Shown here: piece after piece, positions 1 through 64,000 of the stretch | Numbering within the stretch: the stretch's first letter is position 1 | How the letters are laid out: the number at the start of each line of letters is the position of its first letter | DNA from: Asterias amurensis | Lineage: Eukaryota; Echinodermata; Asteroidea; Forcipulatida; Asteriidae | Length of the DNA stretch: 64,000 nucleotides | Assembly: GCF_032118995.1 (NCBI RefSeq) | Contig: NC_092665.1 | Span: 3,942,001 to 4,006,000 of the forward strand | Direction of reading: 5' to 3' | The notes under the pieces: model-generated | What the model was told of the DNA's origin: nothing | The model's input: only the letters and a program-made list of their open reading frames with translations | Databases searched by the model: none | Program-made: the position numbers and the translations under genes

Positions 1-1
1 A

Positions 2-727
2 TTGTTGCCAACTCCGTCAACTGCTATTCTTCTGTGGATGTTTTCGGATATCAACAACAAAGCCAAAGGATTTATCAATCTCACGTTGGATGAGACTTAT
101 AATGGCTATCAATTCCAATGTATAATCACCAGTGACTATTTCACAGGACGACGTAGATCTTGTACCATCGGACCAATCACAGCGACCAATATGACAACTG
201 ATTCTAACGAAGACGCTATAAGCACGGATATGAGATCCGGAACAAAAAACCCTAATGCCATGATAACTGATCATACCTCACTCATAACATCTACTGATAT
301 CTCTAACTGCCATTGCTGTGAATTATGCGAATCCAATGAAGAATCCATCAATACATCTCCTACCCCGTGGCTCGTAGCCTTCATCATCATTCTCATCCTC
401 TTCATTGTCTCTCTCATCATCAATATCTTCTTCCTCATCAAACATCGACATCTTAAGATCACCAAGGAGAAGGAAACCAATGTAGCCAAAGCTGATCCCT
501 ACATGGAGCTGCAACCAACGGAGGATAAGAACAAAGTCTATATGGAACCTACTACGGCTACAACTACCACACAAGATACCTACTACCAACCAGTTGAAGT
601 CGAGACAGACAGCCATGAGTATGAATACGCTCGGCCAGAGGGCAGCACTAACAGTAACACAGACTATGAAGCGGTCAGCAAGCCACAGAGTACAACTGAA
701 AGACCATATCAAGATATTAACAATTAA
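2..727 (+). CDS. Ig receptor 1, YxxP-tail type, 5'-truncated by window edge
   Basis: This is the 3' part of a two-Ig-domain receptor whose 5' half lies before the window. The frame is open from base 2 and encodes the end of Ig domain 2 (LWMF tryptophan, YQFQC cysteine, then CTIGPITV), a stalk with a cysteine cluster (NCHCCELC), a transmembrane helix at about bases 365-440 and a basic KHRHLKITKEKE juxtamembrane segment. The tail of about 90 residues has DPYMEL, VYMEP, TYYQP, YEYARP, DYEAV and PYQDI. YxxP motifs are typical docking sites for Crk/Nck-type SH2 adaptors; no ITIM is present. The gene at 7442 is its closest relative, but here the tail frame is intact. The TAA at 725-727 ends the protein. 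An activating or adaptor-type receptor is inferred. It is surely coding; the ligand is unknown. Confidence 0.85.
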   Translation: MLPTPSTAILLWMFSDINNKAKGFINLTLDETYNGYQFQCIITSDYFTGRRRSCTIGPITATNMTTDSNEDAISTDMRSGTKNPNAMITDHTSLITSTDISNCHCCELCESNEESINTSPTPWLVAFIIILILFIVSLIINIFFLIKHRHLKITKEKETNVAKADPYMELQPTEDKNKVYMEPTTATTTTQDTYYQPVEVETDSHEYEYARPEGSTNSNTDYEAVSKPQSTTERPYQDINN

Positions 728-2014
728 TTTCGGGAAAAAGTATAAAAATACTTCGGAGGATGACGAAAGAACTGTCATGATGACTTGAACTCCGGACACT
801 AACACTTTGGATAACCATGAACACTCGTCAATAACTTGGTGTACATAGTGCTCAGAATAGACATAGGGTATGACATACATTATTAATTGAACCATCAATA
901 TAGTTCCAGCAATGGGCCCTTGTGTGTATATTAAAATGTATATAAAAGCTCTTGTAATCGTAATGTACTTGGAAGACATAACAAGTAATCAAGAACAAAG
1001 TATAATCAATATATAACATTTACGTTTTAGTACATCATAATCATATTTTTTTTCTCGAGGGTATGATATCTCTGAAATACCCCCTTTTGCAGTTAATGGT
1101 GTCGAAAATAATTGATACATACTCAGTTTCCAGTGATTTTATACCAAACGTTCATAACAGTGCATTAAAGTGCAAGAGTCTAGCCATGACATGTTTCGTG
1201 ACATTAATTTCTATATGTAATGGCCTGTATTTCTACCCATTCATGTCTTGAACAATTATGTTTCACATGAAGAGAAAAACTTATTGAAAATTCTAGCAGT
1301 GCTCATTTTAAATCAATGAGTAAATCATTTGATCAAAACCTCTTATTAATAAACAATCCCTTCACAAATGGTAGTGCTTTACATATTTGGGGGTGGGGGG
1401 GGGGGGTAGCAGCAGGGATGTGTACAGAGAGTTGCGACAACTTAGAATGAGAAGGCCATTTTCGGTCACAACAAAACGCATGTGTTCAATGAGGATGGCA
1501 GACTATAATACTGCACTTTAAGCTGTGGTGCACTTGAACTGAAAATGGCATCTAGCAAAACATGCCTAAAGAAAACTTACTACATGTCACAACTCTCTCA
1601 GTGCAGTCTTTAAGTGGCGACGCTGTTTTAATAATAGCCGTAGAGGGCGCAATATCGACTGTTTTGGAGGCTGACTTCGAGGGATTTGCAAGTCTATTGA
1701 CCTTGTTTGTTTTGATCCAGGTCGGGGGGGGGGGGCAAAGTGGTATTTCCCCCAAATATGTTTCCTTTGTCCCAAACAATTCCCATAACACATACACACC
1801 CGAACTCAGTACACTGTGTATAAGAATGGGGAAGAAGTGTAAGATGACTGCAGTTTGTTCTTTCTCCAAAGTTAGTCATTAATTCATCGATATCTACTTT
1901 AATTTGGTTCAAACAATCGTCAGACAAAACACGTTCCACGATGCCACTGGTCTTCATCTTAACAAGTCTTGTGTTGAAAACGCTTCGATACATTTTAGAA
2001 ATCGAATCTGAACA
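728..2014. other. Intergenic 3' flank of receptor 1
   Basis: No gene is supported here. The segment is related to the flank after receptor 3 (about 8719-9410) and to 6170-6640, so it belongs to the duplicated cassette. Poly-G runs lie at about 1389-1406 and 1724-1735. The stretch around 1600-1760 resembles 9750-9920, again as duplicated sequence. Short open frames here are not conserved between the copies. Confidence 0.6.
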
Positions 2015-2358
2015 TCCTTTCCCCTCATTCGTTTCTCAGCCAATCAAATTGTTCTGGCGCCATCACCGGCAGGAAACGCATTTTTACTTAAAGTATTTCC
2101 ACATTAGAAGGGGGGTTTCATACTGCGTGTCTAGTGGAAAATCCCCAAAGAGTCAAAAAAGTTCAATCTGAAAGTTCAAAACTGATGAAGCGTGCGATGT
2201 ATATTTAACACACAGTATTGAAATCCAGGTACCGTATAGCCTTCAATGAATTGAAGTATTTCCTTCAATAATTCAATGTGAGCACTGAGCAGTGTGTATG
2301 GCCTACAGTAATTTACAACCAATGTGATTTCATCCTGACTTACAGAATACTCTCCAAC
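2015..2358 (+). promoter_or_regulatory. Conserved upstream module of receptor 2 (CCAAT box, possible 5' UTR acceptor)
   Basis: The sequence cagccaatcaaatt followed by ctggcgccatcaccggcag lies about 319 bp before the ATG. The same block lies 309 bp before receptor 3 (7133) and 303 bp before receptor 4 (10549). It contains a CCAAT pentamer at 2040-2044 and a TGGCGCCA palindrome. Just before the ATG, a pyrimidine-rich stretch ends in cttacag, then aatactctccaac and ATG. It resembles a 3' splice site, so a non-coding first exon may be spliced here. Promoter function is inferred from conservation only. Confidence 0.45.
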
Positions 2359-4440
2359 ATGGATTTCACATCTTCGTTCAATCGTTCGCTCCTCGTGGTT
2401 TTTATTCTTTTATCTCTGGATACATCTCAGCTCTTTGGGGTCGATTCGCTGAGTCTTCACTTAATGAAACTTTCACCAGGGGGTGATATCGTTGAAGGTG
2501 TCGAAGTGAGGCTCCAATGTAATGCCAGTGGACCTGCAGCAAGTCATGTCATAGAATGGGTTAGAATCTACATGGACGTAGGAGTGATAATAGCAAGGAA
2601 TGGGACAAGTGTAGACCAGAGATATGAACTTACAACATTTAGACAAATGTCTACGTCTGGGATATCAATTCAACAAGTTCTTATCATCAAAAACATCAGT
2701 AAAACAGATACATCATTTACCTGTCGTATTAATGACATTGGAAGCGAAACGATGAGCGGCAATCTTCCGTCAGCTAACATTAGTTTAACTGTTCTTTACT
2801 TCCCATCTCCAATGTACCCTATCTGCTTCCCTAATGGTCCTTTCACTGTACAAGAAGGAACGCTGCAAAATTTGAGCTGCACTTCTGAGAAAGGGAACCC
2901 AACAGTAAGTGTGAGTTTGGTGCCAACTCCGTCAACTGCTATTTTTCTGTGGATGTATTCGGGTATCAACAACGAAGCCAAAAGATTTTTCAACCTCACG
3001 TTGAATGAAACTTATAATGGTTATCAATTCCAATGTATAATCACCAGTGACTATTTCTCAGGACGAAGTGGATGCTGTACCATCGGACCAATCACAGTGA
3101 CCAATATGACAACTGCAAATCCAGGGGAAATTGAGACGACATCCCACCCATCAACAAATGATCTTCTTACATTAGATAATGCTGGGAGCAGTCTCCAATC
3201 AGAAATGAGTACCTCAAGTGATGTGAAGACACCTATTATTCCATCCAGCCTCCCTATTGCAATCATTGCAGGAGCCGGTGGTGCAGGTGGCCTCATACTC
3301 CTCATAATAATAACACTGATTTTACTCTACATTTGTAAATGCTGCTGCTTCAAAGATAAACCAGGCAGACCATCATCATTATGGCTGACTGACTTACCAC
3401 TAGATGAACCAACCCAAGAATCACACACCAACCATGGCATGGATCACAGCGAACCCAAGATGTCCACGAGCGTCTACCAGAATGTGACTGATATGCAAGA
3501 AAATAAAGTTGATCCAAGAATGCCACCACAATCTGCCCCAGAATCACCCCACCTTGACCCACACGACGACGAGGCAGAAGACTTCATCTCTCAAAGAAAA
3601 TTCTCAACTCACTCTGAAAACAATGAGCACAGTCCCAAATCTCCAGGTGTCTCAAGCTTTAAATTAACCAGGTCAGATGATCGCATCACTGACAAGGAAG
3701 ATGGGGAGCATCTTGGAGCAGTAGAGCCCGATGAAGGAGATGCTCCTATGTATGGAGTGGTGAAGAAACCGAATCGCATCTCAAAGGAAATTAAGAAGAA
3801 ACCACCGGAGGTTGCGTCAGATGTACCAGATCCCTGGGCTAATGCTTCCCTCGATCAGCATGAGAGCATGAACCCAGCATCCACCGAGAGTGAGTATGCA
3901 GAGGTGCCATCCTTATCTGCTGACCCAGGCCCAAGAGGGAAGCCAACAGCTATGGTTAAACCTGTGTCCCACACCCCTAAACCACCTGTTCACCCTAAAC
4001 CTGTCACAGATCGTCAATCATCACGCCGTACAAACACTAATCAAGCCCCACCAACTGTTGCCACAAAGCCCGTCAAGAAGTTCAAACCCAGTCAGAGAAA
4101 TCCATTAGGAGATGAGGTTGGGAATCGAGATGAGACCCCTCTGCCTACCCCCGTACTACCGGGTGTACCCCCGCAACCTCCACCACCACCATCGCCTCTC
4201 GTTGACAATGAGGAGAATACATCAGTGGAGGAATACGGCGAGGAAGGAGGCCATGAGGTACCACCGGAAACCCATGTACCTCATGAGGCACCATCGGATA
4301 CCCAGTTACCCCATGAGGCCCATGCAGCCGAAGATCGTGACGTAACGTACGCTGAGCTTGAGTTTCAATCTGCAACATCTGACGCGATGCCTGAACCACA
4401 AGAAGAGCAGACATTGTATGCCAGTATCACGAGTAAGTAG
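2359..4440 (+). CDS. Ig receptor 2, inhibitory (ITIM/ITSM) type
   Basis: This is a single-exon type I membrane receptor of 693 residues. I chose ATG 2359 because it opens directly on a signal peptide (MDFTSSFNRSLLVVF) and matches the starts of receptors 3 and 4; the frame is open from 2278. Ig domain 1 has C54, W67 and C122. Domain 2 has C174, W198 and C226 plus the extra cysteines C156 and C240. A Ser/Thr stalk precedes a transmembrane helix at about 299-325 (glycine-rich AGAGGAGG, then LLIIITLILL) and cysteines at the inner face. The tail of about 365 residues has SVYQNV (also Grb2-type YxN), MYGVV, SEYAEV, a proline-rich stretch (VPPQPPPPPSPL), an ITIM at Y664 (VTYAEL) and an ITSM-like site at Y687 (TLYASI). 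SHP-type phosphatase docking is inferred. Domain 2 resembles receptors 1 and 3, while the rest resembles receptor 4. Confidence 0.9.
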   Translation: MDFTSSFNRSLLVVFILLSLDTSQLFGVDSLSLHLMKLSPGGDIVEGVEVRLQCNASGPAASHVIEWVRIYMDVGVIIARNGTSVDQRYELTTFRQMSTSGISIQQVLIIKNISKTDTSFTCRINDIGSETMSGNLPSANISLTVLYFPSPMYPICFPNGPFTVQEGTLQNLSCTSEKGNPTVSVSLVPTPSTAIFLWMYSGINNEAKRFFNLTLNETYNGYQFQCIITSDYFSGRSGCCTIGPITVTNMTTANPGEIETTSHPSTNDLLTLDNAGSSLQSEMSTSSDVKTPIIPSSLPIAIIAGAGGAGGLILLIIITLILLYICKCCCFKDKPGRPSSLWLTDLPLDEPTQESHTNHGMDHSEPKMSTSVYQNVTDMQENKVDPRMPPQSAPESPHLDPHDDEAEDFISQRKFSTHSENNEHSPKSPGVSSFKLTRSDDRITDKEDGEHLGAVEPDEGDAPMYGVVKKPNRISKEIKKKPPEVASDVPDPWANASLDQHESMNPASTESEYAEVPSLSADPGPRGKPTAMVKPVSHTPKPPVHPKPVTDRQSSRRTNTNQAPPTVATKPVKKFKPSQRNPLGDEVGNRDETPLPTPVLPGVPPQPPPPPSPLVDNEENTSVEEYGEEGGHEVPPETHVPHEAPSDTQLPHEAHAAEDRDVTYAELEFQSATSDAMPEPQEEQTLYASITSK

Positions 4441-5714
4441 AAACAAGTGGGTGTGGTACTTTTAGTAGTTTGTGTAAAACACATGTAGAAATCGCATACA
4501 ATATTTTGCTGCATGCTAAAAATAGCAAATTAATTTGGCAAAAATGCGGACTTCATATCAAATTGTATTGAGTTGTTGTCTTTGTACAAGCTTGCTCAAT
4601 CAATCTCTAAAGTTAAGAGTTCAGTACAAATAATATGTCAATAATTAATCAGATTTTGAAAGAGCAAAATGTTTGCACGCTATTTACGAGCTTAATAATT
4701 GATTTTACACAAGATTGCACGAGCAGCTGTAAATATTTCAATATGTCTTAGAAACGAAGAAAGAAAGGTGTCATCTTACAGATGAGCGTATTTTTTGTTT
4801 TATTTTATCAACTTTGTTTTAAATAACGAATGAGTGAAAGATTATTGGAATGGTTTTTGTATTATATAAGCAGAGCCAACATGTATAATTTGCTGCATGT
4901 AATCTTGATGACCTGTAGAAAAAGAAGGAGGCTTACTTGCGAATAACGTTCAATTTAATGTACACTTCATATTGCTTGTCTGAAATATTCAGCGTAGCCT
5001 ACAGTTAAAGTAAAAATTTTAAGAAATAATGCACTTACTTTCATTTAGAAGGCAGCGGTAGTAACCTCTGAAAAAACTAACAGTATATATAAAATTTAGA
5101 GAACTGAGAGGAACTAAATTATTAGGCGATAGACGTGGTGACACTAAGTATTCCATCGACTAAAATGTAAATTTTGTAAAATTTCTTTTTTGAAAAAGGG
5201 GAAACGAGTTCATGAAGTTATTGGTGTAACCTGTTCTATTAAGAATGTGCTCTCATTAAGTATACATGTAAACAGGGTCCTAGTGATTATTTTATGAATG
5301 TAAAGAAACACTGGCGAGCTACTGGGGGGGGGGGGGTCTCAAGGAGTCTCAAGGAGAAAGGAAAGGCATGTTCCCTCACAAGGGGCAAGAAGGGTCATTT
5401 TATGAAATCGACTCTGTTGAAGGGGTTGGAGTTTTTCATAGAAAGTGATTACTAATTTCTTTGAGTGTTTATGGACTTTTCATGTTTTTATTTTATTTTA
5501 TTTTTTAATTTTTTACTTTGACTGTAATATTTTGCTTTGCTATTTTTGTTCATGTTTTTAAATTGTTATATTGTGTATCTGAAGAAACTAAAACTGAGGC
5601 AATGGGACATGCCCCTGCGTCATTGCCTTTGTGCCCTTTGAAATTTGAATTTTCCTGATCGAACAGCCTATTTTTAGGGACAAACTTCCTTGCTCTTCGT
5701 ATCAGGGTTGGATG
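4441..5714. other. 3' flank of receptor 2
   Basis: No gene is seen. The segment matches 12922-14480 after receptor 4, except that the latter carries a 378-bp MITE. The uninterrupted target site here is at about 5003 (cctacagTTAAagtaaaaa). A poly-G run lies at about 5325-5337. The homology switches near 5715 to sequence like the flank after receptor 1, marking a duplication junction. Confidence 0.55.
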
Positions 5715-5781
5715 TAATCGTAATGTACAAGGAAACATAAAAATAACAGTAGGCCAATCAATGTTTTACATTTACGTTTAA

Positions 5782-6158
5782 AGACACTGGGCACTATTGG
5801 TAATTGTCAAAGACCAGTCTCCTTACTTGGTTTACCTCAACATATGCATAAAATAACAGACCTGTGAAAATTTGAGCTCGATTGGTTGTCTGAGTTGCGA
5901 GATAACTATGAAAGAAAAAACACCCTTGTCACACGAAGTATGTGCTTTCAGATGCTTGATTTCGAGACCTCAAATTCTAAACTTGAGGTCTTGAAATAAA
6001 ATTCGTGGGAAATAACTTCTTTCTAGAAAACTTCGTCACTTCAGAGGGAGCCGTCTCTCACAATGTTTTATACTATCAACCTCTCCTCATTACTCGTTAC
6101 CAAGTGAGGTTTTATGCCGATAATTATTTCGAGTAATTACCAATAGTGCCCACTGTCT
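5782..6158. mobile_element. TTAA-flanked MITE (family M1), complete
   Basis: This 377-bp element begins AGACACTGG and ends CACTGTCT, with inverted ends that share ACTATTGGTAATT. It is flanked by TTAA on both sides. Its middle is a hairpin built on TTTCGAGACCTCA and its complement. It has no coding capacity and belongs to a family with at least 13 copies in the window. Confidence 0.85.
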
Positions 6159-6653
6159 TTAATAGACATATCATAATTATATATTTTCTCGAGGGCGTGG
6201 GGTATAAATATCCGTGACCCCCCGATTTTCACAGTTATTGGTGTAGACATTAAATGATTCATAATTCAGTTTTCAGTTTTTACACTAAAACATAATTAGA
6301 GGGCATTAAAAGGCGAGAGTCTAGCTCTGACATACTGTTTCGTGATATTCATTTCTTCATGTGATATGTCTTGTAATATCACCTGTACACAGGTCTTGAA
6401 TGATTACGTATCACCATGAAGAGAAAACATGGTTAATATTCTAACACTGAGTAAATCACCCGATCAAAACCTCGCATTGAACAATCCCTTCACATAATGA
6501 TGGTGCTTTACGTGTGTGTGTGGGGGGGGGGGGGGGGGGGCTAGCACGGCTGTGTATTGAGAGACTTGCGACAACTTACAATGAAAAGGTCATTTTCGGT
6601 CACAAAAACCGCATGTGTACAATCAGGGTGTCAGACTCTTAACTGAACTTTAA
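6159..6653. other. Intergenic segment with long poly-G run
   Basis: No gene is seen. The sequence is a diverged relative of 1040-1510. A run of about 19 G lies at 6522-6540, after a short GT repeat. Confidence 0.5.
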
Positions 6654-6848
6654 AGGCAGTGGACACTATTGGTAATTACTTAAAATAATTATTAGCACAC
6701 AACCTCACATGGTAAAGAGTAATGGGGAGAGGTTGATAGTATTAAACATTATGATTAATGGCTCCCCTCTGAAGTGACGTAGTTTTCGAGAAAAAACTAA
6801 TTTTCACGAATTCACGAGATCTCAGATTTAGAATTTGAGGTATCGAGG
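6654..6848. mobile_element. MITE family M1, 3'-truncated copy
   Basis: The copy starts AGGCAGTGG after TTAA and follows the family to the central hairpin, where it breaks off near 6848. What follows is sequence also found upstream of receptors 2 and 4. Confidence 0.7.
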
Positions 6849-7089
6849 TGACACAGGTGTATTTCCCCAAATAGGTTTCCATCGCCCCCAATAAATTTCC
6901 CATAACACAAAACACCTAGTAGCTATGTATAAGCATGGCGGTATAGAAGTGTAAGTAGAGTTCAGTTTGTTCTCTGTCCAAAACAGACCATTAATATTCA
7001 TCGATATCAACGTCAGACAAAACACTTTCCACGCTGCCATTGGTCTTCCTCTTAACAAGTCTTGGGTTGAAAACGCTTCGATATATTTT

Positions 7090-7441
7090 AGAAATCGTAT
7101 CTGAACATCCTTTCCCCTCATTCGTTTCTCAGCCAATCAAATTGTTCTGGCGCCATCACCGACAGGAAACGCATTCAAAAATAATATATAAATGGGGTTT
7201 CATATACAATGTACTGCATGTCTAGTGGAAAATCTCCAGAGTCAACGTTCAATCTGAAAGTTCAAAACCGACGAAGCGTGATGTATATTTAACACATAGT
7301 ATTGAAATCCAGGTATATACAGACTCAATGAAATGAAGTATTTCCTTCAATAATTCAATGTGAGCACTGAGCAGTGTGTAAGGCCTGCAGTAATTTATCT
7401 ACCAATGTGATTTCATCCTGACTTTTAGATGACTCTCCAAC
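7090..7441 (+). promoter_or_regulatory. Conserved upstream module of receptor 3
   Basis: This is the same block as before receptors 2 and 4: CCAAT at 7133-7137 and TGGCGCCA shortly after. The start-proximal sequence is gacttttag followed by atgactctccaac and ATG. The ATG at 7432 (atgactctc) is out of frame with the receptor start and might act as a short upstream ORF. Confidence 0.4.
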
Positions 7442-8599
7442 ATGGATTTAACAACTTGGTTCAATCGTTCGCTCCTTGTTGTTTTCATTTTGTGTTCTTT
7501 GGATACATCTCAGCTCTTTTGGGTTGATTCACAAAGTGTAAGTTTACGAAGAATTTCATCAGGGGCTGATATCGTTGAAGGTGACGAAGCGAGGCTCCAG
7601 TGTGACGTCAGTGTACTTGCACCAAGTCATGTCATAGAATGGGTTCGAATCTACATGGACGTAGGAGTGATAATAGCATGGAATGGGACAAGTCTAGACC
7701 AGAGATATGAAACTTTCAGACCAATGTCTACGTCTTGGAGATCAATTCAAGAAGTTCTTTTCATCAAAAACATCAGTAAAACAGATACATCAATAACTTG
7801 TCGTATAAATAACTCTGGGAGCGAAATGATGAACAGCAGTTTTCCGTTTTCAACTAACATTAATTTATATGTTCATTACTTCCCATCACCAATGTACCCT
7901 ATCTGCATCCCTGATGGTCCTTTCACTGTACAAGAAGGAACGCTGCAACATTTGAGCTGCACAACGGAGAAAGGGAACCCAACAGTTAACATGGAATTGT
8001 TGCCAACTCCGTCAACTGCTATTATTTCTTCTGTGGATGTTTTCGGATATCAACAACGAGAAGCCAGACGATTTATCAATCTCACGTCGGATGAGACTTA
8101 TAATGGCTATCAATTCCAATGTATAATCACCAGTGACTATTTCTCAGGACGGAACAGATCTTGTACCATTGGACCAATCACAGTGACCAATATGACAGCT
8201 GAATCTACCGAAGACGCTAATACAGAGATGGAATCCAGAACAGATAACCCTAACGCCATGATGACCGATCAAACCTCACCCATACCCTCAACTGATATCC
8301 CTAACTGCCATTGCTGTAAATTATGCAAATTCACTGAAGAATCCATCAATACATCTCCTACTCCGTGGCTCGTAGCCTTCATCACCAGCCTCATTTTCTT
8401 CATTGTCTCTCTCATCATCAACCTCTTCCTCCTCATCAAACATCGACATCTTAAGATCACCAAGGAGAAGGAAACCAATGTAGCCAAAGCAGATCCCTAC
8501 ATGGAGCTGCAACCAACGGAGGACAAGATAAAGTCTATATGGAACCTACTACGGCTACAACTACCACACAAGATACCTACTACCAACCAGTTGAAGTAG
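7442..8599 (+). CDS. Ig receptor 3, YxxP-type with frameshifted tail
   Basis: This receptor has 385 residues in one exon. The start shares the signal peptide with receptor 4 (MDLTTWFNRSLLVVF). Ig domain 1 has C54, W67 and C120. Domain 2 has C173 and C227 with extra C155 and C241, and a cysteine cluster follows (C289, C291, C292, C295). The transmembrane helix is at about 308-333, then KHRHLKITKEKE and DPYMEL. At about 8528, one base is missing compared with receptor 1 (aagataaag against aagaacaaag). The frame shifts after residue 362 and ends 23 residues later, losing all YxxP motifs. In domain 2, a +4 and a later +2 insertion cancel, so the core tryptophan region is replaced by SSVDVFGYQQRE. 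Domain 1 is nearly identical to receptor 4. It is either a decaying gene or a receptor reduced to one tyrosine motif. Confidence 0.75.
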   Translation: MDLTTWFNRSLLVVFILCSLDTSQLFWVDSQSVSLRRISSGADIVEGDEARLQCDVSVLAPSHVIEWVRIYMDVGVIIAWNGTSLDQRYETFRPMSTSWRSIQEVLFIKNISKTDTSITCRINNSGSEMMNSSFPFSTNINLYVHYFPSPMYPICIPDGPFTVQEGTLQHLSCTTEKGNPTVNMELLPTPSTAIISSVDVFGYQQREARRFINLTSDETYNGYQFQCIITSDYFSGRNRSCTIGPITVTNMTAESTEDANTEMESRTDNPNAMMTDQTSPIPSTDIPNCHCCKLCKFTEESINTSPTPWLVAFITSLIFFIVSLIINLFLLIKHRHLKITKEKETNVAKADPYMELQPTEDKIKSIWNLLRLQLPHKIPTTNQLK

Positions 8600-8718
8600 A
8601 GACTGACAGCCATGAGTATGACTACGCTCGGCCAGAGGGCAGCACCAACACCGACTATGAAGCAGTCAGCAAGCCACAGAGTTCGACTGAGAAACCATAT
8701 CAGAATATGACAAGTTAA
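8600..8718 (+). pseudogene. Out-of-frame remnant of the YxxP tail of receptor 3
   Basis: In the -1 frame relative to receptor 3, this stretch and the preceding ~70 bases still encode YMEP, YYQP, YDYARP, DYEAV and PYQNM, and end at TAA 8716-8718. The near-complete match to receptor 1 shows that the frame was lost recently. Confidence 0.75.
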
Positions 8719-9412
8719 TTTGGGGAGAGCGTGTGAAAATACTTTGGAGGATGACGAAAGAAGTTCCATGCTGAGTTGAACTCTGGACATTAACACTTTG
8801 GATAACCACGTACACCCGTCAATAACTTTCCTGTACGAGTTCCTTTGAATCGACAGTTCATTTATTGGACATACATCAGTAATACCAACATCAATCTAGT
8901 TTCAGCAATTTTTTATATACTTTTTATGCAAGTTCGCCCTAAACAAGGCTAAAGCCACTCAAGATAAAAGGCTTCAAGAAGAAAATGATTAAAAACATGA
9001 TTAATGGACCCTTGTTTGTATATAAAAATGTTAACAACAGCTCCTATAATTTGATGTACCTGGAAAGTATAAAAGGTAATCAAGTACAAAGTATAATCAA
9101 TGGTTACGTTTACGTTTTATAGATACATCTTAATCATATTGGTTTTGTTCACGAGGGTGTGGGTTATTATATCTCTGAATATACCTTCCTCTTTTTTCAC
9201 AGTAAAGTGTGTAGACATTAGTGTATTCATATGTTGTATTCATAATTATGGTGTATTTCTATGGTTAGTGATTCATAATTCAGTTTTCAATGAAGTTATA
9301 GCAAACAATAATTAGAAGGCATTAAATTGCAAAAGTATAGCTCTGACATACTGTGTTGTGACATTAATATGGCCTGTAATTCTACCCGAGTATATAGGTC
9401 TTGAAAAATTAT
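8719..9412. other. 3' flank of receptor 3
   Basis: No gene is seen. The segment is related to the flank after receptor 1, with which it shares scattered blocks (for example around cattaatatggcctgta at about 9362). Confidence 0.5.
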
Positions 9413-9612
9413 GGTTCATACTTCCTGCGAATGCGAATGCGAAGCGAATCTTGACGTCACAAATTCGCAACGGGCAATTCGCAGCAGTTGAACTCATACA
9501 TGGCTTTTGCGATAGTTGCCCTCTGCTCTACCCTTGCGATAATCGCTGCGAAAGGAGGGTGTGACGTCAAATTCACGTCAAATTCGCTTCGCATTCGCAG
9601 GAAGTATGAACC
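9413..9612. mobile_element. Inverted-repeat MITE, about 200 bp
   Basis: The ends are inverted copies: GGTTCATACTTCCTGCGAAT on the left and its complement at 9593-9612. The inner arms contain GCGAAGCGAAT and TGACGTCA-like blocks. The related sequence near 1250 lacks this insert. Confidence 0.7.
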
Positions 9613-10094
9613 TGGCTTTAGTCGTGCTGCATTTGAACCGAAAATGCCATCCAGCAACACATGACTAAAGAAAAGTGATTCCAATGTCACATCTCTTGTT
9701 CTTCACGAGCCTCGAAGAATGACGTCAGACGTTCAGGCTACTTGCGGTTCAGCATTCATTGGTGGCGCTGTTTTGGAGGGTGCAACTTCGACTGTTTAGT
9801 GGAGGTCGACTCTGAGGGACTGGGTAAGTCTACTAACCTTGTTCGTTTTGATTCAGGTCTGGGCCGGGGGGGGGGGATGGTGGCGGCTACAAAACGGTAT
9901 TTCCAAAAAATATGTTTCCATCGCCCCTATCAGTTCACCCGTAACACCTACACACCTGACTCTGTATAAGCAGGGCGGTAGAAGCGTAAGTAAAAAGTAC
10001 AGTTTGTTCTTTGTCCATTCGCCATTAATTCATCGATATCTGCTTTAAGTTTTCCCGCTTCCATTGGTCTTTATCTCAACAAGTCTTGGGTTAA
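9613..10094. other. Intergenic with poly-G run
   Basis: No gene is supported. The segment is related to 1600-1990, upstream of receptor 2, and carries a G run at about 9866-9875. Confidence 0.45.
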
Positions 10095-10479
10095 AGGCAC
10101 TGGACACCGTTGGTAATTACTCAAAATAATTGCATGAAACTTACTTGGTAACAAGCGATGGAGAGCAGTTGATAGTACAAAACATTGTGAGAAACGGAGT
10201 AACGTATAGTTTTCGAGAAAGAAGTAATTTTCCACTAAAATATTTGAATTTGATTTCGAGACCACAGAATTAGATTTTGAGGTCCCGAAATCAAGCATCT
10301 GAAAGCACAAAACTTCGTGTGACCATGTGTGACAAGGGTGTCTTTTCTTACATTGTTATCTCGCAAGCTCGACGACCAATACAGTTCAAATTTTCACAGC
10401 TTTGTTATTTTGTGTATATGTTGAGATACACCAAGTGAGAAGACTGGTCTTTGACAATTACCAGAGGTGTCCAGTGTCT
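10095..10479. mobile_element. MITE family M1 copy
   Basis: The copy starts AGGCACTGG after TTAA and ends CAGTGTCT before TCAA, a decayed TTAA. It inserted in the upstream region of receptor 4 and has no counterpart upstream of receptor 2. Confidence 0.8.
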
Positions 10480-10851
10480 TCAAATGCACTTCAAAACAAT
10501 ACATTTTATAAATCGAACCCGACAATCCTCCCCTCATTCGTCTCTCAGCCAATCAAATTCTTCTGGCGCCATCACCGGCAGAAACCGCATTAAAAAAAAT
10601 ATGTATTTATACATTAGAAGAGGGTTTCATACACTGCAGTATAGTGGAAAATCTCCGAAGAGTCAAAGTTCAATCTGAAGTTCAAAACTGATGAAGCGTG
10701 ATGTGTATTTAACACGCAGTATTGAAATCTAGGTATAGCCTACAATGAATTTAAGTATTTCCTTCATAATTTAAGGACTGAGCAGTGTGTAAGGCCTACA
10801 GTAATTTACAACCAATGTGATTTCATCCTGACTTTTAGAATACTCTCCAAC
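10480..10851 (+). promoter_or_regulatory. Conserved upstream module of receptor 4
   Basis: CCAAT at 10549-10553 and TGGCGCCA follow the same spacing as in receptors 2 and 3. The acceptor-like cttttag precedes aatactctccaac and ATG. Function is inferred from conservation. Confidence 0.4.
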
Positions 10852-12921
10852 ATGGATTTAACATCTTGGTTCAATCGTTCGCTCCTCGTGGTTTTTATTC
10901 TGTGTTCTCTGGATACATCTCAGCTCTTTTGGGTCGATTCACAAAGTGTAAATTTACAAAAAATTTCATCAGGGGTTGATATCGTTGAAGGTGACGAAGT
11001 GAGGCTCCAATGTGATGTCAGTGGACTTGCACCAAGTCATGTCATAGAATGGGTTAGAATCTACATGGACGTAGGAGTGATAATAGCAAGGAATGGGACA
11101 AGTCTAGACCAGAGATATGAACTTCAAACATTTAGACCAATGTCTACGTCTGGGATATCAATTCAAGAAGTTCTTTTCATCAAAAACATCAGTAAAACAG
11201 ATACATCATTTACCTGTCGTATAAATGACACTGGAAGCAAAATGATGAGCAACAATCTTCCGTTCAGTAACATGAATTTATATGTTCATTACTTCCCATC
11301 ACCAATGTACCCCATCTGCTTCCCTAATGGTAATTTCACTGTACAAGAAGGAACGGAGCAAAAGATGGGCTGCATATCAGAGAGAGGGTATCCACAGGTA
11401 ACATTGTCGATTCTACCCAGTGAAGCAACTGCTATTTATGTGTGGATGCTTACAGAAAACATTTCCGAAATAGAACGATGTACCCATCTCGAACTGAATG
11501 ACAGTCATAATGGTTATCAATTCGAATGTAAGATGACCTCTTCAGAAAGAGTTAAATCCTGTATCATCGGACCAATCACAGTGACTAACATGACCACTGC
11601 AAATCCTTGGGAAAATGAGTCAACATCCCACCCAGCAAAAACTGATCTTCTTACAACAGATAATGCTGGGAGCAGTCTTCCATCAGAAATGAGCACCGCA
11701 GGTGATGTGAAGATCATTCCATCCAGCCTCCCTATACTCATTATAGCAGGAGCCGGTGGTGCAGGTGGCCTCATACTCCTCATAATAATAATACTGATTG
11801 TACTCTGCGTTTGTAAATGCTGCTGCTTCAATGATAAACCAGGCAGACCATCATCATTATGGCTGACTGACTTACCACTAGATGAACCAACCCAAGAATC
11901 ACACACCAACCATGGCATTGATCACAGCGAACCCAAGATGTCCACGAGCGTCTACCAGAATGTACCTGACATGCAAGAAAATAAAATTGTTCCAAGAGTG
12001 CCACCACAATCTGCCCCAGAACTATCCCACCTTGACACACATGACGACGAGGCAGAAGACTTCATCTCTGAAAGAAAATTTTCAACTCACTCTGAAAACA
12101 ATGAACACAGTCCCAAATCTCCAGGGGTTTCAAGCTTTAAATTGACCAGGTCAGATGATCGCATCACTGACAAGGAAGATGGGGAGCATCTTGGAGCAGT
12201 AGAGCCCGATGAAGGAGATGCTCCTATGTATGGAGTGGTGAAGAAACCGAATCGCGTCTCAAAGGAAATTAAAAAGAAACCACCGGAGATTGCGTCAGAT
12301 GTTCCAGATCCCTGGGCTAATGCTTCTCTCGATCAGCATGAGAACATGAACCCACCAGCATCCACCGAGAGTGAGTATGCAGAGGTGCCATCCTTATCTG
12401 CTGACCCAGGCCTAAGAGGGAAGCCAACGGCTATGGTTAAACCTGTGTCCCACACCCCTAAACCACCAGTTCACCCTAAACCTGTCACAGACCGCCAATC
12501 ATCACGACGTACAAACACTAATCAAGCCCCACCAAGTGTAGCCAAAAAGCCCGTCAAAAAGTTTACACCCAGTCAGAGAAACCCATTAGGAGATGAGGTT
12601 GGGAATCGAGATGAGGCACCTCTGCCTACCCCCGTACTACCGGGTGTACCCCCACAACCTCCACCACCGGCATCGCCTCTCGTTGACCATGAGGAGAATG
12701 CATCAGTGGAGGAATACGGCGAGGAAGGAGGCCATGAGGTATCATCGGAAACCCATGTACCTCATGATGCACCATCGGATACCCAGTCACCCCATGAGGC
12801 CCATGCAGCCGAAGATCGTGACGTAACGTACGCTGAGCTTGAGTTTCAATCTGCAACATCTGACGCGATGCCTGAACCACAAGAAGAGCAGACATTGTAT
12901 GCCAGTATCACGAGTAAGTAG
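10852..12921 (+). CDS. Ig receptor 4, inhibitory (ITIM/ITSM) type
   Basis: This is a single-exon receptor of 689 residues. The signal peptide is MDLTSWFNRSLLVVF. Ig domain 1 has C54, W67 and C122. Domain 2 has C174, W198 and C226 with extra C156 and C237. Its sequence (SERGYPQVTLSI, TENISEIERC) is unlike domain 2 of receptors 1-3, although everything else nearly matches receptor 2. The transmembrane helix is at about 294-321. Tail motifs in order: SVYQNV, MYGVV, SEYAEV, a proline-rich segment, the ITIM at Y660 (VTYAEL) and the ITSM-like site at Y683 (TLYASI). It is the second gene of the second copy of the ~8.5-kb cassette. An inhibitory role through an SH2 phosphatase is inferred from the motifs; the ligand is unknown. 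Confidence 0.9.
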   Translation: MDLTSWFNRSLLVVFILCSLDTSQLFWVDSQSVNLQKISSGVDIVEGDEVRLQCDVSGLAPSHVIEWVRIYMDVGVIIARNGTSLDQRYELQTFRPMSTSGISIQEVLFIKNISKTDTSFTCRINDTGSKMMSNNLPFSNMNLYVHYFPSPMYPICFPNGNFTVQEGTEQKMGCISERGYPQVTLSILPSEATAIYVWMLTENISEIERCTHLELNDSHNGYQFECKMTSSERVKSCIIGPITVTNMTTANPWENESTSHPAKTDLLTTDNAGSSLPSEMSTAGDVKIIPSSLPILIIAGAGGAGGLILLIIIILIVLCVCKCCCFNDKPGRPSSLWLTDLPLDEPTQESHTNHGIDHSEPKMSTSVYQNVPDMQENKIVPRVPPQSAPELSHLDTHDDEAEDFISERKFSTHSENNEHSPKSPGVSSFKLTRSDDRITDKEDGEHLGAVEPDEGDAPMYGVVKKPNRVSKEIKKKPPEIASDVPDPWANASLDQHENMNPPASTESEYAEVPSLSADPGLRGKPTAMVKPVSHTPKPPVHPKPVTDRQSSRRTNTNQAPPSVAKKPVKKFTPSQRNPLGDEVGNRDEAPLPTPVLPGVPPQPPPPASPLVDHEENASVEEYGEEGGHEVSSETHVPHDAPSDTQSPHEAHAAEDRDVTYAELEFQSATSDAMPEPQEEQTLYASITSK

Positions 12922-13378
12922 AAGCATGTGGGTGTGGTACTTTAGTTGTTTGTGTAAAACACATGTAGAAATCGCATACAATATTTTGCTGCATGCTAAA
13001 AATAGCAAACTAATTTGGCAAAAATGCGGACTTCATATCAAATTGTATTGATTTGTTGTCTTTGTACAAGCTTGCTTTGCACAATCAATCTAAAGTTAAA
13101 AGTTCAGTACAAATAATATGCCAATATTTACTCAGATTTTAAAAGAACAAAATGTATGCACGATATTTACGAGCTTAATAATTGATTATACACAAGATTG
13201 CACGAGCAGCTGTAAATATTTCAATATGTCGTAGAAACGAAGAAAGAAAAGTGTCATCTTACAGATGAGCATATTTTTATATATTTTTTTATCAACTTTG
13301 TTTTAAATTACGAATGAGTGAAACATTATTGGAATGTTTTTTGTATTGTCTGAAATATTCAGCGCAGCCTACAGTTAA
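12922..13378. other. 3' flank of receptor 4
   Basis: This is a close copy of 4441-5003 after receptor 2, with several deletions. No gene is seen. Confidence 0.5.
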
Positions 13379-13756
13379 AGACACTGGACACTATTGGAAA
13401 TTGTCAAAGACCAGTCTTCTCACTTGGTGCATTTTAACATTTGCATAAAATAACAAACCTGTGAAAATTTGAGCTCAATCGATCATTGAACTTGCGAGAT
13501 AATAATGAAAGAAAAAGCACCCTTGTCACACGAAGTTGTGTACGTTTAGATGGTTGATTTCGAGACCTCAAGTTCTAAATCTGGGGTCTTGAAATCAAAT
13601 TCGTGGAAAATTACTTCTATCTCGAAAACTATGGCACTTCAGAGGGAGCCGTTTCTCACAATGTTTTATACCATCAACCTCTCCCAATTACTCGTCACCA
13701 AGAAAGGTTTTATGCTAATAATTATTTTGAGTAACTACCAATAGTGTCCACTGCCT
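13379..13756. mobile_element. MITE family M1 copy with a known empty site
   Basis: The 378-bp element is flanked by TTAA at 13375-13378 and 13757-13760. The paralogous flank of receptor 2 has a single TTAA at the same place (about 5004-5007), which establishes both the element's exact ends and TTAA as its target duplication. Confidence 0.9.
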
Positions 13757-15807
13757 TTAAAGTATAAATTTAAGAAATAGTGCACTTAGTTTCATTTTAG
13801 AAGACAGCGGTAGTAACCTCTGGAAAAAATGACAGTAAGTTGAGGAATTGAGAGGAATCAAATTAAAAGGCGATAGTACGTGGTGGCACTACCTTCACCT
13901 CCACTAAAGTATTCCATCGAAATATAAATAAAATATAATATTGTAAATCCTTTTTTTTTTGTGAAAGAGGAAACGAATTCATGAAATTATTGGTGCAATC
14001 TGTACTATGAAGAGGGTGCTCTCAACAATTATACAAACAGGGTTGCAGTGTTTATTGTATGAATGTTAAGACCTAATGGCGAGCTACTGGGGGGGGGGGG
14101 GGGCTGGGGGCTCAAGAAGAAAGGCATGCTCCTCACTCAAGAAGATTGCATTTTATGAAATCGACTCTGTTGAAGGGGTTGGAGTTTTTCATAGAAAGTG
14201 ATTACTAATTTCTTTGAGTTGCTATGGACTTTTCATGGTTATTATTCTCTCTCTCTTTTTATTTTGACTGTGAATATTTTGCTTTGCTATGTTTGTTCAT
14301 GTTTTTAAACTGTTATATTGTGTATCTGAAAAAACTAACACTGAGCCAACGGGGGCATATCTCTCCATGCCCCCCCCCCCCCCCTGTGGTCATTGCCTTT
14401 GTGCCCTTTGAAATTTGAACTGTCCTGATCGAACGGGCCCTTTTTAGGGACAAACTTCCTTGCTCTTATCAGGGTTGGAGGTGTTCTTGGATTGAATGCA
14501 GAAAATACGTCTTCAATGAAATGATGGAAACTCAAATTGATCTTTAAAGGAGCTATTTCTTCAATCTTTTTAAAATATATGTTAATATGTGAAATTATTC
14601 AAGCTGCTCAATCATTTTGCTTTTATATTGGTGGTTGTATAAGTGTTTTTGTTACATTACAAAACAACTAACAAGTTGGCAAATCCACAAAAATGCAAAC
14701 TTAGTTTAGAAATAACGAAAATGGAGCTTAGAAAACGTGATGCATAAATAACATTATTCAGAATGAAAAGGTTAATAATAAAAACACATGTGGAAAGGAA
14801 GAACACATTGGAACAGTCAGCCAAGATTTTGTTTTTAACGTTTTATTATCCATCTTAAGATTAAAAACTTAATTTGGTTTCTTCTTCTTGTAAATGTTAA
14901 TCAGAAGAATATGTATTTTTATCTTGCGTACGATCAAAATTTTGTCATGGATTAAAATTGTGCTCAGTTTAAAAGTCAACCAATATCGCTTATAAGGATT
15001 AAACAAAGGGCCACAAGCAATACACGATAACGGTATTTTGGCTGGTTCCCCTTACGGATAGATGTTTGTTTTTATTAAACTGGGTCATGGCAATACTTTT
15101 TGACAAACCTCCCACCACAAAAATTAGCTAAGCACAAAAAAATATCATTAGCGGAGATTGGTTACCATCCAAGACTGGTTCCTTGCACAATGTTCTGTCC
15201 AATAAGGCCCGAGGGACAACATGTTGCTTAAACAATGTTTGGCTAAGCAAAAAAATTAGCAGGAACCCCAGTCATCCGGTAAATGCGGAATGGCATTTTA
15301 GCTAATTTTGTTCCAGTATTTTTTATTCGTGCATGTACGTTTATGCTTAAGCAGAATTTGGGCCCAGATCTGAATATATTCTGAATAATATTTGCAGATT
15401 TTGCAGTAGCTTCACGTTCCACCAACTGTAACTAAGCATGTGTGCTTATGGTACTAATAACCAGCTCTATGAAATTGGACTCTAGTCCAAAAATGCCGAA
15501 GTTTTGAATAATTTGCAGGTTTTGTAGCTTGTAGGGTCACATCACACAAACTAAAACTTTTCATATTGAAAAAGAGTTGTTATCGAAAAACAAACATGGA
15601 AAAGTGAAGTTGTAATCGCTTGAGAAGTTCTTGTTTAAGCCAGAATGCACTACAAAACTTTACATTGCCTGTAACATATTGCTTTTAGCAAGTTGAAAGT
15701 AGTTTGGTGTTGCTTAGAAACAGCTGAGGGTCGTTGGTAAACCATTGTTTAATAATGATAATTGAAACTGGTTTCGTTTATATAGGCTCCTGCTAATGAA
15801 TTCTTAA
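13757..15807. other. Intergenic, receptor 4 flank then dispersed repeats
   Basis: The first ~700 bases match 5004-5700. G and C runs lie at about 14089-14103 and 14371-14384. From about 15080 to 15480 there are fragments of a dispersed repeat marked by gctaagca and gcagctctgtgaaatt-like blocks, also seen near 17170-17310, 18270-18335 and 57300-57580. No gene is supported. Confidence 0.45.
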
Positions 15808-16172
15808 ATGATTATGGTACTTGTTGGTACACAAAACACAATGTCCACAGATTTACATTAAACCTACACCGTTTGAAGAAAATGATAGCAGAAAGCTTCC
15901 CTAAAAATATTAGATGCTGAGGTGCTGTAGTTTTTGAGAAATGAGTAAAACAATGTCAAGAAAAGACGTTCTTACATGCTAAAATAATTTTCGTCTCATG
16001 ATCAGTGAGACGAAAATTATTTTCATGACATTGTTTTACTCATTTCTCAAAAACTACAACACCTTAGCAAGTAATATTTTCAGGGAAGCTTTCTACTATC
16101 ATTAACGTCAAACTGTGTAAGTTTAATTTGTGGACATTGTGTCTTTTGCCCCCCAAAAAGTACATAGACCCT
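15808..16172. mobile_element. Long palindromic (fold-back) element flanked by TTAA
   Basis: Two arms of roughly 180 bases are inverted copies. Outer pairs include TATGGTAC/GTACATA and acacaatgtccaca with its complement. The centre is cgtctcatgatcagtgagacg near 16000. TTAA lies on both sides (15804-15807 and 16173-16176). No coding capacity is seen. Confidence 0.75.
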
Positions 16173-17420
16173 TTAAATCAGTGAAATTTGACGTTAAAAA
16201 TTGGTTTTCACTGTTGAATGATGTTGCTAATCAGTTATAATATAATTAGTGAAACACATAAGCTAATTTAATTTTTGTAGTCTGACCGAATGCTACTTCA
16301 CATGTAATTTCCATATAACTGTGTATAAACCCAATAAATGCTGCGTATTTCTAACTTCCGTGTTTACTCACCGTTATTGCATTATACAGATTTGTAAAGC
16401 TACAACTACACCAGCATTCTCCTTTTTATAACATTCCAATCAATTTCAATGGGTTGTCTGGTTTTATGTGTGAGTTTGTTGGAAAGCAACAAGGGGCTGT
16501 GACGTCAAGGCATTTTATGTTAACAATAGCAACAGTGTCAGGAACTAAAGATAAGGTCACTGTTGATAAATAACAAGACAATTCAATTCAGTCTCACATT
16601 TTTTCCGTACTTCATGAAAACAACAAACAAAATGTTGGTAGTCTAATTTAGTTTTGATAAACACAAAAAATATTATTCTTATGTTATTGAAGGGTTCTGT
16701 GCATGTGCATGACTGTGTTACTGTTAAATAATTCTCGCTAATTTCATACTTTGCCTCTAAAGAGATGTAAAAAGCTTTTATTTGAAGTCGGTTTAATATA
16801 CTTTTTAGTGTCTGAAATTGTGATAAACAAAATTACAGTGATTTTTCAACAAACTAATATCTCCCCCCCCCCCCCAATCACATAACAATCCTGTAATAGC
16901 ATGAACCTGGTATTTTGATACAATATCAGTTTAAACGTTGGATCACCACAGGAATTATTATTTGCGTTTATAATCAACCAGTCTCGCGTTTTACTTTAAC
17001 TCGGGACTCCCCCCCCCCCCCCCCCCGCCCGCACAAACATACATGTCGGCGGAAGTTCTGTCCCCTATTGGATGGGCTGAAGGAGGATGGTTCAAAAGAG
17101 GGCGCTATCACAAGAAATGTGTACCACAGTTGGCCGTTATATGGAAGTGCCTCTAAAATGGGCCCACTTGCTTAAGAATTTTCTGCTTAGCAGAAATGAG
17201 GTGGATACTAGTTACAAATTTTACATATGATATGGCATTATTCTGGTTAGCATACTTGTGTTTTCGCTTAGCTTTTGTGCTTAAACAGCTCTGTGAAATG
17301 GTGCCCGGAGGACAATACTGCTGTGCCACTTTGGTCCAAGTAGCTAAAGCACATCAATTTTAATGTTTGCTTACTTTAATAAGGTTACCAATGTCACGTG
17401 TACAATTTGTGACTGGTATC
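16173..17420. other. Intergenic, no gene seen
   Basis: AT-rich sequence with poly-C runs at about 16863-16875 and 17011-17025. The block at about 17058-17120 (ttctgtcccctatt, agagggcgctatca) recurs near 60885-60930 and 61320-61340, where an M1 MITE splits it. It is therefore part of another dispersed repeat. Confidence 0.45.
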
Positions 17421-18257
17421 TAAGCTTGGGCGGTTCCAGAAATTTGGGGCTCGGTTCCGGTTCCGAAAAAAAGCTCGGTTCTGAGACATACCCGGTTCCA
17501 ATTCAATATAAAACATAAGCCGCCCGTCCCGAGCTCACACACACACAATTGAGCCGATCTATTTTAACTGAAAATAACCAAGTTAATCAGACATCGGTTC
17601 CGAGCTCACACACACACAATTGGAGCCGATCTATTTTTAAAGAAAATACCAGAATACCCACCCCAATGATCAGACATCGTGCCACCGAGCACCTATTTTC
17701 CCTGCATTTAAACAAGTCTTTGATTTAGCCGGCAGTACGATCGTTGTGTAGCAGTACGTCCGTAGTGCAGTACATCCGTAGTACATACAAGTGTACTATG
17801 CCTGTACATGCCTGTACATACATACATACAGCACTGTGTGTTTTGTGCATGGGGCAAGCTTTTATGAATATGGATATATCGGCAGCCAATCACAACGTGC
17901 TGTCTATACATGTACATGTATATGCATGACATGTACATGCATACATGTGGTGGTTGTAGAAGATGCCTGTGTGTGCACTGTGTATGCAGCAGCCACATGT
18001 GATAGTTGATACTCATGTCGGCTTGAAGCCTTTGCACACTGTATCTGCGGTCACCGCTTTCAACATCAAGCCTCAATTTCTAGAGCCGGTTCGTCGCAGG
18101 ATCGGCTTCACAGAGCCTTTTATAATTGGGACTCGGTCTTTTAAAATCGGAACCGACAAAAGCGGGTACCCGGTTCCACAGAAGAGTGGAACCGCAAGTC
18201 CGGTTTTCAATTTGGAACCGGGTAGAACCGGGTAACCGAAGGGACCGCCCAAGCTTA
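17421..18257. mobile_element. Non-autonomous hAT-like element, 837 bp
   Basis: The ends are inverted copies, TAAGCTTGGGCGGTTCC and GGGACCGCCCAAGCTTA. They are flanked by an exact 8-bp duplication, CTGGTATC, at 17413-17420 and 18258-18265. An 8-bp target duplication is typical of the hAT superfamily. The inside has two copies of a block with gagctcacacacacacaattg, and ACATGTACATG-rich sequence at 17780-17960. No transposase frame is seen. Confidence 0.8.
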
Positions 18258-18648
18258 CTGGTATCCTGCCCATTGTTGCTAAGCAGGGATTGTTAAGCAA
18301 TACTTTTAAGCAGCTCCGTGAAATTTTGCCCTGATAGTTTTGGTTCCCACACGTTTAAGTAGAATACATCACAAACGGCATGATGTCATTATAGGAGGAA
18401 GTTCAATGTTCAGTTATTGGAAAGAAAAGTACACACAGGTTAAACTTCCCAATGACTCCTTATAACCTTCTCCTCTGACGACAGAGCACGACTGGTATTT
18501 CATCTTTTAGAGGGCAAGGCCGTTTTCATTTTGCAAAGGGTACTTTCAATGGGGAACCGTTGGAAGGAGCACCAAGGCTAAGGACCAGGGGCAATGCTCT
18601 GTGACCTCCGTGTGCTTCAAGGTCTACAGCTCATACATGAACATTTCA
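18258..18648. other. Intergenic, no gene seen
   Basis: It begins with a fragment of the gctaagca / aagcagctccgtgaaatt dispersed repeat. Nothing else is recognised. Confidence 0.4.
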
Positions 18649-19398
18649 TTGTAACCTGTCACGATGAGTATGTAAAGTACGTCATAGGCCAACCAGTGCA
18701 TTTCCTTTTTGTTGTGTATTTTTTTGCCAAGTAAGGAGGAACGGTTGTCAGAAAAACCACAATGACGCTAATATAAAACAGGTCGGGTACGGTATTGACT
18801 TAAACTCTCAGTGATGAAGCGTGATTGCACAAGATGATACAATAATGAATTTCAAGCGCTTTGAAATAGACACAATCTGGATCAAAATCTATTATTTGAT
18901 GATGCCTGATTAAACAAAATAATTTAAACAAATCCAGTGTTTTAAAAGTACAATCGTTTGGCAAACATTCGTCATAGCCCTTTAGGAATGCAATTAACAC
19001 TGATAATGAAACAATACAAAAACAGTTACCGACGTTTGTTTCATTGTAACCTGTGACGATATGTAAAGTACGTCATAGGCCAACCAGTGCATTTCCTTTT
19101 TGTTGTGTTTTTTTTTTGCCAAGTAAGGAGGAACGGTTGTCAGAAAAACCACAATGACACTAATATAAAACAGGTCGGGTACGGTATTGACTTAAAATCT
19201 CAGTGATGAAGCGTGATTGCACAAGATGATACAATAATGAACTTCAGGCGCTTTGAAATAGACACAATCTGGATCAAAATCTATTATTTGATGTTGCCTA
19301 ATAAAAATAAAATAATAAAAACATTAATCATAGCTCTTTAGGAATGCAATTAACATTGATAATGAATAATACAAAAAACAGTTACCGACGTTTGTTTC
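18649..19398. repeat. 391-bp tandem duplication upstream of receptor 5
   Basis: The block with gtaaagtacgtcataggcc at about 18672 recurs at about 19063, an offset of 391 bp. Similarity runs through to gttaccgacgtttgtttca in both copies. The two copies differ by small indels. They lie about 350-1050 bp upstream of the receptor 5 start and could carry its promoter or enhancer, which is untested. Confidence 0.75.
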
Positions 19399-19733
19399 AA
19401 ACTATTCCTTTTAAAAACAGCAAAAAAATCATCTGTCAAAATTCGTTTCAGAGAAAATATTATTTACAACAACATCACTCCTTTCGGCGAAAATCGGGCC
19501 ACGGAACAAAACTGAAGCACAGCAGCTCGAGAGTGCTATGTTTTTACTCCATTATAAAGAATTCGGGTGGTTTGTTTCAAAGAAAATCCGACGAAATCCC
19601 CAGTATGCAGGAAACGGGACAGTTCTCTAACCGTTTAACACGCGATGGCCACACATTGTTGTGTTAATTCAACTGAAACAATTTCCTGCGTTTTTGCTTT
19701 AAATTGATGAGTTTTAATACCAAAGTCAAAGTA

Positions 19734-22256
19734 ATGACCATCATGGATCGAATGTGTAGGTTGGTGTGTGTGCTCCTGCTCTGTGTTTTGAGCCATCTGA
19801 ATGCAGGTCAGTGTTTAATTCAGACCAGTGTGCCTATTTCTAGAGTTGAGCCAACTGGGGAGCAAGATACCGTAGAGGGCGATAGGGTGGTACTTCAATG
19901 CAGAACCCTTCACCAGAATGGCATTATTGAGTTGTCGAGATATGCCTCCCCTGAAACACAGTTCAATGGGGAGATAGTGGCTCGCAATGGACAAAGCTTA
20001 GACAAATACACGCTTAATCGAAATGTCGTTGGGGCTTCTTTTCTGTTCACGGATGAGGTACAGACCCTGACATTTACTGCGAATAGAAATGACACGTCAT
20101 TTTTCACTTGCCGTCTGAGGAACTCACTGCTAGTAATAGCTTCAGACTCTTTGCTGTTACCAGTGCTTTACTTCCCATCTGCCATATACCCACTCTGCTT
20201 CCCTAATGGTCCTTACACAGTACAAGAAGGAGAGACAGTAAACATGAGCTGTACTACTGAGAGAGGGAACCCACCAGTACAGGTACATATATCTTCCATT
20301 TCCACTAATAATGTGATACGGATACCAACTGCAGATCTTAAAGGTGAGCCCACAAGGTCTGTTATAGAGCTAACAATAAACGCATCAGACGATGGTAGTT
20401 CGTTTAAATGTAGAATCGTTTCTACGGCAACGAAACTCAATAATTCTGAAAATTCCTGCATCTTCGGACCAATAACTGTACTTTATATGACAACTGAACA
20501 CGAAGAAAACAAAACACTGGCCTTCACTTCAGTACCGCATACTTCTGAGGTGGCCGTTTTTCAGACAACTTCTATATGGATTCCAGTCTCCGTGGTTTTC
20601 GGTGTTTCTTGCATCCTAATCACCTTCTTCCTTGTTAGACATTGTAAGATCACCAAGGAGAAGGAAACCAAAGTAGCAAAAGCTGATCCCTACACGGAGC
20701 TGCAACCAACGGATGATGAGAACACTGTATACATAGAACCCACGGCTACACCTACCACGCAAGAAGCAGAGAAGGAAAGCCGAGAGGATGGTTACCTTCG
20801 ACCACGGCCACATCCCAAGGAGCAAAGAAGGAATCACCAAGTCAGTGTGCACGTTGACCCAACACCAAACTCAGAAGCAACTACCACACAAGATACCTAC
20901 TACCAGCCAGTTGAAGAAGAGACTGGCAGCCCAGATGATGACTACCTTCGACCACGGCCACATGATCTCAAGGAGCAAAGACAGAACCACCAAGTCAGAG
21001 TGCACGTTGACCCAACACCAAACTCACGAACAACTAACACTCAAGACACCTACTACCAGCCAGTTGAAGTAGATAAGGAAATCCAAGAGGATGGCTACGC
21101 TCGGCCAGATGATCCCAAGGAGCAAAGAAAGAATTACCAAGTCAGTGTGCACGTTGACCCAACACCAAACTCAGAAGCAACTGGCACTCAACACACCTAC
21201 TACCAACCAGGAGAGACAGACAGCCCAGTGTATGACTACGTTCGACCTGATGATCACAAGGAGCAAAGAAAGAATTACCAAGTCAGTGTGCACGTTGACC
21301 CAACACCAAACTCAGAAGCAACTGGCACTCAACACACCTACTACCAACCAGGAGAGACAGACAGCCCAGTGTATGACTACGTTCGACCTGATGATCACAA
21401 GGAGCAAAGAAAGAATTACCAAGTCAGTGTGCACGTTGACCCAACACCAAACTCAGAAGCAACTGGCACTCAACACACCTACTACCAACCAGGAGAGACA
21501 GACAGCCCAGTGTATGACTACGTTCGACCTGATGATCACAAGGAGCAAAGAAAGAATTACCAAGTCAGTGTGCACGTTGACCCAACACCAAACTCAGAAG
21601 CAACTGGCACTCAACACACCTACTACCAACCAGGAGAGACAGACAGCCCAGTGTATGACTACGTTCGACCTGATGATCACAAGGAGCAAAGAAAGAATTA
21701 CCAAGTCAGTGTGCACGTTGACCCAACACCAAACTCAGAAGCAACTGGCACTCAACACACCTACTACCAACCAGGAGAGACAGACAGCCCAGTGTATGAC
21801 TACGTTCGACCTGATGATCACAAGGAGCAAAGAAAGAATTACCAAGTCAGTGTGCACGTTGACCCAACACCAAACTCAGAAGCAACTGGCACTCAACACA
21901 CCTACTACCAACCAGGAGAGACAAACAGCCCAGTGTATGACTACGCTCGGCCAGAGGGCAGCACTAGCACCGACTATGAAGCTACCAGACAGCAGTGTCA
22001 AGCTGCTGCTGAGAGACAACATCAGAATATTAACAATAACAACGACAACAACAATGAGAAAAAAAGGCGGGTTGGTACAGTTATAAGCCCAAATTTTGAC
22101 TTTGTGCCAGAAGGTAGCACCAAAATCAGTGAAGCGGTCGGAAAGCCAGATAATTTAGCTGAGAAACCATATCAGAATGTTAAAAATAATAAAACAAAAA
22201 GACGGCTTGGTGTTGTTTTCAATCCTACAAAACACTTAGCTTTAAATGTTTCTTAA
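19734..22256 (+). CDS. Ig receptor 5, YxxP-type with amplified docking tail
   Basis: This is a single-exon receptor of 840 residues. I chose ATG 19734 because ATGACCAT matches the ATGACCATG starts downstream; ATG 19707 and 19743 are alternatives. The signal peptide is followed by Ig domain 1 (C56, C126; the core Trp is replaced in IIELSRY) and domain 2 (C173, C226; extra C155 and C242; no core Trp). The transmembrane helix is at about 281-301. The juxtamembrane KITKEKETKVAKADPYTEL is shared with receptors 1 and 3. The tail of about 540 residues carries TVYIEP, YLRP and repeated TYYQP and YDYVRP motifs, about 18 YxxP in all, in 47-residue units that also contain NYQVSV. It ends with DYEAT and PYQNV. 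YxxP arrays dock Crk-type adaptors in scaffold proteins such as p130Cas; that role is inferred here. No ITIM is present. Confidence 0.88.
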   Translation: MTIMDRMCRLVCVLLLCVLSHLNAGQCLIQTSVPISRVEPTGEQDTVEGDRVVLQCRTLHQNGIIELSRYASPETQFNGEIVARNGQSLDKYTLNRNVVGASFLFTDEVQTLTFTANRNDTSFFTCRLRNSLLVIASDSLLLPVLYFPSAIYPLCFPNGPYTVQEGETVNMSCTTERGNPPVQVHISSISTNNVIRIPTADLKGEPTRSVIELTINASDDGSSFKCRIVSTATKLNNSENSCIFGPITVLYMTTEHEENKTLAFTSVPHTSEVAVFQTTSIWIPVSVVFGVSCILITFFLVRHCKITKEKETKVAKADPYTELQPTDDENTVYIEPTATPTTQEAEKESREDGYLRPRPHPKEQRRNHQVSVHVDPTPNSEATTTQDTYYQPVEEETGSPDDDYLRPRPHDLKEQRQNHQVRVHVDPTPNSRTTNTQDTYYQPVEVDKEIQEDGYARPDDPKEQRKNYQVSVHVDPTPNSEATGTQHTYYQPGETDSPVYDYVRPDDHKEQRKNYQVSVHVDPTPNSEATGTQHTYYQPGETDSPVYDYVRPDDHKEQRKNYQVSVHVDPTPNSEATGTQHTYYQPGETDSPVYDYVRPDDHKEQRKNYQVSVHVDPTPNSEATGTQHTYYQPGETDSPVYDYVRPDDHKEQRKNYQVSVHVDPTPNSEATGTQHTYYQPGETDSPVYDYVRPDDHKEQRKNYQVSVHVDPTPNSEATGTQHTYYQPGETNSPVYDYARPEGSTSTDYEATRQQCQAAAERQHQNINNNNDNNNEKKRRVGTVISPNFDFVPEGSTKISEAVGKPDNLAEKPYQNVKNNKTKRRLGVVFNPTKHLALNVS
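20780..21960 (+). repeat. 141-bp coding tandem repeat in the receptor 5 tail
   Basis: The units are 141 bp (47 codons). Five units from 21230 to 21934 are essentially identical, with starts at 21230, 21371, 21512, 21653 and 21794. A partial sixth follows, and about three diverged units precede at 20780-21229. Because the unit length is a multiple of three, an overlapping +1 frame also stays open (21091-22086). Near-identity implies recent expansion, and allele length is likely to vary. Confidence 0.92.
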
Positions 22257-23790
22257 ATTGCATTACAGATTTTTTAAAAGTTAATTAGTTTGCATATACT
22301 TATGTTTTCAATATTGCAAAAAATAGTTTTACCCGACAAATTCTATCGGTGTTTAAAGGAACTCGTTGCCTTGGATCGGTCGAGTTGGTCTTTGAAAAAC
22401 GTTTGTAACCGTTTTTTATAAAATGCATATGGGTAGAAAGATGTTGTAAAAGTAAAATACAATGATCCACACAAACATGCCGATTAATATTGTATTGTAT
22501 AAAAATGAATATCATAATTTAACATGGCCGACCGAAGCTAACTTATTAAACGAAAGATTACGAACAAGTTTAAAGTGCAGCTATGTGTACATAATTGTCT
22601 TTGTAATGTGTAATTATATCTTTGAATAGTTTTGAGTTTCTTCAGATTGGCATTGATCAAGATTCATCTCACAGGGGAGCAGAAAAGTGAAAGACAGTTG
22701 CGGTTTGCTAAGTTCGTTGTTTGTTTTAAAGTTTCGTTTGCTAAGGCAAACATTGATTGTATTTGTCTATCACGACCATACCCACTTTTATCTTTTTATC
22801 TTCTTCATTTTATGAGGTTTTGAGGGAATACATAAATAAACAAACATAGCGCTCTGTTGCTATTGGATGCATGTGTGAGTGTATAGTCGTTGAAGGTGAT
22901 GTGGACTATTCCATTTACCAGGCGAACAGAGAAATGGTGTACAAAATGAGCCAGATTTCACCTGTGATTGTACCCTGCTATCCATACAACGCACGAAAGA
23001 AACTGCATTCAATATTGGTTTCATTTAACATATACACAAACAGTATCCGTGTCTTTTGAACTTTTCACAATAAGAACAAACCAGACACGGAAACTACATT
23101 TTGTGAGAAGACATGCCCACTCGTTAAACAAACACATAGTTTGTTTACACAGAAATATATCAAAATAAAGAAATCATTATTAGTAAACGAATACACAATA
23201 ACTGAATTTTAGTTGTCTTATTTAAGTACAAATCAGCAAACCTAAACGCAAAGAATCTAAAATTGAGAAACCCGTGAAAACCCCGCGAATTAGTAAACAA
23301 TTTTCATTATAAGGATGTGTTTTCTAAATGTTTTGAAAATGTCCGTTATCTGGGTGGCTCTGGTGGAATTTGGTAGACAATTCCAGATCTTCCAGCTGTA
23401 CAGCTGTACAAGTATACGTACATTCAAAGTCTACCACACCGATATTTCAACACAAAGAGAAAACTATCCACAGTAAAAACGGAAGTTGGAAGAAGAGTCA
23501 CTGGATTCAAAAAAATACTAGCGGGACCAAAGCAAACTATTGACACGAGACCAACATATTGACCCGCGACCTGACCTGCCGAGTTCACAGAGACTAACTC
23601 CAAGTTGAGTGAGTCCTGTCGACACAAATCACTGCATGACAGGCGAATAAACACGGAAATGAGAACAACATATACAAGGGTATACACGCAAAGATTGGGA
23701 ATAAATTGAGGAAACATTTGCTAGCAGTAAGACACCCTGTACCAATGTTTGATACGAATCTGAGTTGAGTGATTTTAAGCTGATGTAATT
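22257..23790. other. Region between receptors 5 and 6; shared upstream block of the unit array
   Basis: From about 22475 the sequence aligns with the sequences before receptors 7, 8 and 9 (for example gccgaccgaagctaacttatta at about 22527). Near 23560-23700, the block tgacccgcgacctgacctg, gtcctgtcgac and acaagggtatacac is conserved in all four units and probably contains the promoter, an inference. No separate gene is seen. Confidence 0.5.
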
Positions 23791-25770
23791 ATGACCATGT
23801 CTCGAGGGTGCTGGTTGTTGCATCTACTTCTGGTGTGGTGCTCTCTGGAACGACTTGTATGTGTCAATGCACAGATGGTTACAATCACTAAGGCATCACC
23901 AGTGGGTGATCCTGTAGAGGGTAACCCAGTGGAACTACGATGTCAAGCTACCAACTTAACGGCAGGTAACATCATTGAGTGGACGAGGATGGAGACTCGG
24001 GAGTTTTCAATAGCCCGGAATGGAATGATTTTGGATTATAGATACACGCTCTCTACATCAACGTCATCTGGGGCTCAAAATAAGGTTGAGATAATTACTT
24101 TTCTTGCTACCAAGGAGGACACAGCAGTGGTTTACGGTTGCCGAGTGAGGGACTCTGTTGAAACGAATAGCACTAGTGTGGTAGAAGCGCAACCTCTCTC
24201 TTTTACAGTGCTTTACTTCCCATCTGCCATGTACCCCATCTGCATCCCTGATGGTCCTTTCACTGTACAAGAAGGAACGACAGTAAACATGAGCTGCACT
24301 ACTGAGATAGGAAACCCACCGGTACAGAAGCAGATTCTTACGAGTAGTGTCGTCTATGCATGGGATTACGATAGAGATACCAAGGAACAAATAAGATCAT
24401 TACAGCTTAGTGTGACTGGAAATAATGACGGTGGTTCTTATCAATGCCAAATCAACCCAGACTCCACAGGCTCGACACCATTCACAGGAATGAACAGGTC
24501 ATGCACGATCGGACCAATAACTGTTGTCCCAATGACCACCGAGAATACACCCAACTCCAATACGCCGATTGCATCAGACTTATCAAATAATCCAACAACT
24601 GTGCCACCATCTACTACACCCGACTTGAATGAAGCTACAGCCTGGCCTGATGACACGACGACCACCGTGAGTCCACCGACAACTTCTTTCCCTATTGCCA
24701 TCATAGCAGGAGCAGCAGGAGGAGGCGGCCTCTTAATCGTCTTACTTATCATCCTATTGATACTCTACCTATGCAAATGTGGATGCTTCAAGAAAGACAA
24801 ACAACACCCAACATTATGGCAAACTAATGTACCACTTACTGAGTCTAATGATCACCACGAGCCGTGGGGAAAACACTCAGGGTCCATCGGCCAAGACGTG
24901 GAGAAAATGAGAGAAATAAACCCTACTCCGGGTTTCATTGAAGAACCTGAGACGGAGAATGCGCTAGAGATGAAGGATATGGAGACTTCTGCAGGAGGAG
25001 ATGTAGTGTACGCCCAACCACGGAAGAAGTCGACTTCCAAAGAACAGAATAAAGACAAAATTGGTCGTCCTCAAGGAACTGGCGCAACAGGCGTTGATGC
25101 CGAGGATGCAGGAGCAGAGGTAGATGAAACTGGTGGTGGTGAGAGCCCACCCGACGGTAAGGTACAGAAGACCAAAAACAAACCACAACACAAAGAAGAG
25201 AGAATGTCTGAAGATGATCATGCTGAGTTATGGCAAAGCACTGACCCACCACCAGGACTCATTGAAGACAATTATACGGAGATACCAAACATGACTGCCA
25301 TTGATCCGGGTTTAAAACCAACAGCAGTGGTCAAGCCAGTCGTGCACCCAACCGTCTCTAAACCTGAAGACGATCTTCAATCATCACCCCACAGCAACGA
25401 TGGAGTTTCCCCCAGTGTTGGGGATAAGCCAATTATCAAGAAGTTTCAACCCAAGGATCGGTCCGTGAGCCAGCCTCAAAGAGGCGGTTGCAATCCAAAC
25501 AGAGCAACTTCCTCAGCCGAGCAACCACAATCAACTGATGACTGGTCGCCTCCTATCGAGCAACATGGACACACACCTCAAGATGATCCCAATGAGGAAG
25601 CCAGGTATGCTGAGGTATCACATAATTACGCGCAACCTCATGAGGCTACAACACCAGATGATCATCATGACATTACATATGCTGAGCTTGATTTAAACCC
25701 ACCGACATCAGACGCGAAGCCGCAACCCAAGGAAGATCAGACACTGTACGCTAGCATTGTTATGGACTAG
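23791..25770 (+). CDS. Ig receptor 6, inhibitory (ITIM/ITSM) type, unit 1
   Basis: This is a single-exon receptor of 659 residues. The signal peptide is MTMSRGCWLLHLLLVWC. Ig domain 1 has C51, W64 and C117 (EDTAVVYGC). Domain 2 has C169, W191 and C219 (DGGSYQC) with extra C151 and C238. A Thr/Pro stalk at 248-298 leads to a transmembrane helix at about 301-327 (AGAAGGGG, then LLIVLLIILLIL). Tail tyrosines are VVYAQP, NYTEIP, RYAEV, NYAQP, the ITIM at Y630 (ITYAEL) and the ITSM-like site at Y653 (TLYASI). The VYGKV site of the other units is missing (SPPDGKV), through a 6-base deletion. The tail is nearly identical to those of receptors 7-9, while the Ig domains differ more. An inhibitory role is inferred. 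Confidence 0.9.
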   Translation: MTMSRGCWLLHLLLVWCSLERLVCVNAQMVTITKASPVGDPVEGNPVELRCQATNLTAGNIIEWTRMETREFSIARNGMILDYRYTLSTSTSSGAQNKVEIITFLATKEDTAVVYGCRVRDSVETNSTSVVEAQPLSFTVLYFPSAMYPICIPDGPFTVQEGTTVNMSCTTEIGNPPVQKQILTSSVVYAWDYDRDTKEQIRSLQLSVTGNNDGGSYQCQINPDSTGSTPFTGMNRSCTIGPITVVPMTTENTPNSNTPIASDLSNNPTTVPPSTTPDLNEATAWPDDTTTTVSPPTTSFPIAIIAGAAGGGGLLIVLLIILLILYLCKCGCFKKDKQHPTLWQTNVPLTESNDHHEPWGKHSGSIGQDVEKMREINPTPGFIEEPETENALEMKDMETSAGGDVVYAQPRKKSTSKEQNKDKIGRPQGTGATGVDAEDAGAEVDETGGGESPPDGKVQKTKNKPQHKEERMSEDDHAELWQSTDPPPGLIEDNYTEIPNMTAIDPGLKPTAVVKPVVHPTVSKPEDDLQSSPHSNDGVSPSVGDKPIIKKFQPKDRSVSQPQRGGCNPNRATSSAEQPQSTDDWSPPIEQHGHTPQDDPNEEARYAEVSHNYAQPHEATTPDDHHDITYAELDLNPPTSDAKPQPKEDQTLYASIVMD

Positions 25771-26198
25771 GTAACGTATAAAATGACTGACTTGTCAAAC
25801 GTTTCATATTTTAATTAACACATCCACCTGTCGTGTTTATAGTGATGATAGAAGGAAATAAGTAAAGTGAAGTAGTTGAAATAGAACTTTTATATCCATA
25901 CTGGCTAAAAAAGAAAAAGGGAGTTTATGTAAAAAGGTTGACCTTTCAATAGGAATGTACAAAGCAAAGTGGCCAACTCACAGTTATTTGTGAGTTGAAT
26001 AATTAATTGTGGTGATGGTTGAAAGAAAATCAAATAGAATTTGTAGCCTATTCACTGTCACAATTTCCCGGGTTAGACATTAGCCGGATCCGGGGCCTGA
26101 CCCATTTCTCGGTCAGTAACCCAGAAATGTGTGTCAAAATAACCCAGAAATGTGTCAAAATAGAACAGAATCCGAATTAAAACATCTAACCACTTTTC

Positions 26199-26309
26199 GG
26201 GTCAGCCTGACCCGGAACTGGGTTAGCCTGACCCGGAACTGGGTTAGCCTGACCCGGAACTGGGTTAACCTGACCCGGAACTGGGTCAGCCTGACCCGAA
26301 ACTGGGTTA
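26199..26309. repeat. 21-bp minisatellite, five copies (unit 1)
   Basis: The unit is about gggttagcctgacccggaact. Five copies occur here, against three at 32575-32642 and three at 39381-39448. Both strands stay open because 21 is a multiple of three, but no gene is implied. Degraded relatives occur near 46490-46690 and 48100-48290. Confidence 0.85.
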
Positions 26310-26632
26310 GGCTCCCTTGGGACCCGGAAGCAGTGGCAATTCTGACACGGGACTTTTTAGTAGTATAGTGGCTGAAAACAACATAATATTCGATGTAAAT
26401 AGGATGACCTATCGGCTTTGTCAACAAATTCTGAAACTACATTTTGATAAAACACATAGTTTTGTCTTGTTGGTTACATTTCTTTGAAAATTAACGTGAA
26501 ATGTCACATGAGATTTGGATTGAACAACGGGACTTTTAAGGGAGGATTATTATCGCAAGGTAAAATTTGGACTGTTCCATTTCTCGAGGCGAAATTCCAT
26601 TCCACGAATTTTAAGCCACTCAATGTTTGTTT

Positions 26633-26968
26633 TATATAACTGACATATATATCCTTGTCATGTGATGTATTTTACAAGCATAACATTATGAAAAATCACA
26701 CAAATTACTGACAACCAAAAATCATATAGCGTCGGATCACAACCTTTAGCACAGGTGCACATTTATTTGTTTTAGCAGCGGCGCGGCGGCGCTGTAGTGC
26801 TCAAAAAACATTGGGAACAAGGATGATCCTAACTGTTGAATGGGAAATGCTATTCCCCATGGGCGAATAGGTCTTTTTGATCGCCGGTGCGGATGGGAGT
26901 AATAGTGAATGTCACGTGAAGTAAGTTCCACCAGTCAAATGACAAGGATCTGTATGTCAGTTATATAA
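26633..26968. mobile_element. TIR element shared by units 1 and 2
   Basis: The ends TATATAACTGACATA and its complement bound about 336 bp, with an inner tccttgtca/tgacaagga pair. The same element lies at about 32965-33304 in unit 2. It is absent from unit 3, where the same place resembles unit 4. Confidence 0.65.
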
Positions 26969-27691
26969 TTTTAACTATATATATGCTGCGACAAAATGGA
27001 CATACGGTAAAATCTTTTCGCTAAAATATAACTAATAATTTGTGCGATTTCAATTGTAAGGACTAAGAGGAAGTACATAGTAGCTATATGAAATCAATGT
27101 ACTGAGGACTTCACAGGCATTGTTTTTGTCATGACTGCTTAGTGCACTGAACTATTTGTAAAGCGACAATACACACATTCCAACTTAATGTTCCAACCTC
27201 TACACTGAAAAAAACTTGTTTCAATTCAGTGGTTACGAGTCTGTGGAAAAGGAAAAAAGACAAGGATGTGAAATTGGCATATTGATTAAAAGCGTGCATA
27301 CTTTGACTACAATTAAAAAGAGCAATTATGATTTGTTTTCGGTTTTAAATACCCCCCCCCCCGACAGTATTTCAGATATATTTTAGATGCGGTTTGAAAC
27401 TTGAAAAACTGTGAAATATTGAATACTTTGTTTCGAAAGTTCCTTTTAATTTTCAAATAACACGAATCGTGTGATTTTTCTTTAAAGGGACTGTGTCGTC
27501 ATGGTCGAAGCAGGCCTGAGGCTGTGGGTTGATTTAATACGAGAGGGGGGGGGGGTATTAACTGGATGAGATCTCATAACTCCATGTACAGCCACGGGCC
27601 TGCTTTGATAATGACACGTCATAAGCTCTTAAAGTTTTTCAAACACGTGTCAAAATGTAACAAGTAAAAGTAATCACATAGGCATATATGT

Positions 27692-28053
27692 GGGGTGTCG
27701 TGGCCGAGTGGATAAGAGCACCGAACTCAAGCTCTGATGCTTCTGTTCAGCAGAGGGTGAGTTCGAATCCCGGTCGTGACACTTGTGTCCCTGAGCAAGA
27801 CACTTAACTATAATTGCTTCTCTCCACCCAGGGGTAAATGGGTACCTGTGAGGGCAGAGATGGTTCGTGTGGTTGGTTTAGCCGAGTAGCGCATATATTG
27901 CGCACAGGCTGTATACTCCCCAGAGAGCTGAGATGGTTTAAAGAATGCTTTAAGGCCCAGTGACCAGGGGTAATATTGTCGGAAGCGCTTTGAGACACCC
28001 CTCCGGCGTGAAAAGCGCTATATAAAAACGGTCTATTATTATTATTATTATTA
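27692..28053 (+). mobile_element. tRNA-Leu-derived SINE (unit 1)
   Basis: The head at 27695-27782 resembles a tRNA-Leu(CAA). The acceptor ends GTGTCGT and GTGACAC pair with two wobbles. There is an A box (tggccgagtgg) and a B box (gttcgaatcc), with the CAA anticodon in actCAAgct. The anticodon stem is mismatched, so a working tRNA is unlikely. A body with ccctgagcaagacactta follows, then aagcgctatataaaaac and an ATT tail. Unit 4 has no SINE at this place (about 47740). Confidence 0.85.
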
Positions 28054-28256
28054 TATCCAAAGCTTGAGTTTAACATTTTTTACAAATGATTTGCAATATC
28101 ACCTCAATAAATGAGTGGCCCTTAGCCCCAAGTTGTTGTATGATTGTTATGAATCAGATTGATCAATAATTACTTATGAAGAAGTGAGAGGCTAAAGCAG
28201 CCTCCCAGTGGATAAATGTAATGTGAGTGACGGTGGAATATTGCATACATTTTTAA

Positions 28257-28636
28257 AGGCAGTGGACATTATTGGTAATTATACTCAAAATAATTATTGT
28301 CATAAAACCTTTCTTGATGAGTAATGGGGAGAGGTTGATATAGTATAAAACATTGTGAGAAACGGCTCCCTCTGAAGTGCCATAGTTTTCGAGAAAGAAG
28401 TAATTCTCCACGAATTTGATTTCGAGACCTCAAGTTTAGAATTTGAGGTCTCGAAATCAAGCATCTGAAAGCACACAACTTCGTGTGACAAGGGTGTTTT
28501 TTCTTTCATAGTTTCTCGCAACGCCGATTACCGATTGAGCTCAAATTTTCACATGTTTGTTAGTTTATGCATAAATGTTGAGATACACCAAGTGAGAAGA
28601 CTGGTCTTTGACAATTACCAATAGTGTCCAGTGTCT
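28257..28636. mobile_element. MITE family M1 copy (unit 1)
   Basis: The copy is TTAA-flanked, starts AGGCAGTGG and ends CAGTGTCT. Units 2 and 3 have the same insertion at 34604 and 41786, so it predates their separation. Confidence 0.85.
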
Positions 28637-28640
28637 TTAA

Positions 28641-28744
28641 GCTTTCACATGTTTGTTATTTTATGCATAATGTTGAGATACACTGAGATACACCAAGTGA
28701 GAAGACTGGTCTTTGACAATTACCAATAGTGTCCATTGTCTTTA
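28641..28744. repeat. Tandem partial copy of the MITE end
   Basis: The last ~100 bases of the preceding MITE are repeated (ttcacatgtttgttattttat to cattgtctttaa). This is seen only in unit 1. Confidence 0.7.
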
Positions 28745-30154
28745 ACCACTTTGAATATTTAGTTTATAAATTTAGGATTACAACAACAACTATTTTTTGA
28801 AATCGTTTCACTCGTCATTATAAAATAGCAATCCGTTTACTTTAACACCGAGTCAATATACATTGTGCTATTTTAACTTGAACTGTATATTTTTGAAGAT
28901 CTTTGCGATAGTATTTTGGTTTTAAGATAAGGTGTTTTATTTTAAGAGTAATTCTACAATGTGATTTCGAATGAAAGAGTGTTTACATTTTAGCTAACTG
29001 CGTGTACGCCGTTTAATATTGTTTTGTAATAAAATGAACATAATAATTAACAATTTGCCGACCGAAGCTAACTTATTAAATAATAGATTTCGATCAAGTT
29101 TAAAGTGTGACTTATGTGTACATAAATGTCTTTGTAGTGATGCAATAATCTTGAATTGAGTTTCTTCAGATTTTAATTGGCTTCTTATTGATCAAGATTT
29201 ATCTCAATTAATGGTGTACCTCATGTTCTCTGCAAATGATGTCCTTCCCAAAATCAGGCAGCAAAAAAGTGAAAGATACTTGCGGTTTGCTAAGTTTATT
29301 TTAAAGAAAATTATTGGTTGTGCTTGTCTTTATAACTGCCGATCCATTCACATATTATATTAGGCCTAGATGCATGACTGTGTATTCGCACAAGGTTAAC
29401 TCTGGACTATTCCATTAAGGAGGCGAAATAGAAAAACGGTACAGCCACATTTCACCGGTGATTGTATTCAGCGCAAGGCACGAAAGAAATGCATTCAATA
29501 TCTGATTCACAATAAGCACAATATTGAAATGGAAACCTTTTTTATTTTTTTTGGGGGGGGGGGGGCTGGACATGCCCACACATTTATCGACCCTACACAT
29601 AGTTTTTTTTACACAGAAATAATGTAAACATAAACACATAATCCAAAATTTGATTGTAGTATGCTCACTTATGTCAAGAATTCAACTTATTTGTGAAGAA
29701 AAGTCGATTTAAACTAAAAGCGAGAGAATCCCATTATTGAGAGAAACCTGTGAGAATCCTCCCTAGTGGTATAGTATTAATCTCACAACACATATACTTC
29801 AACACAAAGAGAAAACTATAACATTAAATCCATATTCAAAACGGAACTGTTGGTAAATAACTGGGTTGAATAGCGAGACCAAACTATCGACGCGAGACCA
29901 AACTATCGACGCGAGACCAACATACTGACCCGCGACCTGACCTGCCGAGTTCACAGAGACTAACTCCAAGTTGAGTGAGTCCTGTCGACACAAATCACTG
30001 CATGACAGGCGAATAAACACGGAAATGAGAACAACATATACAAGGGTATACACGCAAAGACTGGGAATCAATTGAGAAAACATTTGCTAGCAGTAGACAC
30101 TTGTTCCAATGTTTGATACGAATCTGAGTTGAGTGATTTTTAGCTGATGTAAAT
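28745..30154. other. Upstream block of receptor 7
   Basis: It aligns with 35667-36961 and 42854-44187 and, from about 29000, with 22475-23790. An unfilled TTAA target lies at 28842-28845. A G run lies at about 29550-29563. A 19-bp promoter repeat (gcgagaccaaactatcgac) occurs twice at about 29870-29910. No gene is seen. Confidence 0.5.
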
Positions 30155-32134
30155 ATGAACATGTCTCGAGGGTGCTGGTTGTTGCATCTACTCATGGTGT
30201 GGTGCTCTCTGGAACGAGATGCCAATGCATTCGGCGTGACAATCACTCAGGTATCACCAGTTGGTGATCCTATAGAGGGTAACGTTGTGGAGCTACGATG
30301 TCAAGCTTCTGGCTTGATTACTGGTTATATCATTGAGTGGACGAGGATGGAGGATTCCCAGGAGGTATCAATAGCCCGGAATGGAATAAGTGTGGATTCG
30401 AGATTCAAGCTTTGTTTGACGTCATCTGGTGCTCAATTTCGGTTTGAGACACTTGTATTTAACGCTACCAAGCAGGACACAGCAGTGATTTACGGTTGCC
30501 GAGTGAGGGACTCTATTGGACTGAGTAGCACTGTATTGGTAGAAGCGCAATCTCTCTCTTTCACTGTGCTTTACTTCCCATCTGCCATATACCCCATCTG
30601 CATCCCTAATGGTCCTTTCACTGTACAAGAAGGAGCGACAGTAAACATGAGCTGCACTACTGAGAATGGAAACCCATCGGTAACGATGCAGATTATTGCG
30701 AGTAGTGTCGTCTATGTATGGGATTACGATAGAGCTACTGAAGAACAAAAGAGTTTATTGGAGCTGAATGTTACTGCAGCTGATGACGGTGGTTCATATC
30801 AATGTAAAATCAACCCGGACTCCACAGGCTCGACACCATTCACAGGAATGAACAGGTCATGTACGATCGGACCAATAACTGTTTGTCAAATGACAACCGA
30901 GAATACACCAGACGTCAATACGCAGACCACACCAGACTTATCAAATAATCCAACAACTGTGCCACAATCTAATACACCCGACCCCGATGAAACTACAGCC
31001 AAGCCTCCAGATGACACGACGACCATGGTGAGTCCACCGACAACTTCTTTCCCTATTGCCATCATAGCAGGAGCAGCAGGAGGAGGTGGCCTCTTAGTCG
31101 TCTTACTTATCATCGTATTGATACTCTACCTATGCAAATGTGGATGCTTCAAGAAAGACAAACAACACCCAACATTATGGCAAACTAATGTACCACTTAC
31201 TGAGTCTAATGATCACAACGAGCCGTGGGGAAAACACTCAGGGTCCATCGGTCAAGACGTGGAGGAAATGAGAGAAATAAACCCTACTCCGGATTTCATT
31301 CAAGAACCTGAGACGGAGAATGCGCTAGAGATGAAGGAGATGGAGACTGCTGTTGGAGGAGATGTAGTGTACGCCCAACCACGGAAGAAGTCGACTTCCA
31401 AAGAACAGAATAAAGACGAAATTGGTCGTCCCCAAGGAACTGACGCAACAGGCGTTGATGCCGAGGATGCAGGAGCAGAGGTAGATGAGACTGGTGGTGA
31501 TGAGAGCCCACCCGTGTACGGTAAGGTACAGAAGACTAAAAACAAACCACAACACAAAGATGACAGAATATATGAAGATGATCATGCTGAGGTGTGGCAA
31601 AGCACTGACCCACCACCAGGACTCATTGAAGACAATTATACGGAGATACCAAACATGACTGCCATTGATCCGGGTTTAAAACCAACAGCAGTGGTCAAGC
31701 CAGTCGTGCACCCAACCGTCTCTAAACCTGAAGACGATCTTCAATCATCACCCCACAGCAACGATGGAGTTTCCCCCAGTGTTGGGGATAAGCCAATTAT
31801 CAAGAAGTTTCAACCCAAGGATCGGTCCGTGAGCCAGCCACCAAGAGGTGGTTCCAATCCAGCCAGAGCAACTTCCTCAGCCGAGCAACCACAATCGCCT
31901 GATGACTGGTCGCATCCTATCGAGCAACATGGACACACACCTCAAGATGATCCCAATGAGGAAGCGAGGTATGCTGAGGTATCACATAATTACGCCAAAC
32001 CTCATGAGGCTGTAACACCAGATGATCATAATGACATTACGTATGCTGAGCTTGATTTAAACCCACCGACATCAGACGCGATGCCTCAACCCCAGGAAGA
32101 GCAGACACTGTACGCTAGCATTGTGATGGACTAG
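30155..32134 (+). CDS. Ig receptor 7, inhibitory (ITIM/ITSM) type, unit 2
   Basis: This is a single-exon receptor of 659 residues starting MNMSRGCWLLHLLMVWC. It has two Ig domains with the family cysteines (ELRC to IYGC; NMSC to SYQC) and tryptophans (IIEW; VYVW), plus the extra pair in YPICIPNG and SCTIGP. The stalk is Thr/Pro-rich and the transmembrane helix is again AGAAGGGG with LLVVLLIIVLIL. Tail tyrosines are VVYAQP, PVYGKV, IYEDD, NYTEIP, RYAEV, NYAKP, the ITIM at Y630 (ITYAEL) and the ITSM-like site at Y653 (TLYASI). The IYEDD tyrosine replaces MSEDD of receptor 6. The tail and 3' flank are close to receptor 6, while the Ig domains carry many replacements. An inhibitory role is inferred. 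Confidence 0.9.
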   Translation: MNMSRGCWLLHLLMVWCSLERDANAFGVTITQVSPVGDPIEGNVVELRCQASGLITGYIIEWTRMEDSQEVSIARNGISVDSRFKLCLTSSGAQFRFETLVFNATKQDTAVIYGCRVRDSIGLSSTVLVEAQSLSFTVLYFPSAIYPICIPNGPFTVQEGATVNMSCTTENGNPSVTMQIIASSVVYVWDYDRATEEQKSLLELNVTAADDGGSYQCKINPDSTGSTPFTGMNRSCTIGPITVCQMTTENTPDVNTQTTPDLSNNPTTVPQSNTPDPDETTAKPPDDTTTMVSPPTTSFPIAIIAGAAGGGGLLVVLLIIVLILYLCKCGCFKKDKQHPTLWQTNVPLTESNDHNEPWGKHSGSIGQDVEEMREINPTPDFIQEPETENALEMKEMETAVGGDVVYAQPRKKSTSKEQNKDEIGRPQGTDATGVDAEDAGAEVDETGGDESPPVYGKVQKTKNKPQHKDDRIYEDDHAEVWQSTDPPPGLIEDNYTEIPNMTAIDPGLKPTAVVKPVVHPTVSKPEDDLQSSPHSNDGVSPSVGDKPIIKKFQPKDRSVSQPPRGGSNPARATSSAEQPQSPDDWSHPIEQHGHTPQDDPNEEARYAEVSHNYAKPHEAVTPDDHNDITYAELDLNPPTSDAMPQPQEEQTLYASIVMD

Positions 32135-34033
32135 GTAACGTATAAAATGACTGACTTGTCAAACGTTTCATATTTTAATTAACACATCCACCTGTCGTGT
32201 TTATAGTGATGATAGAAGGAAATAAGTAAAGTGAAGTAGTTGAAATAGAACTTTTATATCCATACTGGCTAAAAAAGAAAAAGGGAGTTTATGTAAAAAG
32301 GTTGACCTTTCAATAGGAATGTACAAAGCAAAGTGGCCAACTCACAGTTATTTGTGAGTTGAATAATTAATTGTGGTGATGGGTAAAAGAAAAATAATTA
32401 AAATCAAATAGAATTTGTAGCCTATACACTGTCACAATTTCCCGGGTTAGACATTAGCCGGATCCGGGGCCTGACCCATTTCTCGGTCAGTATCCCAGAA
32501 ATGTGTGTCAAAATAACACAGAGATGTGTCAAAATAGAACAGAATCCGAATTAAAACATCTAACCACTTTTCGGGTCAGCCTGACCCGGAACTGGGTTAG
32601 GCTGACCCGGAACTGGGTTAGCCTGACCCGGAACTGGGTTAGGCTCCCTTGGGACCCGGAAGCAGTGGCAATTCTGACACGGGACTTTTTAGTAGTATAG
32701 TGGCTGAAAATAACATAATATTCGATGTAAATAGGATGACCTATCGGCTTTGTCAACAAATTCTGAAACTACATTTTGATAAAACACATAGTTTTGTCTT
32801 GTTGGTTACATTTCTTTGAAAATTAACGTGAAATGTCACATGAGATTTGGATTGAACAACGGGACTTTTAAGGGAGGATTATTATCGCAAGGTAAAATTT
32901 GGACTGTTCCATTTCTCGAGGCGAAATTCCATTCCACGAATTTTAAGCCACTCAATGTTTGTTTTATATAACTGACATATATATCCTTGTCATGTGATGT
33001 ATTTTACAAGCATAACATTATGAAAAATCACACAAATTACTGACAACCAAAAATCATATTGCGTCGGATCACAACCTTTAGCACAGGTGCACATTTATTT
33101 GCTTTAGCAGCGGCGCGGCGGCGCGGCGGCGCTGTACTGCTCAAAAACATTGGGAACAAGGATGATCCTAACTGTTGAATGGGAAATGCTATTCCCCATG
33201 GGCGAATAGGTCTTTTTGATCGCCGGTGCGGATGGGAGTAATAGTGAATGTCACGTGAAGTAAGTTCCACCAGTCAAATGACAAGGATCTGTATGTCAGT
33301 TATATAATTTTAACTATATATATGCTGCGACAAAATGGACATACGGTAAAATCTTTTCGCTAAAATATAACTAATAATTTGTGCGATTTCAATTGTAAGG
33401 ACTAAGAGGAAGTACATAGTAGCTATATGAAATCAATGTACTGAGGACTTCACAGGCATTGTTTTTGTCATGACTGCTTAGTGCACTGAACTATTTGTAA
33501 AGCGACAATACACACATTCCAACTTAATATTCCAACCTCTACACTGAAAAAAACTTGTTTCAATTCAGTGGTTACGAGTCTGTGGAAAAGGAGAAAAGAC
33601 AAGGATGTGAAATTGGCATATTGATTAAAAGCGTGCATACTTTGACTACAATTAAAAAGAGCAATTATGATTTGTTTTCGGTTTTAAATACCCCCCCCCC
33701 CCCGACAGTATTTCAGATATATTTTAGATGCGGTTTGAAACTTGAAAAACTGTGTAATATTGAATACTTTGTTTCGAAAGTTCCTTTTAATTTTCAAATA
33801 ACACGAATCGTGTGATTTTTCTTTAAAGGGACTGTGTCGTCATGGTCGAAGCAGGCCTGAGGCTGTGGGTTGATTTGATACGAGAGGGGGGGGGGGGGTA
33901 TTAACTGGATGAGATCTCATAACTCCATGTACAGCCACGGGCCTGCTTTGATCATGACACGTCATAAGCTCTTAAAGTTTTTCAAACATGTGTCAAAATG
34001 TAACAAGTAAAAGTAATCACATAGGCATATATG
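32135..34033. other. 3' flank of receptor 7 (unit 2)
   Basis: A close copy of 25771-27691. It contains the three-copy minisatellite (32575-32642), the TIR element (about 32965-33304), a poly-C at about 33691-33703 and a poly-G at about 33887-33898. No gene is seen. Confidence 0.55.
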
Positions 34034-34371
34034 TGGGGTATCGTGGCCGAGTGGATAAGAGCACCGAACTCAAGCTCTGATGCTTCTGTTCAGCAGAGTG
34101 TGAGTTCGAATCCCGGTCGTGACACTTGTGTCCCTGAGCAAGACACTTAACTATAATTGCTTCTCTCCACCCAGGGGTAAATGGGTACCTGTGGAGGGCA
34201 GAGATGGTTCTTGTGATTGGTTTAGCCGAGTAGCGCATATATTTCGGCTGTATACTCCCCAGGGAGCTGAGATGGATAAGGAATGATTTAAGGCCCAGTG
34301 ACCAGGGGTAATATTGTCGGGAGCGCTTTGAGCGTCCCCTCCGGCGTGAAAAGCGCTATATAAAAACGGTC

Positions 34372-34401
<30 letters not shown>
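34034..34401 (+). mobile_element. tRNA-Leu-derived SINE (unit 2)
   Basis: An orthologous copy of the SINE at 27692, with the same head and body and an ATT tail of about nine copies. A short deletion lies near 34242. Confidence 0.85.
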
Positions 34402-34403
<2 letters not shown>

Positions 34404-34603
34404 CCAAAGCTCGAGTTTAACATTTTTTACAAATGATTTGCAATATCACCTCAATAAATGAGTGGCCCTTAGCCCCAAGTTGTTGTGTGATTGTTATGAA
34501 TCAGATTGATCAATAATTACTTATGAAGAAGTGAGAGGCTAAAGCAGCCTCCCATTGGATAAATGTAATGTGAGTGACGGCGGAATACTGCATACATGTG
34601 TAA

Positions 34604-34981
34604 AGGCAGTGGACACTATTGGTAATTATACTCAAAATAATTATTGTCATAAAACCTTTCTTGATGAGTAATTGGGAGAGGTTGATGGTATAAAACATTG
34701 TGAGAAACGGCTCCCTCTGAAGTGACGTAGTTTTCAAAAAAGAAGTTATTCTCCACGAATTTAATTTCGAGACCTCAAGTTTAGAATTTGAGGTCTCATA
34801 ATCAAGCATCTGAAAGCACACAACTTCGCGTGACAAGGGTGTTTTTTCTTTCATAGTTTCTCGCAACGCCGACTACCGATTGAGCTCAAATTTTCACAGG
34901 TTTGATATTTTATGCATATGTTGAGATACACCAAGTGAGAAGACTGGTCTTAGACAGTATTACCAATAGTGTCCAGTGTCT
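34604..34981. mobile_element. MITE family M1 copy (unit 2)
   Basis: The same insertion as at 28257 and 41786. The left TTAA has decayed to gtgtaa, while the right TTAA is intact at 34982-34985. Confidence 0.85.
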
Positions 34982-35085
34982 TTAACCACTTTGAATATTT
35001 AGTTTATAAATTTATGATTACAACAACAACTATTTTTTGAAATCGTTTCACTCGTCATTAGAAAATAGCAATCCGTTTACTTTAA

Positions 35086-35662
35086 AGTCACCTGAAAGTG
35101 GTATTTTTTCAAATAAAGCTTTCGTCACTAATATATGTGTTTTGATGAGTGGAATGTGAATAAACAGTTAACTAAGGTTTAAAACAATCAGTTCTTATGT
35201 TATTTACAAATTTAAGAGTAGACCCCGACCCGAGAGGGCGCTGTTCGTGACGTCAATCGAGGCAGACTTTGCCTGTTATGCGTAGAGTAAACACAATTGC
35301 AAAGTACATGTACGGACCTAGTCGTGAGTTTGTACGTTTCAAAAAAAAAAAAAATGTTTTTTTCCGGCAATGCCGACCAGGTGTATTGCTGCCGAATGCA
35401 GAAAAACACTTTTTGAAATGTACCAACTCACGACTTGGACGTACATGTACATTTTGCACGTGTGTTTACTATTCGCATTGCAGGCAAAGTCTGCCTCGAT
35501 TGACGTCACAAAAGGGGTAGGTGGAGTCAGCCCCCCAAACAACTTTATATATTTTTTAAACAATATAAATCGTGACAAACAATTACTAAAAAAATTGTTT
35601 TATTGTTCGTAAGCATATACTCTTATGTTTGAAAGAAAAAAAAATTCTATTTCCAGGTGACT
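35086..35662. mobile_element. 577-bp TTAA element (family M2), unit 2
   Basis: The ends are AGTCACCTG and CAGGTGACT, with TTAA on both sides (35082-35085, 35663-35666). Unit 1 has one TTAA here (28842-28845), so the insertion site is exact. Inner inverted blocks include gacgtcaatcgaggcagac and tacatgtac. The piggyBac-like class is suggested by TTAA; no transposase is present. Confidence 0.88.
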
Positions 35663-36961
35663 TTAACACCGAGTCAATATACATTGTGCTATTTTTACTT
35701 GAACTGTATATTTTTGAAGATTTTTGCGATAGTATTTTGGTTTTGAGATAATGTGTTTTATTTTAAGAGTAATTCTATAATGTGATTTCGAATGAAAGAG
35801 TGTTTACATTTTAGCTAACTGCGTGTACGCCGATTAATATTGTTTTGTATTAAAATGAACATAATAATTAACAATTTGCCGACCGAAGCTAACTTATTAA
35901 ATAATAGATTTCGATCAAGTTTAAAGTGTGACTTATGTGTACATAAATGTCTTTGTAGTGATGCAATAATCTTGAATTGAGTTTCATCAGATTTTAATTG
36001 GCTTCTTATTGATCAAGATTTATCTCAATTAATGGTGTACCTCAAGTTCTCTGCAAATGATGTCCTACCCAAAATCAGGCAGCAAAAAAGTGAAAGATAC
36101 TTGCGGTTTGCTAAGTTCATTCTAAAGAAAGTTATTGGTTGTACTTGTCTTTATAACTGCCGATCCATACGCATATTATATATTAGGCCTAGATGCATGA
36201 CTGTGTATTCGCACAAGGTTAACTCTGAACTATTCCATTAAGGAGGCGAAATAGAAAAATGGTACAGCCACATTTCATGGGTGATTGTATTCAGCGCAAG
36301 GCACGAAAGAAATGCATTCAATATCTGATTCACAAACACATTCACAATAAGCACAATATTGACATGGAAACCTTTTTTTGGGGGGGGGGGGGGGGCTGGA
36401 CCTGCCCACACATTTATCGACCCTACACATAGTTTTTTTTACACAGAAATAATGTAAACATAAACACAAAATCAAAAATTTGATTGTAGTATGCTCACTA
36501 TGTCAAGAATTCAATTTATTTGTGAAGAAAAGTCGATTTCAACTAAAAGCGAGAGAATCCCATTATTGAGAGAAACCTGTGAGAATCCTCCCTAGTGGTA
36601 TAGTATTAATCTTACAACACATATATTTCAACACAAAGAGAAAACTGTAACATTAAATCCATATTCAAAACGGAACTGTTGGTAAATAACTGGGTTGAAT
36701 AGCGAGACCAAACTATCGACGCGAGACCAACATATTGACCCGCGACCTGACCTGCCGAGCTCGAGCCTAACTCCAAGTTGAGTGAGTCCTGTCGACACAA
36801 ATCACTGCATGACGGCGATAAAACACGGAAATGAGAACAACATATACAAGGGTATACACGCAATGATTGGGAATAAATTGAGAAAACATTTGCTAGCAGT
36901 AAGACACTTGTAGCAATGTTTGATACCAATCTGAGTTGAGTGATTTTTAGCTGATGTAATT
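35663..36961. other. Upstream block of receptor 8
   Basis: It aligns with 28842-30154. A G run lies at about 36378-36395, and there is one copy of the 19-bp gcgagaccaaactatcgac repeat near 36700. No gene is seen. Confidence 0.5.
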
Positions 36962-38950
36962 ATGACCATGTCTCGAGGGTATTGGTTGTTGCATCTACTC
37001 ATGGTGTGGTGCTCTCTGGAACGACTCATAGCAGTCAATGCACAGACTGCGACAATCAGTAAGGTATCACCAATGGGTGATCCTATAGAGGGTAACGTAG
37101 TGGAGCTAAGATGTCAAGCTGAAGGCTTGCTGGCGGGTTATATCATTGAGTGGACGAGGATGGAGGAGGAGGCCCAGGAGGTATCAATAGCCCGGAATGG
37201 AATGAGTGTGGATTCGAGATTCAAGCTTCATTTGACGTCAACTGGTGCTCAATTTCGGTTTGAGACACTTGCTTTTAACGCTATCAAGCAAAACACAGCA
37301 GTGATTTACGGTTGCCGAGTGAGGGACTCTGTTGGGCTGAATAGCACTGTATGGGCTGAAGCGCAACCTCTCTCCTTTACAGTGCGTTACTTCCCATCTG
37401 CCATGTATCCCATCTGCATTCCTAATGGTCCTTTCACCGTTCAAGAAGGGGCGACGGTAAACTTGAGCTGCGCTACTGAGACAGGAAACCCACCGGTATA
37501 TATGGAGAATATTGCGAGTAGTGTCGTCTATGTATGGACTTACAATAAAGATAGTAAAGAACAAATGAGATCATTACAACTGAATGCTACTGCAGCTGAT
37601 GACGGTGGTTCTTATCAATGTAAAATCAGCCCGGATCCCACTGGCTCGACACCATTCACAGGAATGAACAGGTCATGTACGATCGGACCAATAACTGTTG
37701 GCCCACCGACAACCGAGAATACACCAAACTTCAATACGCAGACTACAGCAGACGTATCAAATAATCCAACATCTGTGCCACAATCTACTACACCCGACCC
37801 CGATGAAACTACAGCCAAGCCTCCAGATGACACGACGACCATGGTGAGTCCACCGACAACTTCTTTCCCTATTGTCATCATAGCAGGAGCAGCAGGAGGA
37901 GGCGGCCTCTTAATCGTCTTACTTATTATCTTATTGATACTCTACCTATGCAAATGTGGATGCTTCAAGAAAGACAAACAACACCCAACATTATGGCAAA
38001 CTAGTGTACCACTTACTGAGTCTAATGATCACAACGAGCCGTGGGGAAAACACTCAGGGTCCATCGGTCAAGACGTGAAAGAAATGAGAGAATTAAACCC
38101 CACTCCGGGTTTCATTCAAGAACCTGAGACGGAGGATGCACTAGAGATGAAGGAGATGGAGACTTCTGCAGGAGGAGATGTAGTGTACGCCCAACCACGG
38201 AAGAAGTCCACTTCCAAAGAACAGAATAAAGACGAAATTGGTCGTCCTCAAGGAACTGACGCAACAGGCGTTGATGCCGAGGATGCAGGAGCAGAGGTAG
38301 ATGAAACTGGTGGTGGTGAGAGCCCACCCGTGTACGGTAAGGTACAGAAGACCAAAAACAAACCACAACACAAAGAAGAGAGAATGTCTGAAGATGATCA
38401 TGCTGAGTTATGGCAAAGCACTGACCCACCACCAGGACTCATTGAAGACAATTATACGGAGATACCAAACATGACTGCCATTAATCCTGGTTTAAAACCA
38501 ACAGCATTGGTCAAGCCAGTCGTGCACCCAACCGTCTCTAAACCTGAAGACGATCTTCAATCATCACCCCACAGCAACGATGGAGCTTCCCCCAGTGTTG
38601 GGGATAAGCCTAGTATCAAGAAGTTTCAACCTAAGGATCGGTCCGAGAGCCAGCCACCAAGAGGTGGTTCCAATCCAGCCAGAGCAACTTCCTCAGCCGA
38701 GCAACCACAATCGCCTGATGACTGGTCGTATCCTATCGAGCAACATGGACACACACCTCAATATGATCCCAATGAGGAAGCGAGGTATGCCGAGGTATCA
38801 CACGATCACGCGCAACCTCATGAGGCTACAACACCAGATGATCATCATGACATTACATATGCTGAGCTTGATTTAAACCCACCGACATCAGACGCGAAGC
38901 CGCAACCCAAGGAAGATCAGACACTGTACGCTAGCATTGTGATGGACTAG
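36962..38950 (+). CDS. Ig receptor 8, inhibitory (ITIM/ITSM) type, unit 3
   Basis: This is a single-exon receptor of 662 residues starting MTMSRGYWLLHLLMVWC. Its two Ig domains have the family cysteines (ELRC to IYGC; NLSC to SYQC) and tryptophans, with the extra pair in YPICIPNG and SCTIGP. The transmembrane helix follows TTSFPIVIIAGAAGGGG. Tail tyrosines are VVYAQP, PVYGKV, NYTEIP, QYDPN, RYAEV, the ITIM at Y633 (ITYAEL) and the ITSM-like site at Y656 (TLYASI). The NYAQP tyrosine of its relatives is replaced by histidine (DHAQP). Domain 2 has YMENIASS and TYNKDSKEQ, different from its neighbours. An inhibitory role is inferred. Confidence 0.9.
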   Translation: MTMSRGYWLLHLLMVWCSLERLIAVNAQTATISKVSPMGDPIEGNVVELRCQAEGLLAGYIIEWTRMEEEAQEVSIARNGMSVDSRFKLHLTSTGAQFRFETLAFNAIKQNTAVIYGCRVRDSVGLNSTVWAEAQPLSFTVRYFPSAMYPICIPNGPFTVQEGATVNLSCATETGNPPVYMENIASSVVYVWTYNKDSKEQMRSLQLNATAADDGGSYQCKISPDPTGSTPFTGMNRSCTIGPITVGPPTTENTPNFNTQTTADVSNNPTSVPQSTTPDPDETTAKPPDDTTTMVSPPTTSFPIVIIAGAAGGGGLLIVLLIILLILYLCKCGCFKKDKQHPTLWQTSVPLTESNDHNEPWGKHSGSIGQDVKEMRELNPTPGFIQEPETEDALEMKEMETSAGGDVVYAQPRKKSTSKEQNKDEIGRPQGTDATGVDAEDAGAEVDETGGGESPPVYGKVQKTKNKPQHKEERMSEDDHAELWQSTDPPPGLIEDNYTEIPNMTAINPGLKPTALVKPVVHPTVSKPEDDLQSSPHSNDGASPSVGDKPSIKKFQPKDRSESQPPRGGSNPARATSSAEQPQSPDDWSYPIEQHGHTPQYDPNEEARYAEVSHDHAQPHEATTPDDHHDITYAELDLNPPTSDAKPQPKEDQTLYASIVMD

Positions 38951-40970
38951 GTAACGTATAAAATGACTGACTTGTCAAATTTTTCATATTTTAATTAACA
39001 CATCCACCTGTCGTGTTTATAGTGATGATAGAAGGAAATAAGTAAAGTGAAGTAGTTGAAATAGAACTTTTATATCCATACTGGCTAAAAAAGAAGAAGG
39101 GAGTTTATGTAAAAGGGTTGACCTTTCAATAGGAATGTACAAAGCAAAGTGGCCAACTCACAGTTGTTTGTGAGTTGAATAATTAATTGTGGTGATGGTT
39201 GAAAGAAAATCAAATAGAATTTGTAGCCTATTCACTGTCACAATTTCCCGGGTTAGACATTAGCCGGATCCGGGGCCTGACCCATTTCTCGGTCAGTAAC
39301 CCAGAAATGTGTGTCAAAATAACCCAGAAATGTGTCAAAATAGAACAGAATCCGAATTAAAACATCTAACCACTTTTCGGGTCAGTCTGACCCGAAACTA
39401 GGTTAGCCTGACCCGGAACTGGGTTAGCCTGACCCGGAACTGGGTTAGGCTCCCTTGGGACCCGGAATCAGTGGCAATTCTGACACGGGACCTTTTAGTA
39501 GTATAGTGGCTGAAAACAACATAATATTCGATGTAAATAGGATGACCTATCGGCTTTGTCAACAAATTCTGAAACTACATTTTGATAAAACACCTCGTTT
39601 TGTCTTGTTGGTTACATTTCTTTGAAAATTAACGTGAAAAATCACATGAGATTTGGATTGAACAACGGGACTTTTAAATTGTGTTTGCCTGCTGTACATT
39701 GTATCATGAAAGCCTTAAACCATACTTAAAATAAAAATTAAAAAAGACCATAGTTTTAACTATATATGCTGCGACAAAATGGACATACGGTAAAATCTTG
39801 TCGCTAAAATATAACTAATAATTTGTGCGATTTCAATGGGAGACTTTTTGAAAGCTCTGCCACTAGAGGGCAGCAGACCTACCAGGTAAGGGTGCACAAC
39901 TCCTATAGCAAACAATGGTAAATGCTAAACATTCAAAAATACTCAAAAAATATTTAGAAGTCTCTCAGCCTCTTGAAAATTAAATCAGATACATTGTCAT
40001 ACAACTAAACTTCAGATTTCTTCTCATTTTTTGGTAGGTCACCATTTTGGAATTTTTGCTAATTACCCCAGAAGAAACACTCCCAAAACCTCATGCACAC
40101 CGCTTGATTTCATAGGGGAACTCGTGTCCAGTACGTCCTGTTCCAGAACAGTTTGGTTTATGCTGGCATTGTGTTATGAAAAACAAAAATACAGTTTGGC
40201 TAAATCTAAATACAAAATCAAAAATACGCAAAACACAAGGTATTTGCTGTCAGTGACCGTCACTCATGCTTCTCCTATTCCTAAGTTGTTGACATTACCT
40301 GTTGAAGAGCGCCCTCTCTTGGTGAATGGCAGATAGTGTAAAGTTTCCCATTGTAAGGACTGAGAGGAAGTACATAGTAGCTATATGAAATCAATGTACT
40401 GAGGACTTCACACGCATTGTTTTTGTCATGACTGCTTAGTGCACTGAACTATTTGTAAAGCGACAATACACACATTCCAACTTAATATTCCAACCTCTAC
40501 ACTGAAAAAAACTTGTTTCAATTCAGTGGTTACGAGTCTGTGGAAAAGGAGAAAAGACAAGGATGTGAAATTGGCATATTGATTAAAAGCGTGCATACTT
40601 TGACTACAATTATGATTTGTTTTTGTTTTTAAATACCCCCCCCCGACAGTATTTCGGATATATTCTAGATGCGGTTTGAAACTTGAAAAACTGTGTAATA
40701 TTGAATACTTTGTTTAGAAAGTTCCTTTTAATTTTCAAATAACACGAATCGTGTGATTTTTCTTTAAAGGGGCTGTGTCGTCATGGTCAAAGCAGGCCTT
40801 AGGCTGTGGGTTGATTTGATACGAGAGGGGGGGGGTATTAACTGGATGAGATCTTATAACTCCATGTACAGCCACGGGCCTGCTTTGATAATGACACGTC
40901 ATAAGCTCTTAAAGTTTTTCAAACACGTGTCAAAATGTAACAAGTAAAAGTAATCACATAGGCATATATG
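38951..40970. other. 3' flank of receptor 8 (unit 3)
   Basis: It aligns with the flanks of units 1 and 2. It lacks their 26633-type TIR element, however, and at about 39670-39750 it resembles unit 4 instead (aattgtgtttgcctgctgta). The minisatellite has three copies at 39381-39448. No gene is seen. Confidence 0.5.
39837..40350. mobile_element. Unit-3-specific insertion with inverted ends, about 514 bp
   Basis: The ends are TGGGAGACTTT and AAAGTTTCCCA. Units 1, 2 and 4 are uninterrupted here (tttcaattgtaagg in units 1 and 2). Near the left end, CCACTAGAGGGCAG at 39860-39873 fits the vertebrate CTCF core consensus. An open frame of 101 codons inside shows no recognisable features. Confidence 0.75.
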
Positions 40971-41585
<615 letters not shown>

Positions 41586-41785
41586 CCAAAGCTCGAGTTT
41601 CACATTTTTTACAAATGATTTGCAATATCACCTCAATAAATGAGTGGCCCTTAGCCCCAAGTTGTTGTATGATTGTTATGAATCAGATTGATCAATAATT
41701 ACTTATGAAGAAGTGAGAGGCTAAAGCAGCCTCCCATTGGATAAATGTAATGTGAGTGACGGCGGAATACTGCATACATGTTTAA

Positions 41786-42168
41786 AGGCAGTGGACACTA
41801 TTGGTAATTATACTCAAAATAATTATTGTCATAAAACCTTTCTTGATGAGTAATTGGGAGAGGTTGATGGTATAAAACATTGTGAGAAACGGCTCCCTCT
41901 GAAGTGACGTAGTTTTCAAAAAAGAAGTTATTCTCCACGAATTTGATTTCGAGACCTCAAGTTTAGAATTTGAGGTCTCATAATCAAGTATCTGAAAGCA
42001 CACAACATCTGAAAGCGTGACAAGGGTGTTTTTTCTTTCATAGTTTCTCGCAACGCCGACTACCGATTGAGCTCAAATTTTCACAGGTTTGATATTTTAT
42101 GCATATGTTGAGATACACCAAGTGAGAAGACTGGTCTTAGACAATATTACCAATAGTGTCCAGTGTCT
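41786..42168. mobile_element. MITE family M1 copy (unit 3)
   Basis: The counterpart of 28257 and 34604, with TTAA on both sides. Confidence 0.85.
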
Positions 42169-42272
42169 TTAACCACTTTGAATATTTAGTTTATAAATTT
42201 ATGATTACAACAACAACTATTTTTTGAAATCGTTTCACTCGTCATTAGAAAATAGCAATCCGTTTACTTTAA

Positions 42273-42849
42273 AGTCACCTGGAAGTGGTATTTTTTGAAA
42301 TAAAGCTTTCGTCACTAATATATGTGTTTTGATGAGTGGAATGTGAATAAACAGTTAACTAAGGTTTAAAACAATCAGTTCTTATGTTATTTACAAATTT
42401 AAGAGTAGACCCCGACCCGAGAGGGCGCTGTTCGTGACGTCAATCGAGGCAGACTTTGCCTGTAATGCGTAGAGTAAACACAATTGCAAAGTACATGTAC
42501 GGACCTAGTCGTGAGTTTGTACGTTTCAAAAAAAAAAAAAAGTTGTTTTTTTCCGGCAATGCCGACCAGGTGTATTGCTGCCGAATGCAGAAAAACACTT
42601 TTTGAAATGTACCAACTCACGACTTGGACGTACATGTACATTTTGCACGTGTGTTTACTATTCGCATTGCAGGCAAAGTCTGCCTCGATCGACGTCACAA
42701 AAGGGGTAGGTGGAGTCAGCCCCCAAACAATTTTATATATTTTTTAAACAATATAAATCGTGACAAACAATTACTAAAAAAATTGTTTTATTGTTCGTAA
42801 GCATATACTCTTATGTTTGAAAGAAAAAAAATTCTATTTCCAGGTGACT
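42273..42849. mobile_element. 577-bp TTAA element (family M2), unit 3
   Basis: The counterpart of 35086-35662, of the same length and with the same AGTCACCTG/CAGGTGACT ends and TTAA flanks. Confidence 0.88.
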
Positions 42850-44187
42850 TTAACACCGAGTCAATATACATTGTGCTATTTTTACTTGAACTGTATATTT
42901 TTGAAGTTTTTTGCGATAGTATTTTGGTTTTGAGATAATGTGTTTTATTTTAAGAGTAATTCTATAATGTGATTTCGAATGAAAGAGTGTTTACATTTTA
43001 GCTAACTGCGTGTACGCCGATTAATATTGTTTTGTATCAAAATGAACATAATAATTAACAATTTGCCGACCGAAGCTTACTTGTTAAATAATAGATTTCG
43101 ATCAAGTTTAAAGTGTGACTTATGTGTAAATAAATGTCTTTGTAGTGATGCAATAATCTTGAATTGAGTTTCTTCAGATTTTAATTGGCTTCTTATTGAT
43201 CAAGATTTATCTCAATTAATGGTGTACCTCAAGTTCTCTGCAAATGATGTCCTACCCAAAATCAGGCAGCAAAAAAGTGAAAGATACTTGCGGTTTGCTA
43301 AAGTTATTTTAAAGAAAATTATTGGTTGTACTTGTCTTTTAACTGCCGATCCATACACATATTATATTAGGCCTAGATGCATGACTGTGTATTTGCACAA
43401 GGTTAACTCTGGACTATTCCATTAAGGAGGCGAAATAGAAAAATGGTACTGCCACATTTCACCGGTGACTGTATTCAGCGCAAGGCACAAAAGAAATGCA
43501 TTCAATTTCTGATTCACAATAATCACAATATTGACATGGAAACCTTTTTTTTTTTTCTTTTTTTTTTTGGGGGGGGGGGGCTGGAGATGCCCACACATTT
43601 ATCGGCCCTACACATAGTTTTTTGTACACCAGAAATAATGAAAACATAAACACAAAATCAAAAATTTGATTGTAGTATGCTCACTATGTCAAGAATTCAA
43701 TTTATTTGTGAAGAAAAGTCGATTTCAACTAAAAGCGAGAGAATCCCATTATTGAGAGAAACCTGTGAGAATCCTCCCTAGTGGTAAAGTATTAATCTTA
43801 CAACACATATACTTCAACACGAAGAGAAAACTGTAACATTAAATCTATATTCAAAACGGAACTGTTGGTAAATAACTGGGTTGAATAGCGAGACCAAACT
43901 ATCGACGCGAGACCAAACTATCGACGCGAGACCAACATATTGACCCGCGACCTGACCTGCCAAGTTCACATAGACTAAGTTGTATGAGTCCTATCGACAC
44001 AAATCACTTCATGACAGGTGAATAAACACGAATAAACACGGAAATGAGAACAATATACAAGGGTATACACGAAATGATTGGGAATAAATTGAGAAAACAT
44101 TTGCTAGCAGTTAGACACTTGTACCATTAGATCTAGGACCCATGTTTGATACGAGTCTGATCTGAGTGGGTTTCAACTGATGTAATT
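42850..44187. other. Upstream block of receptor 9
   Basis: It aligns with the upstream blocks of receptors 7 and 8. A mixed T/G run lies at about 43547-43580. The 19-bp promoter repeat occurs twice near 43890-43930. A short extra sequence (ttagatctaggaccc) precedes the start-proximal block. No gene is seen. Confidence 0.5.
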
Positions 44188-46212
44188 ATGACCATGTCTC
44201 GAGGGTGCTGGTTGTTGCATCTTCTCCTGGTGTGGTGCTCTCTGGAACGAGGTGCCAATGCATTGGGCGTTACAATCACTAAGGTATCACCAGTGGGTTA
44301 TCCTGTAGAGGGTAACGTAGTGGAGCTACGATGTCAAGCTTCTGGCTTGCTGGCGGGTTATATCATTGAGTGGACGAGGATGGAGGATTCCCAGGATGTA
44401 TCAGTAGCCCGGAATGGAATGAGTGTGGATTCGAGATACACGCTTTCTATACTGGCGTCTGGGGCTCAAACTAAGTTTGAGGCACTTACTTTTAATGCTA
44501 CCAGGGAGGACACAGCAGTGATTTACGGTTGCCGAGTGAGGGACTCTGTTGGGCTGAATAGCACTGTATTGGCTGAAGCGCAACCTCTCTCTTTAACAGT
44601 GCTTTACTTCCCATCTGCCATGTACCCCATCTGCATTCCTAATGGTCCTTTCACTGTACAAGAAGGAACGATAGTAAACATGAGCTGCACTACTGAGATA
44701 GGAAACCCAAAGGTAACTATGCAGATTTTTGCGCATATGGACAGCTCTGTGTATACATGGACTTACACTAGCGATATTAAAGAACAAATGAGATCATTAC
44801 AGCTGAGTGTAACTGCAGCTAATGACGATGGTCTTTATCGATGTCAAATCAACCCAGACTCCACAGGCTCATCACCATTTACAGGAATGAAAAGCGCATG
44901 TTCGATAGGACCAATAACTGTTGGCCCAATGACAACCGAGAACACACCAAACGTCAATACGCCGACCACACCAGACTTATCGAACAGTCCAACAACTGAT
45001 GTGTCACCATCGACTACACCCGACCCTGATGAAGCTACAGCCCGGCCTCATGAAGCTACAGCTCGGCTTGATGAAGGTACAGCCCGGCCTGAAGACACGA
45101 CAACCGTGACTTCACCGACAACTTCGTTCCCTATTGCCATTATAGCAGGAGCAGCAGGAGGAGGCGGCCTCTTAATCGTCTTACTTATTATCTTATTGAT
45201 ACTCTACCTATGCAAATGTGGATGCTTCAAGAAAGACAAACAACACCCAACATTATGGCAAACTAATGTACCACTTACTGAGTCAAATGATCACAACGAG
45301 TCGTGGGGAAACCACTCAGGGTCCATCGGTCAAGACGTGGAGGAAATGAGAGAAATAAACCCTACTCCGGATTTCATTCAAGAACCTGAGACGGAGAATG
45401 CGCTAGAGATGAAGGAGATGGAGACTTCTGCAGGAGGAGATGTAGAGTACGCCCAACCACGGAAGAAGTCGACTTCCAAAGAACAGAATAAAGACGAAAT
45501 TGGTCATCCTCAAGGAACTGACGCAACAGGCGTTGATGCCGAGGATGCAGGAGCAGAGGTAGATGAGACTGGTGGTGATGAGAGCCCACCCGTGTACGGT
45601 AAGGTACAGAAGACTAAAAATAAACCACAACACAAAGAATACAGAATATCTGAAGATGATCATGCTGAGGTATGGCAAAGCACTGACCCACCACCAGGAC
45701 TCATTGAAGACAATTATACGGAGATACCAAACATGACTGCCATTAATCCTGGTTTAAAACCAACAGCAGTGGTCAAGCCAGTCGTGCACCCAACCGTCTC
45801 TAAACCTGAAGACGATCTTCAATCATCACCACACAGCAACGATGGAGTTTCCCCTAGTGTTGGGGATAAGCCAATTATCAAGAAGTTTCAACCCAAGGAT
45901 CGGTCCGTGAGCCAGCCTCAAAGAGGAGGTTTCAATCCAAACAGAGCAACTTCCTCAGCCGAGCAACCACAATCAACTGATGACTGGTCGCCTCCTATTG
46001 AGCAACATGGACACACACCTCAAGATGATCCCAATGAGGAAGCGAGGTATGCTGAGGTATCACATAATTACGCGCAACCTCATGAGGCTACAACACCAGA
46101 TGATCATCATGACATTACGTATGCTGAGCTTGATTTAAACCCACCGACATCAGACGCGATGCCTCAACCCCAGGAAGAACAGACACTGTACGCTAGCATT
46201 GTGATGGACTAG
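44188..46212 (+). CDS. Ig receptor 9, inhibitory (ITIM/ITSM) type, unit 4
   Basis: This is a single-exon receptor of 674 residues starting MTMSRGCWLLHLLLVWC. Its two Ig domains have the family cysteines, with domain 2 distinctive (IFAHMDSSVYTW, DDGLYRC, KSACSIGP). The stalk is longer because a seven-residue unit is repeated (EATARPH, EATARLD, EGTARPE). The transmembrane helix is of the AGAAGGGG type. Tail tyrosines are VEYAQP, PVYGKV, EYRIS, NYTEIP, RYAEV, NYAQP, the ITIM at Y645 (ITYAEL) and the ITSM-like site at Y668 (TLYASI). Its 3' flank is the most diverged of the four units, so it is probably the oldest branch. The tail is still nearly identical to the others, which suggests constraint or homogenisation. 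An inhibitory role is inferred. Confidence 0.9.
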   Translation: MTMSRGCWLLHLLLVWCSLERGANALGVTITKVSPVGYPVEGNVVELRCQASGLLAGYIIEWTRMEDSQDVSVARNGMSVDSRYTLSILASGAQTKFEALTFNATREDTAVIYGCRVRDSVGLNSTVLAEAQPLSLTVLYFPSAMYPICIPNGPFTVQEGTIVNMSCTTEIGNPKVTMQIFAHMDSSVYTWTYTSDIKEQMRSLQLSVTAANDDGLYRCQINPDSTGSSPFTGMKSACSIGPITVGPMTTENTPNVNTPTTPDLSNSPTTDVSPSTTPDPDEATARPHEATARLDEGTARPEDTTTVTSPTTSFPIAIIAGAAGGGGLLIVLLIILLILYLCKCGCFKKDKQHPTLWQTNVPLTESNDHNESWGNHSGSIGQDVEEMREINPTPDFIQEPETENALEMKEMETSAGGDVEYAQPRKKSTSKEQNKDEIGHPQGTDATGVDAEDAGAEVDETGGDESPPVYGKVQKTKNKPQHKEYRISEDDHAEVWQSTDPPPGLIEDNYTEIPNMTAINPGLKPTAVVKPVVHPTVSKPEDDLQSSPHSNDGVSPSVGDKPIIKKFQPKDRSVSQPQRGGFNPNRATSSAEQPQSTDDWSPPIEQHGHTPQDDPNEEARYAEVSHNYAQPHEATTPDDHHDITYAELDLNPPTSDAMPQPQEEQTLYASIVMD

Positions 46213-47760
46213 GTAACGTATAAAATGGCTGACTTGTCAAATTTTTCATATTTTAATTAACACATCCACCTGTCCTGGTTAAAGTGATGATCAAGAAATA
46301 AGTATAGCGAAAAAAGTTGATGTAAATATACATTGTAGCTGACCTATCCTTACGTAAAGTAGAAAGCAAAGTGATATTATTGAGCAATGTGTGAATTAAA
46401 TAATTAATTGTGGTGATGATTAAAAAGAAAAAAGGTAAAAATTAAATATTAAAAAAATATGCACTGTAAAATATTGCGGGGTCAGACATTACCCAGATCC
46501 GGCGCCAGTGAAGCCCGACACATTTCTGAGTCAGTGTGACCCGAAAGCTGTAATTAATAAATGGGGCAAACTAATGCATTATAATCCGAGTTAAAAACTT
46601 ATTCGGCCACTTTTAGGGGTCAGCCTGACCAAGAAATGGGTCAAGCCCCCGAGAGCCCGGAGTTAGTGTACATTCTTACCCGGGACTTTTTAGAGCATAG
46701 TAGCTCAGAAGATTATGACACTCGATGTAAGTGAGCTGACCAATCGATTGTGTCAACATATTCTGAAATTGCATTTTTATAAAACACCTATTTCGTTTTG
46801 TAAATTTGGCAAATTAACGTGAAATATCACATGGGCTTTCATTGGAATGAACAATAATAGTTTTTAATTGTGTTTTTTTTTCTTCTTTTGCCTGCTGTAG
46901 ACTATATCATGAAAGCCTAAAATCATATTTCAAAAATTTAATAAAAAAGACAATAGTGTTAACTAAACTAAACAATAGTGTTATAGAAACTGTTAAGTAA
47001 ACTAAACATGGACGCAAGGTAAAACTATGATTGGGATCGGGCTCAACAGTAGCTCATGCTTTTCGCTAAAATATATGACTAACAGTTTGTGTGACTACAA
47101 TTATTGTAAGGACTAAGAGGAAGTATATATATGTGATATCAATGTACAGAAATTGGCTTTGTTTTAGTGCACTTAACTATTTGTAAAGCGACAATACACA
47201 CATAAAATTGTGTAAGAAAAACTTAATATTCCAACCTCTACACTGAAAGTACTTGTTTCAATTCAGTGGTTACGAGTCTGTGGAAAAGGAGAAAAGACAA
47301 GGAAGTGAAATTGGCATATTGAATATTACAAGCGTGCATACTTTGATTGCTCAATTAAAAAGAGCTATACTGATTTGTTATTAATTTTAAATCCCCCCGA
47401 CAGTATTTCGGATATATTTTTACACGTGAGGTTTGAAACTTGAACAAAATGAATGATATGGGATACTTTGTTTCGAAAGTTACTGATATATATTTTCAAA
47501 TAACATGAATCGTGTGATTTTTCTTAAAAGGGGCTGTGTCGCCATCATCAAAGCAGACCATTGCATGGGGGTGGGTTTGATACGAGAGGGGGGGATTAAC
47601 TAGGCAGAAGCTCATAATTCCATGTACAGCCACGGGCCTGCCTTGATTATAACGTCAAAGGCCCTTTAAGTTTTTTTTTAACAATTTTCAAAAATATAGA
47701 AAGTGAAATTAATCCCATGTATGCATATTAGTTGATACACGATATCCAAAGCTTAAGTTC
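46213..47760. other. Diverged 3' flank of receptor 9 (unit 4)
   Basis: It is recognisably related to the unit 1-3 flanks (for example cagtggttacgagtctg at about 47263 and ccacgggcctgc at about 47630) but with many changes. It lacks the SINE at about 47740. No gene is seen. Confidence 0.5.
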
Positions 47761-48740
47761 AACATTTTTTTACAAATGATATGCAATATCACCTCTCTTT
47801 GGTAATATGACCTAGAAACTTTATGCGACCAACCACCGTGGGAATCAGACCTTTCGCCATTGTGTATCAAAGTATAAGTACAGCAAGCCAAATGCTGTTA
47901 CAATTCAACAGTTTTCTATACGTGTCTGGGTTATGAATGGTTTATACATATCAAGGGTATTTCCCTGAAAACCCTCGTTCTTAGTCATGCATACAATCAG
48001 CAAAACCGTAGTTCACAAAGGTTGTATGTGTGGGTGGATTTTTGAAATGCTGTGATTACAATTACATACACAAATCTACCCGTTCCGAATTAAAATAGGG
48101 ACCCGACTCATTTTGAAGTCAGTGTACATGTATCCGGAATCTGTGTGTAAAAAATGACCCTGAATCCGAGCTAAAATCTCATTTTTTTTATAAAACCCAG
48201 TTTTTTGTCAACCTGATCCATAAAAGAGTCAGTCCCTTCTGACACATTGGATCCGGGTGACTCTGACCTGACCCGGGTGTTTTAAGAGTGTAGAGCGTAT
48301 AGGTTATTTATAATCCATTATTAACAGCAGTAAACGAAGAATGTTGTTAACTGGGGTTCAAGGGAATTATATCTAAGCAAATATGCATATAGGTGGTACA
48401 GCTTGTGTGATGGTGAAAAATTATTACATTTATTTATACAATAGATGCTTTTGGTTGGTAACCCGTATTATCAATCAGCCAATTCTATTTGTTCATATTT
48501 TTTATTTTATGTACAGTATATTATTTTACATATGTTTCGTCTTCTAGAATCACAACTGTTTGCGTGATCAATTTCCTGATATTAGATACTACACAAATTC
48601 CAGAAACTATTGACAGAATTTAACAACACTCTAATCATCCCAGCCGAAACTATGGAGCCCATAGAGACTATTTTCTTTTCATAGGAGCTTGTAACTTGAT
48701 TTCCTTAAAACGTTAATATTGCACTTCTGATCATTGTATA
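47761..48740. other. Intergenic, no gene seen
   Basis: Around 48090-48290 there is a degraded relative of the cctgacccggaact minisatellite and its surroundings, perhaps the remnant of a further unit. Nothing else is recognised. Confidence 0.4.
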
Positions 48741-49064
48741 TTATAACACCCCTTAGTGTGCCTGCTCATTGGTTTAGAGCGCGTCACATGACATGTCTGT
48801 TTTGCTAGACTACGGCCATGTGATAGTGCGTCGGTTTGCCGTGCGCTAGTCCGAAGACTAGCACACGGCGTGCAGTACCCAGACGTCCGTTGCGTGTACG
48901 AGGATGATACATTAATAGTCTGTAACCATTTCGGATTGCACGACACTACATGCAGCACAGTAAAAAAATTGCAATCTGTATTCGCGTCGTCCGTGGATTG
49001 TAGCATTCAGGTCTGTAACTTAATAATAATAGTACAGTATTCAGAAATGTTTGGGGTGTTATAA
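48741..49064. mobile_element. Short TIR element, about 324 bp
   Basis: The ends TTATAACACCCC and GGGGTGTTATAA are exact inverted copies. The interior contains the palindromic gtgcgctagtccgaagactagcacac. No protein domain is recognised. Confidence 0.6.
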
Positions 49065-49068
49065 AACG

Positions 49069-49231
49069 AATATTGACTGCTTTTACTCGTGCAATGGTTA
49101 AAACTATGACTCTCTCGGTGATCCCCGTAGCGTTCTATTTTCCCTCGGCTTCGCTTCGGGAAAATAGAACGCTCAAGGGATCACCTCGGGAGTCATAGTT
49201 TTAACCATAGCACTCGAAGCAGTCAATATTT
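49069..49231. mobile_element. Fold-back palindrome, about 163 bp
   Basis: The arms AATATTGACTGCTT and its complement enclose further paired blocks (ggttaaaactatgact, gcgttctattttccc). The loop is tcggcttcgcttc. It would form a nearly complete hairpin. Confidence 0.8.
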
Positions 49232-50954
49232 GTATACTAGCTGAGTTTCGCTTCATTAGTGTTCTACATGACTACGTAATACAAGGCGTATAGTTTTGAA
49301 GGGTATTCCCCTGCAGTCGCTGGTTAGTCCAAAATGGACATGTATCAAAACTGTTCGGGGCGGGGACGGTAGTCAGAGGGAATGGGCGATACCCCACCCG
49401 CACTTAGATCCCTTGCCCCTATCTTGCCCCCTCTCTTGCCCCATGAGCTTGTAAAATTACAGTGAATGGTTTGAAACCCCCAGATTGTGTATTTGCCCCC
49501 GCTTGACCCAAAAAAAAAACAATGAAAATGTCTCTCAGTTACGCCACAATAAATTCCATGTGCGCATTTAAAACTCTTTGATAAAACAACAGCTTTAGGC
49601 CTATTAAATGAATCATCAACAATTTGACTCGAACTAAATGTGTAAGCAGAAATGTCGTTGTGAGTAAAACAAATTCTTATTCAAAGATATCAGTTGTTAA
49701 ACAAAACCTCACCATTTTGTTGATAAAAGTTCTAAAGCTAAAATCATTGCTATTTCCAATTCATGTAATAAAACATGAACCGTAACCATGCCAATATTGA
49801 ACAATAAAATATAGTATAACGAATGCTTACGATCGTTCGGCTTAAAGTACTTCGATAAAATTGTTTCACAATTTGAGGAATGCTCTTCGTTACCCAAACA
49901 CCGTCCTTAACCGAATGGAAACAATTTGTCAGAATAAATAGTTACAAGTAAACAGTACGAGTGTCCTTTTAGTCTTTCGACAAACATTTCCTTCTAACTG
50001 TGGTGGAAAAGGTAATGTTGACTTTGTAAGAAGGGAAAACTCTTTCAGTGGTTTAATGTTATTGCCACCTGGATTCCAGTCAGAAACTCGATTACTGGTG
50101 CAATGTCGTTGTATGGAACACGGTCGATTTTGGGTCACATCCAATGAACCAACATCCGCACAAGCACGTCGTCGTTTTTAATGGTACCGTTACACACCTA
50201 TGTTCAGAAACAGCTAATGTTTCTCACGTCATGTTCCAGCACGTGTTTTCCTATTCTTAACCCTAACCCTGTAGACGATGTGACCCATGTTTCGCCGGGC
50301 AAAAAGACACGTAGTCATGGTAAGAGTGCATACACTTTCTAGCTGGCTGCCAAAACACAAAGGTATTGCTCGGCGGTGCGCGCGAATGATGTTTTGGTTT
50401 TCGTGTGACGTCAGAGGTCACATCGTCTATAGATAACCATACTTTACAGAATGTATACGAGGTGTTATTGGAACATATCAATGTCGGAATGCAGTCACCT
50501 TTTATCAATGTCCGTAAATTAATATTGAATACCAGCCAGACTAACGAGCTCACAGTTTTGATTCAACATAATCTGAGACTAAAACCATCCATTTAACATT
50601 GGTATATATTTTTGTGTATGTTTGGCCGTAAAAGGTGTAGGAATTAACCATAAGTCAAAAGAAGTGAAATGTAAAAAAAAAAAAGTAAAAAAAAAATGAT
50701 GACACGCCAATGGCTTTTGCGTGCGTATTTAATATGAGAAGCAAAGTTTTTAGAAAAAAGTGATCCAATGTTCAAACGTTGTTCTGATGGGCTTAAATTT
50801 CAAGTTTCCTGACGAAGAGTAAAACGCGCATGAGCACAAAGCTGTCAGCAGCATAAAACGGAACTAGAGAAACTGATAAATATCGTAGTTAACTGTCACG
50901 GTCTTTTAGTGCCCTCTTGGTGTCTGATTTAGAAAGTTGTTCGAGCATCCTGTC
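49232..50954. other. Upstream region of receptor 10
   Basis: No gene is supported. It contains short A runs near 50670-50696. No promoter block shared with the other receptors was recognised. Confidence 0.4.
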
Positions 50955-52520
50955 ATGATGGCTCAAAGGTGTATGTTTGTGCATTTACTGCTGCTTTGTG
51001 TGTGGTGTATTGATACAAAGTTCCAAGGTGCCAATGCACAGAATGTGACCATCTCAAAAGTACAACCAATTGATGATCCCGCAGAGGGTGGCTATGTGGA
51101 CCTGCGATGTAATGCCACCAACCTCACACCAGGTGACTCCATTGAATGGTCAAGATTATACATGCATGCTGAAGTTATTATACGTCCAAGTTTTGAAACC
51201 CCACAGTACACTCAATATACAGAGACATCTTCAGAACAATCTTTGGTTCAGAGGTTCAAAATTAACATTTTGACAAGAGATGACACGGGACTTTACTACT
51301 GCAAGGTGAAGAATTCTGACGGGACCGTAGAGGAAACAGCAAGTATCTATGTAACGGTGCGTTACTCACCATCAGCTGAGTACCCCTTGTGCTCTCCCAA
51401 TGGTCCTTTAACTGTACAAGAAGGAACAACTCAACAATTCCATTGTACAACTGAAAGAGGGAGCCCGTTAGTAAGAATGCTTATACTCAAGAACGGTTCA
51501 GTTATTTCCCCAGAGTCATTGTTGGGAAATGCTACAACTTTTACAAAGTCCCACACCTTCACATTTACTGGAGATGACAATGGTACATCTGTCAAATGTA
51601 AAATCATCTCTTTCCCGTTACAAAGAAATTGCACATTCGGACCAATCACTGTAACAATGCGAGATGCTCAAGATTCTCAGCAACCACTAACCCTGGGAAA
51701 TAGCACCACCCCTCAAACCGATGCAACAAGCGAGAGTTCGGACACAGGTTATCCAATGTGGACGGAATCTACGACAGGCAGTAGTCGGCAAATTATAAAC
51801 CAAACAACCCCTCAAGAATCTGTAAACACATCAACACCCATTCAAGAAACTCCAACCCCATCAGCACCCAGCAGCCGAACTTCAAACCCATCAACGCCTG
51901 CTATTCAAGAAACTGTAAACACATCAACACCCAGTCAGCCGACCCCAACCCCATCAACACCCAGCAGGCAGGAAACTTCAAAACCTCCAACCGCTAGTCA
52001 GGAAACTCTAAACCTACAAGCAATTGGTCTCCCGATCGTAGTTATAGCACTAATCGCAGGAGGCTTGATCTCCTTACCGATACTACTGATAATTGTACTA
52101 TGTTGCTGTTATTACAAGAAGAAGCAGAAACCCAGACAACCACATATCAACCTACCACTGTTTCAACCGACTACGGACTTGGTTTTCGAGCCGCAAGGAG
52201 TTCACCATATCATTCGTAAAGAGTCTACAAATCTGGACAAAGATGACATGACTGAGAAGGATGATTCATCAGAGGGATTTGGTGCCGATCAAAAACCCAC
52301 ACCTGAGTTCATGTCACCATTCATGGTATCACCTTCTCCAACTACTGAGCCTGAGGACAACCGATCTACGGTCATCAAAAATGGCACCAGTACATCTCCA
52401 ACCGATGTTGATAAGAAGAGCATCAACAAGACGTTCACATCTCAGCCTGAGCTTACTACAGACAAAGATGACTCTAAAGAAGCCCATGGAGAGGTTCTCC
52501 GTCCAGATGAGCCTCACTAG
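50955..52520 (+). CDS. Ig receptor 10, ITIM tail cut by an in-frame TAG
   Basis: The annotated frame gives 521 residues, from ATG 50955 (the upstream open frame begins with a TTG). The signal peptide is MMAQRCMFVHLLLLCVWC. Ig domain 1 ends in a canonical DDTGLYYC; its opening side (LRC, IEW) matches the family. Domain 2 runs from QFHC to VKC with the extra pair in YPLCSPNG and NCTFGP. It lacks a core Trp. A long Ser/Thr/Pro stalk with repeated TSTPSQ-like units suggests dense O-glycosylation. The transmembrane helix is LPIVVIALIAGG followed by LLIIVLCCCYY. The tail ends at TAG 52518-52520, before any ITIM. It is the most divergent member, and the protein as read would be unable to dock through ITIM/ITSM. 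Confidence 0.8.
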   Translation: MMAQRCMFVHLLLLCVWCIDTKFQGANAQNVTISKVQPIDDPAEGGYVDLRCNATNLTPGDSIEWSRLYMHAEVIIRPSFETPQYTQYTETSSEQSLVQRFKINILTRDDTGLYYCKVKNSDGTVEETASIYVTVRYSPSAEYPLCSPNGPLTVQEGTTQQFHCTTERGSPLVRMLILKNGSVISPESLLGNATTFTKSHTFTFTGDDNGTSVKCKIISFPLQRNCTFGPITVTMRDAQDSQQPLTLGNSTTPQTDATSESSDTGYPMWTESTTGSSRQIINQTTPQESVNTSTPIQETPTPSAPSSRTSNPSTPAIQETVNTSTPSQPTPTPSTPSRQETSKPPTASQETLNLQAIGLPIVVIALIAGGLISLPILLIIVLCCCYYKKKQKPRQPHINLPLFQPTTDLVFEPQGVHHIIRKESTNLDKDDMTEKDDSSEGFGADQKPTPEFMSPFMVSPSPTTEPEDNRSTVIKNGTSTSPTDVDKKSINKTFTSQPELTTDKDDSKEAHGEVLRPDEPH

Positions 52521-52697
52521 ACAAAGCCTCCTACAGGTGAGATTGTGTACTCTGAGGTGTCAATCCAAGAGGGTGTACCTCAAGTCTCGTCTTCGTATAC
52601 TACGTACGCTGACCTTGATCTATCACCGTGTACATCGGCCACGTTACCTTTGCCCAAAGAAGACCAAACGCTTTACGCTCAAATTACCAATCTTTAG
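52521..52697 (+). CDS. In-frame ITIM-bearing extension after the TAG of receptor 10
   Basis: Directly after TAG 52518-52520, the same frame stays open for 58 codons to TAG 52695-52697. It encodes EIVYSEV, the ITIM TTYADL and the ITSM-like TLYAQI, with the latter two tyrosines 23 residues apart as in all the other ITIM receptors. The frame and motifs are conserved, so the TAG is a recent nonsense change, a polymorphism, an assembly error or a readthrough site. Which of these cannot be told from the sequence alone. Confidence 0.8.
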   Translation, partial: TKPPTGEIVYSEVSIQEGVPQVSSSYTTYADLDLSPCTSATLPLPKEDQTLYAQITNL

Positions 52698-53258
52698 AGA
52701 CTCTTCTATAATTAAATACTCGTATATTACATTAATACTAGTGTCGTTTCGGGGGTAAAGTTTGGGGCGGAACAGTATACACAAACTTATAACATGAACA
52801 AATACAAAGTTATAATTCTAGTGCATCGCGGGGAAAAAATCAGGCAATTAAATATTGCAAGCAAAATCTTCGTGTTATATATTATTGTTGGCCATTTTTG
52901 CGGATCATGTATTTAATTGATATGCCTTTAAGTTTTTCTCTGCTGTAAACATGTACACAACTTGTATTAGACAAAATCTTCCGTGAGAGGAAAGTCACTT
53001 CAAAATGTACTCAAATTTATTTCCTCGTAACAATATTATTAGTTAGTAAACAATTAATTGACACGGAGTTGGAGGCCATGGAGTTTGGGTGATGACCTCT
53101 GCTGTTGCCCCACTAAGGCCCAGCCCAGTCTTGCCATTGGTACCCCCTTTGAAAGTTTCTAGTTACTATTTTCAAATGGAAGTACAAGTGCCCTTTGCCT
53201 ATGCAAAAATGAAAATGGTTAAAAGATCTCACCAGCCAGTCATTGTGCAGTGAGTTAA
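52698..53258. other. 3' flank of receptor 10
   Basis: AT-rich sequence without a recognisable gene. It is unlike the flanks of the other receptors. Confidence 0.45.
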
Positions 53259-53637
53259 AGACACTGGACACTATTTGTAATTGTCAAAGACCAGTCTTCT
53301 CACTTTATGTATCTCAACATATGAATGAAATAACAAACCTGTGAAAATTTGAGCTCAATCGGTCGTCGAAGTTGCGAGATATTAATGAAGGAAAAGAACA
53401 CCCTTGTCACACGAAGTTGTGTGCTTTCTTATGCTTGATTTCGAGACCTCAAATTCTAAATCTGAGGTATCGAAATCAAATTCGTGGAAAATTACTTCTT
53501 TCTCGAAAACTACGTTCATTCAGAGGGAGCCGTTTCTCACAATGTTTTATACTATCAACCTCTCCCCATTACGCGTAATCATGAAAGGTTTTATGATAAT
53601 AATTATTTTGAGTAACTACCAATAGTGTCCACTGCCT
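53259..53637. mobile_element. MITE family M1 copy
   Basis: TTAA-flanked, starts AGACACTGG and ends CACTGCCT. It has the central TTTCGAGACCTCA hairpin. Confidence 0.85.
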
Positions 53638-56049
53638 TTAATATAGTACTACAACGGTATTAGGCAGAAAGAACATTATAGCCACAACAGAGTTGAGGGA
53701 AAATTGAAATGTTCGCTTTAAAGTTTAACAAAAAAACACACACCCCCACACACAAGACACCTGTTTCGTACACTTATCTTAACAATAAATACCAGGAATA
53801 GTGAAAGTTAATAATGTCCACATGTCGCTTTAGTTAGGCAGTACCAAAGTACATCACCATAGAGTTGATATAAATCACCGCAATAACACTCCCAACAATT
53901 TAGTTTATGTCAGTGGTCACACCGTGAACACTCACTACACCGCATGGCCCCATGCATTACAAACAACATGTAGGCAGCCAATGCACCAGTTACGTATGCC
54001 AACAACACGGCCTCTTCCTTAGCTTGCTCGTTTTGCTAAACTAAAACTAAAAGTAAAACTACTAATGTACTCACCAAAATTCCAAAGACTATCTACATTC
54101 CACTCCGTAGAATGAGAATATGAGCTTGGAGTAGAAATGTCAATCACAAAATGTCTCTTCATCGACAATCTTTAGTTGCTGATTTTGGCAGACGACATTA
54201 TTTTTTTTTCAAAACTTCCCACAAAATGTGACAAAAACATTTTGTAGGCTCAACCAGTGTGTTGTTGTTCTAATTAAGCATTTTAATTCTTTTAAAACAA
54301 TTTAGCGTTAACTCAGTAAATAATTAACTTCATATTATTGGCTTATATATATTTTTGAAGCAGATTTTATTTAATTTGTAATTACAGGTTTAAAGGTATT
54401 TTGTACAAAAATAAAATTGATTTAATTAACGAGTAAAGCGTATTAGAGAATAAAGCGCCCTCATTAGTTTTGCGAAGGATTAATTGACGGCGCATAATAA
54501 AGTGTAAAGTACTTGCACAATGCTGGATATTTTGAAATAATTTTTTATGAACCTTTTGTGACAATCGGATTTAAGATAACAAAAGTATGATCTGTAAATA
54601 ATAAGTTTTACTTCCTTTATTTTGATTTTCGCAGTGAGACAATTTAGAAATTGTATTTTTTAAAGGGTTTATTGGTATAAAAATAATTCGACTTTCATGA
54701 GCATGATTAGTCAGATTATTAAAAATAAAAAGTAGAACAAATCAATGACTGTTTGTGAAACAAAATTATGGAGCATAAAAGCTATATTATTTGCGCTGCT
54801 AAACATTTATACGAAAATAAAAATGGCATATAATAAAACAAAATCTTTGAATAAAAGAAAGAAAAAAAGAACTTTTTGGAATATAATCTTTATCAAAAAC
54901 AATGACAAAGAAATTGAATGTATAGGAGGCCTACTGTTTTGCTTTTTGTATGTATATTTTTTTTTAAATATTTTTGAAAGAGATGTATAAATATTTGGAT
55001 TTGTATGTCGATTGTTAATGTGCATAGGAAGTATGTTTAACTCTTCAATTTTATAATTTGCCCGAAAAAAATAAATAGGCCTTTAAAATTGTTCACTTAA
55101 TTGGTAAGACATTGATGTGATGCATCAACCAGGGACATTTATCGTGTAAATGGATTAACTATTGTTTTTGTAAAGTTGCATCGCAAGATTATTGGCTGAA
55201 ATACTAAAATTAAACACACCTTTGGGCCTACAAAGTTGAACTCTTGCATTGCATCAAAAGAAAGAAAAAAATGAAAGTTTGATTGTTCGAATTAGGGACT
55301 CACTGTGTTCTTATTTTGAAAATAACTATAATAGTAGTATAAGAAAGCATCGACAGATCGTTATGATATCAAATGAAAGTTTGTAGTTTCTTTTAAATAG
55401 TTATTATCTGCCGAATATTTAAACATGTTTTTTGCAAGCAATTATTTTGCCGCTGATCAAGCGATACAACTATTATTTGCATATGTTTTATAGCTCATGT
55501 AACAATCAAATTCAGGGTTGATTGTGTTGTTTGGTGTGATGGAATGGGTGGGGCGGGGCAGGGTGCGATTTAAAATGTAAAAGTTAATGTTTTGTGTATT
55601 TCTAAATAATCCTATTTAAAAGTGATTGTCCCTCCACCTTCTCATCAAAATAGCCGTCAACAACATTTGTCATAATCAAAAAGGGGCTTAAATTAAGATT
55701 AGTATGATATGGATCAAAGTAAAAAACAAAACTACAAATAAATATTTTCATAAAAAAGGTAAGGATCTGCTTTATTTATGCCAAACAACGGTTTGTGTAA
55801 AGAATTACAGATAATCTCAGTTTATTGTGCTTCAAAATAGGGTAATAAACCTGAAATTTATACAACTGTAAAAAGGACCCCTTGTTGAGCATAATATTTC
55901 TCAGTCATACTCTGCTGATACAATAATATTTCTTTGTTTAAGATTACAATGGAGGCAGAAAAGGTCTTTTCCAAACTTCGATTAAGGCTTCAGGCTCTGT
56001 TTGAAGTTAAAGAACCGTTTAAAAATAAACATACTATAACAATCAATTA
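53638..56049. other. Intergenic, very AT-rich, no gene seen
   Basis: Only short, low-complexity open frames occur (for example 54745-54990, lysine- and isoleucine-rich). No repeat of the families above is recognised. Confidence 0.45.
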
Positions 56050-56202
56050 TGGGTGCGTTCGTTTAGCTTCCCTGGGTCGACCCCGGTGTGTGGCGGGTTT
56101 TTTCCCCAGGACGAATGTGTGCAGATAATTACCCACGTTCGTCCTGGGAAAAAAACACACCACACACCGGGGTCGACCCAGGGAAGCTAAACGAACGCAC
56201 CC
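56050..56202. mobile_element. Fold-back MITE, about 153 bp
   Basis: The arms start GGGTGCGTTCGTTTAGCTTC and end with the exact complement. The inner pair gggtcgaccccgg is also matched. Flanked by TAT on both sides, possibly a short target duplication. Confidence 0.8.
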
Positions 56203-56493
56203 TATGACGAATCTCCAGGCTGGGCAAGTCTAAGCCTGGGTTTGGAAAACGCCTCCAGGGTATGTGTACTCGTTCGCTGATTCCGGAGCCCAAAAGCCGA
56301 GATTTTAAAGAGAAGCAACCCTAAAATCATGTTGAATCTTTCTTATCCTTCAACATTAAATTATAATTGTTGACAGAATAAGCACAAAGCACATCCAGGT
56401 GTTACTGTACGAAGAAAAAACAACAACCGGATTTTGGAAACCGGAAAGAAATGATCTTGCAATGTGATCAAGTTTCTTTTTGTAAACCTTTAA
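56203..56493. other. Intergenic, no gene seen
   Basis: Nothing is recognised in this short stretch. Confidence 0.4.
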
Positions 56494-56871
56494 AGGCAGT
56501 GGACACTATTGGTAAATACTCAAAATAATTATTATCATAAAACCTTTCTTGATTACAAGTAATGGGGAGAGGTTGATAGTATAAAACATTGTGAGAAACA
56601 GCTCCCTCTGAAGTGACGTGGTTTTCGAGAAAGAAGTAATTTTCCACGAATTTGGTTTCAATACCTCAGATTTAGAATTTGAGGTCCCGAAATCAAGCAT
56701 CTGAAAGCACACAACTTTGTGCGACAAGAGTGTTTATTCTTTCATTATTATCTCGCAACTTCGATGACCGATTGAGCTCAAATTTAAAGAGGGTTGTTAT
56801 TTTATGCATATGCTGAGATACAGTAAGTGGGAAGACTGGTCTTAGACAATTACCAATAGTGTCCAGTGTCT
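56494..56871. mobile_element. MITE family M1 copy
   Basis: TTAA-flanked, starts AGGCAGTGG and ends CAGTGTCT. Confidence 0.85.
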
Positions 56872-58228
56872 TTAAGAGGTGGCCTTGATTTTAAAATGTG
56901 TGTGTGTGATACAAAACTGGGCAAATTTCAGAGCTGATAAGCAAGCAAATTTACAGTGCTTAGCAAGGTTTTTTTAATCGGAAGAAGAATTCCAGCCACA
57001 AAATGTTCAGCTGGTTCCTCGCTTATCATTAGACAATGAAAACTGCTAAGGAAATTTGTCTGCTTAACAAGCTCAATGGCGTTAGCACTGAATGTAAAGT
57101 TGCATTAGTTACAATAACACATAACATGACAGATTAGTCTTAATTGTTTTTATTAAAAACTTGTGGTTTTGAATCATGCTTTGATAATTTTAATAAAAAA
57201 AGCTTTGCTGTAATTAACAAAACATTTTATTGAGTATTCTTGCAATTACAACAGGGCCCAAATATCATCGAGCTGCCGAGACACAAAATATTGCTTTTCA
57301 ATATTCTGCTAAGCAAAAATGAGCAAGTTACCAGTCACAGATTCTAAATATGTGGCATGATATTTTAGCTGGGACCATAGTAAGCATGATTGAGATGTGC
57401 TTAGCGGCTACTTTTGTGCTTTTAAAAGCAAAAGCACAAAAAGTAGCTAAGCATACACAAATTATGCTTAATAGAATATGGTTACCAACAAAACTACCAT
57501 CTGTGAATGTTATCCCCCTCATATTGGTAAGAAACACTCTCTGCTTCAGCAGCTCTGTGAAATTGGCCCTGGCCTTGACTTTTGTGTCCTTTAAACAGTT
57601 TCCAATAGATTTTAAGATTTCCACTGGACGTACTCCTTACCCAAAGCCAATTTCAAGACTGGTGCAAAGTTTGATCTTTAGGCCTACAGAAGATGTCATA
57701 GGCCCTTTGTCGAAACTTCGACTTTGGACATGTTAGCTTGGTCCCGCTGGTTGTTTTGACAATTTGCGCATGCTTTGCGTATACGCGCTCGGGGCTTCAG
57801 ACGAGAGAATGGAGCCTCAAGCCGAATCCAAAGCAGAAGCCGTGGTTTCGAAAAGGGCCAGAGAAGTTGAAAAATGATCACCTTTGGGAGTTTACAAACT
57901 GACACACACTACTAAGAGAATCTGAAACCAACAAAAATAGGATAGTGATAGACAAATGCCACAAAACAAGCAGACAAAAAATAACAAAGAGAAAATGGCA
58001 GCAGGAAGAATGAAGTGAAAGGTAAATGACTACAGGAAACTAGGAGTTGACAATTGGAGATTTAAAATGTTCCCACGGGTATCCAATGAAACAACTTTGC
58101 CAAAAACACATTTAAATGGTCACATAATCAAAGTGATTTTCAATGCCGTTTCCTTCAAATTACCTGGAAGTAAACACATACAATGACAGTCAATAAAAGG
58201 TATACTGAATATCAGTTCTTCGTTTTAA
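56872..58228. other. Intergenic with dispersed inverted repeat
   Basis: Around 57300-57580 is the largest example of the gctaagca / agctctgtgaaattgg repeat. It has an inner hairpin (ctacttttgtgcttttaaaagcaaaagcacaaaaagtag) at about 57410-57445. The open frame at 57350-57736 lies over it and is not supported as a gene. Confidence 0.5.
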
Positions 58229-58602
58229 AGGCACTGGACATTATTGGTAATTACTCAAATTGTTAGCATAAAAACTTACTTGGCAACGAGCAATGGAGAG
58301 CTGTTGATAGTATAAAACATTTTGAGAAACGGCTTCCTCTAAAGTGTTATAGTTTTTGAGAAAGAAGTAATTTCTCACTAAAATATTTGAATTGAGTTCG
58401 AGACCTCAGCTGAGGTCTCGAATTCAAGTCATCTGAAAGCACACAACTTGTGTGACAAGGGCGTTTCTTCTTCCATTATTCTCTCGCAACTTCGACGACC
58501 AATTGAGTTCAAATTTTCACAGGTTTGTTATTTTATGCATATGTTGAGATACACCAAGAGAGAAGACTGACCTTTGACAATTACCAAAGGTGTCCAGTGG
58601 CT
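58229..58602. mobile_element. MITE family M1 copy
   Basis: TTAA-flanked, starts AGGCACTGG and ends CAGTGGCT. The central hairpin has a very short loop (gagacctcagctgaggtctc). Confidence 0.85.
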
Positions 58603-58725
58603 TTAAAGCTGTGCTTTAGCAGGGAGTACAACAGAATACTTAATGGACTCTATATTAGTACATATCTAGTTTAAATTCACACTTAAATAGTACTTGTATA
58701 CTGTAGAAAGACATGAGTAATTTAA

Positions 58726-59115
58726 AGACAGTGGACAGTATTGGTAATTGTCAAAGACCAGTGTTCTAACTTGGTGTATCTCAACATATGCATAAAATAA
58801 TAAACCTGTGAAAATTTGAGCTCAATCGGTTGTCGTAGTTGCGAGATATTAATGAAAGAAAAAAACACCCTGGTCACACAAAGTTGTATGCTTTCAGATT
58901 CTTGATTTCGAGACCTCAAATTCTAAACTTGAGGTCTCAAAATCAAATTCGTGGAAAATTACTTCTTTCTCGAAAACTACGTTACTTCAGATGTCAGAGG
59001 GAGCTGTTTCTCACAATGTTTTATACTATCAACCTCTCCCTATTGCTCGTAATCAAGAAAGGTTTATGGTAGTGTAATAACTATTTTGAGTAATTACCAA
59101 TAGTGTCCACTGCCT
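58726..59115. mobile_element. MITE family M1 copy, opposite orientation
   Basis: TTAA-flanked, starts AGACAGTGG and ends CACTGCCT. It lies only about 120 bp from the previous copy in inverted orientation. Confidence 0.85.
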
Positions 59116-59553
59116 TTAAAGCTTTATCTCATAAGACTTAATCCGAGTAACTCACTGCATCAAATTTTTCCTTGCACCCAACAAACTATCTGCATAGCTC
59201 GGTAAAAGAGAAATAAATAAGTACTGTACGTACTTGTCCAGCTTCGTGCTTCATTCTTTACACATATACAGGTCAAAGGTTAGAAAACAATGTCTGCAGG
59301 TGAAGGTTGGTGAGACAATGTTTTAAGTACAAGGTGAATACAGTTTGTGAAAGTCATTTATTTCTAAGAACCAAGCCTCACTATGAGTAACATTAAAAAC
59401 TGAATACTAAAATGGCCGACTTCAAAACTAGAGCCATTTATTGATCAAGGTGGTCACAAAGTAAAAACATGTACAGACTATTTGTGAGGCCCATGCACCA
59501 AAACCAGGCACTAGTCTCAGAATAAGTTAAGTGTAATAAAAGGTAAGAACAAC
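59116..59553. other. Intergenic, no gene seen
   Basis: Nothing is recognised. Confidence 0.4.
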
Positions 59554-59822
59554 TAACACCTGTTTCAGACAGGTCCACCAGAGTCGCGCCGAACCAAATA
59601 GATTTGAAGCGACTCTAGTTTGACCGAAATAAATGTTGGTTTCAGACAGGTGATATTAATACAAGGTTCGGCTCATGACAAGATCGACGTCTGAAACCAA
59701 GTCGCTCCAGAGTCCGTCCGAACGACTGCAACAGTCGATCTTCCAGAAGTCAAACTTTCCATGTCCTAAAATCAGAATTTGGTTCGGTGCGACTCTGGAG
59801 CACCTGTCTGAAACGGGTGTTA
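59554..59822. mobile_element. TIR MITE, 269 bp
   Basis: The ends TAACACCTGTTTCAGACAGG and its near-complement are followed by matching inner blocks (agagtcgcgccgaaccaaat against atttggttcggtgcgactct). A TA target duplication is possible. No coding capacity is seen. Confidence 0.8.
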
Positions 59823-60933
59823 AATATCAGGCTTAGTACCAACGTGATGTGAAGTCTTAAATATTCTATGTTGAGAAATATCATTAGGTGTTATTTGAAA
59901 CCTATTCTCATCTATTTGATGAGCAAATAAACCCAGTTATGAGTTTTTGAAGGAAGTGCCTGGTTTTGGTACTGAGAGTCACATTTCTTTTTCATAAATT
60001 TACAATTTTGTTCAACGAAAATTAATTCTTTTTACACACCTATACAACAATCAGTGAAAGAAGCACATTTCTTCCATATATAAATATCATTTACATAAAT
60101 ACATACACTTTGATAAACGCTACATTATTTCATAATAATTTTTATTTGCAAATTTTTTGATTTTGATTGAGCTTTGTTTTCTGCAATCAGCAACCCTCAG
60201 AAAAACAAATAATAATAATAGTGGCTTCTTATGTAGCGTGCATATCCGTCACTCAGTGACGCTCAAGCACTCTAACATATATTTTCCTGCAAGGTATGTG
60301 GGAATACGTTTGAATAACTTGTTGTAGAATTCCCCCCGCCCCCCCCCCTCCAAAAACATAAACAAATTCAAGTCTGTATTAGCAGACGAAACAATTCTGA
60401 AGCTATTATTTTTACACCCCAGCAAAATTTGAGGTACCTGTATACTAAGTACTAAGTACTGAGTATACAGTGCTACACACATCGGTGTATATGGGTAAAA
60501 ACCAAAAATTAATATTCTTTATCCCCGATGCAAATTTAACATCTATTAAGTACCTGTATACATTGTGTTCCTTCCGAGGTGAATGACTTCAAAGAACTAG
60601 GTTAAAACGAAATGTTTTGCGTCGCCATCATGTCATTTTTACAACCTGGAAAATTTCTCCGGAAAAACATTTCCCTGGGAAAATGTTGTGTCTCCACCCT
60701 CATCACCTTGGGTTCTTTTTATCTGGTATCCTGTTGACTCGACTCAGTTGCGACCAGAACCGGATTGTTTCCACGAAGACACGCCTGGAACAAAACAAAA
60801 CATTTTGTTTATTAAATTCGCCTTCATAGTCAATCTATTTCTCTATTAATGATTCCATTTCACATCATTTGTACCAGGGAGATTCTGTCCCCTATAATGG
60901 GAAAGTATCATGGGCTGGAGGAGGATTATTTAA
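59823..60933. other. Intergenic, no gene seen
   Basis: A C-rich run lies at about 60332-60348. At its end (about 60885) is one half of a dispersed repeat also present at 17058, split by the next MITE. Confidence 0.4.
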
Positions 60934-61310
60934 GGCAGTGGACACTATTGGTAATTACTCAAAATAATTATAAGCATAAAACCTTACTTGGTAACGAGTA
61001 ATGGGGAGAGGTTGATAGTTTAAAACATTGTGAGAAACGGCTCCCTCTGAAGTGACAAAGTTTTTGAGAAAGAAGTAATTTTCCACGAATTTTATTTCGA
61101 GACCTCAGAATTAGATTTTAAGGCTCGAAATCAAGCATCTGAAAGCACACAACTTTATGTGACAAGGGTGTTTTTTTGTTCCATTATTATCTCGCAACTT
61201 CGACGACCAATTGAGCTCAAATTTTCACAGGTTTGTTATTTTATGCATATGTTGAGATATACCAAGTGAGAAGACTGGTCTTTGACAATTACCAAAAGTG
61301 TCCATTGTCT
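60934..61310. mobile_element. MITE family M1 copy nested in another repeat
   Basis: Bounded by TTAA, it ends CATTGTCT. The flanks gaggatt and ggattattcaaaagagggcgc rejoin to match 17080-17105, which supports a clean insertion into an older repeat. Confidence 0.85.
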
Positions 61311-61779
61311 TTAAGGATTATTCAAAAGAGGGCGCTATCAGAAGAAGTTTAGACACAGTTTGCCATATGGGGGACAAATTCTTCAGAGGGACAGAATCTC
61401 CTGGCAAACAGGCATCCAATAATGACGAACTCCTGTAGTAAAAACTCACTCAAATTTTAGAGATATTAAAGGTGAAGCCACATCAACTCTCAAGTGCAAA
61501 TCAAAAACCAGTGATTCACTTGAACGCTGTTAATAAAATATCATGGTTAATATGTTCACCACATAAAAAACTTCAACACATAAGTTAGGGTCAAGATAAA
61601 GGAAAACGAAATTGAACTACGACACATAAATAGTATTCAATGACTCCTGTGGAATGCAGTGAATGGATGGCAACATGATTTCAGTACAAATGTCAAAATG
61701 ACTATTCCAAAACAATAGACCTTTACCAGTGTAGCCATCTTGATTTTACTCCATTCCTACTCATTATAACCAAACTAAG
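61311..61779. other. Intergenic, no gene seen
   Basis: It begins with the second half of the repeat split by the previous MITE. Nothing else is recognised. Confidence 0.4.
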
Positions 61780-61907
61780 GCCGTGTCCGAAACGGCGACT
61801 TCGGCTACAGCTACGGGTAGATCGCGTGCGTCTGCTATTCTTCAACACTGGTAGACGCGCTGATCTAGACATAGCTGTAGCCGAAGTCGTCGTTTCGGAC
61901 CTGGCCA
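61780..61907. mobile_element. Fold-back MITE, 128 bp
   Basis: The ends GGCCGTGTCCGAAACGGCGA and the near-complement at 61888-61907 continue inward with cttcggctacagct and its complement. Confidence 0.75.
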
Positions 61908-61930
61908 ATAGCTGAAATGAAATAATAGTC

Positions 61931-62186
61931 AGGTGGTTTTCGAAAAAGAAGTAATTTTCCAAGAATTTGATTTCGAGACCTCAGATTTAGTATTTGAGGT
62001 CTCGAAATCAAGCATCTGAAAGCACACAACTTCGTGTGACAAGGGTGTTTTTTCTTTCATTATTATCTCGCAACTTCGATGACCAATTGAGCTCAAATTT
62101 TCATAGGTTTGTTATTTTATGCATATGTTGAGATACTTTAACTGTGAAGACTAGTCTTTGATAAATAACAATAGTGTCCAGTGTCT
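61931..62186. mobile_element. MITE family M1, 5'-truncated copy
   Basis: It begins inside the family consensus (ttttcgaaaaagaagtaatttt) and runs to CAGTGTCT followed by TTAA. Confidence 0.75.
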
Positions 62187-62269
62187 TTAAGCGTTCCTAA
62201 AACATCCTCAACTCCTTTGGAATATGCATAACCAGCAGACAAATTTACACGTAGGCTGCTATTCATTCA

Positions 62270-62500
62270 CATCAACAATCTCTACCCTCGCATGTACCCA
62301 CTTACTTATGGGTGATGAGAAGCAATTATAGTTAAGTGTCCTGCCCAAAACAAAAAGTGTCACAACCGGGATTCGAACCCACACTCTGATGACTCAGTCT
62401 GGGATTCGAACCCACATTCTGATGACTCGGTCATATAAACAAAATGTACAACTGGGATTCAAACCCACATTCTATAATGACTCAGTCATATAACACACAA
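62270..62500 (-). mobile_element. tRNA-derived SINE fragment with repeated B box
   Basis: On the minus strand the SINE body (agttaagtgtcctgcc complement) is preceded by a tRNA-like head. The B-box region (gggattcgaaccca) is repeated three times at about 62370, 62401 and 62454, the last diverged. Confidence 0.65.
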
Positions 62501-63039
62501 AAAAAGTTATTACAAAATGTGTGTCACTTCAATCGGTGCAAGGTTTGTAGTCACGATAAGATCATGAAAGGTTTGATGTTTACATTGCCATGGTAACTAC
62601 TACAGGTTTGCGTCAACCGAGCCAGCACTAATCACGGAGCGATCACCTAAGATAGATAAAGTCAATCAGTGATTATTGATGAATGTCAATGGAAAAAAGT
62701 AATGCAGAGGAGCTAAATTCTGCAGTAAAAAAATAACTTGATTAGAAAGTTAAGAAATTAAATTTCTTGGAATAGACCTTATGCAGTGACCTCATCATCC
62801 CGCTGCATCTTTAAGGTAAAACCATGACGGCAAAAATGGCAGTTCAGAAGCAAAGGATGGGTCAAAGAGCAATATAAAACAATACACTTTTATATCAAGC
62901 CGGTATTTGCATTCTGATCACAGTCACTCGGCCATTTTTTCCATTGCTAAAACTATCTCAGCTCCCTCAGAAGTATATAGTTAGTGCAGCCAAATTTGTA
63001 GACCACCAAGCCAACTCTACCACAAGAACAATCTCTACC
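62501..63039. other. Intergenic, no gene seen
   Basis: Nothing is recognised. Confidence 0.4.
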
Positions 63040-63196
63040 CTCAAAGGTAACCATTTACCCCTGGGTGAAGAGAAGCCATAACAGGTAAGTATCTTGCTCA
63101 AGGACACAGGTGTCAAGACTGGGATTCGAACCCACCCCAAATGACCTAGCCACTAGAACTTGAGTCTGGTGCCATAGACTGTTTAGCCACGACACG
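63040..63196 (-). mobile_element. tRNA-Leu-derived SINE, inverted fragment
   Basis: The minus strand has the head (ggattcgaaccca complement as B box; acttgagtctggtgc across the CAA anticodon region) and the body (cttgctcaaggacac complement). It is related to the SINEs in units 1-3. Confidence 0.7.
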
Positions 63197-63600
63197 CCAT
63201 CCATGAGGGCCCCTTTTCCAGTGAGGTCAGAGGTCACCAGCATAAGGTCTACCTTGTATTAACACAATCCCCAACCGTTTTGGAAAGATGAACAACCAAA
63301 TCAGTATTTGTGGTTAGACTGTTTAGCCACGACACGCCATCCATGAGGGCGCCCTTTTCCAGTGAGGTCAGAGGTCACCAGCATAAGGTCTACCTTGTAT
63401 TAACACAATCCCCAACCGTTTTGGAAAGATGAACAACCAAATCAGTATTTGTGGTTAGACTGTTTAGCCACGACACGCCATCCATGAGGGCGCCCTTTTC
63501 CAGTGAGGTCAGAGGTCACAAGCATAAGGTCTACCTTGTATTAACACAATCCCCAACTGTTTTGGAAAGATGAACAACCAAATCAGTATTTATCGTTAAC
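63178..63600. repeat. Tandem repeat of about 141 bp, three copies
   Basis: The block gtttagccacgacacgccat starts at 63181, 63321 and 63462. The copies are nearly identical, each starting with the last part of the SINE head. The period equals that of the receptor 5 coding repeat by chance; the sequences are unrelated. Confidence 0.9.
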
Positions 63601-64000
63601 CTATTTAAAACACTTAGATCCCAGGTTAGTCACTTGTTCAGGCAAATAGTGCAAATTGACACCAGCATCCTGCTATGTGTTTCCTTTGTTACATCCACCT
63701 TCAAAGTGAAAGCAACACAATTTTACAGAAACCTGTGGTTTTTCCAGTAGTGTACAACCAGGTCATTTCCTGTGTTAATGATGAATTGCTATAAACCACA
63801 ATAAGGAAATAAATGACAACTGAACAGATTCCAAGCTGAAAGAATTGCAACATTTTGTCTGGTAATGTCTCTATTTTGGTCTAGTGTTAAATAGGGCATA
63901 TATCCTTTACTTTGAATTAACAGAGCCATTTTAGAATGAATCGCAATTTCATTAACATTACAGTAATTCAACGAGTTGCAAACAAAAAAACAACTTGTGG
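63601..64000. other. Window end, no gene seen
   Basis: Nothing is recognised in the last 400 bases. Confidence 0.4.

What the first reader, a model, noticed from the sequence alone, without database searches (positions are those of the whole stretch)
2..52697. Ten-gene tandem cluster of single-exon, two-Ig receptors not matching a family I can name
All ten genes lie on one strand in 52 kb. Nine are complete and each runs from signal peptide to stop in a single open frame. Ig receptors normally have one domain per exon, so intronless coding suggests an ancestral retrocopy that then duplicated in tandem, which is an inference. The fixed signature (YPxCxPxGPxTVQEG and CxxGPITV) defines the family. 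This is the best candidate here for an undescribed immune-type receptor system.
Basis: partly seen in the sequence, partly recalled or inferred. Interest (0 to 1): 0.88.

Follow-up and report, generated by a model that had tools for sequence, protein, structure and literature searches.

The report
Starfish paired immune-type receptor genes
A starfish genome holds a large family of intron-free cell-surface receptor genes whose related outer parts are joined either to a probable "stop" tail or to a probable "go" tail, a layout best known from vertebrate immune receptors.

Summary
The cluster is real: ten two-Ig genes on one strand, each read from DNA as one coding frame. Two of the nine called complete are damaged (gene 3: tail frame lost; gene 10: in-frame TAG before its ITIM pair). 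The genome is Asterias amurensis (longest scaffold length matches the published one). The window is one of many clusters: one query found 149 related places, 137 in stop-free frames of at least 300 aa. The ectodomain probably descends from the kirrel adhesion family: an intronless three-Ig relative matches Roughest best, and an intron-containing kirrel-type locus carries the family's unusual extra Ig2 cysteine pair (0 of 8 control Ig exons do). So the retrocopy idea is supported and the family can be placed. Five clusters, the window's included, mix two tails on related ectodomains. The long tail ends in an ITIM plus ITSM-like pair; the short tail has YxxP, YxN and, mostly, a relaxed ITAM-like pair. 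Tail type does not follow the ectodomain tree (one long-tail clade rejected, p-AU 2e-7). Best reading: a germline paired-receptor repertoire grown from a kirrel-type retrogene. Immune or allorecognition function is inferred; no expression data exist here. My searches of open-licence papers found no description.

The parts
2..727 (+). Gene 1, partial: end of Ig2, TM, short (S) tail with YMEL, YMEP, YYQP, YARP, YQDI
2359..4440 (+). Gene 2 (P0001): signal peptide, Ig1, Ig2, TM, long (L) tail ending VTYAEL ... TLYASI
7442..8599 (+). Gene 3 (P0002): two Ig, TM, S tail whose frame is lost after YMELQPTEDK; remainder of the S tail in another frame to about 8709
10852..12921 (+). Gene 4 (P0003): two Ig, TM, L tail
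19707..22256 (+). Gene 5 (P0004): two Ig, TM, S-type tail enlarged by a tandem repeat rich in YxxP (14 in the second half of the protein)
20812..21949 (+). 141-bp in-frame tandem repeat, 7.9 copies, in the tail of gene 5
23791..25770 (+). Gene 6 (P0005): two Ig, TM, L tail
30155..32134 (+). Gene 7 (P0006): two Ig, TM, L tail
36962..38950 (+). Gene 8 (P0007): reference member; two Ig, TM, L tail
37043..37387 (+). Ig1 of gene 8
37388..37702 (+). Ig2 of gene 8 with the signature and four invariant Cys (ordinary pair plus the Cys of YPxC and of CxxGPITV)
37967..38947 (+). Long cytoplasmic tail of gene 8
38852..38869 (+). ITIM motif ITYAEL of gene 8
38921..38938 (+). ITSM-like motif TLYASI of gene 8, Tyr 23 residues after the ITIM Tyr
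44188..46212 (+). Gene 9 (P0008): two Ig, TM, L tail
50955..52520 (+). Gene 10 (P0009): two Ig, long Ser/Thr-rich stalk, TM, tail ended by an in-frame TAG
52521..52697 (+). Same-frame continuation of gene 10 behind the TAG, holding TYADL and TLYAQI, then stop

Best explanation
The window holds part of a large germline family of intronless two-Ig receptors that probably arose from a kirrel-type cell-recognition gene by an old retrocopy and spread by tandem and dispersed duplication. Clusters keep a pool of related ectodomains joined to one of two signalling tails. The L tail carries an ITIM and an ITSM-like motif 23-28 residues apart and should recruit tandem-SH2 phosphatases (inhibitory). The S tail carries YxxP, YxN and mostly a relaxed ITAM-like pair and should recruit adaptors or kinases (activating). 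Related ectodomains with opposed tails would let one ligand set be read with either sign, as in vertebrate paired receptors. Shown by sequence: open frames, family size, the two tails, their independence of the ectodomain tree. Supported but not proven: kirrel descent, retrocopy. Inferred: surface expression, phosphorylation, SH2 partners, the sign of each tail, ligands, a role in coelomocytes.
Against: No expression, ligand or signalling data. Strict ITAM in 0 of 28 S tails; charged TM window in 1 of 28 S genes but 6 of 16 L genes, the reverse of the usual activating pattern. The CC'/FG concentration is not seen in the window's own groups: 0.75 against 0.59, 35 of 221 shifts as high, in nine sequences (genes 6-9 and five C18 relatives); 0.29 against 0.46 in four sequences (genes 2-4 and L039). 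Pooled dN/dS is below 1 in Ig1 (0.72-0.87) and Ig2 (0.61-0.96) of the three larger groups; above 1 only in Ig1 and signal peptide of the gene 2/gene 4 pair (1.53, 1.32) and in signal peptide and stalk of C13 L genes (1.80, 1.24). Kirrel descent: the D2 exon's profile E-value (2.7e-6) is not far from the best of eight control exons (1.5e-5 to 0.21), the kirrel D1 exon gives only 0.043, and gene 8 alone finds antibodies first and SYG-2 at E 0.37. 57 of 149 places matched neither tail. Ten label changes are no fewer than in shuffled labels (9.8), which fits swapping but also repeated tail gain or loss. No other species could be searched.
Confidence: 0.55

Rival explanations
1. A kirrel-derived adhesion or cell-fusion family (like kirrelL, needed for skeletogenic cell fusion) whose tails link to the cytoskeleton; not an immune repertoire.
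For: Probable descent from kirrel. kirrelL is an intronless echinoderm Ig protein required for cell fusion (PMC8903837, passages). YxN and YxxP motifs also fit adaptor links to actin (recalled). The window's own groups show no concentration of variation in one face.
Against: Copy number and two tails side by side in five clusters and a conserved terminal ITIM and ITSM-like pair fit a recognition repertoire better than a fixed developmental role.
Confidence: 0.23
2. Gamete or species recognition receptors diversified by sexual selection.
For: Large gene number and variable Ig1 segments in C13; retrogenes are often expressed in the germ line (recalled).
Against: Two kinds of tyrosine-motif tail on one ectodomain pool have no use there that I know of; expression was not testable.
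Confidence: 0.08
3. A decaying array, largely pseudogenes or assembly copies, without a coherent function.
For: Gene 3 frame loss and gene 10 TAG; 4 of 149 places with stops inside and 9 in frames under 300 aa, one place being both; three pairs of identical proteins between 18.868-18.880 and 19.030-19.042 Mb on C13.
Against: 137 of 149 places are open; pooled dN/dS of tails 0.44-0.64 in three groups; terminal Tyr pair kept across diverged tails.
Confidence: 0.05

Closest known systems
Echinoderm KirrelL (PMC8903837, passages read)
   Same: Intronless echinoderm Ig transmembrane gene; retrotransposition raised as its origin
   Different: Presented as one gene for skeletogenic cell fusion; the passages read mention no ITIM tails or arrays.
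Kirrel/Roughest/SYG-1 adhesion proteins
   Same: Roughest is the best named match of the intronless relative L052 and the lowest-rmsd two-domain match of the model
   Different: Kirrel proteins have five Ig domains (recalled) and the C19 locus is split into exons; these genes have two Ig in one frame and ITIM-type tails. Fly Roughest lacks the first extra D2 Cys in the alignment.
Botryllus fester co-receptors, FcoR (PMC12065747, passages read)
   Same: Invertebrate Ig receptors of one locus with ITIM or hemITAM/core-motif tails, read as opposed signals
   Different: V-type Ig, sushi and two C2-type Ig domains; each encoded beside a fester gene; some loci swap motifs by alternative splicing. 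Here two Ig, single frames, two separate kinds of gene for the two tails.
Vertebrate paired receptors (KIR, LILR, SIRP, SIGLEC, CEACAM)
   Same: Arrays, related ectodomains with opposed tails, ITIM/ITSM pairs (recalled). CEA is the best profile match in the PDB, CEACAM1 third and fourth
   Different: Activating members usually couple through a charged TM residue to ITAM adaptors (recalled); here S tails carry their own tyrosines and 27 of 28 TM windows are uncharged. Exon-split genes (recalled). Likely convergent.
Hydractinia Alr allorecognition family (Huene et al. 2022; recalled, paper not held)
   Same: Clustered invertebrate Ig receptors with tyrosine-motif tails
   Different: Different Ig domains, intron-containing, linked to allorecognition by genetics (all recalled)

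Membership tests
Immunoglobulin superfamily | Ig folds with canonical Cys pair | tested here: met
   Pfam Ig models over the curated cut-off in 6 of 10 window proteins (genes 5-10), below it in genes 2-4, none in the partial gene 1; model of two beta-rich domains, mean pLDDT 81, under 50 at residues 160-170
Kirrel/Roughest/SYG-1 | D1-D2 sequence relationship | tested here: inconclusive
   Indirect, through L052 and the shared extra D2 Cys pair (0 of 8 control exons). Direct tests are weak: gene 8 against the PDB, kirrel D1 exon E 0.043, D2 exon E 2.7e-6 against controls down to 1.5e-5
Kirrel/Roughest/SYG-1 | Five-Ig ectodomain | tested here: not met
   Two Ig then TM in the intact window genes
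Echinoderm KirrelL class | Intronless Ig transmembrane gene | tested here: met
   137 of 149 places in open frames of 300 aa or more; read from DNA only
Echinoderm KirrelL class | Sequence identity to a published KirrelL protein | not testable with these tools
   No collection of eukaryote proteins was on hand
Paired inhibitory/activating receptors | Closely related ectodomains on different tails | tested here: met
   Gene 8 (L) and L013 (S) 79% identical; C13 ectodomains of both tails at median 84%; tree and AU test
Paired inhibitory/activating receptors | ITIM in the inhibitory member | tested here: met
   Motif only. 16 of 16 L frames, but the class was defined by that motif, and two of the 16 lie behind a broken ectodomain. 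Independent of the definition: L048 and L051, from other clusters, end in TAYAEL/PIYATV and VIYAEL/TIYAQI; L049 has ITIM-like motifs but lacks the terminal one
Paired inhibitory/activating receptors | Charged TM residue for an ITAM adaptor in the activating member | tested here: not met
   1 of 28 S-type TM windows charged, 6 of 16 L-type
ITAM receptors | YxxL/I-x(6-12)-YxxL/I | tested here: not met
   Strict 0 of 28 S tails; relaxed with Val 22 of 28
Paired immune receptors | Expression on immune cells and opposed signalling | not testable with these tools
   No RNA or functional data

The most novel reading that the evidence does not exclude
This is the sea-star self/non-self receptor system: a kirrel adhesion gene was turned by retroposition into a germline repertoire of paired inhibitory and activating receptors on coelomocytes, independently inventing the logic of vertebrate NK-type receptors and supplying the unknown molecules behind starfish allograft rejection.
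Probability: 0.25. Interest if true: 0.93.

Novelty: new variant of a known kind. Interest (0 to 1): 0.75.

Why it matters
Starfish coelomocytes show allorecognition (Patiria pectinifera, PMC9763293), and the word receptor does not occur in that paper's main text. A clustered, ITIM-bearing, two-tailed Ig family gives direct candidates. It would also be an independent origin of paired-receptor logic from an adhesion gene, with a likely intron-bearing relative still in the genome, so the steps can be followed.

Tried and rejected
Rejected: the PF01520 Amidase_3 match in gene 5, confined to the tail repeat and read as repeat inflation (not tested further). Rejected: direct descent from antibodies or CEACAMs; the structure matches and profile matches to these are read as broad Ig likeness. 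Inconclusive: positive selection (the script stopped with an error during the two-gene comparison, so its TM and tail rows and the fifth set were not computed). Lower tail dS holds for genes 6-9 but not against Ig2 in C13 (tail 0.11 and 0.08, Ig2 0.11 and 0.06). A DNA pattern scan of the genome was unspecific: 763 forward and 784 reverse, reversed control 767 and 685. L053 (C9) gave no frame of 200 aa.

Counts and their limits: the tree used 49 of the 57 frames (8 incomplete or duplicate ones left out; a fallback end where the end motif was missing). One search listed 43 ectodomain references; one search aligned 41 (two C13 copies left out). One search used 39 of the 41, leaving out the two without an intact tail class; the earlier tree had been seen before its clade test. 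One search classed 44 of 51 frames; 7 stayed unclassed, two of them C13 genes called short-tailed. The 149 places come from one query with 150 scored of 195 candidates, so a lower bound, and three C6 places share one frame. The tables were typed from the outputs, and split tail matches were merged by hand. CC' and FG segments were chosen after seeing the profile.

Literature: ten searches (32 was for the species) of open-licence PMC text listed no paper that I could see to describe this family; subscription papers are not covered. Papers were seen as passages only, the rest as listings; PMC9546547 was not held.

Not done: a second structure prediction, RNA evidence, any other echinoderm genome.
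Full report
What is there. The window is C18:3942001-4006000 of a 491.5-Mb genome in 23 contigs. Its contig C1 is 38,009,675 bases, exactly the longest scaffold of the Asterias amurensis assembly in PMC10625585 (passages), so the species is taken as that starfish. Ten two-Ig genes lie on the + strand. Intact members have a signal peptide, two Ig domains, a stalk, a hydrophobic segment and a tail in one frame. Gene 1 is cut by the window edge, gene 3 loses its frame in the tail, and gene 10 has a TAG at 52518-52520 ahead of its ITIM pair. The exact signatures are absent from 100 shuffled windows. Signal peptides and TM segments are read from hydrophobicity, not from a dedicated predictor.

How large the family is. 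Gene 8 as query gave 67 matches (67 scored of 243 candidates). The gene 10 ectodomain gave 149 (150 scored of 195). Of these, 137 lie in stop-free frames of at least 300 aa, 9 in shorter frames and 4 contain stops, one being both. They form clusters on C18 (3.94-3.99, 4.19-4.22, 4.38-4.47, 15.80-15.90 Mb), C13 (37 places in 18.87-19.05 Mb), C10 (11 within 55 kb of the contig start) and C1 (14 at 25.59-25.67 Mb), besides smaller groups. As contrast, 35 of the 55 PF08205 matches lie on C19, all in frames of 111-203 aa, as expected for one domain per exon.

Where it comes from. A frame on C14 (L052) has three Ig domains and the same Ig2 pattern (YPTC ... CEVGPL). Its best solved-structure match is Roughest (1.1e-9), followed by CEA, SYG-2 and SYG-1. 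The family profile aligns to it over both Ig domains (E 2.4e-9). Searching the genome with L052 gave 44 matches (78 scored of 153 candidates), 42 in frames of at least 300 aa; the two shorter ones are C14:14819760 (183 aa) and C19:11409043 (137 aa). The C19 locus (L054) has a D1 exon with splice-like borders whose best matches are KIRREL3 (4.6e-12), KIRREL1 and SYG-1 (the stretch sent ran a few codons past the donor site). About 2 kb on, a D2 exon carries YPLC ... CELPPL, the same extra Cys pair as the family; that both exons belong to one gene is presumed. None of 8 other PF08205 exons fetched has this pair. Profile E-values alone do not settle it: 2.7e-6 for the D2 exon, 1.5e-5 to 0.21 for the 8 controls, 0.043 for the kirrel D1 exon. 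Fly Roughest lacks the first extra Cys in the alignment shown. The two-domain model (mean pLDDT 81) superposes on Rst D1-D2 with 4.4 A over 196 residues, the lowest rmsd of the 50 rows shown, next 5.8; the list is otherwise antibodies. An old retrocopy of a kirrel-type gene is the simplest reading, about 0.7; the same origin was suggested for kirrelL (PMC8903837).

Two tails. L tails end in an ITIM and an ITSM-like motif, 23-28 residues apart, near the C-terminus; L049 departs, lacking the terminal motif. Five L tails from four clusters (two of them from the window's) keep this pair while the rest aligns poorly. S tails carry YMEL, YMEP, YxxP and YQN. A relaxed ITAM-like pair (Val allowed) is in 22 of 28 S tails and 0 of 16 L tails, and in 285 of 5600 shuffled S tails; a strict ITAM is in none. 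Gene 5 and some relatives enlarge the S tail by YxxP repeats. Placing tail matches beside ectodomain matches gives 64 S, 28 L and 57 neither; five clusters hold both kinds: the window's (6 L, 4 S), C13 (9, 28), C10 (4, 7), C18:4.38-4.47 (6, 3) and C1:25.59-25.67 (3, 6). L051, in C18 at 15.9 Mb, is among the neither but ends in VIYAEL ... TIYAQI, so some of the 57 are L-like and too diverged for the queries.

Tails and ectodomains. On 39 ectodomains (11 L, 28 S) the tail label needs 10 changes, starred branches force at least 5, and one clade of L is rejected (p-AU 2.0e-7). The count is like that of shuffled labels (9.8), meaning no visible link between ectodomain and tail in this set. Gene 8 (L) and L013 (S) share 79% of the ectodomain. 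In genes 6-9 the tail has lower dS (0.07) than Ig1 (0.17) or Ig2 (0.24), which fits homogenised tails, but in C13 the tail is no lower than Ig2. Gene conversion itself was not tested.

Where it varies. In 23 sequences (22 from C13, one from C10) entropy is highest in Ig1 segments 38-56 (CC') and 92-103 (FG): mean 1.26 against 0.35, with 0 of 211 circular shifts as high; I picked the segments after seeing the profile. The window's own groups do not repeat this: nine sequences (genes 6-9 and five C18 relatives) give 0.75 against 0.59 (35 of 221 shifts as high), and four (genes 2-4 and L039) give 0.29 against 0.46. In kirrel-type proteins this side of D1 is the binding face (recalled). Pooled dN/dS is raised but below 1 in the Ig domains of the three larger groups; in the gene 2/gene 4 pair Ig1 gives 1.53.

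How it most likely works. Binding of a ligand or partner by the ectodomain would be read out with opposite sign by L and S members. L would recruit tandem-SH2 phosphatases; S would recruit adaptors or Syk-type kinases. Steps shown: anatomy, family size, two tails, independence of tail and ectodomain. Supported: kirrel descent and retrocopy. Inferred: expression, phosphorylation, partners, sign, ligand. Confidence is about 0.7 for kirrel descent, 0.55 for the whole explanation, 0.25 for the allorecognition reading.

Known or new. My open-licence PMC searches (listed under Tried and rejected) showed nothing on this family. A 2026 review lists large germline families, complement-like molecules and lectins for echinoderms, with no such Ig receptors in the passages seen (PMC13428168). 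PMC11090083 on A. amurensis reports expanded families enriched for immune response, but the words immunoglobulin and kirrel do not occur in its main text. The nearest systems in logic are Botryllus FcoR (PMC12065747) and vertebrate paired receptors. I therefore rate it a new variant of a known kind.

Noticed in passing
26199-26310, 32573-32642, 39379-39448 and 29873-29920, 36703-36747, 43888-43935: A 21-bp repeat downstream of genes 6-8 and a 19-bp repeat upstream of genes 7-9 mark a duplicated unit of about 6.4-7.2 kb
   Followed up: partly
41332-41583: A perfect TAT microsatellite of 84 units
   Followed up: no
63175-63598: A 141-bp tandem repeat, 3 copies, 98% matches; same period as the gene 5 tail repeat but a different consensus
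   Followed up: no
window 20812-21949 (gene 5 tail): Pfam Amidase_3 match at 1.8e-16 within the repeat, probably repeat inflation
   Followed up: no
C13 18.868-18.880 and 19.030-19.042 Mb (L020, L021, L036, L037): Segments about 162 kb apart encode identical proteins (three pairs); a recent duplication or an assembly copy
   Followed up: no
C13 18927668-18928315 (L026): Reverse-transcriptase-like frame (by eye) inside the C13 receptor cluster
   Followed up: no
L054 (C19:11408900-11411600): The kirrel-type locus seems to hold a second D1-like domain split over two exons between the D1 and D2 exons
   Followed up: partly
C10 2-54 kb: A receptor cluster lies at the very start of the contig, perhaps near a chromosome end; its L tails are 91-95% identical to a C13 L tail
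   Followed up: no
L051 (C18:15.9 Mb): Tail with repeated YxQV units before a terminal ITIM and ITSM-like pair; a third tail style
   Followed up: partly
C2, C6, C7, C9, C14: A wider class of Ig genes in single frames of up to 1242 aa exists beyond the two-Ig family; intronless Ig genes seem common in this genome
   Followed up: partly
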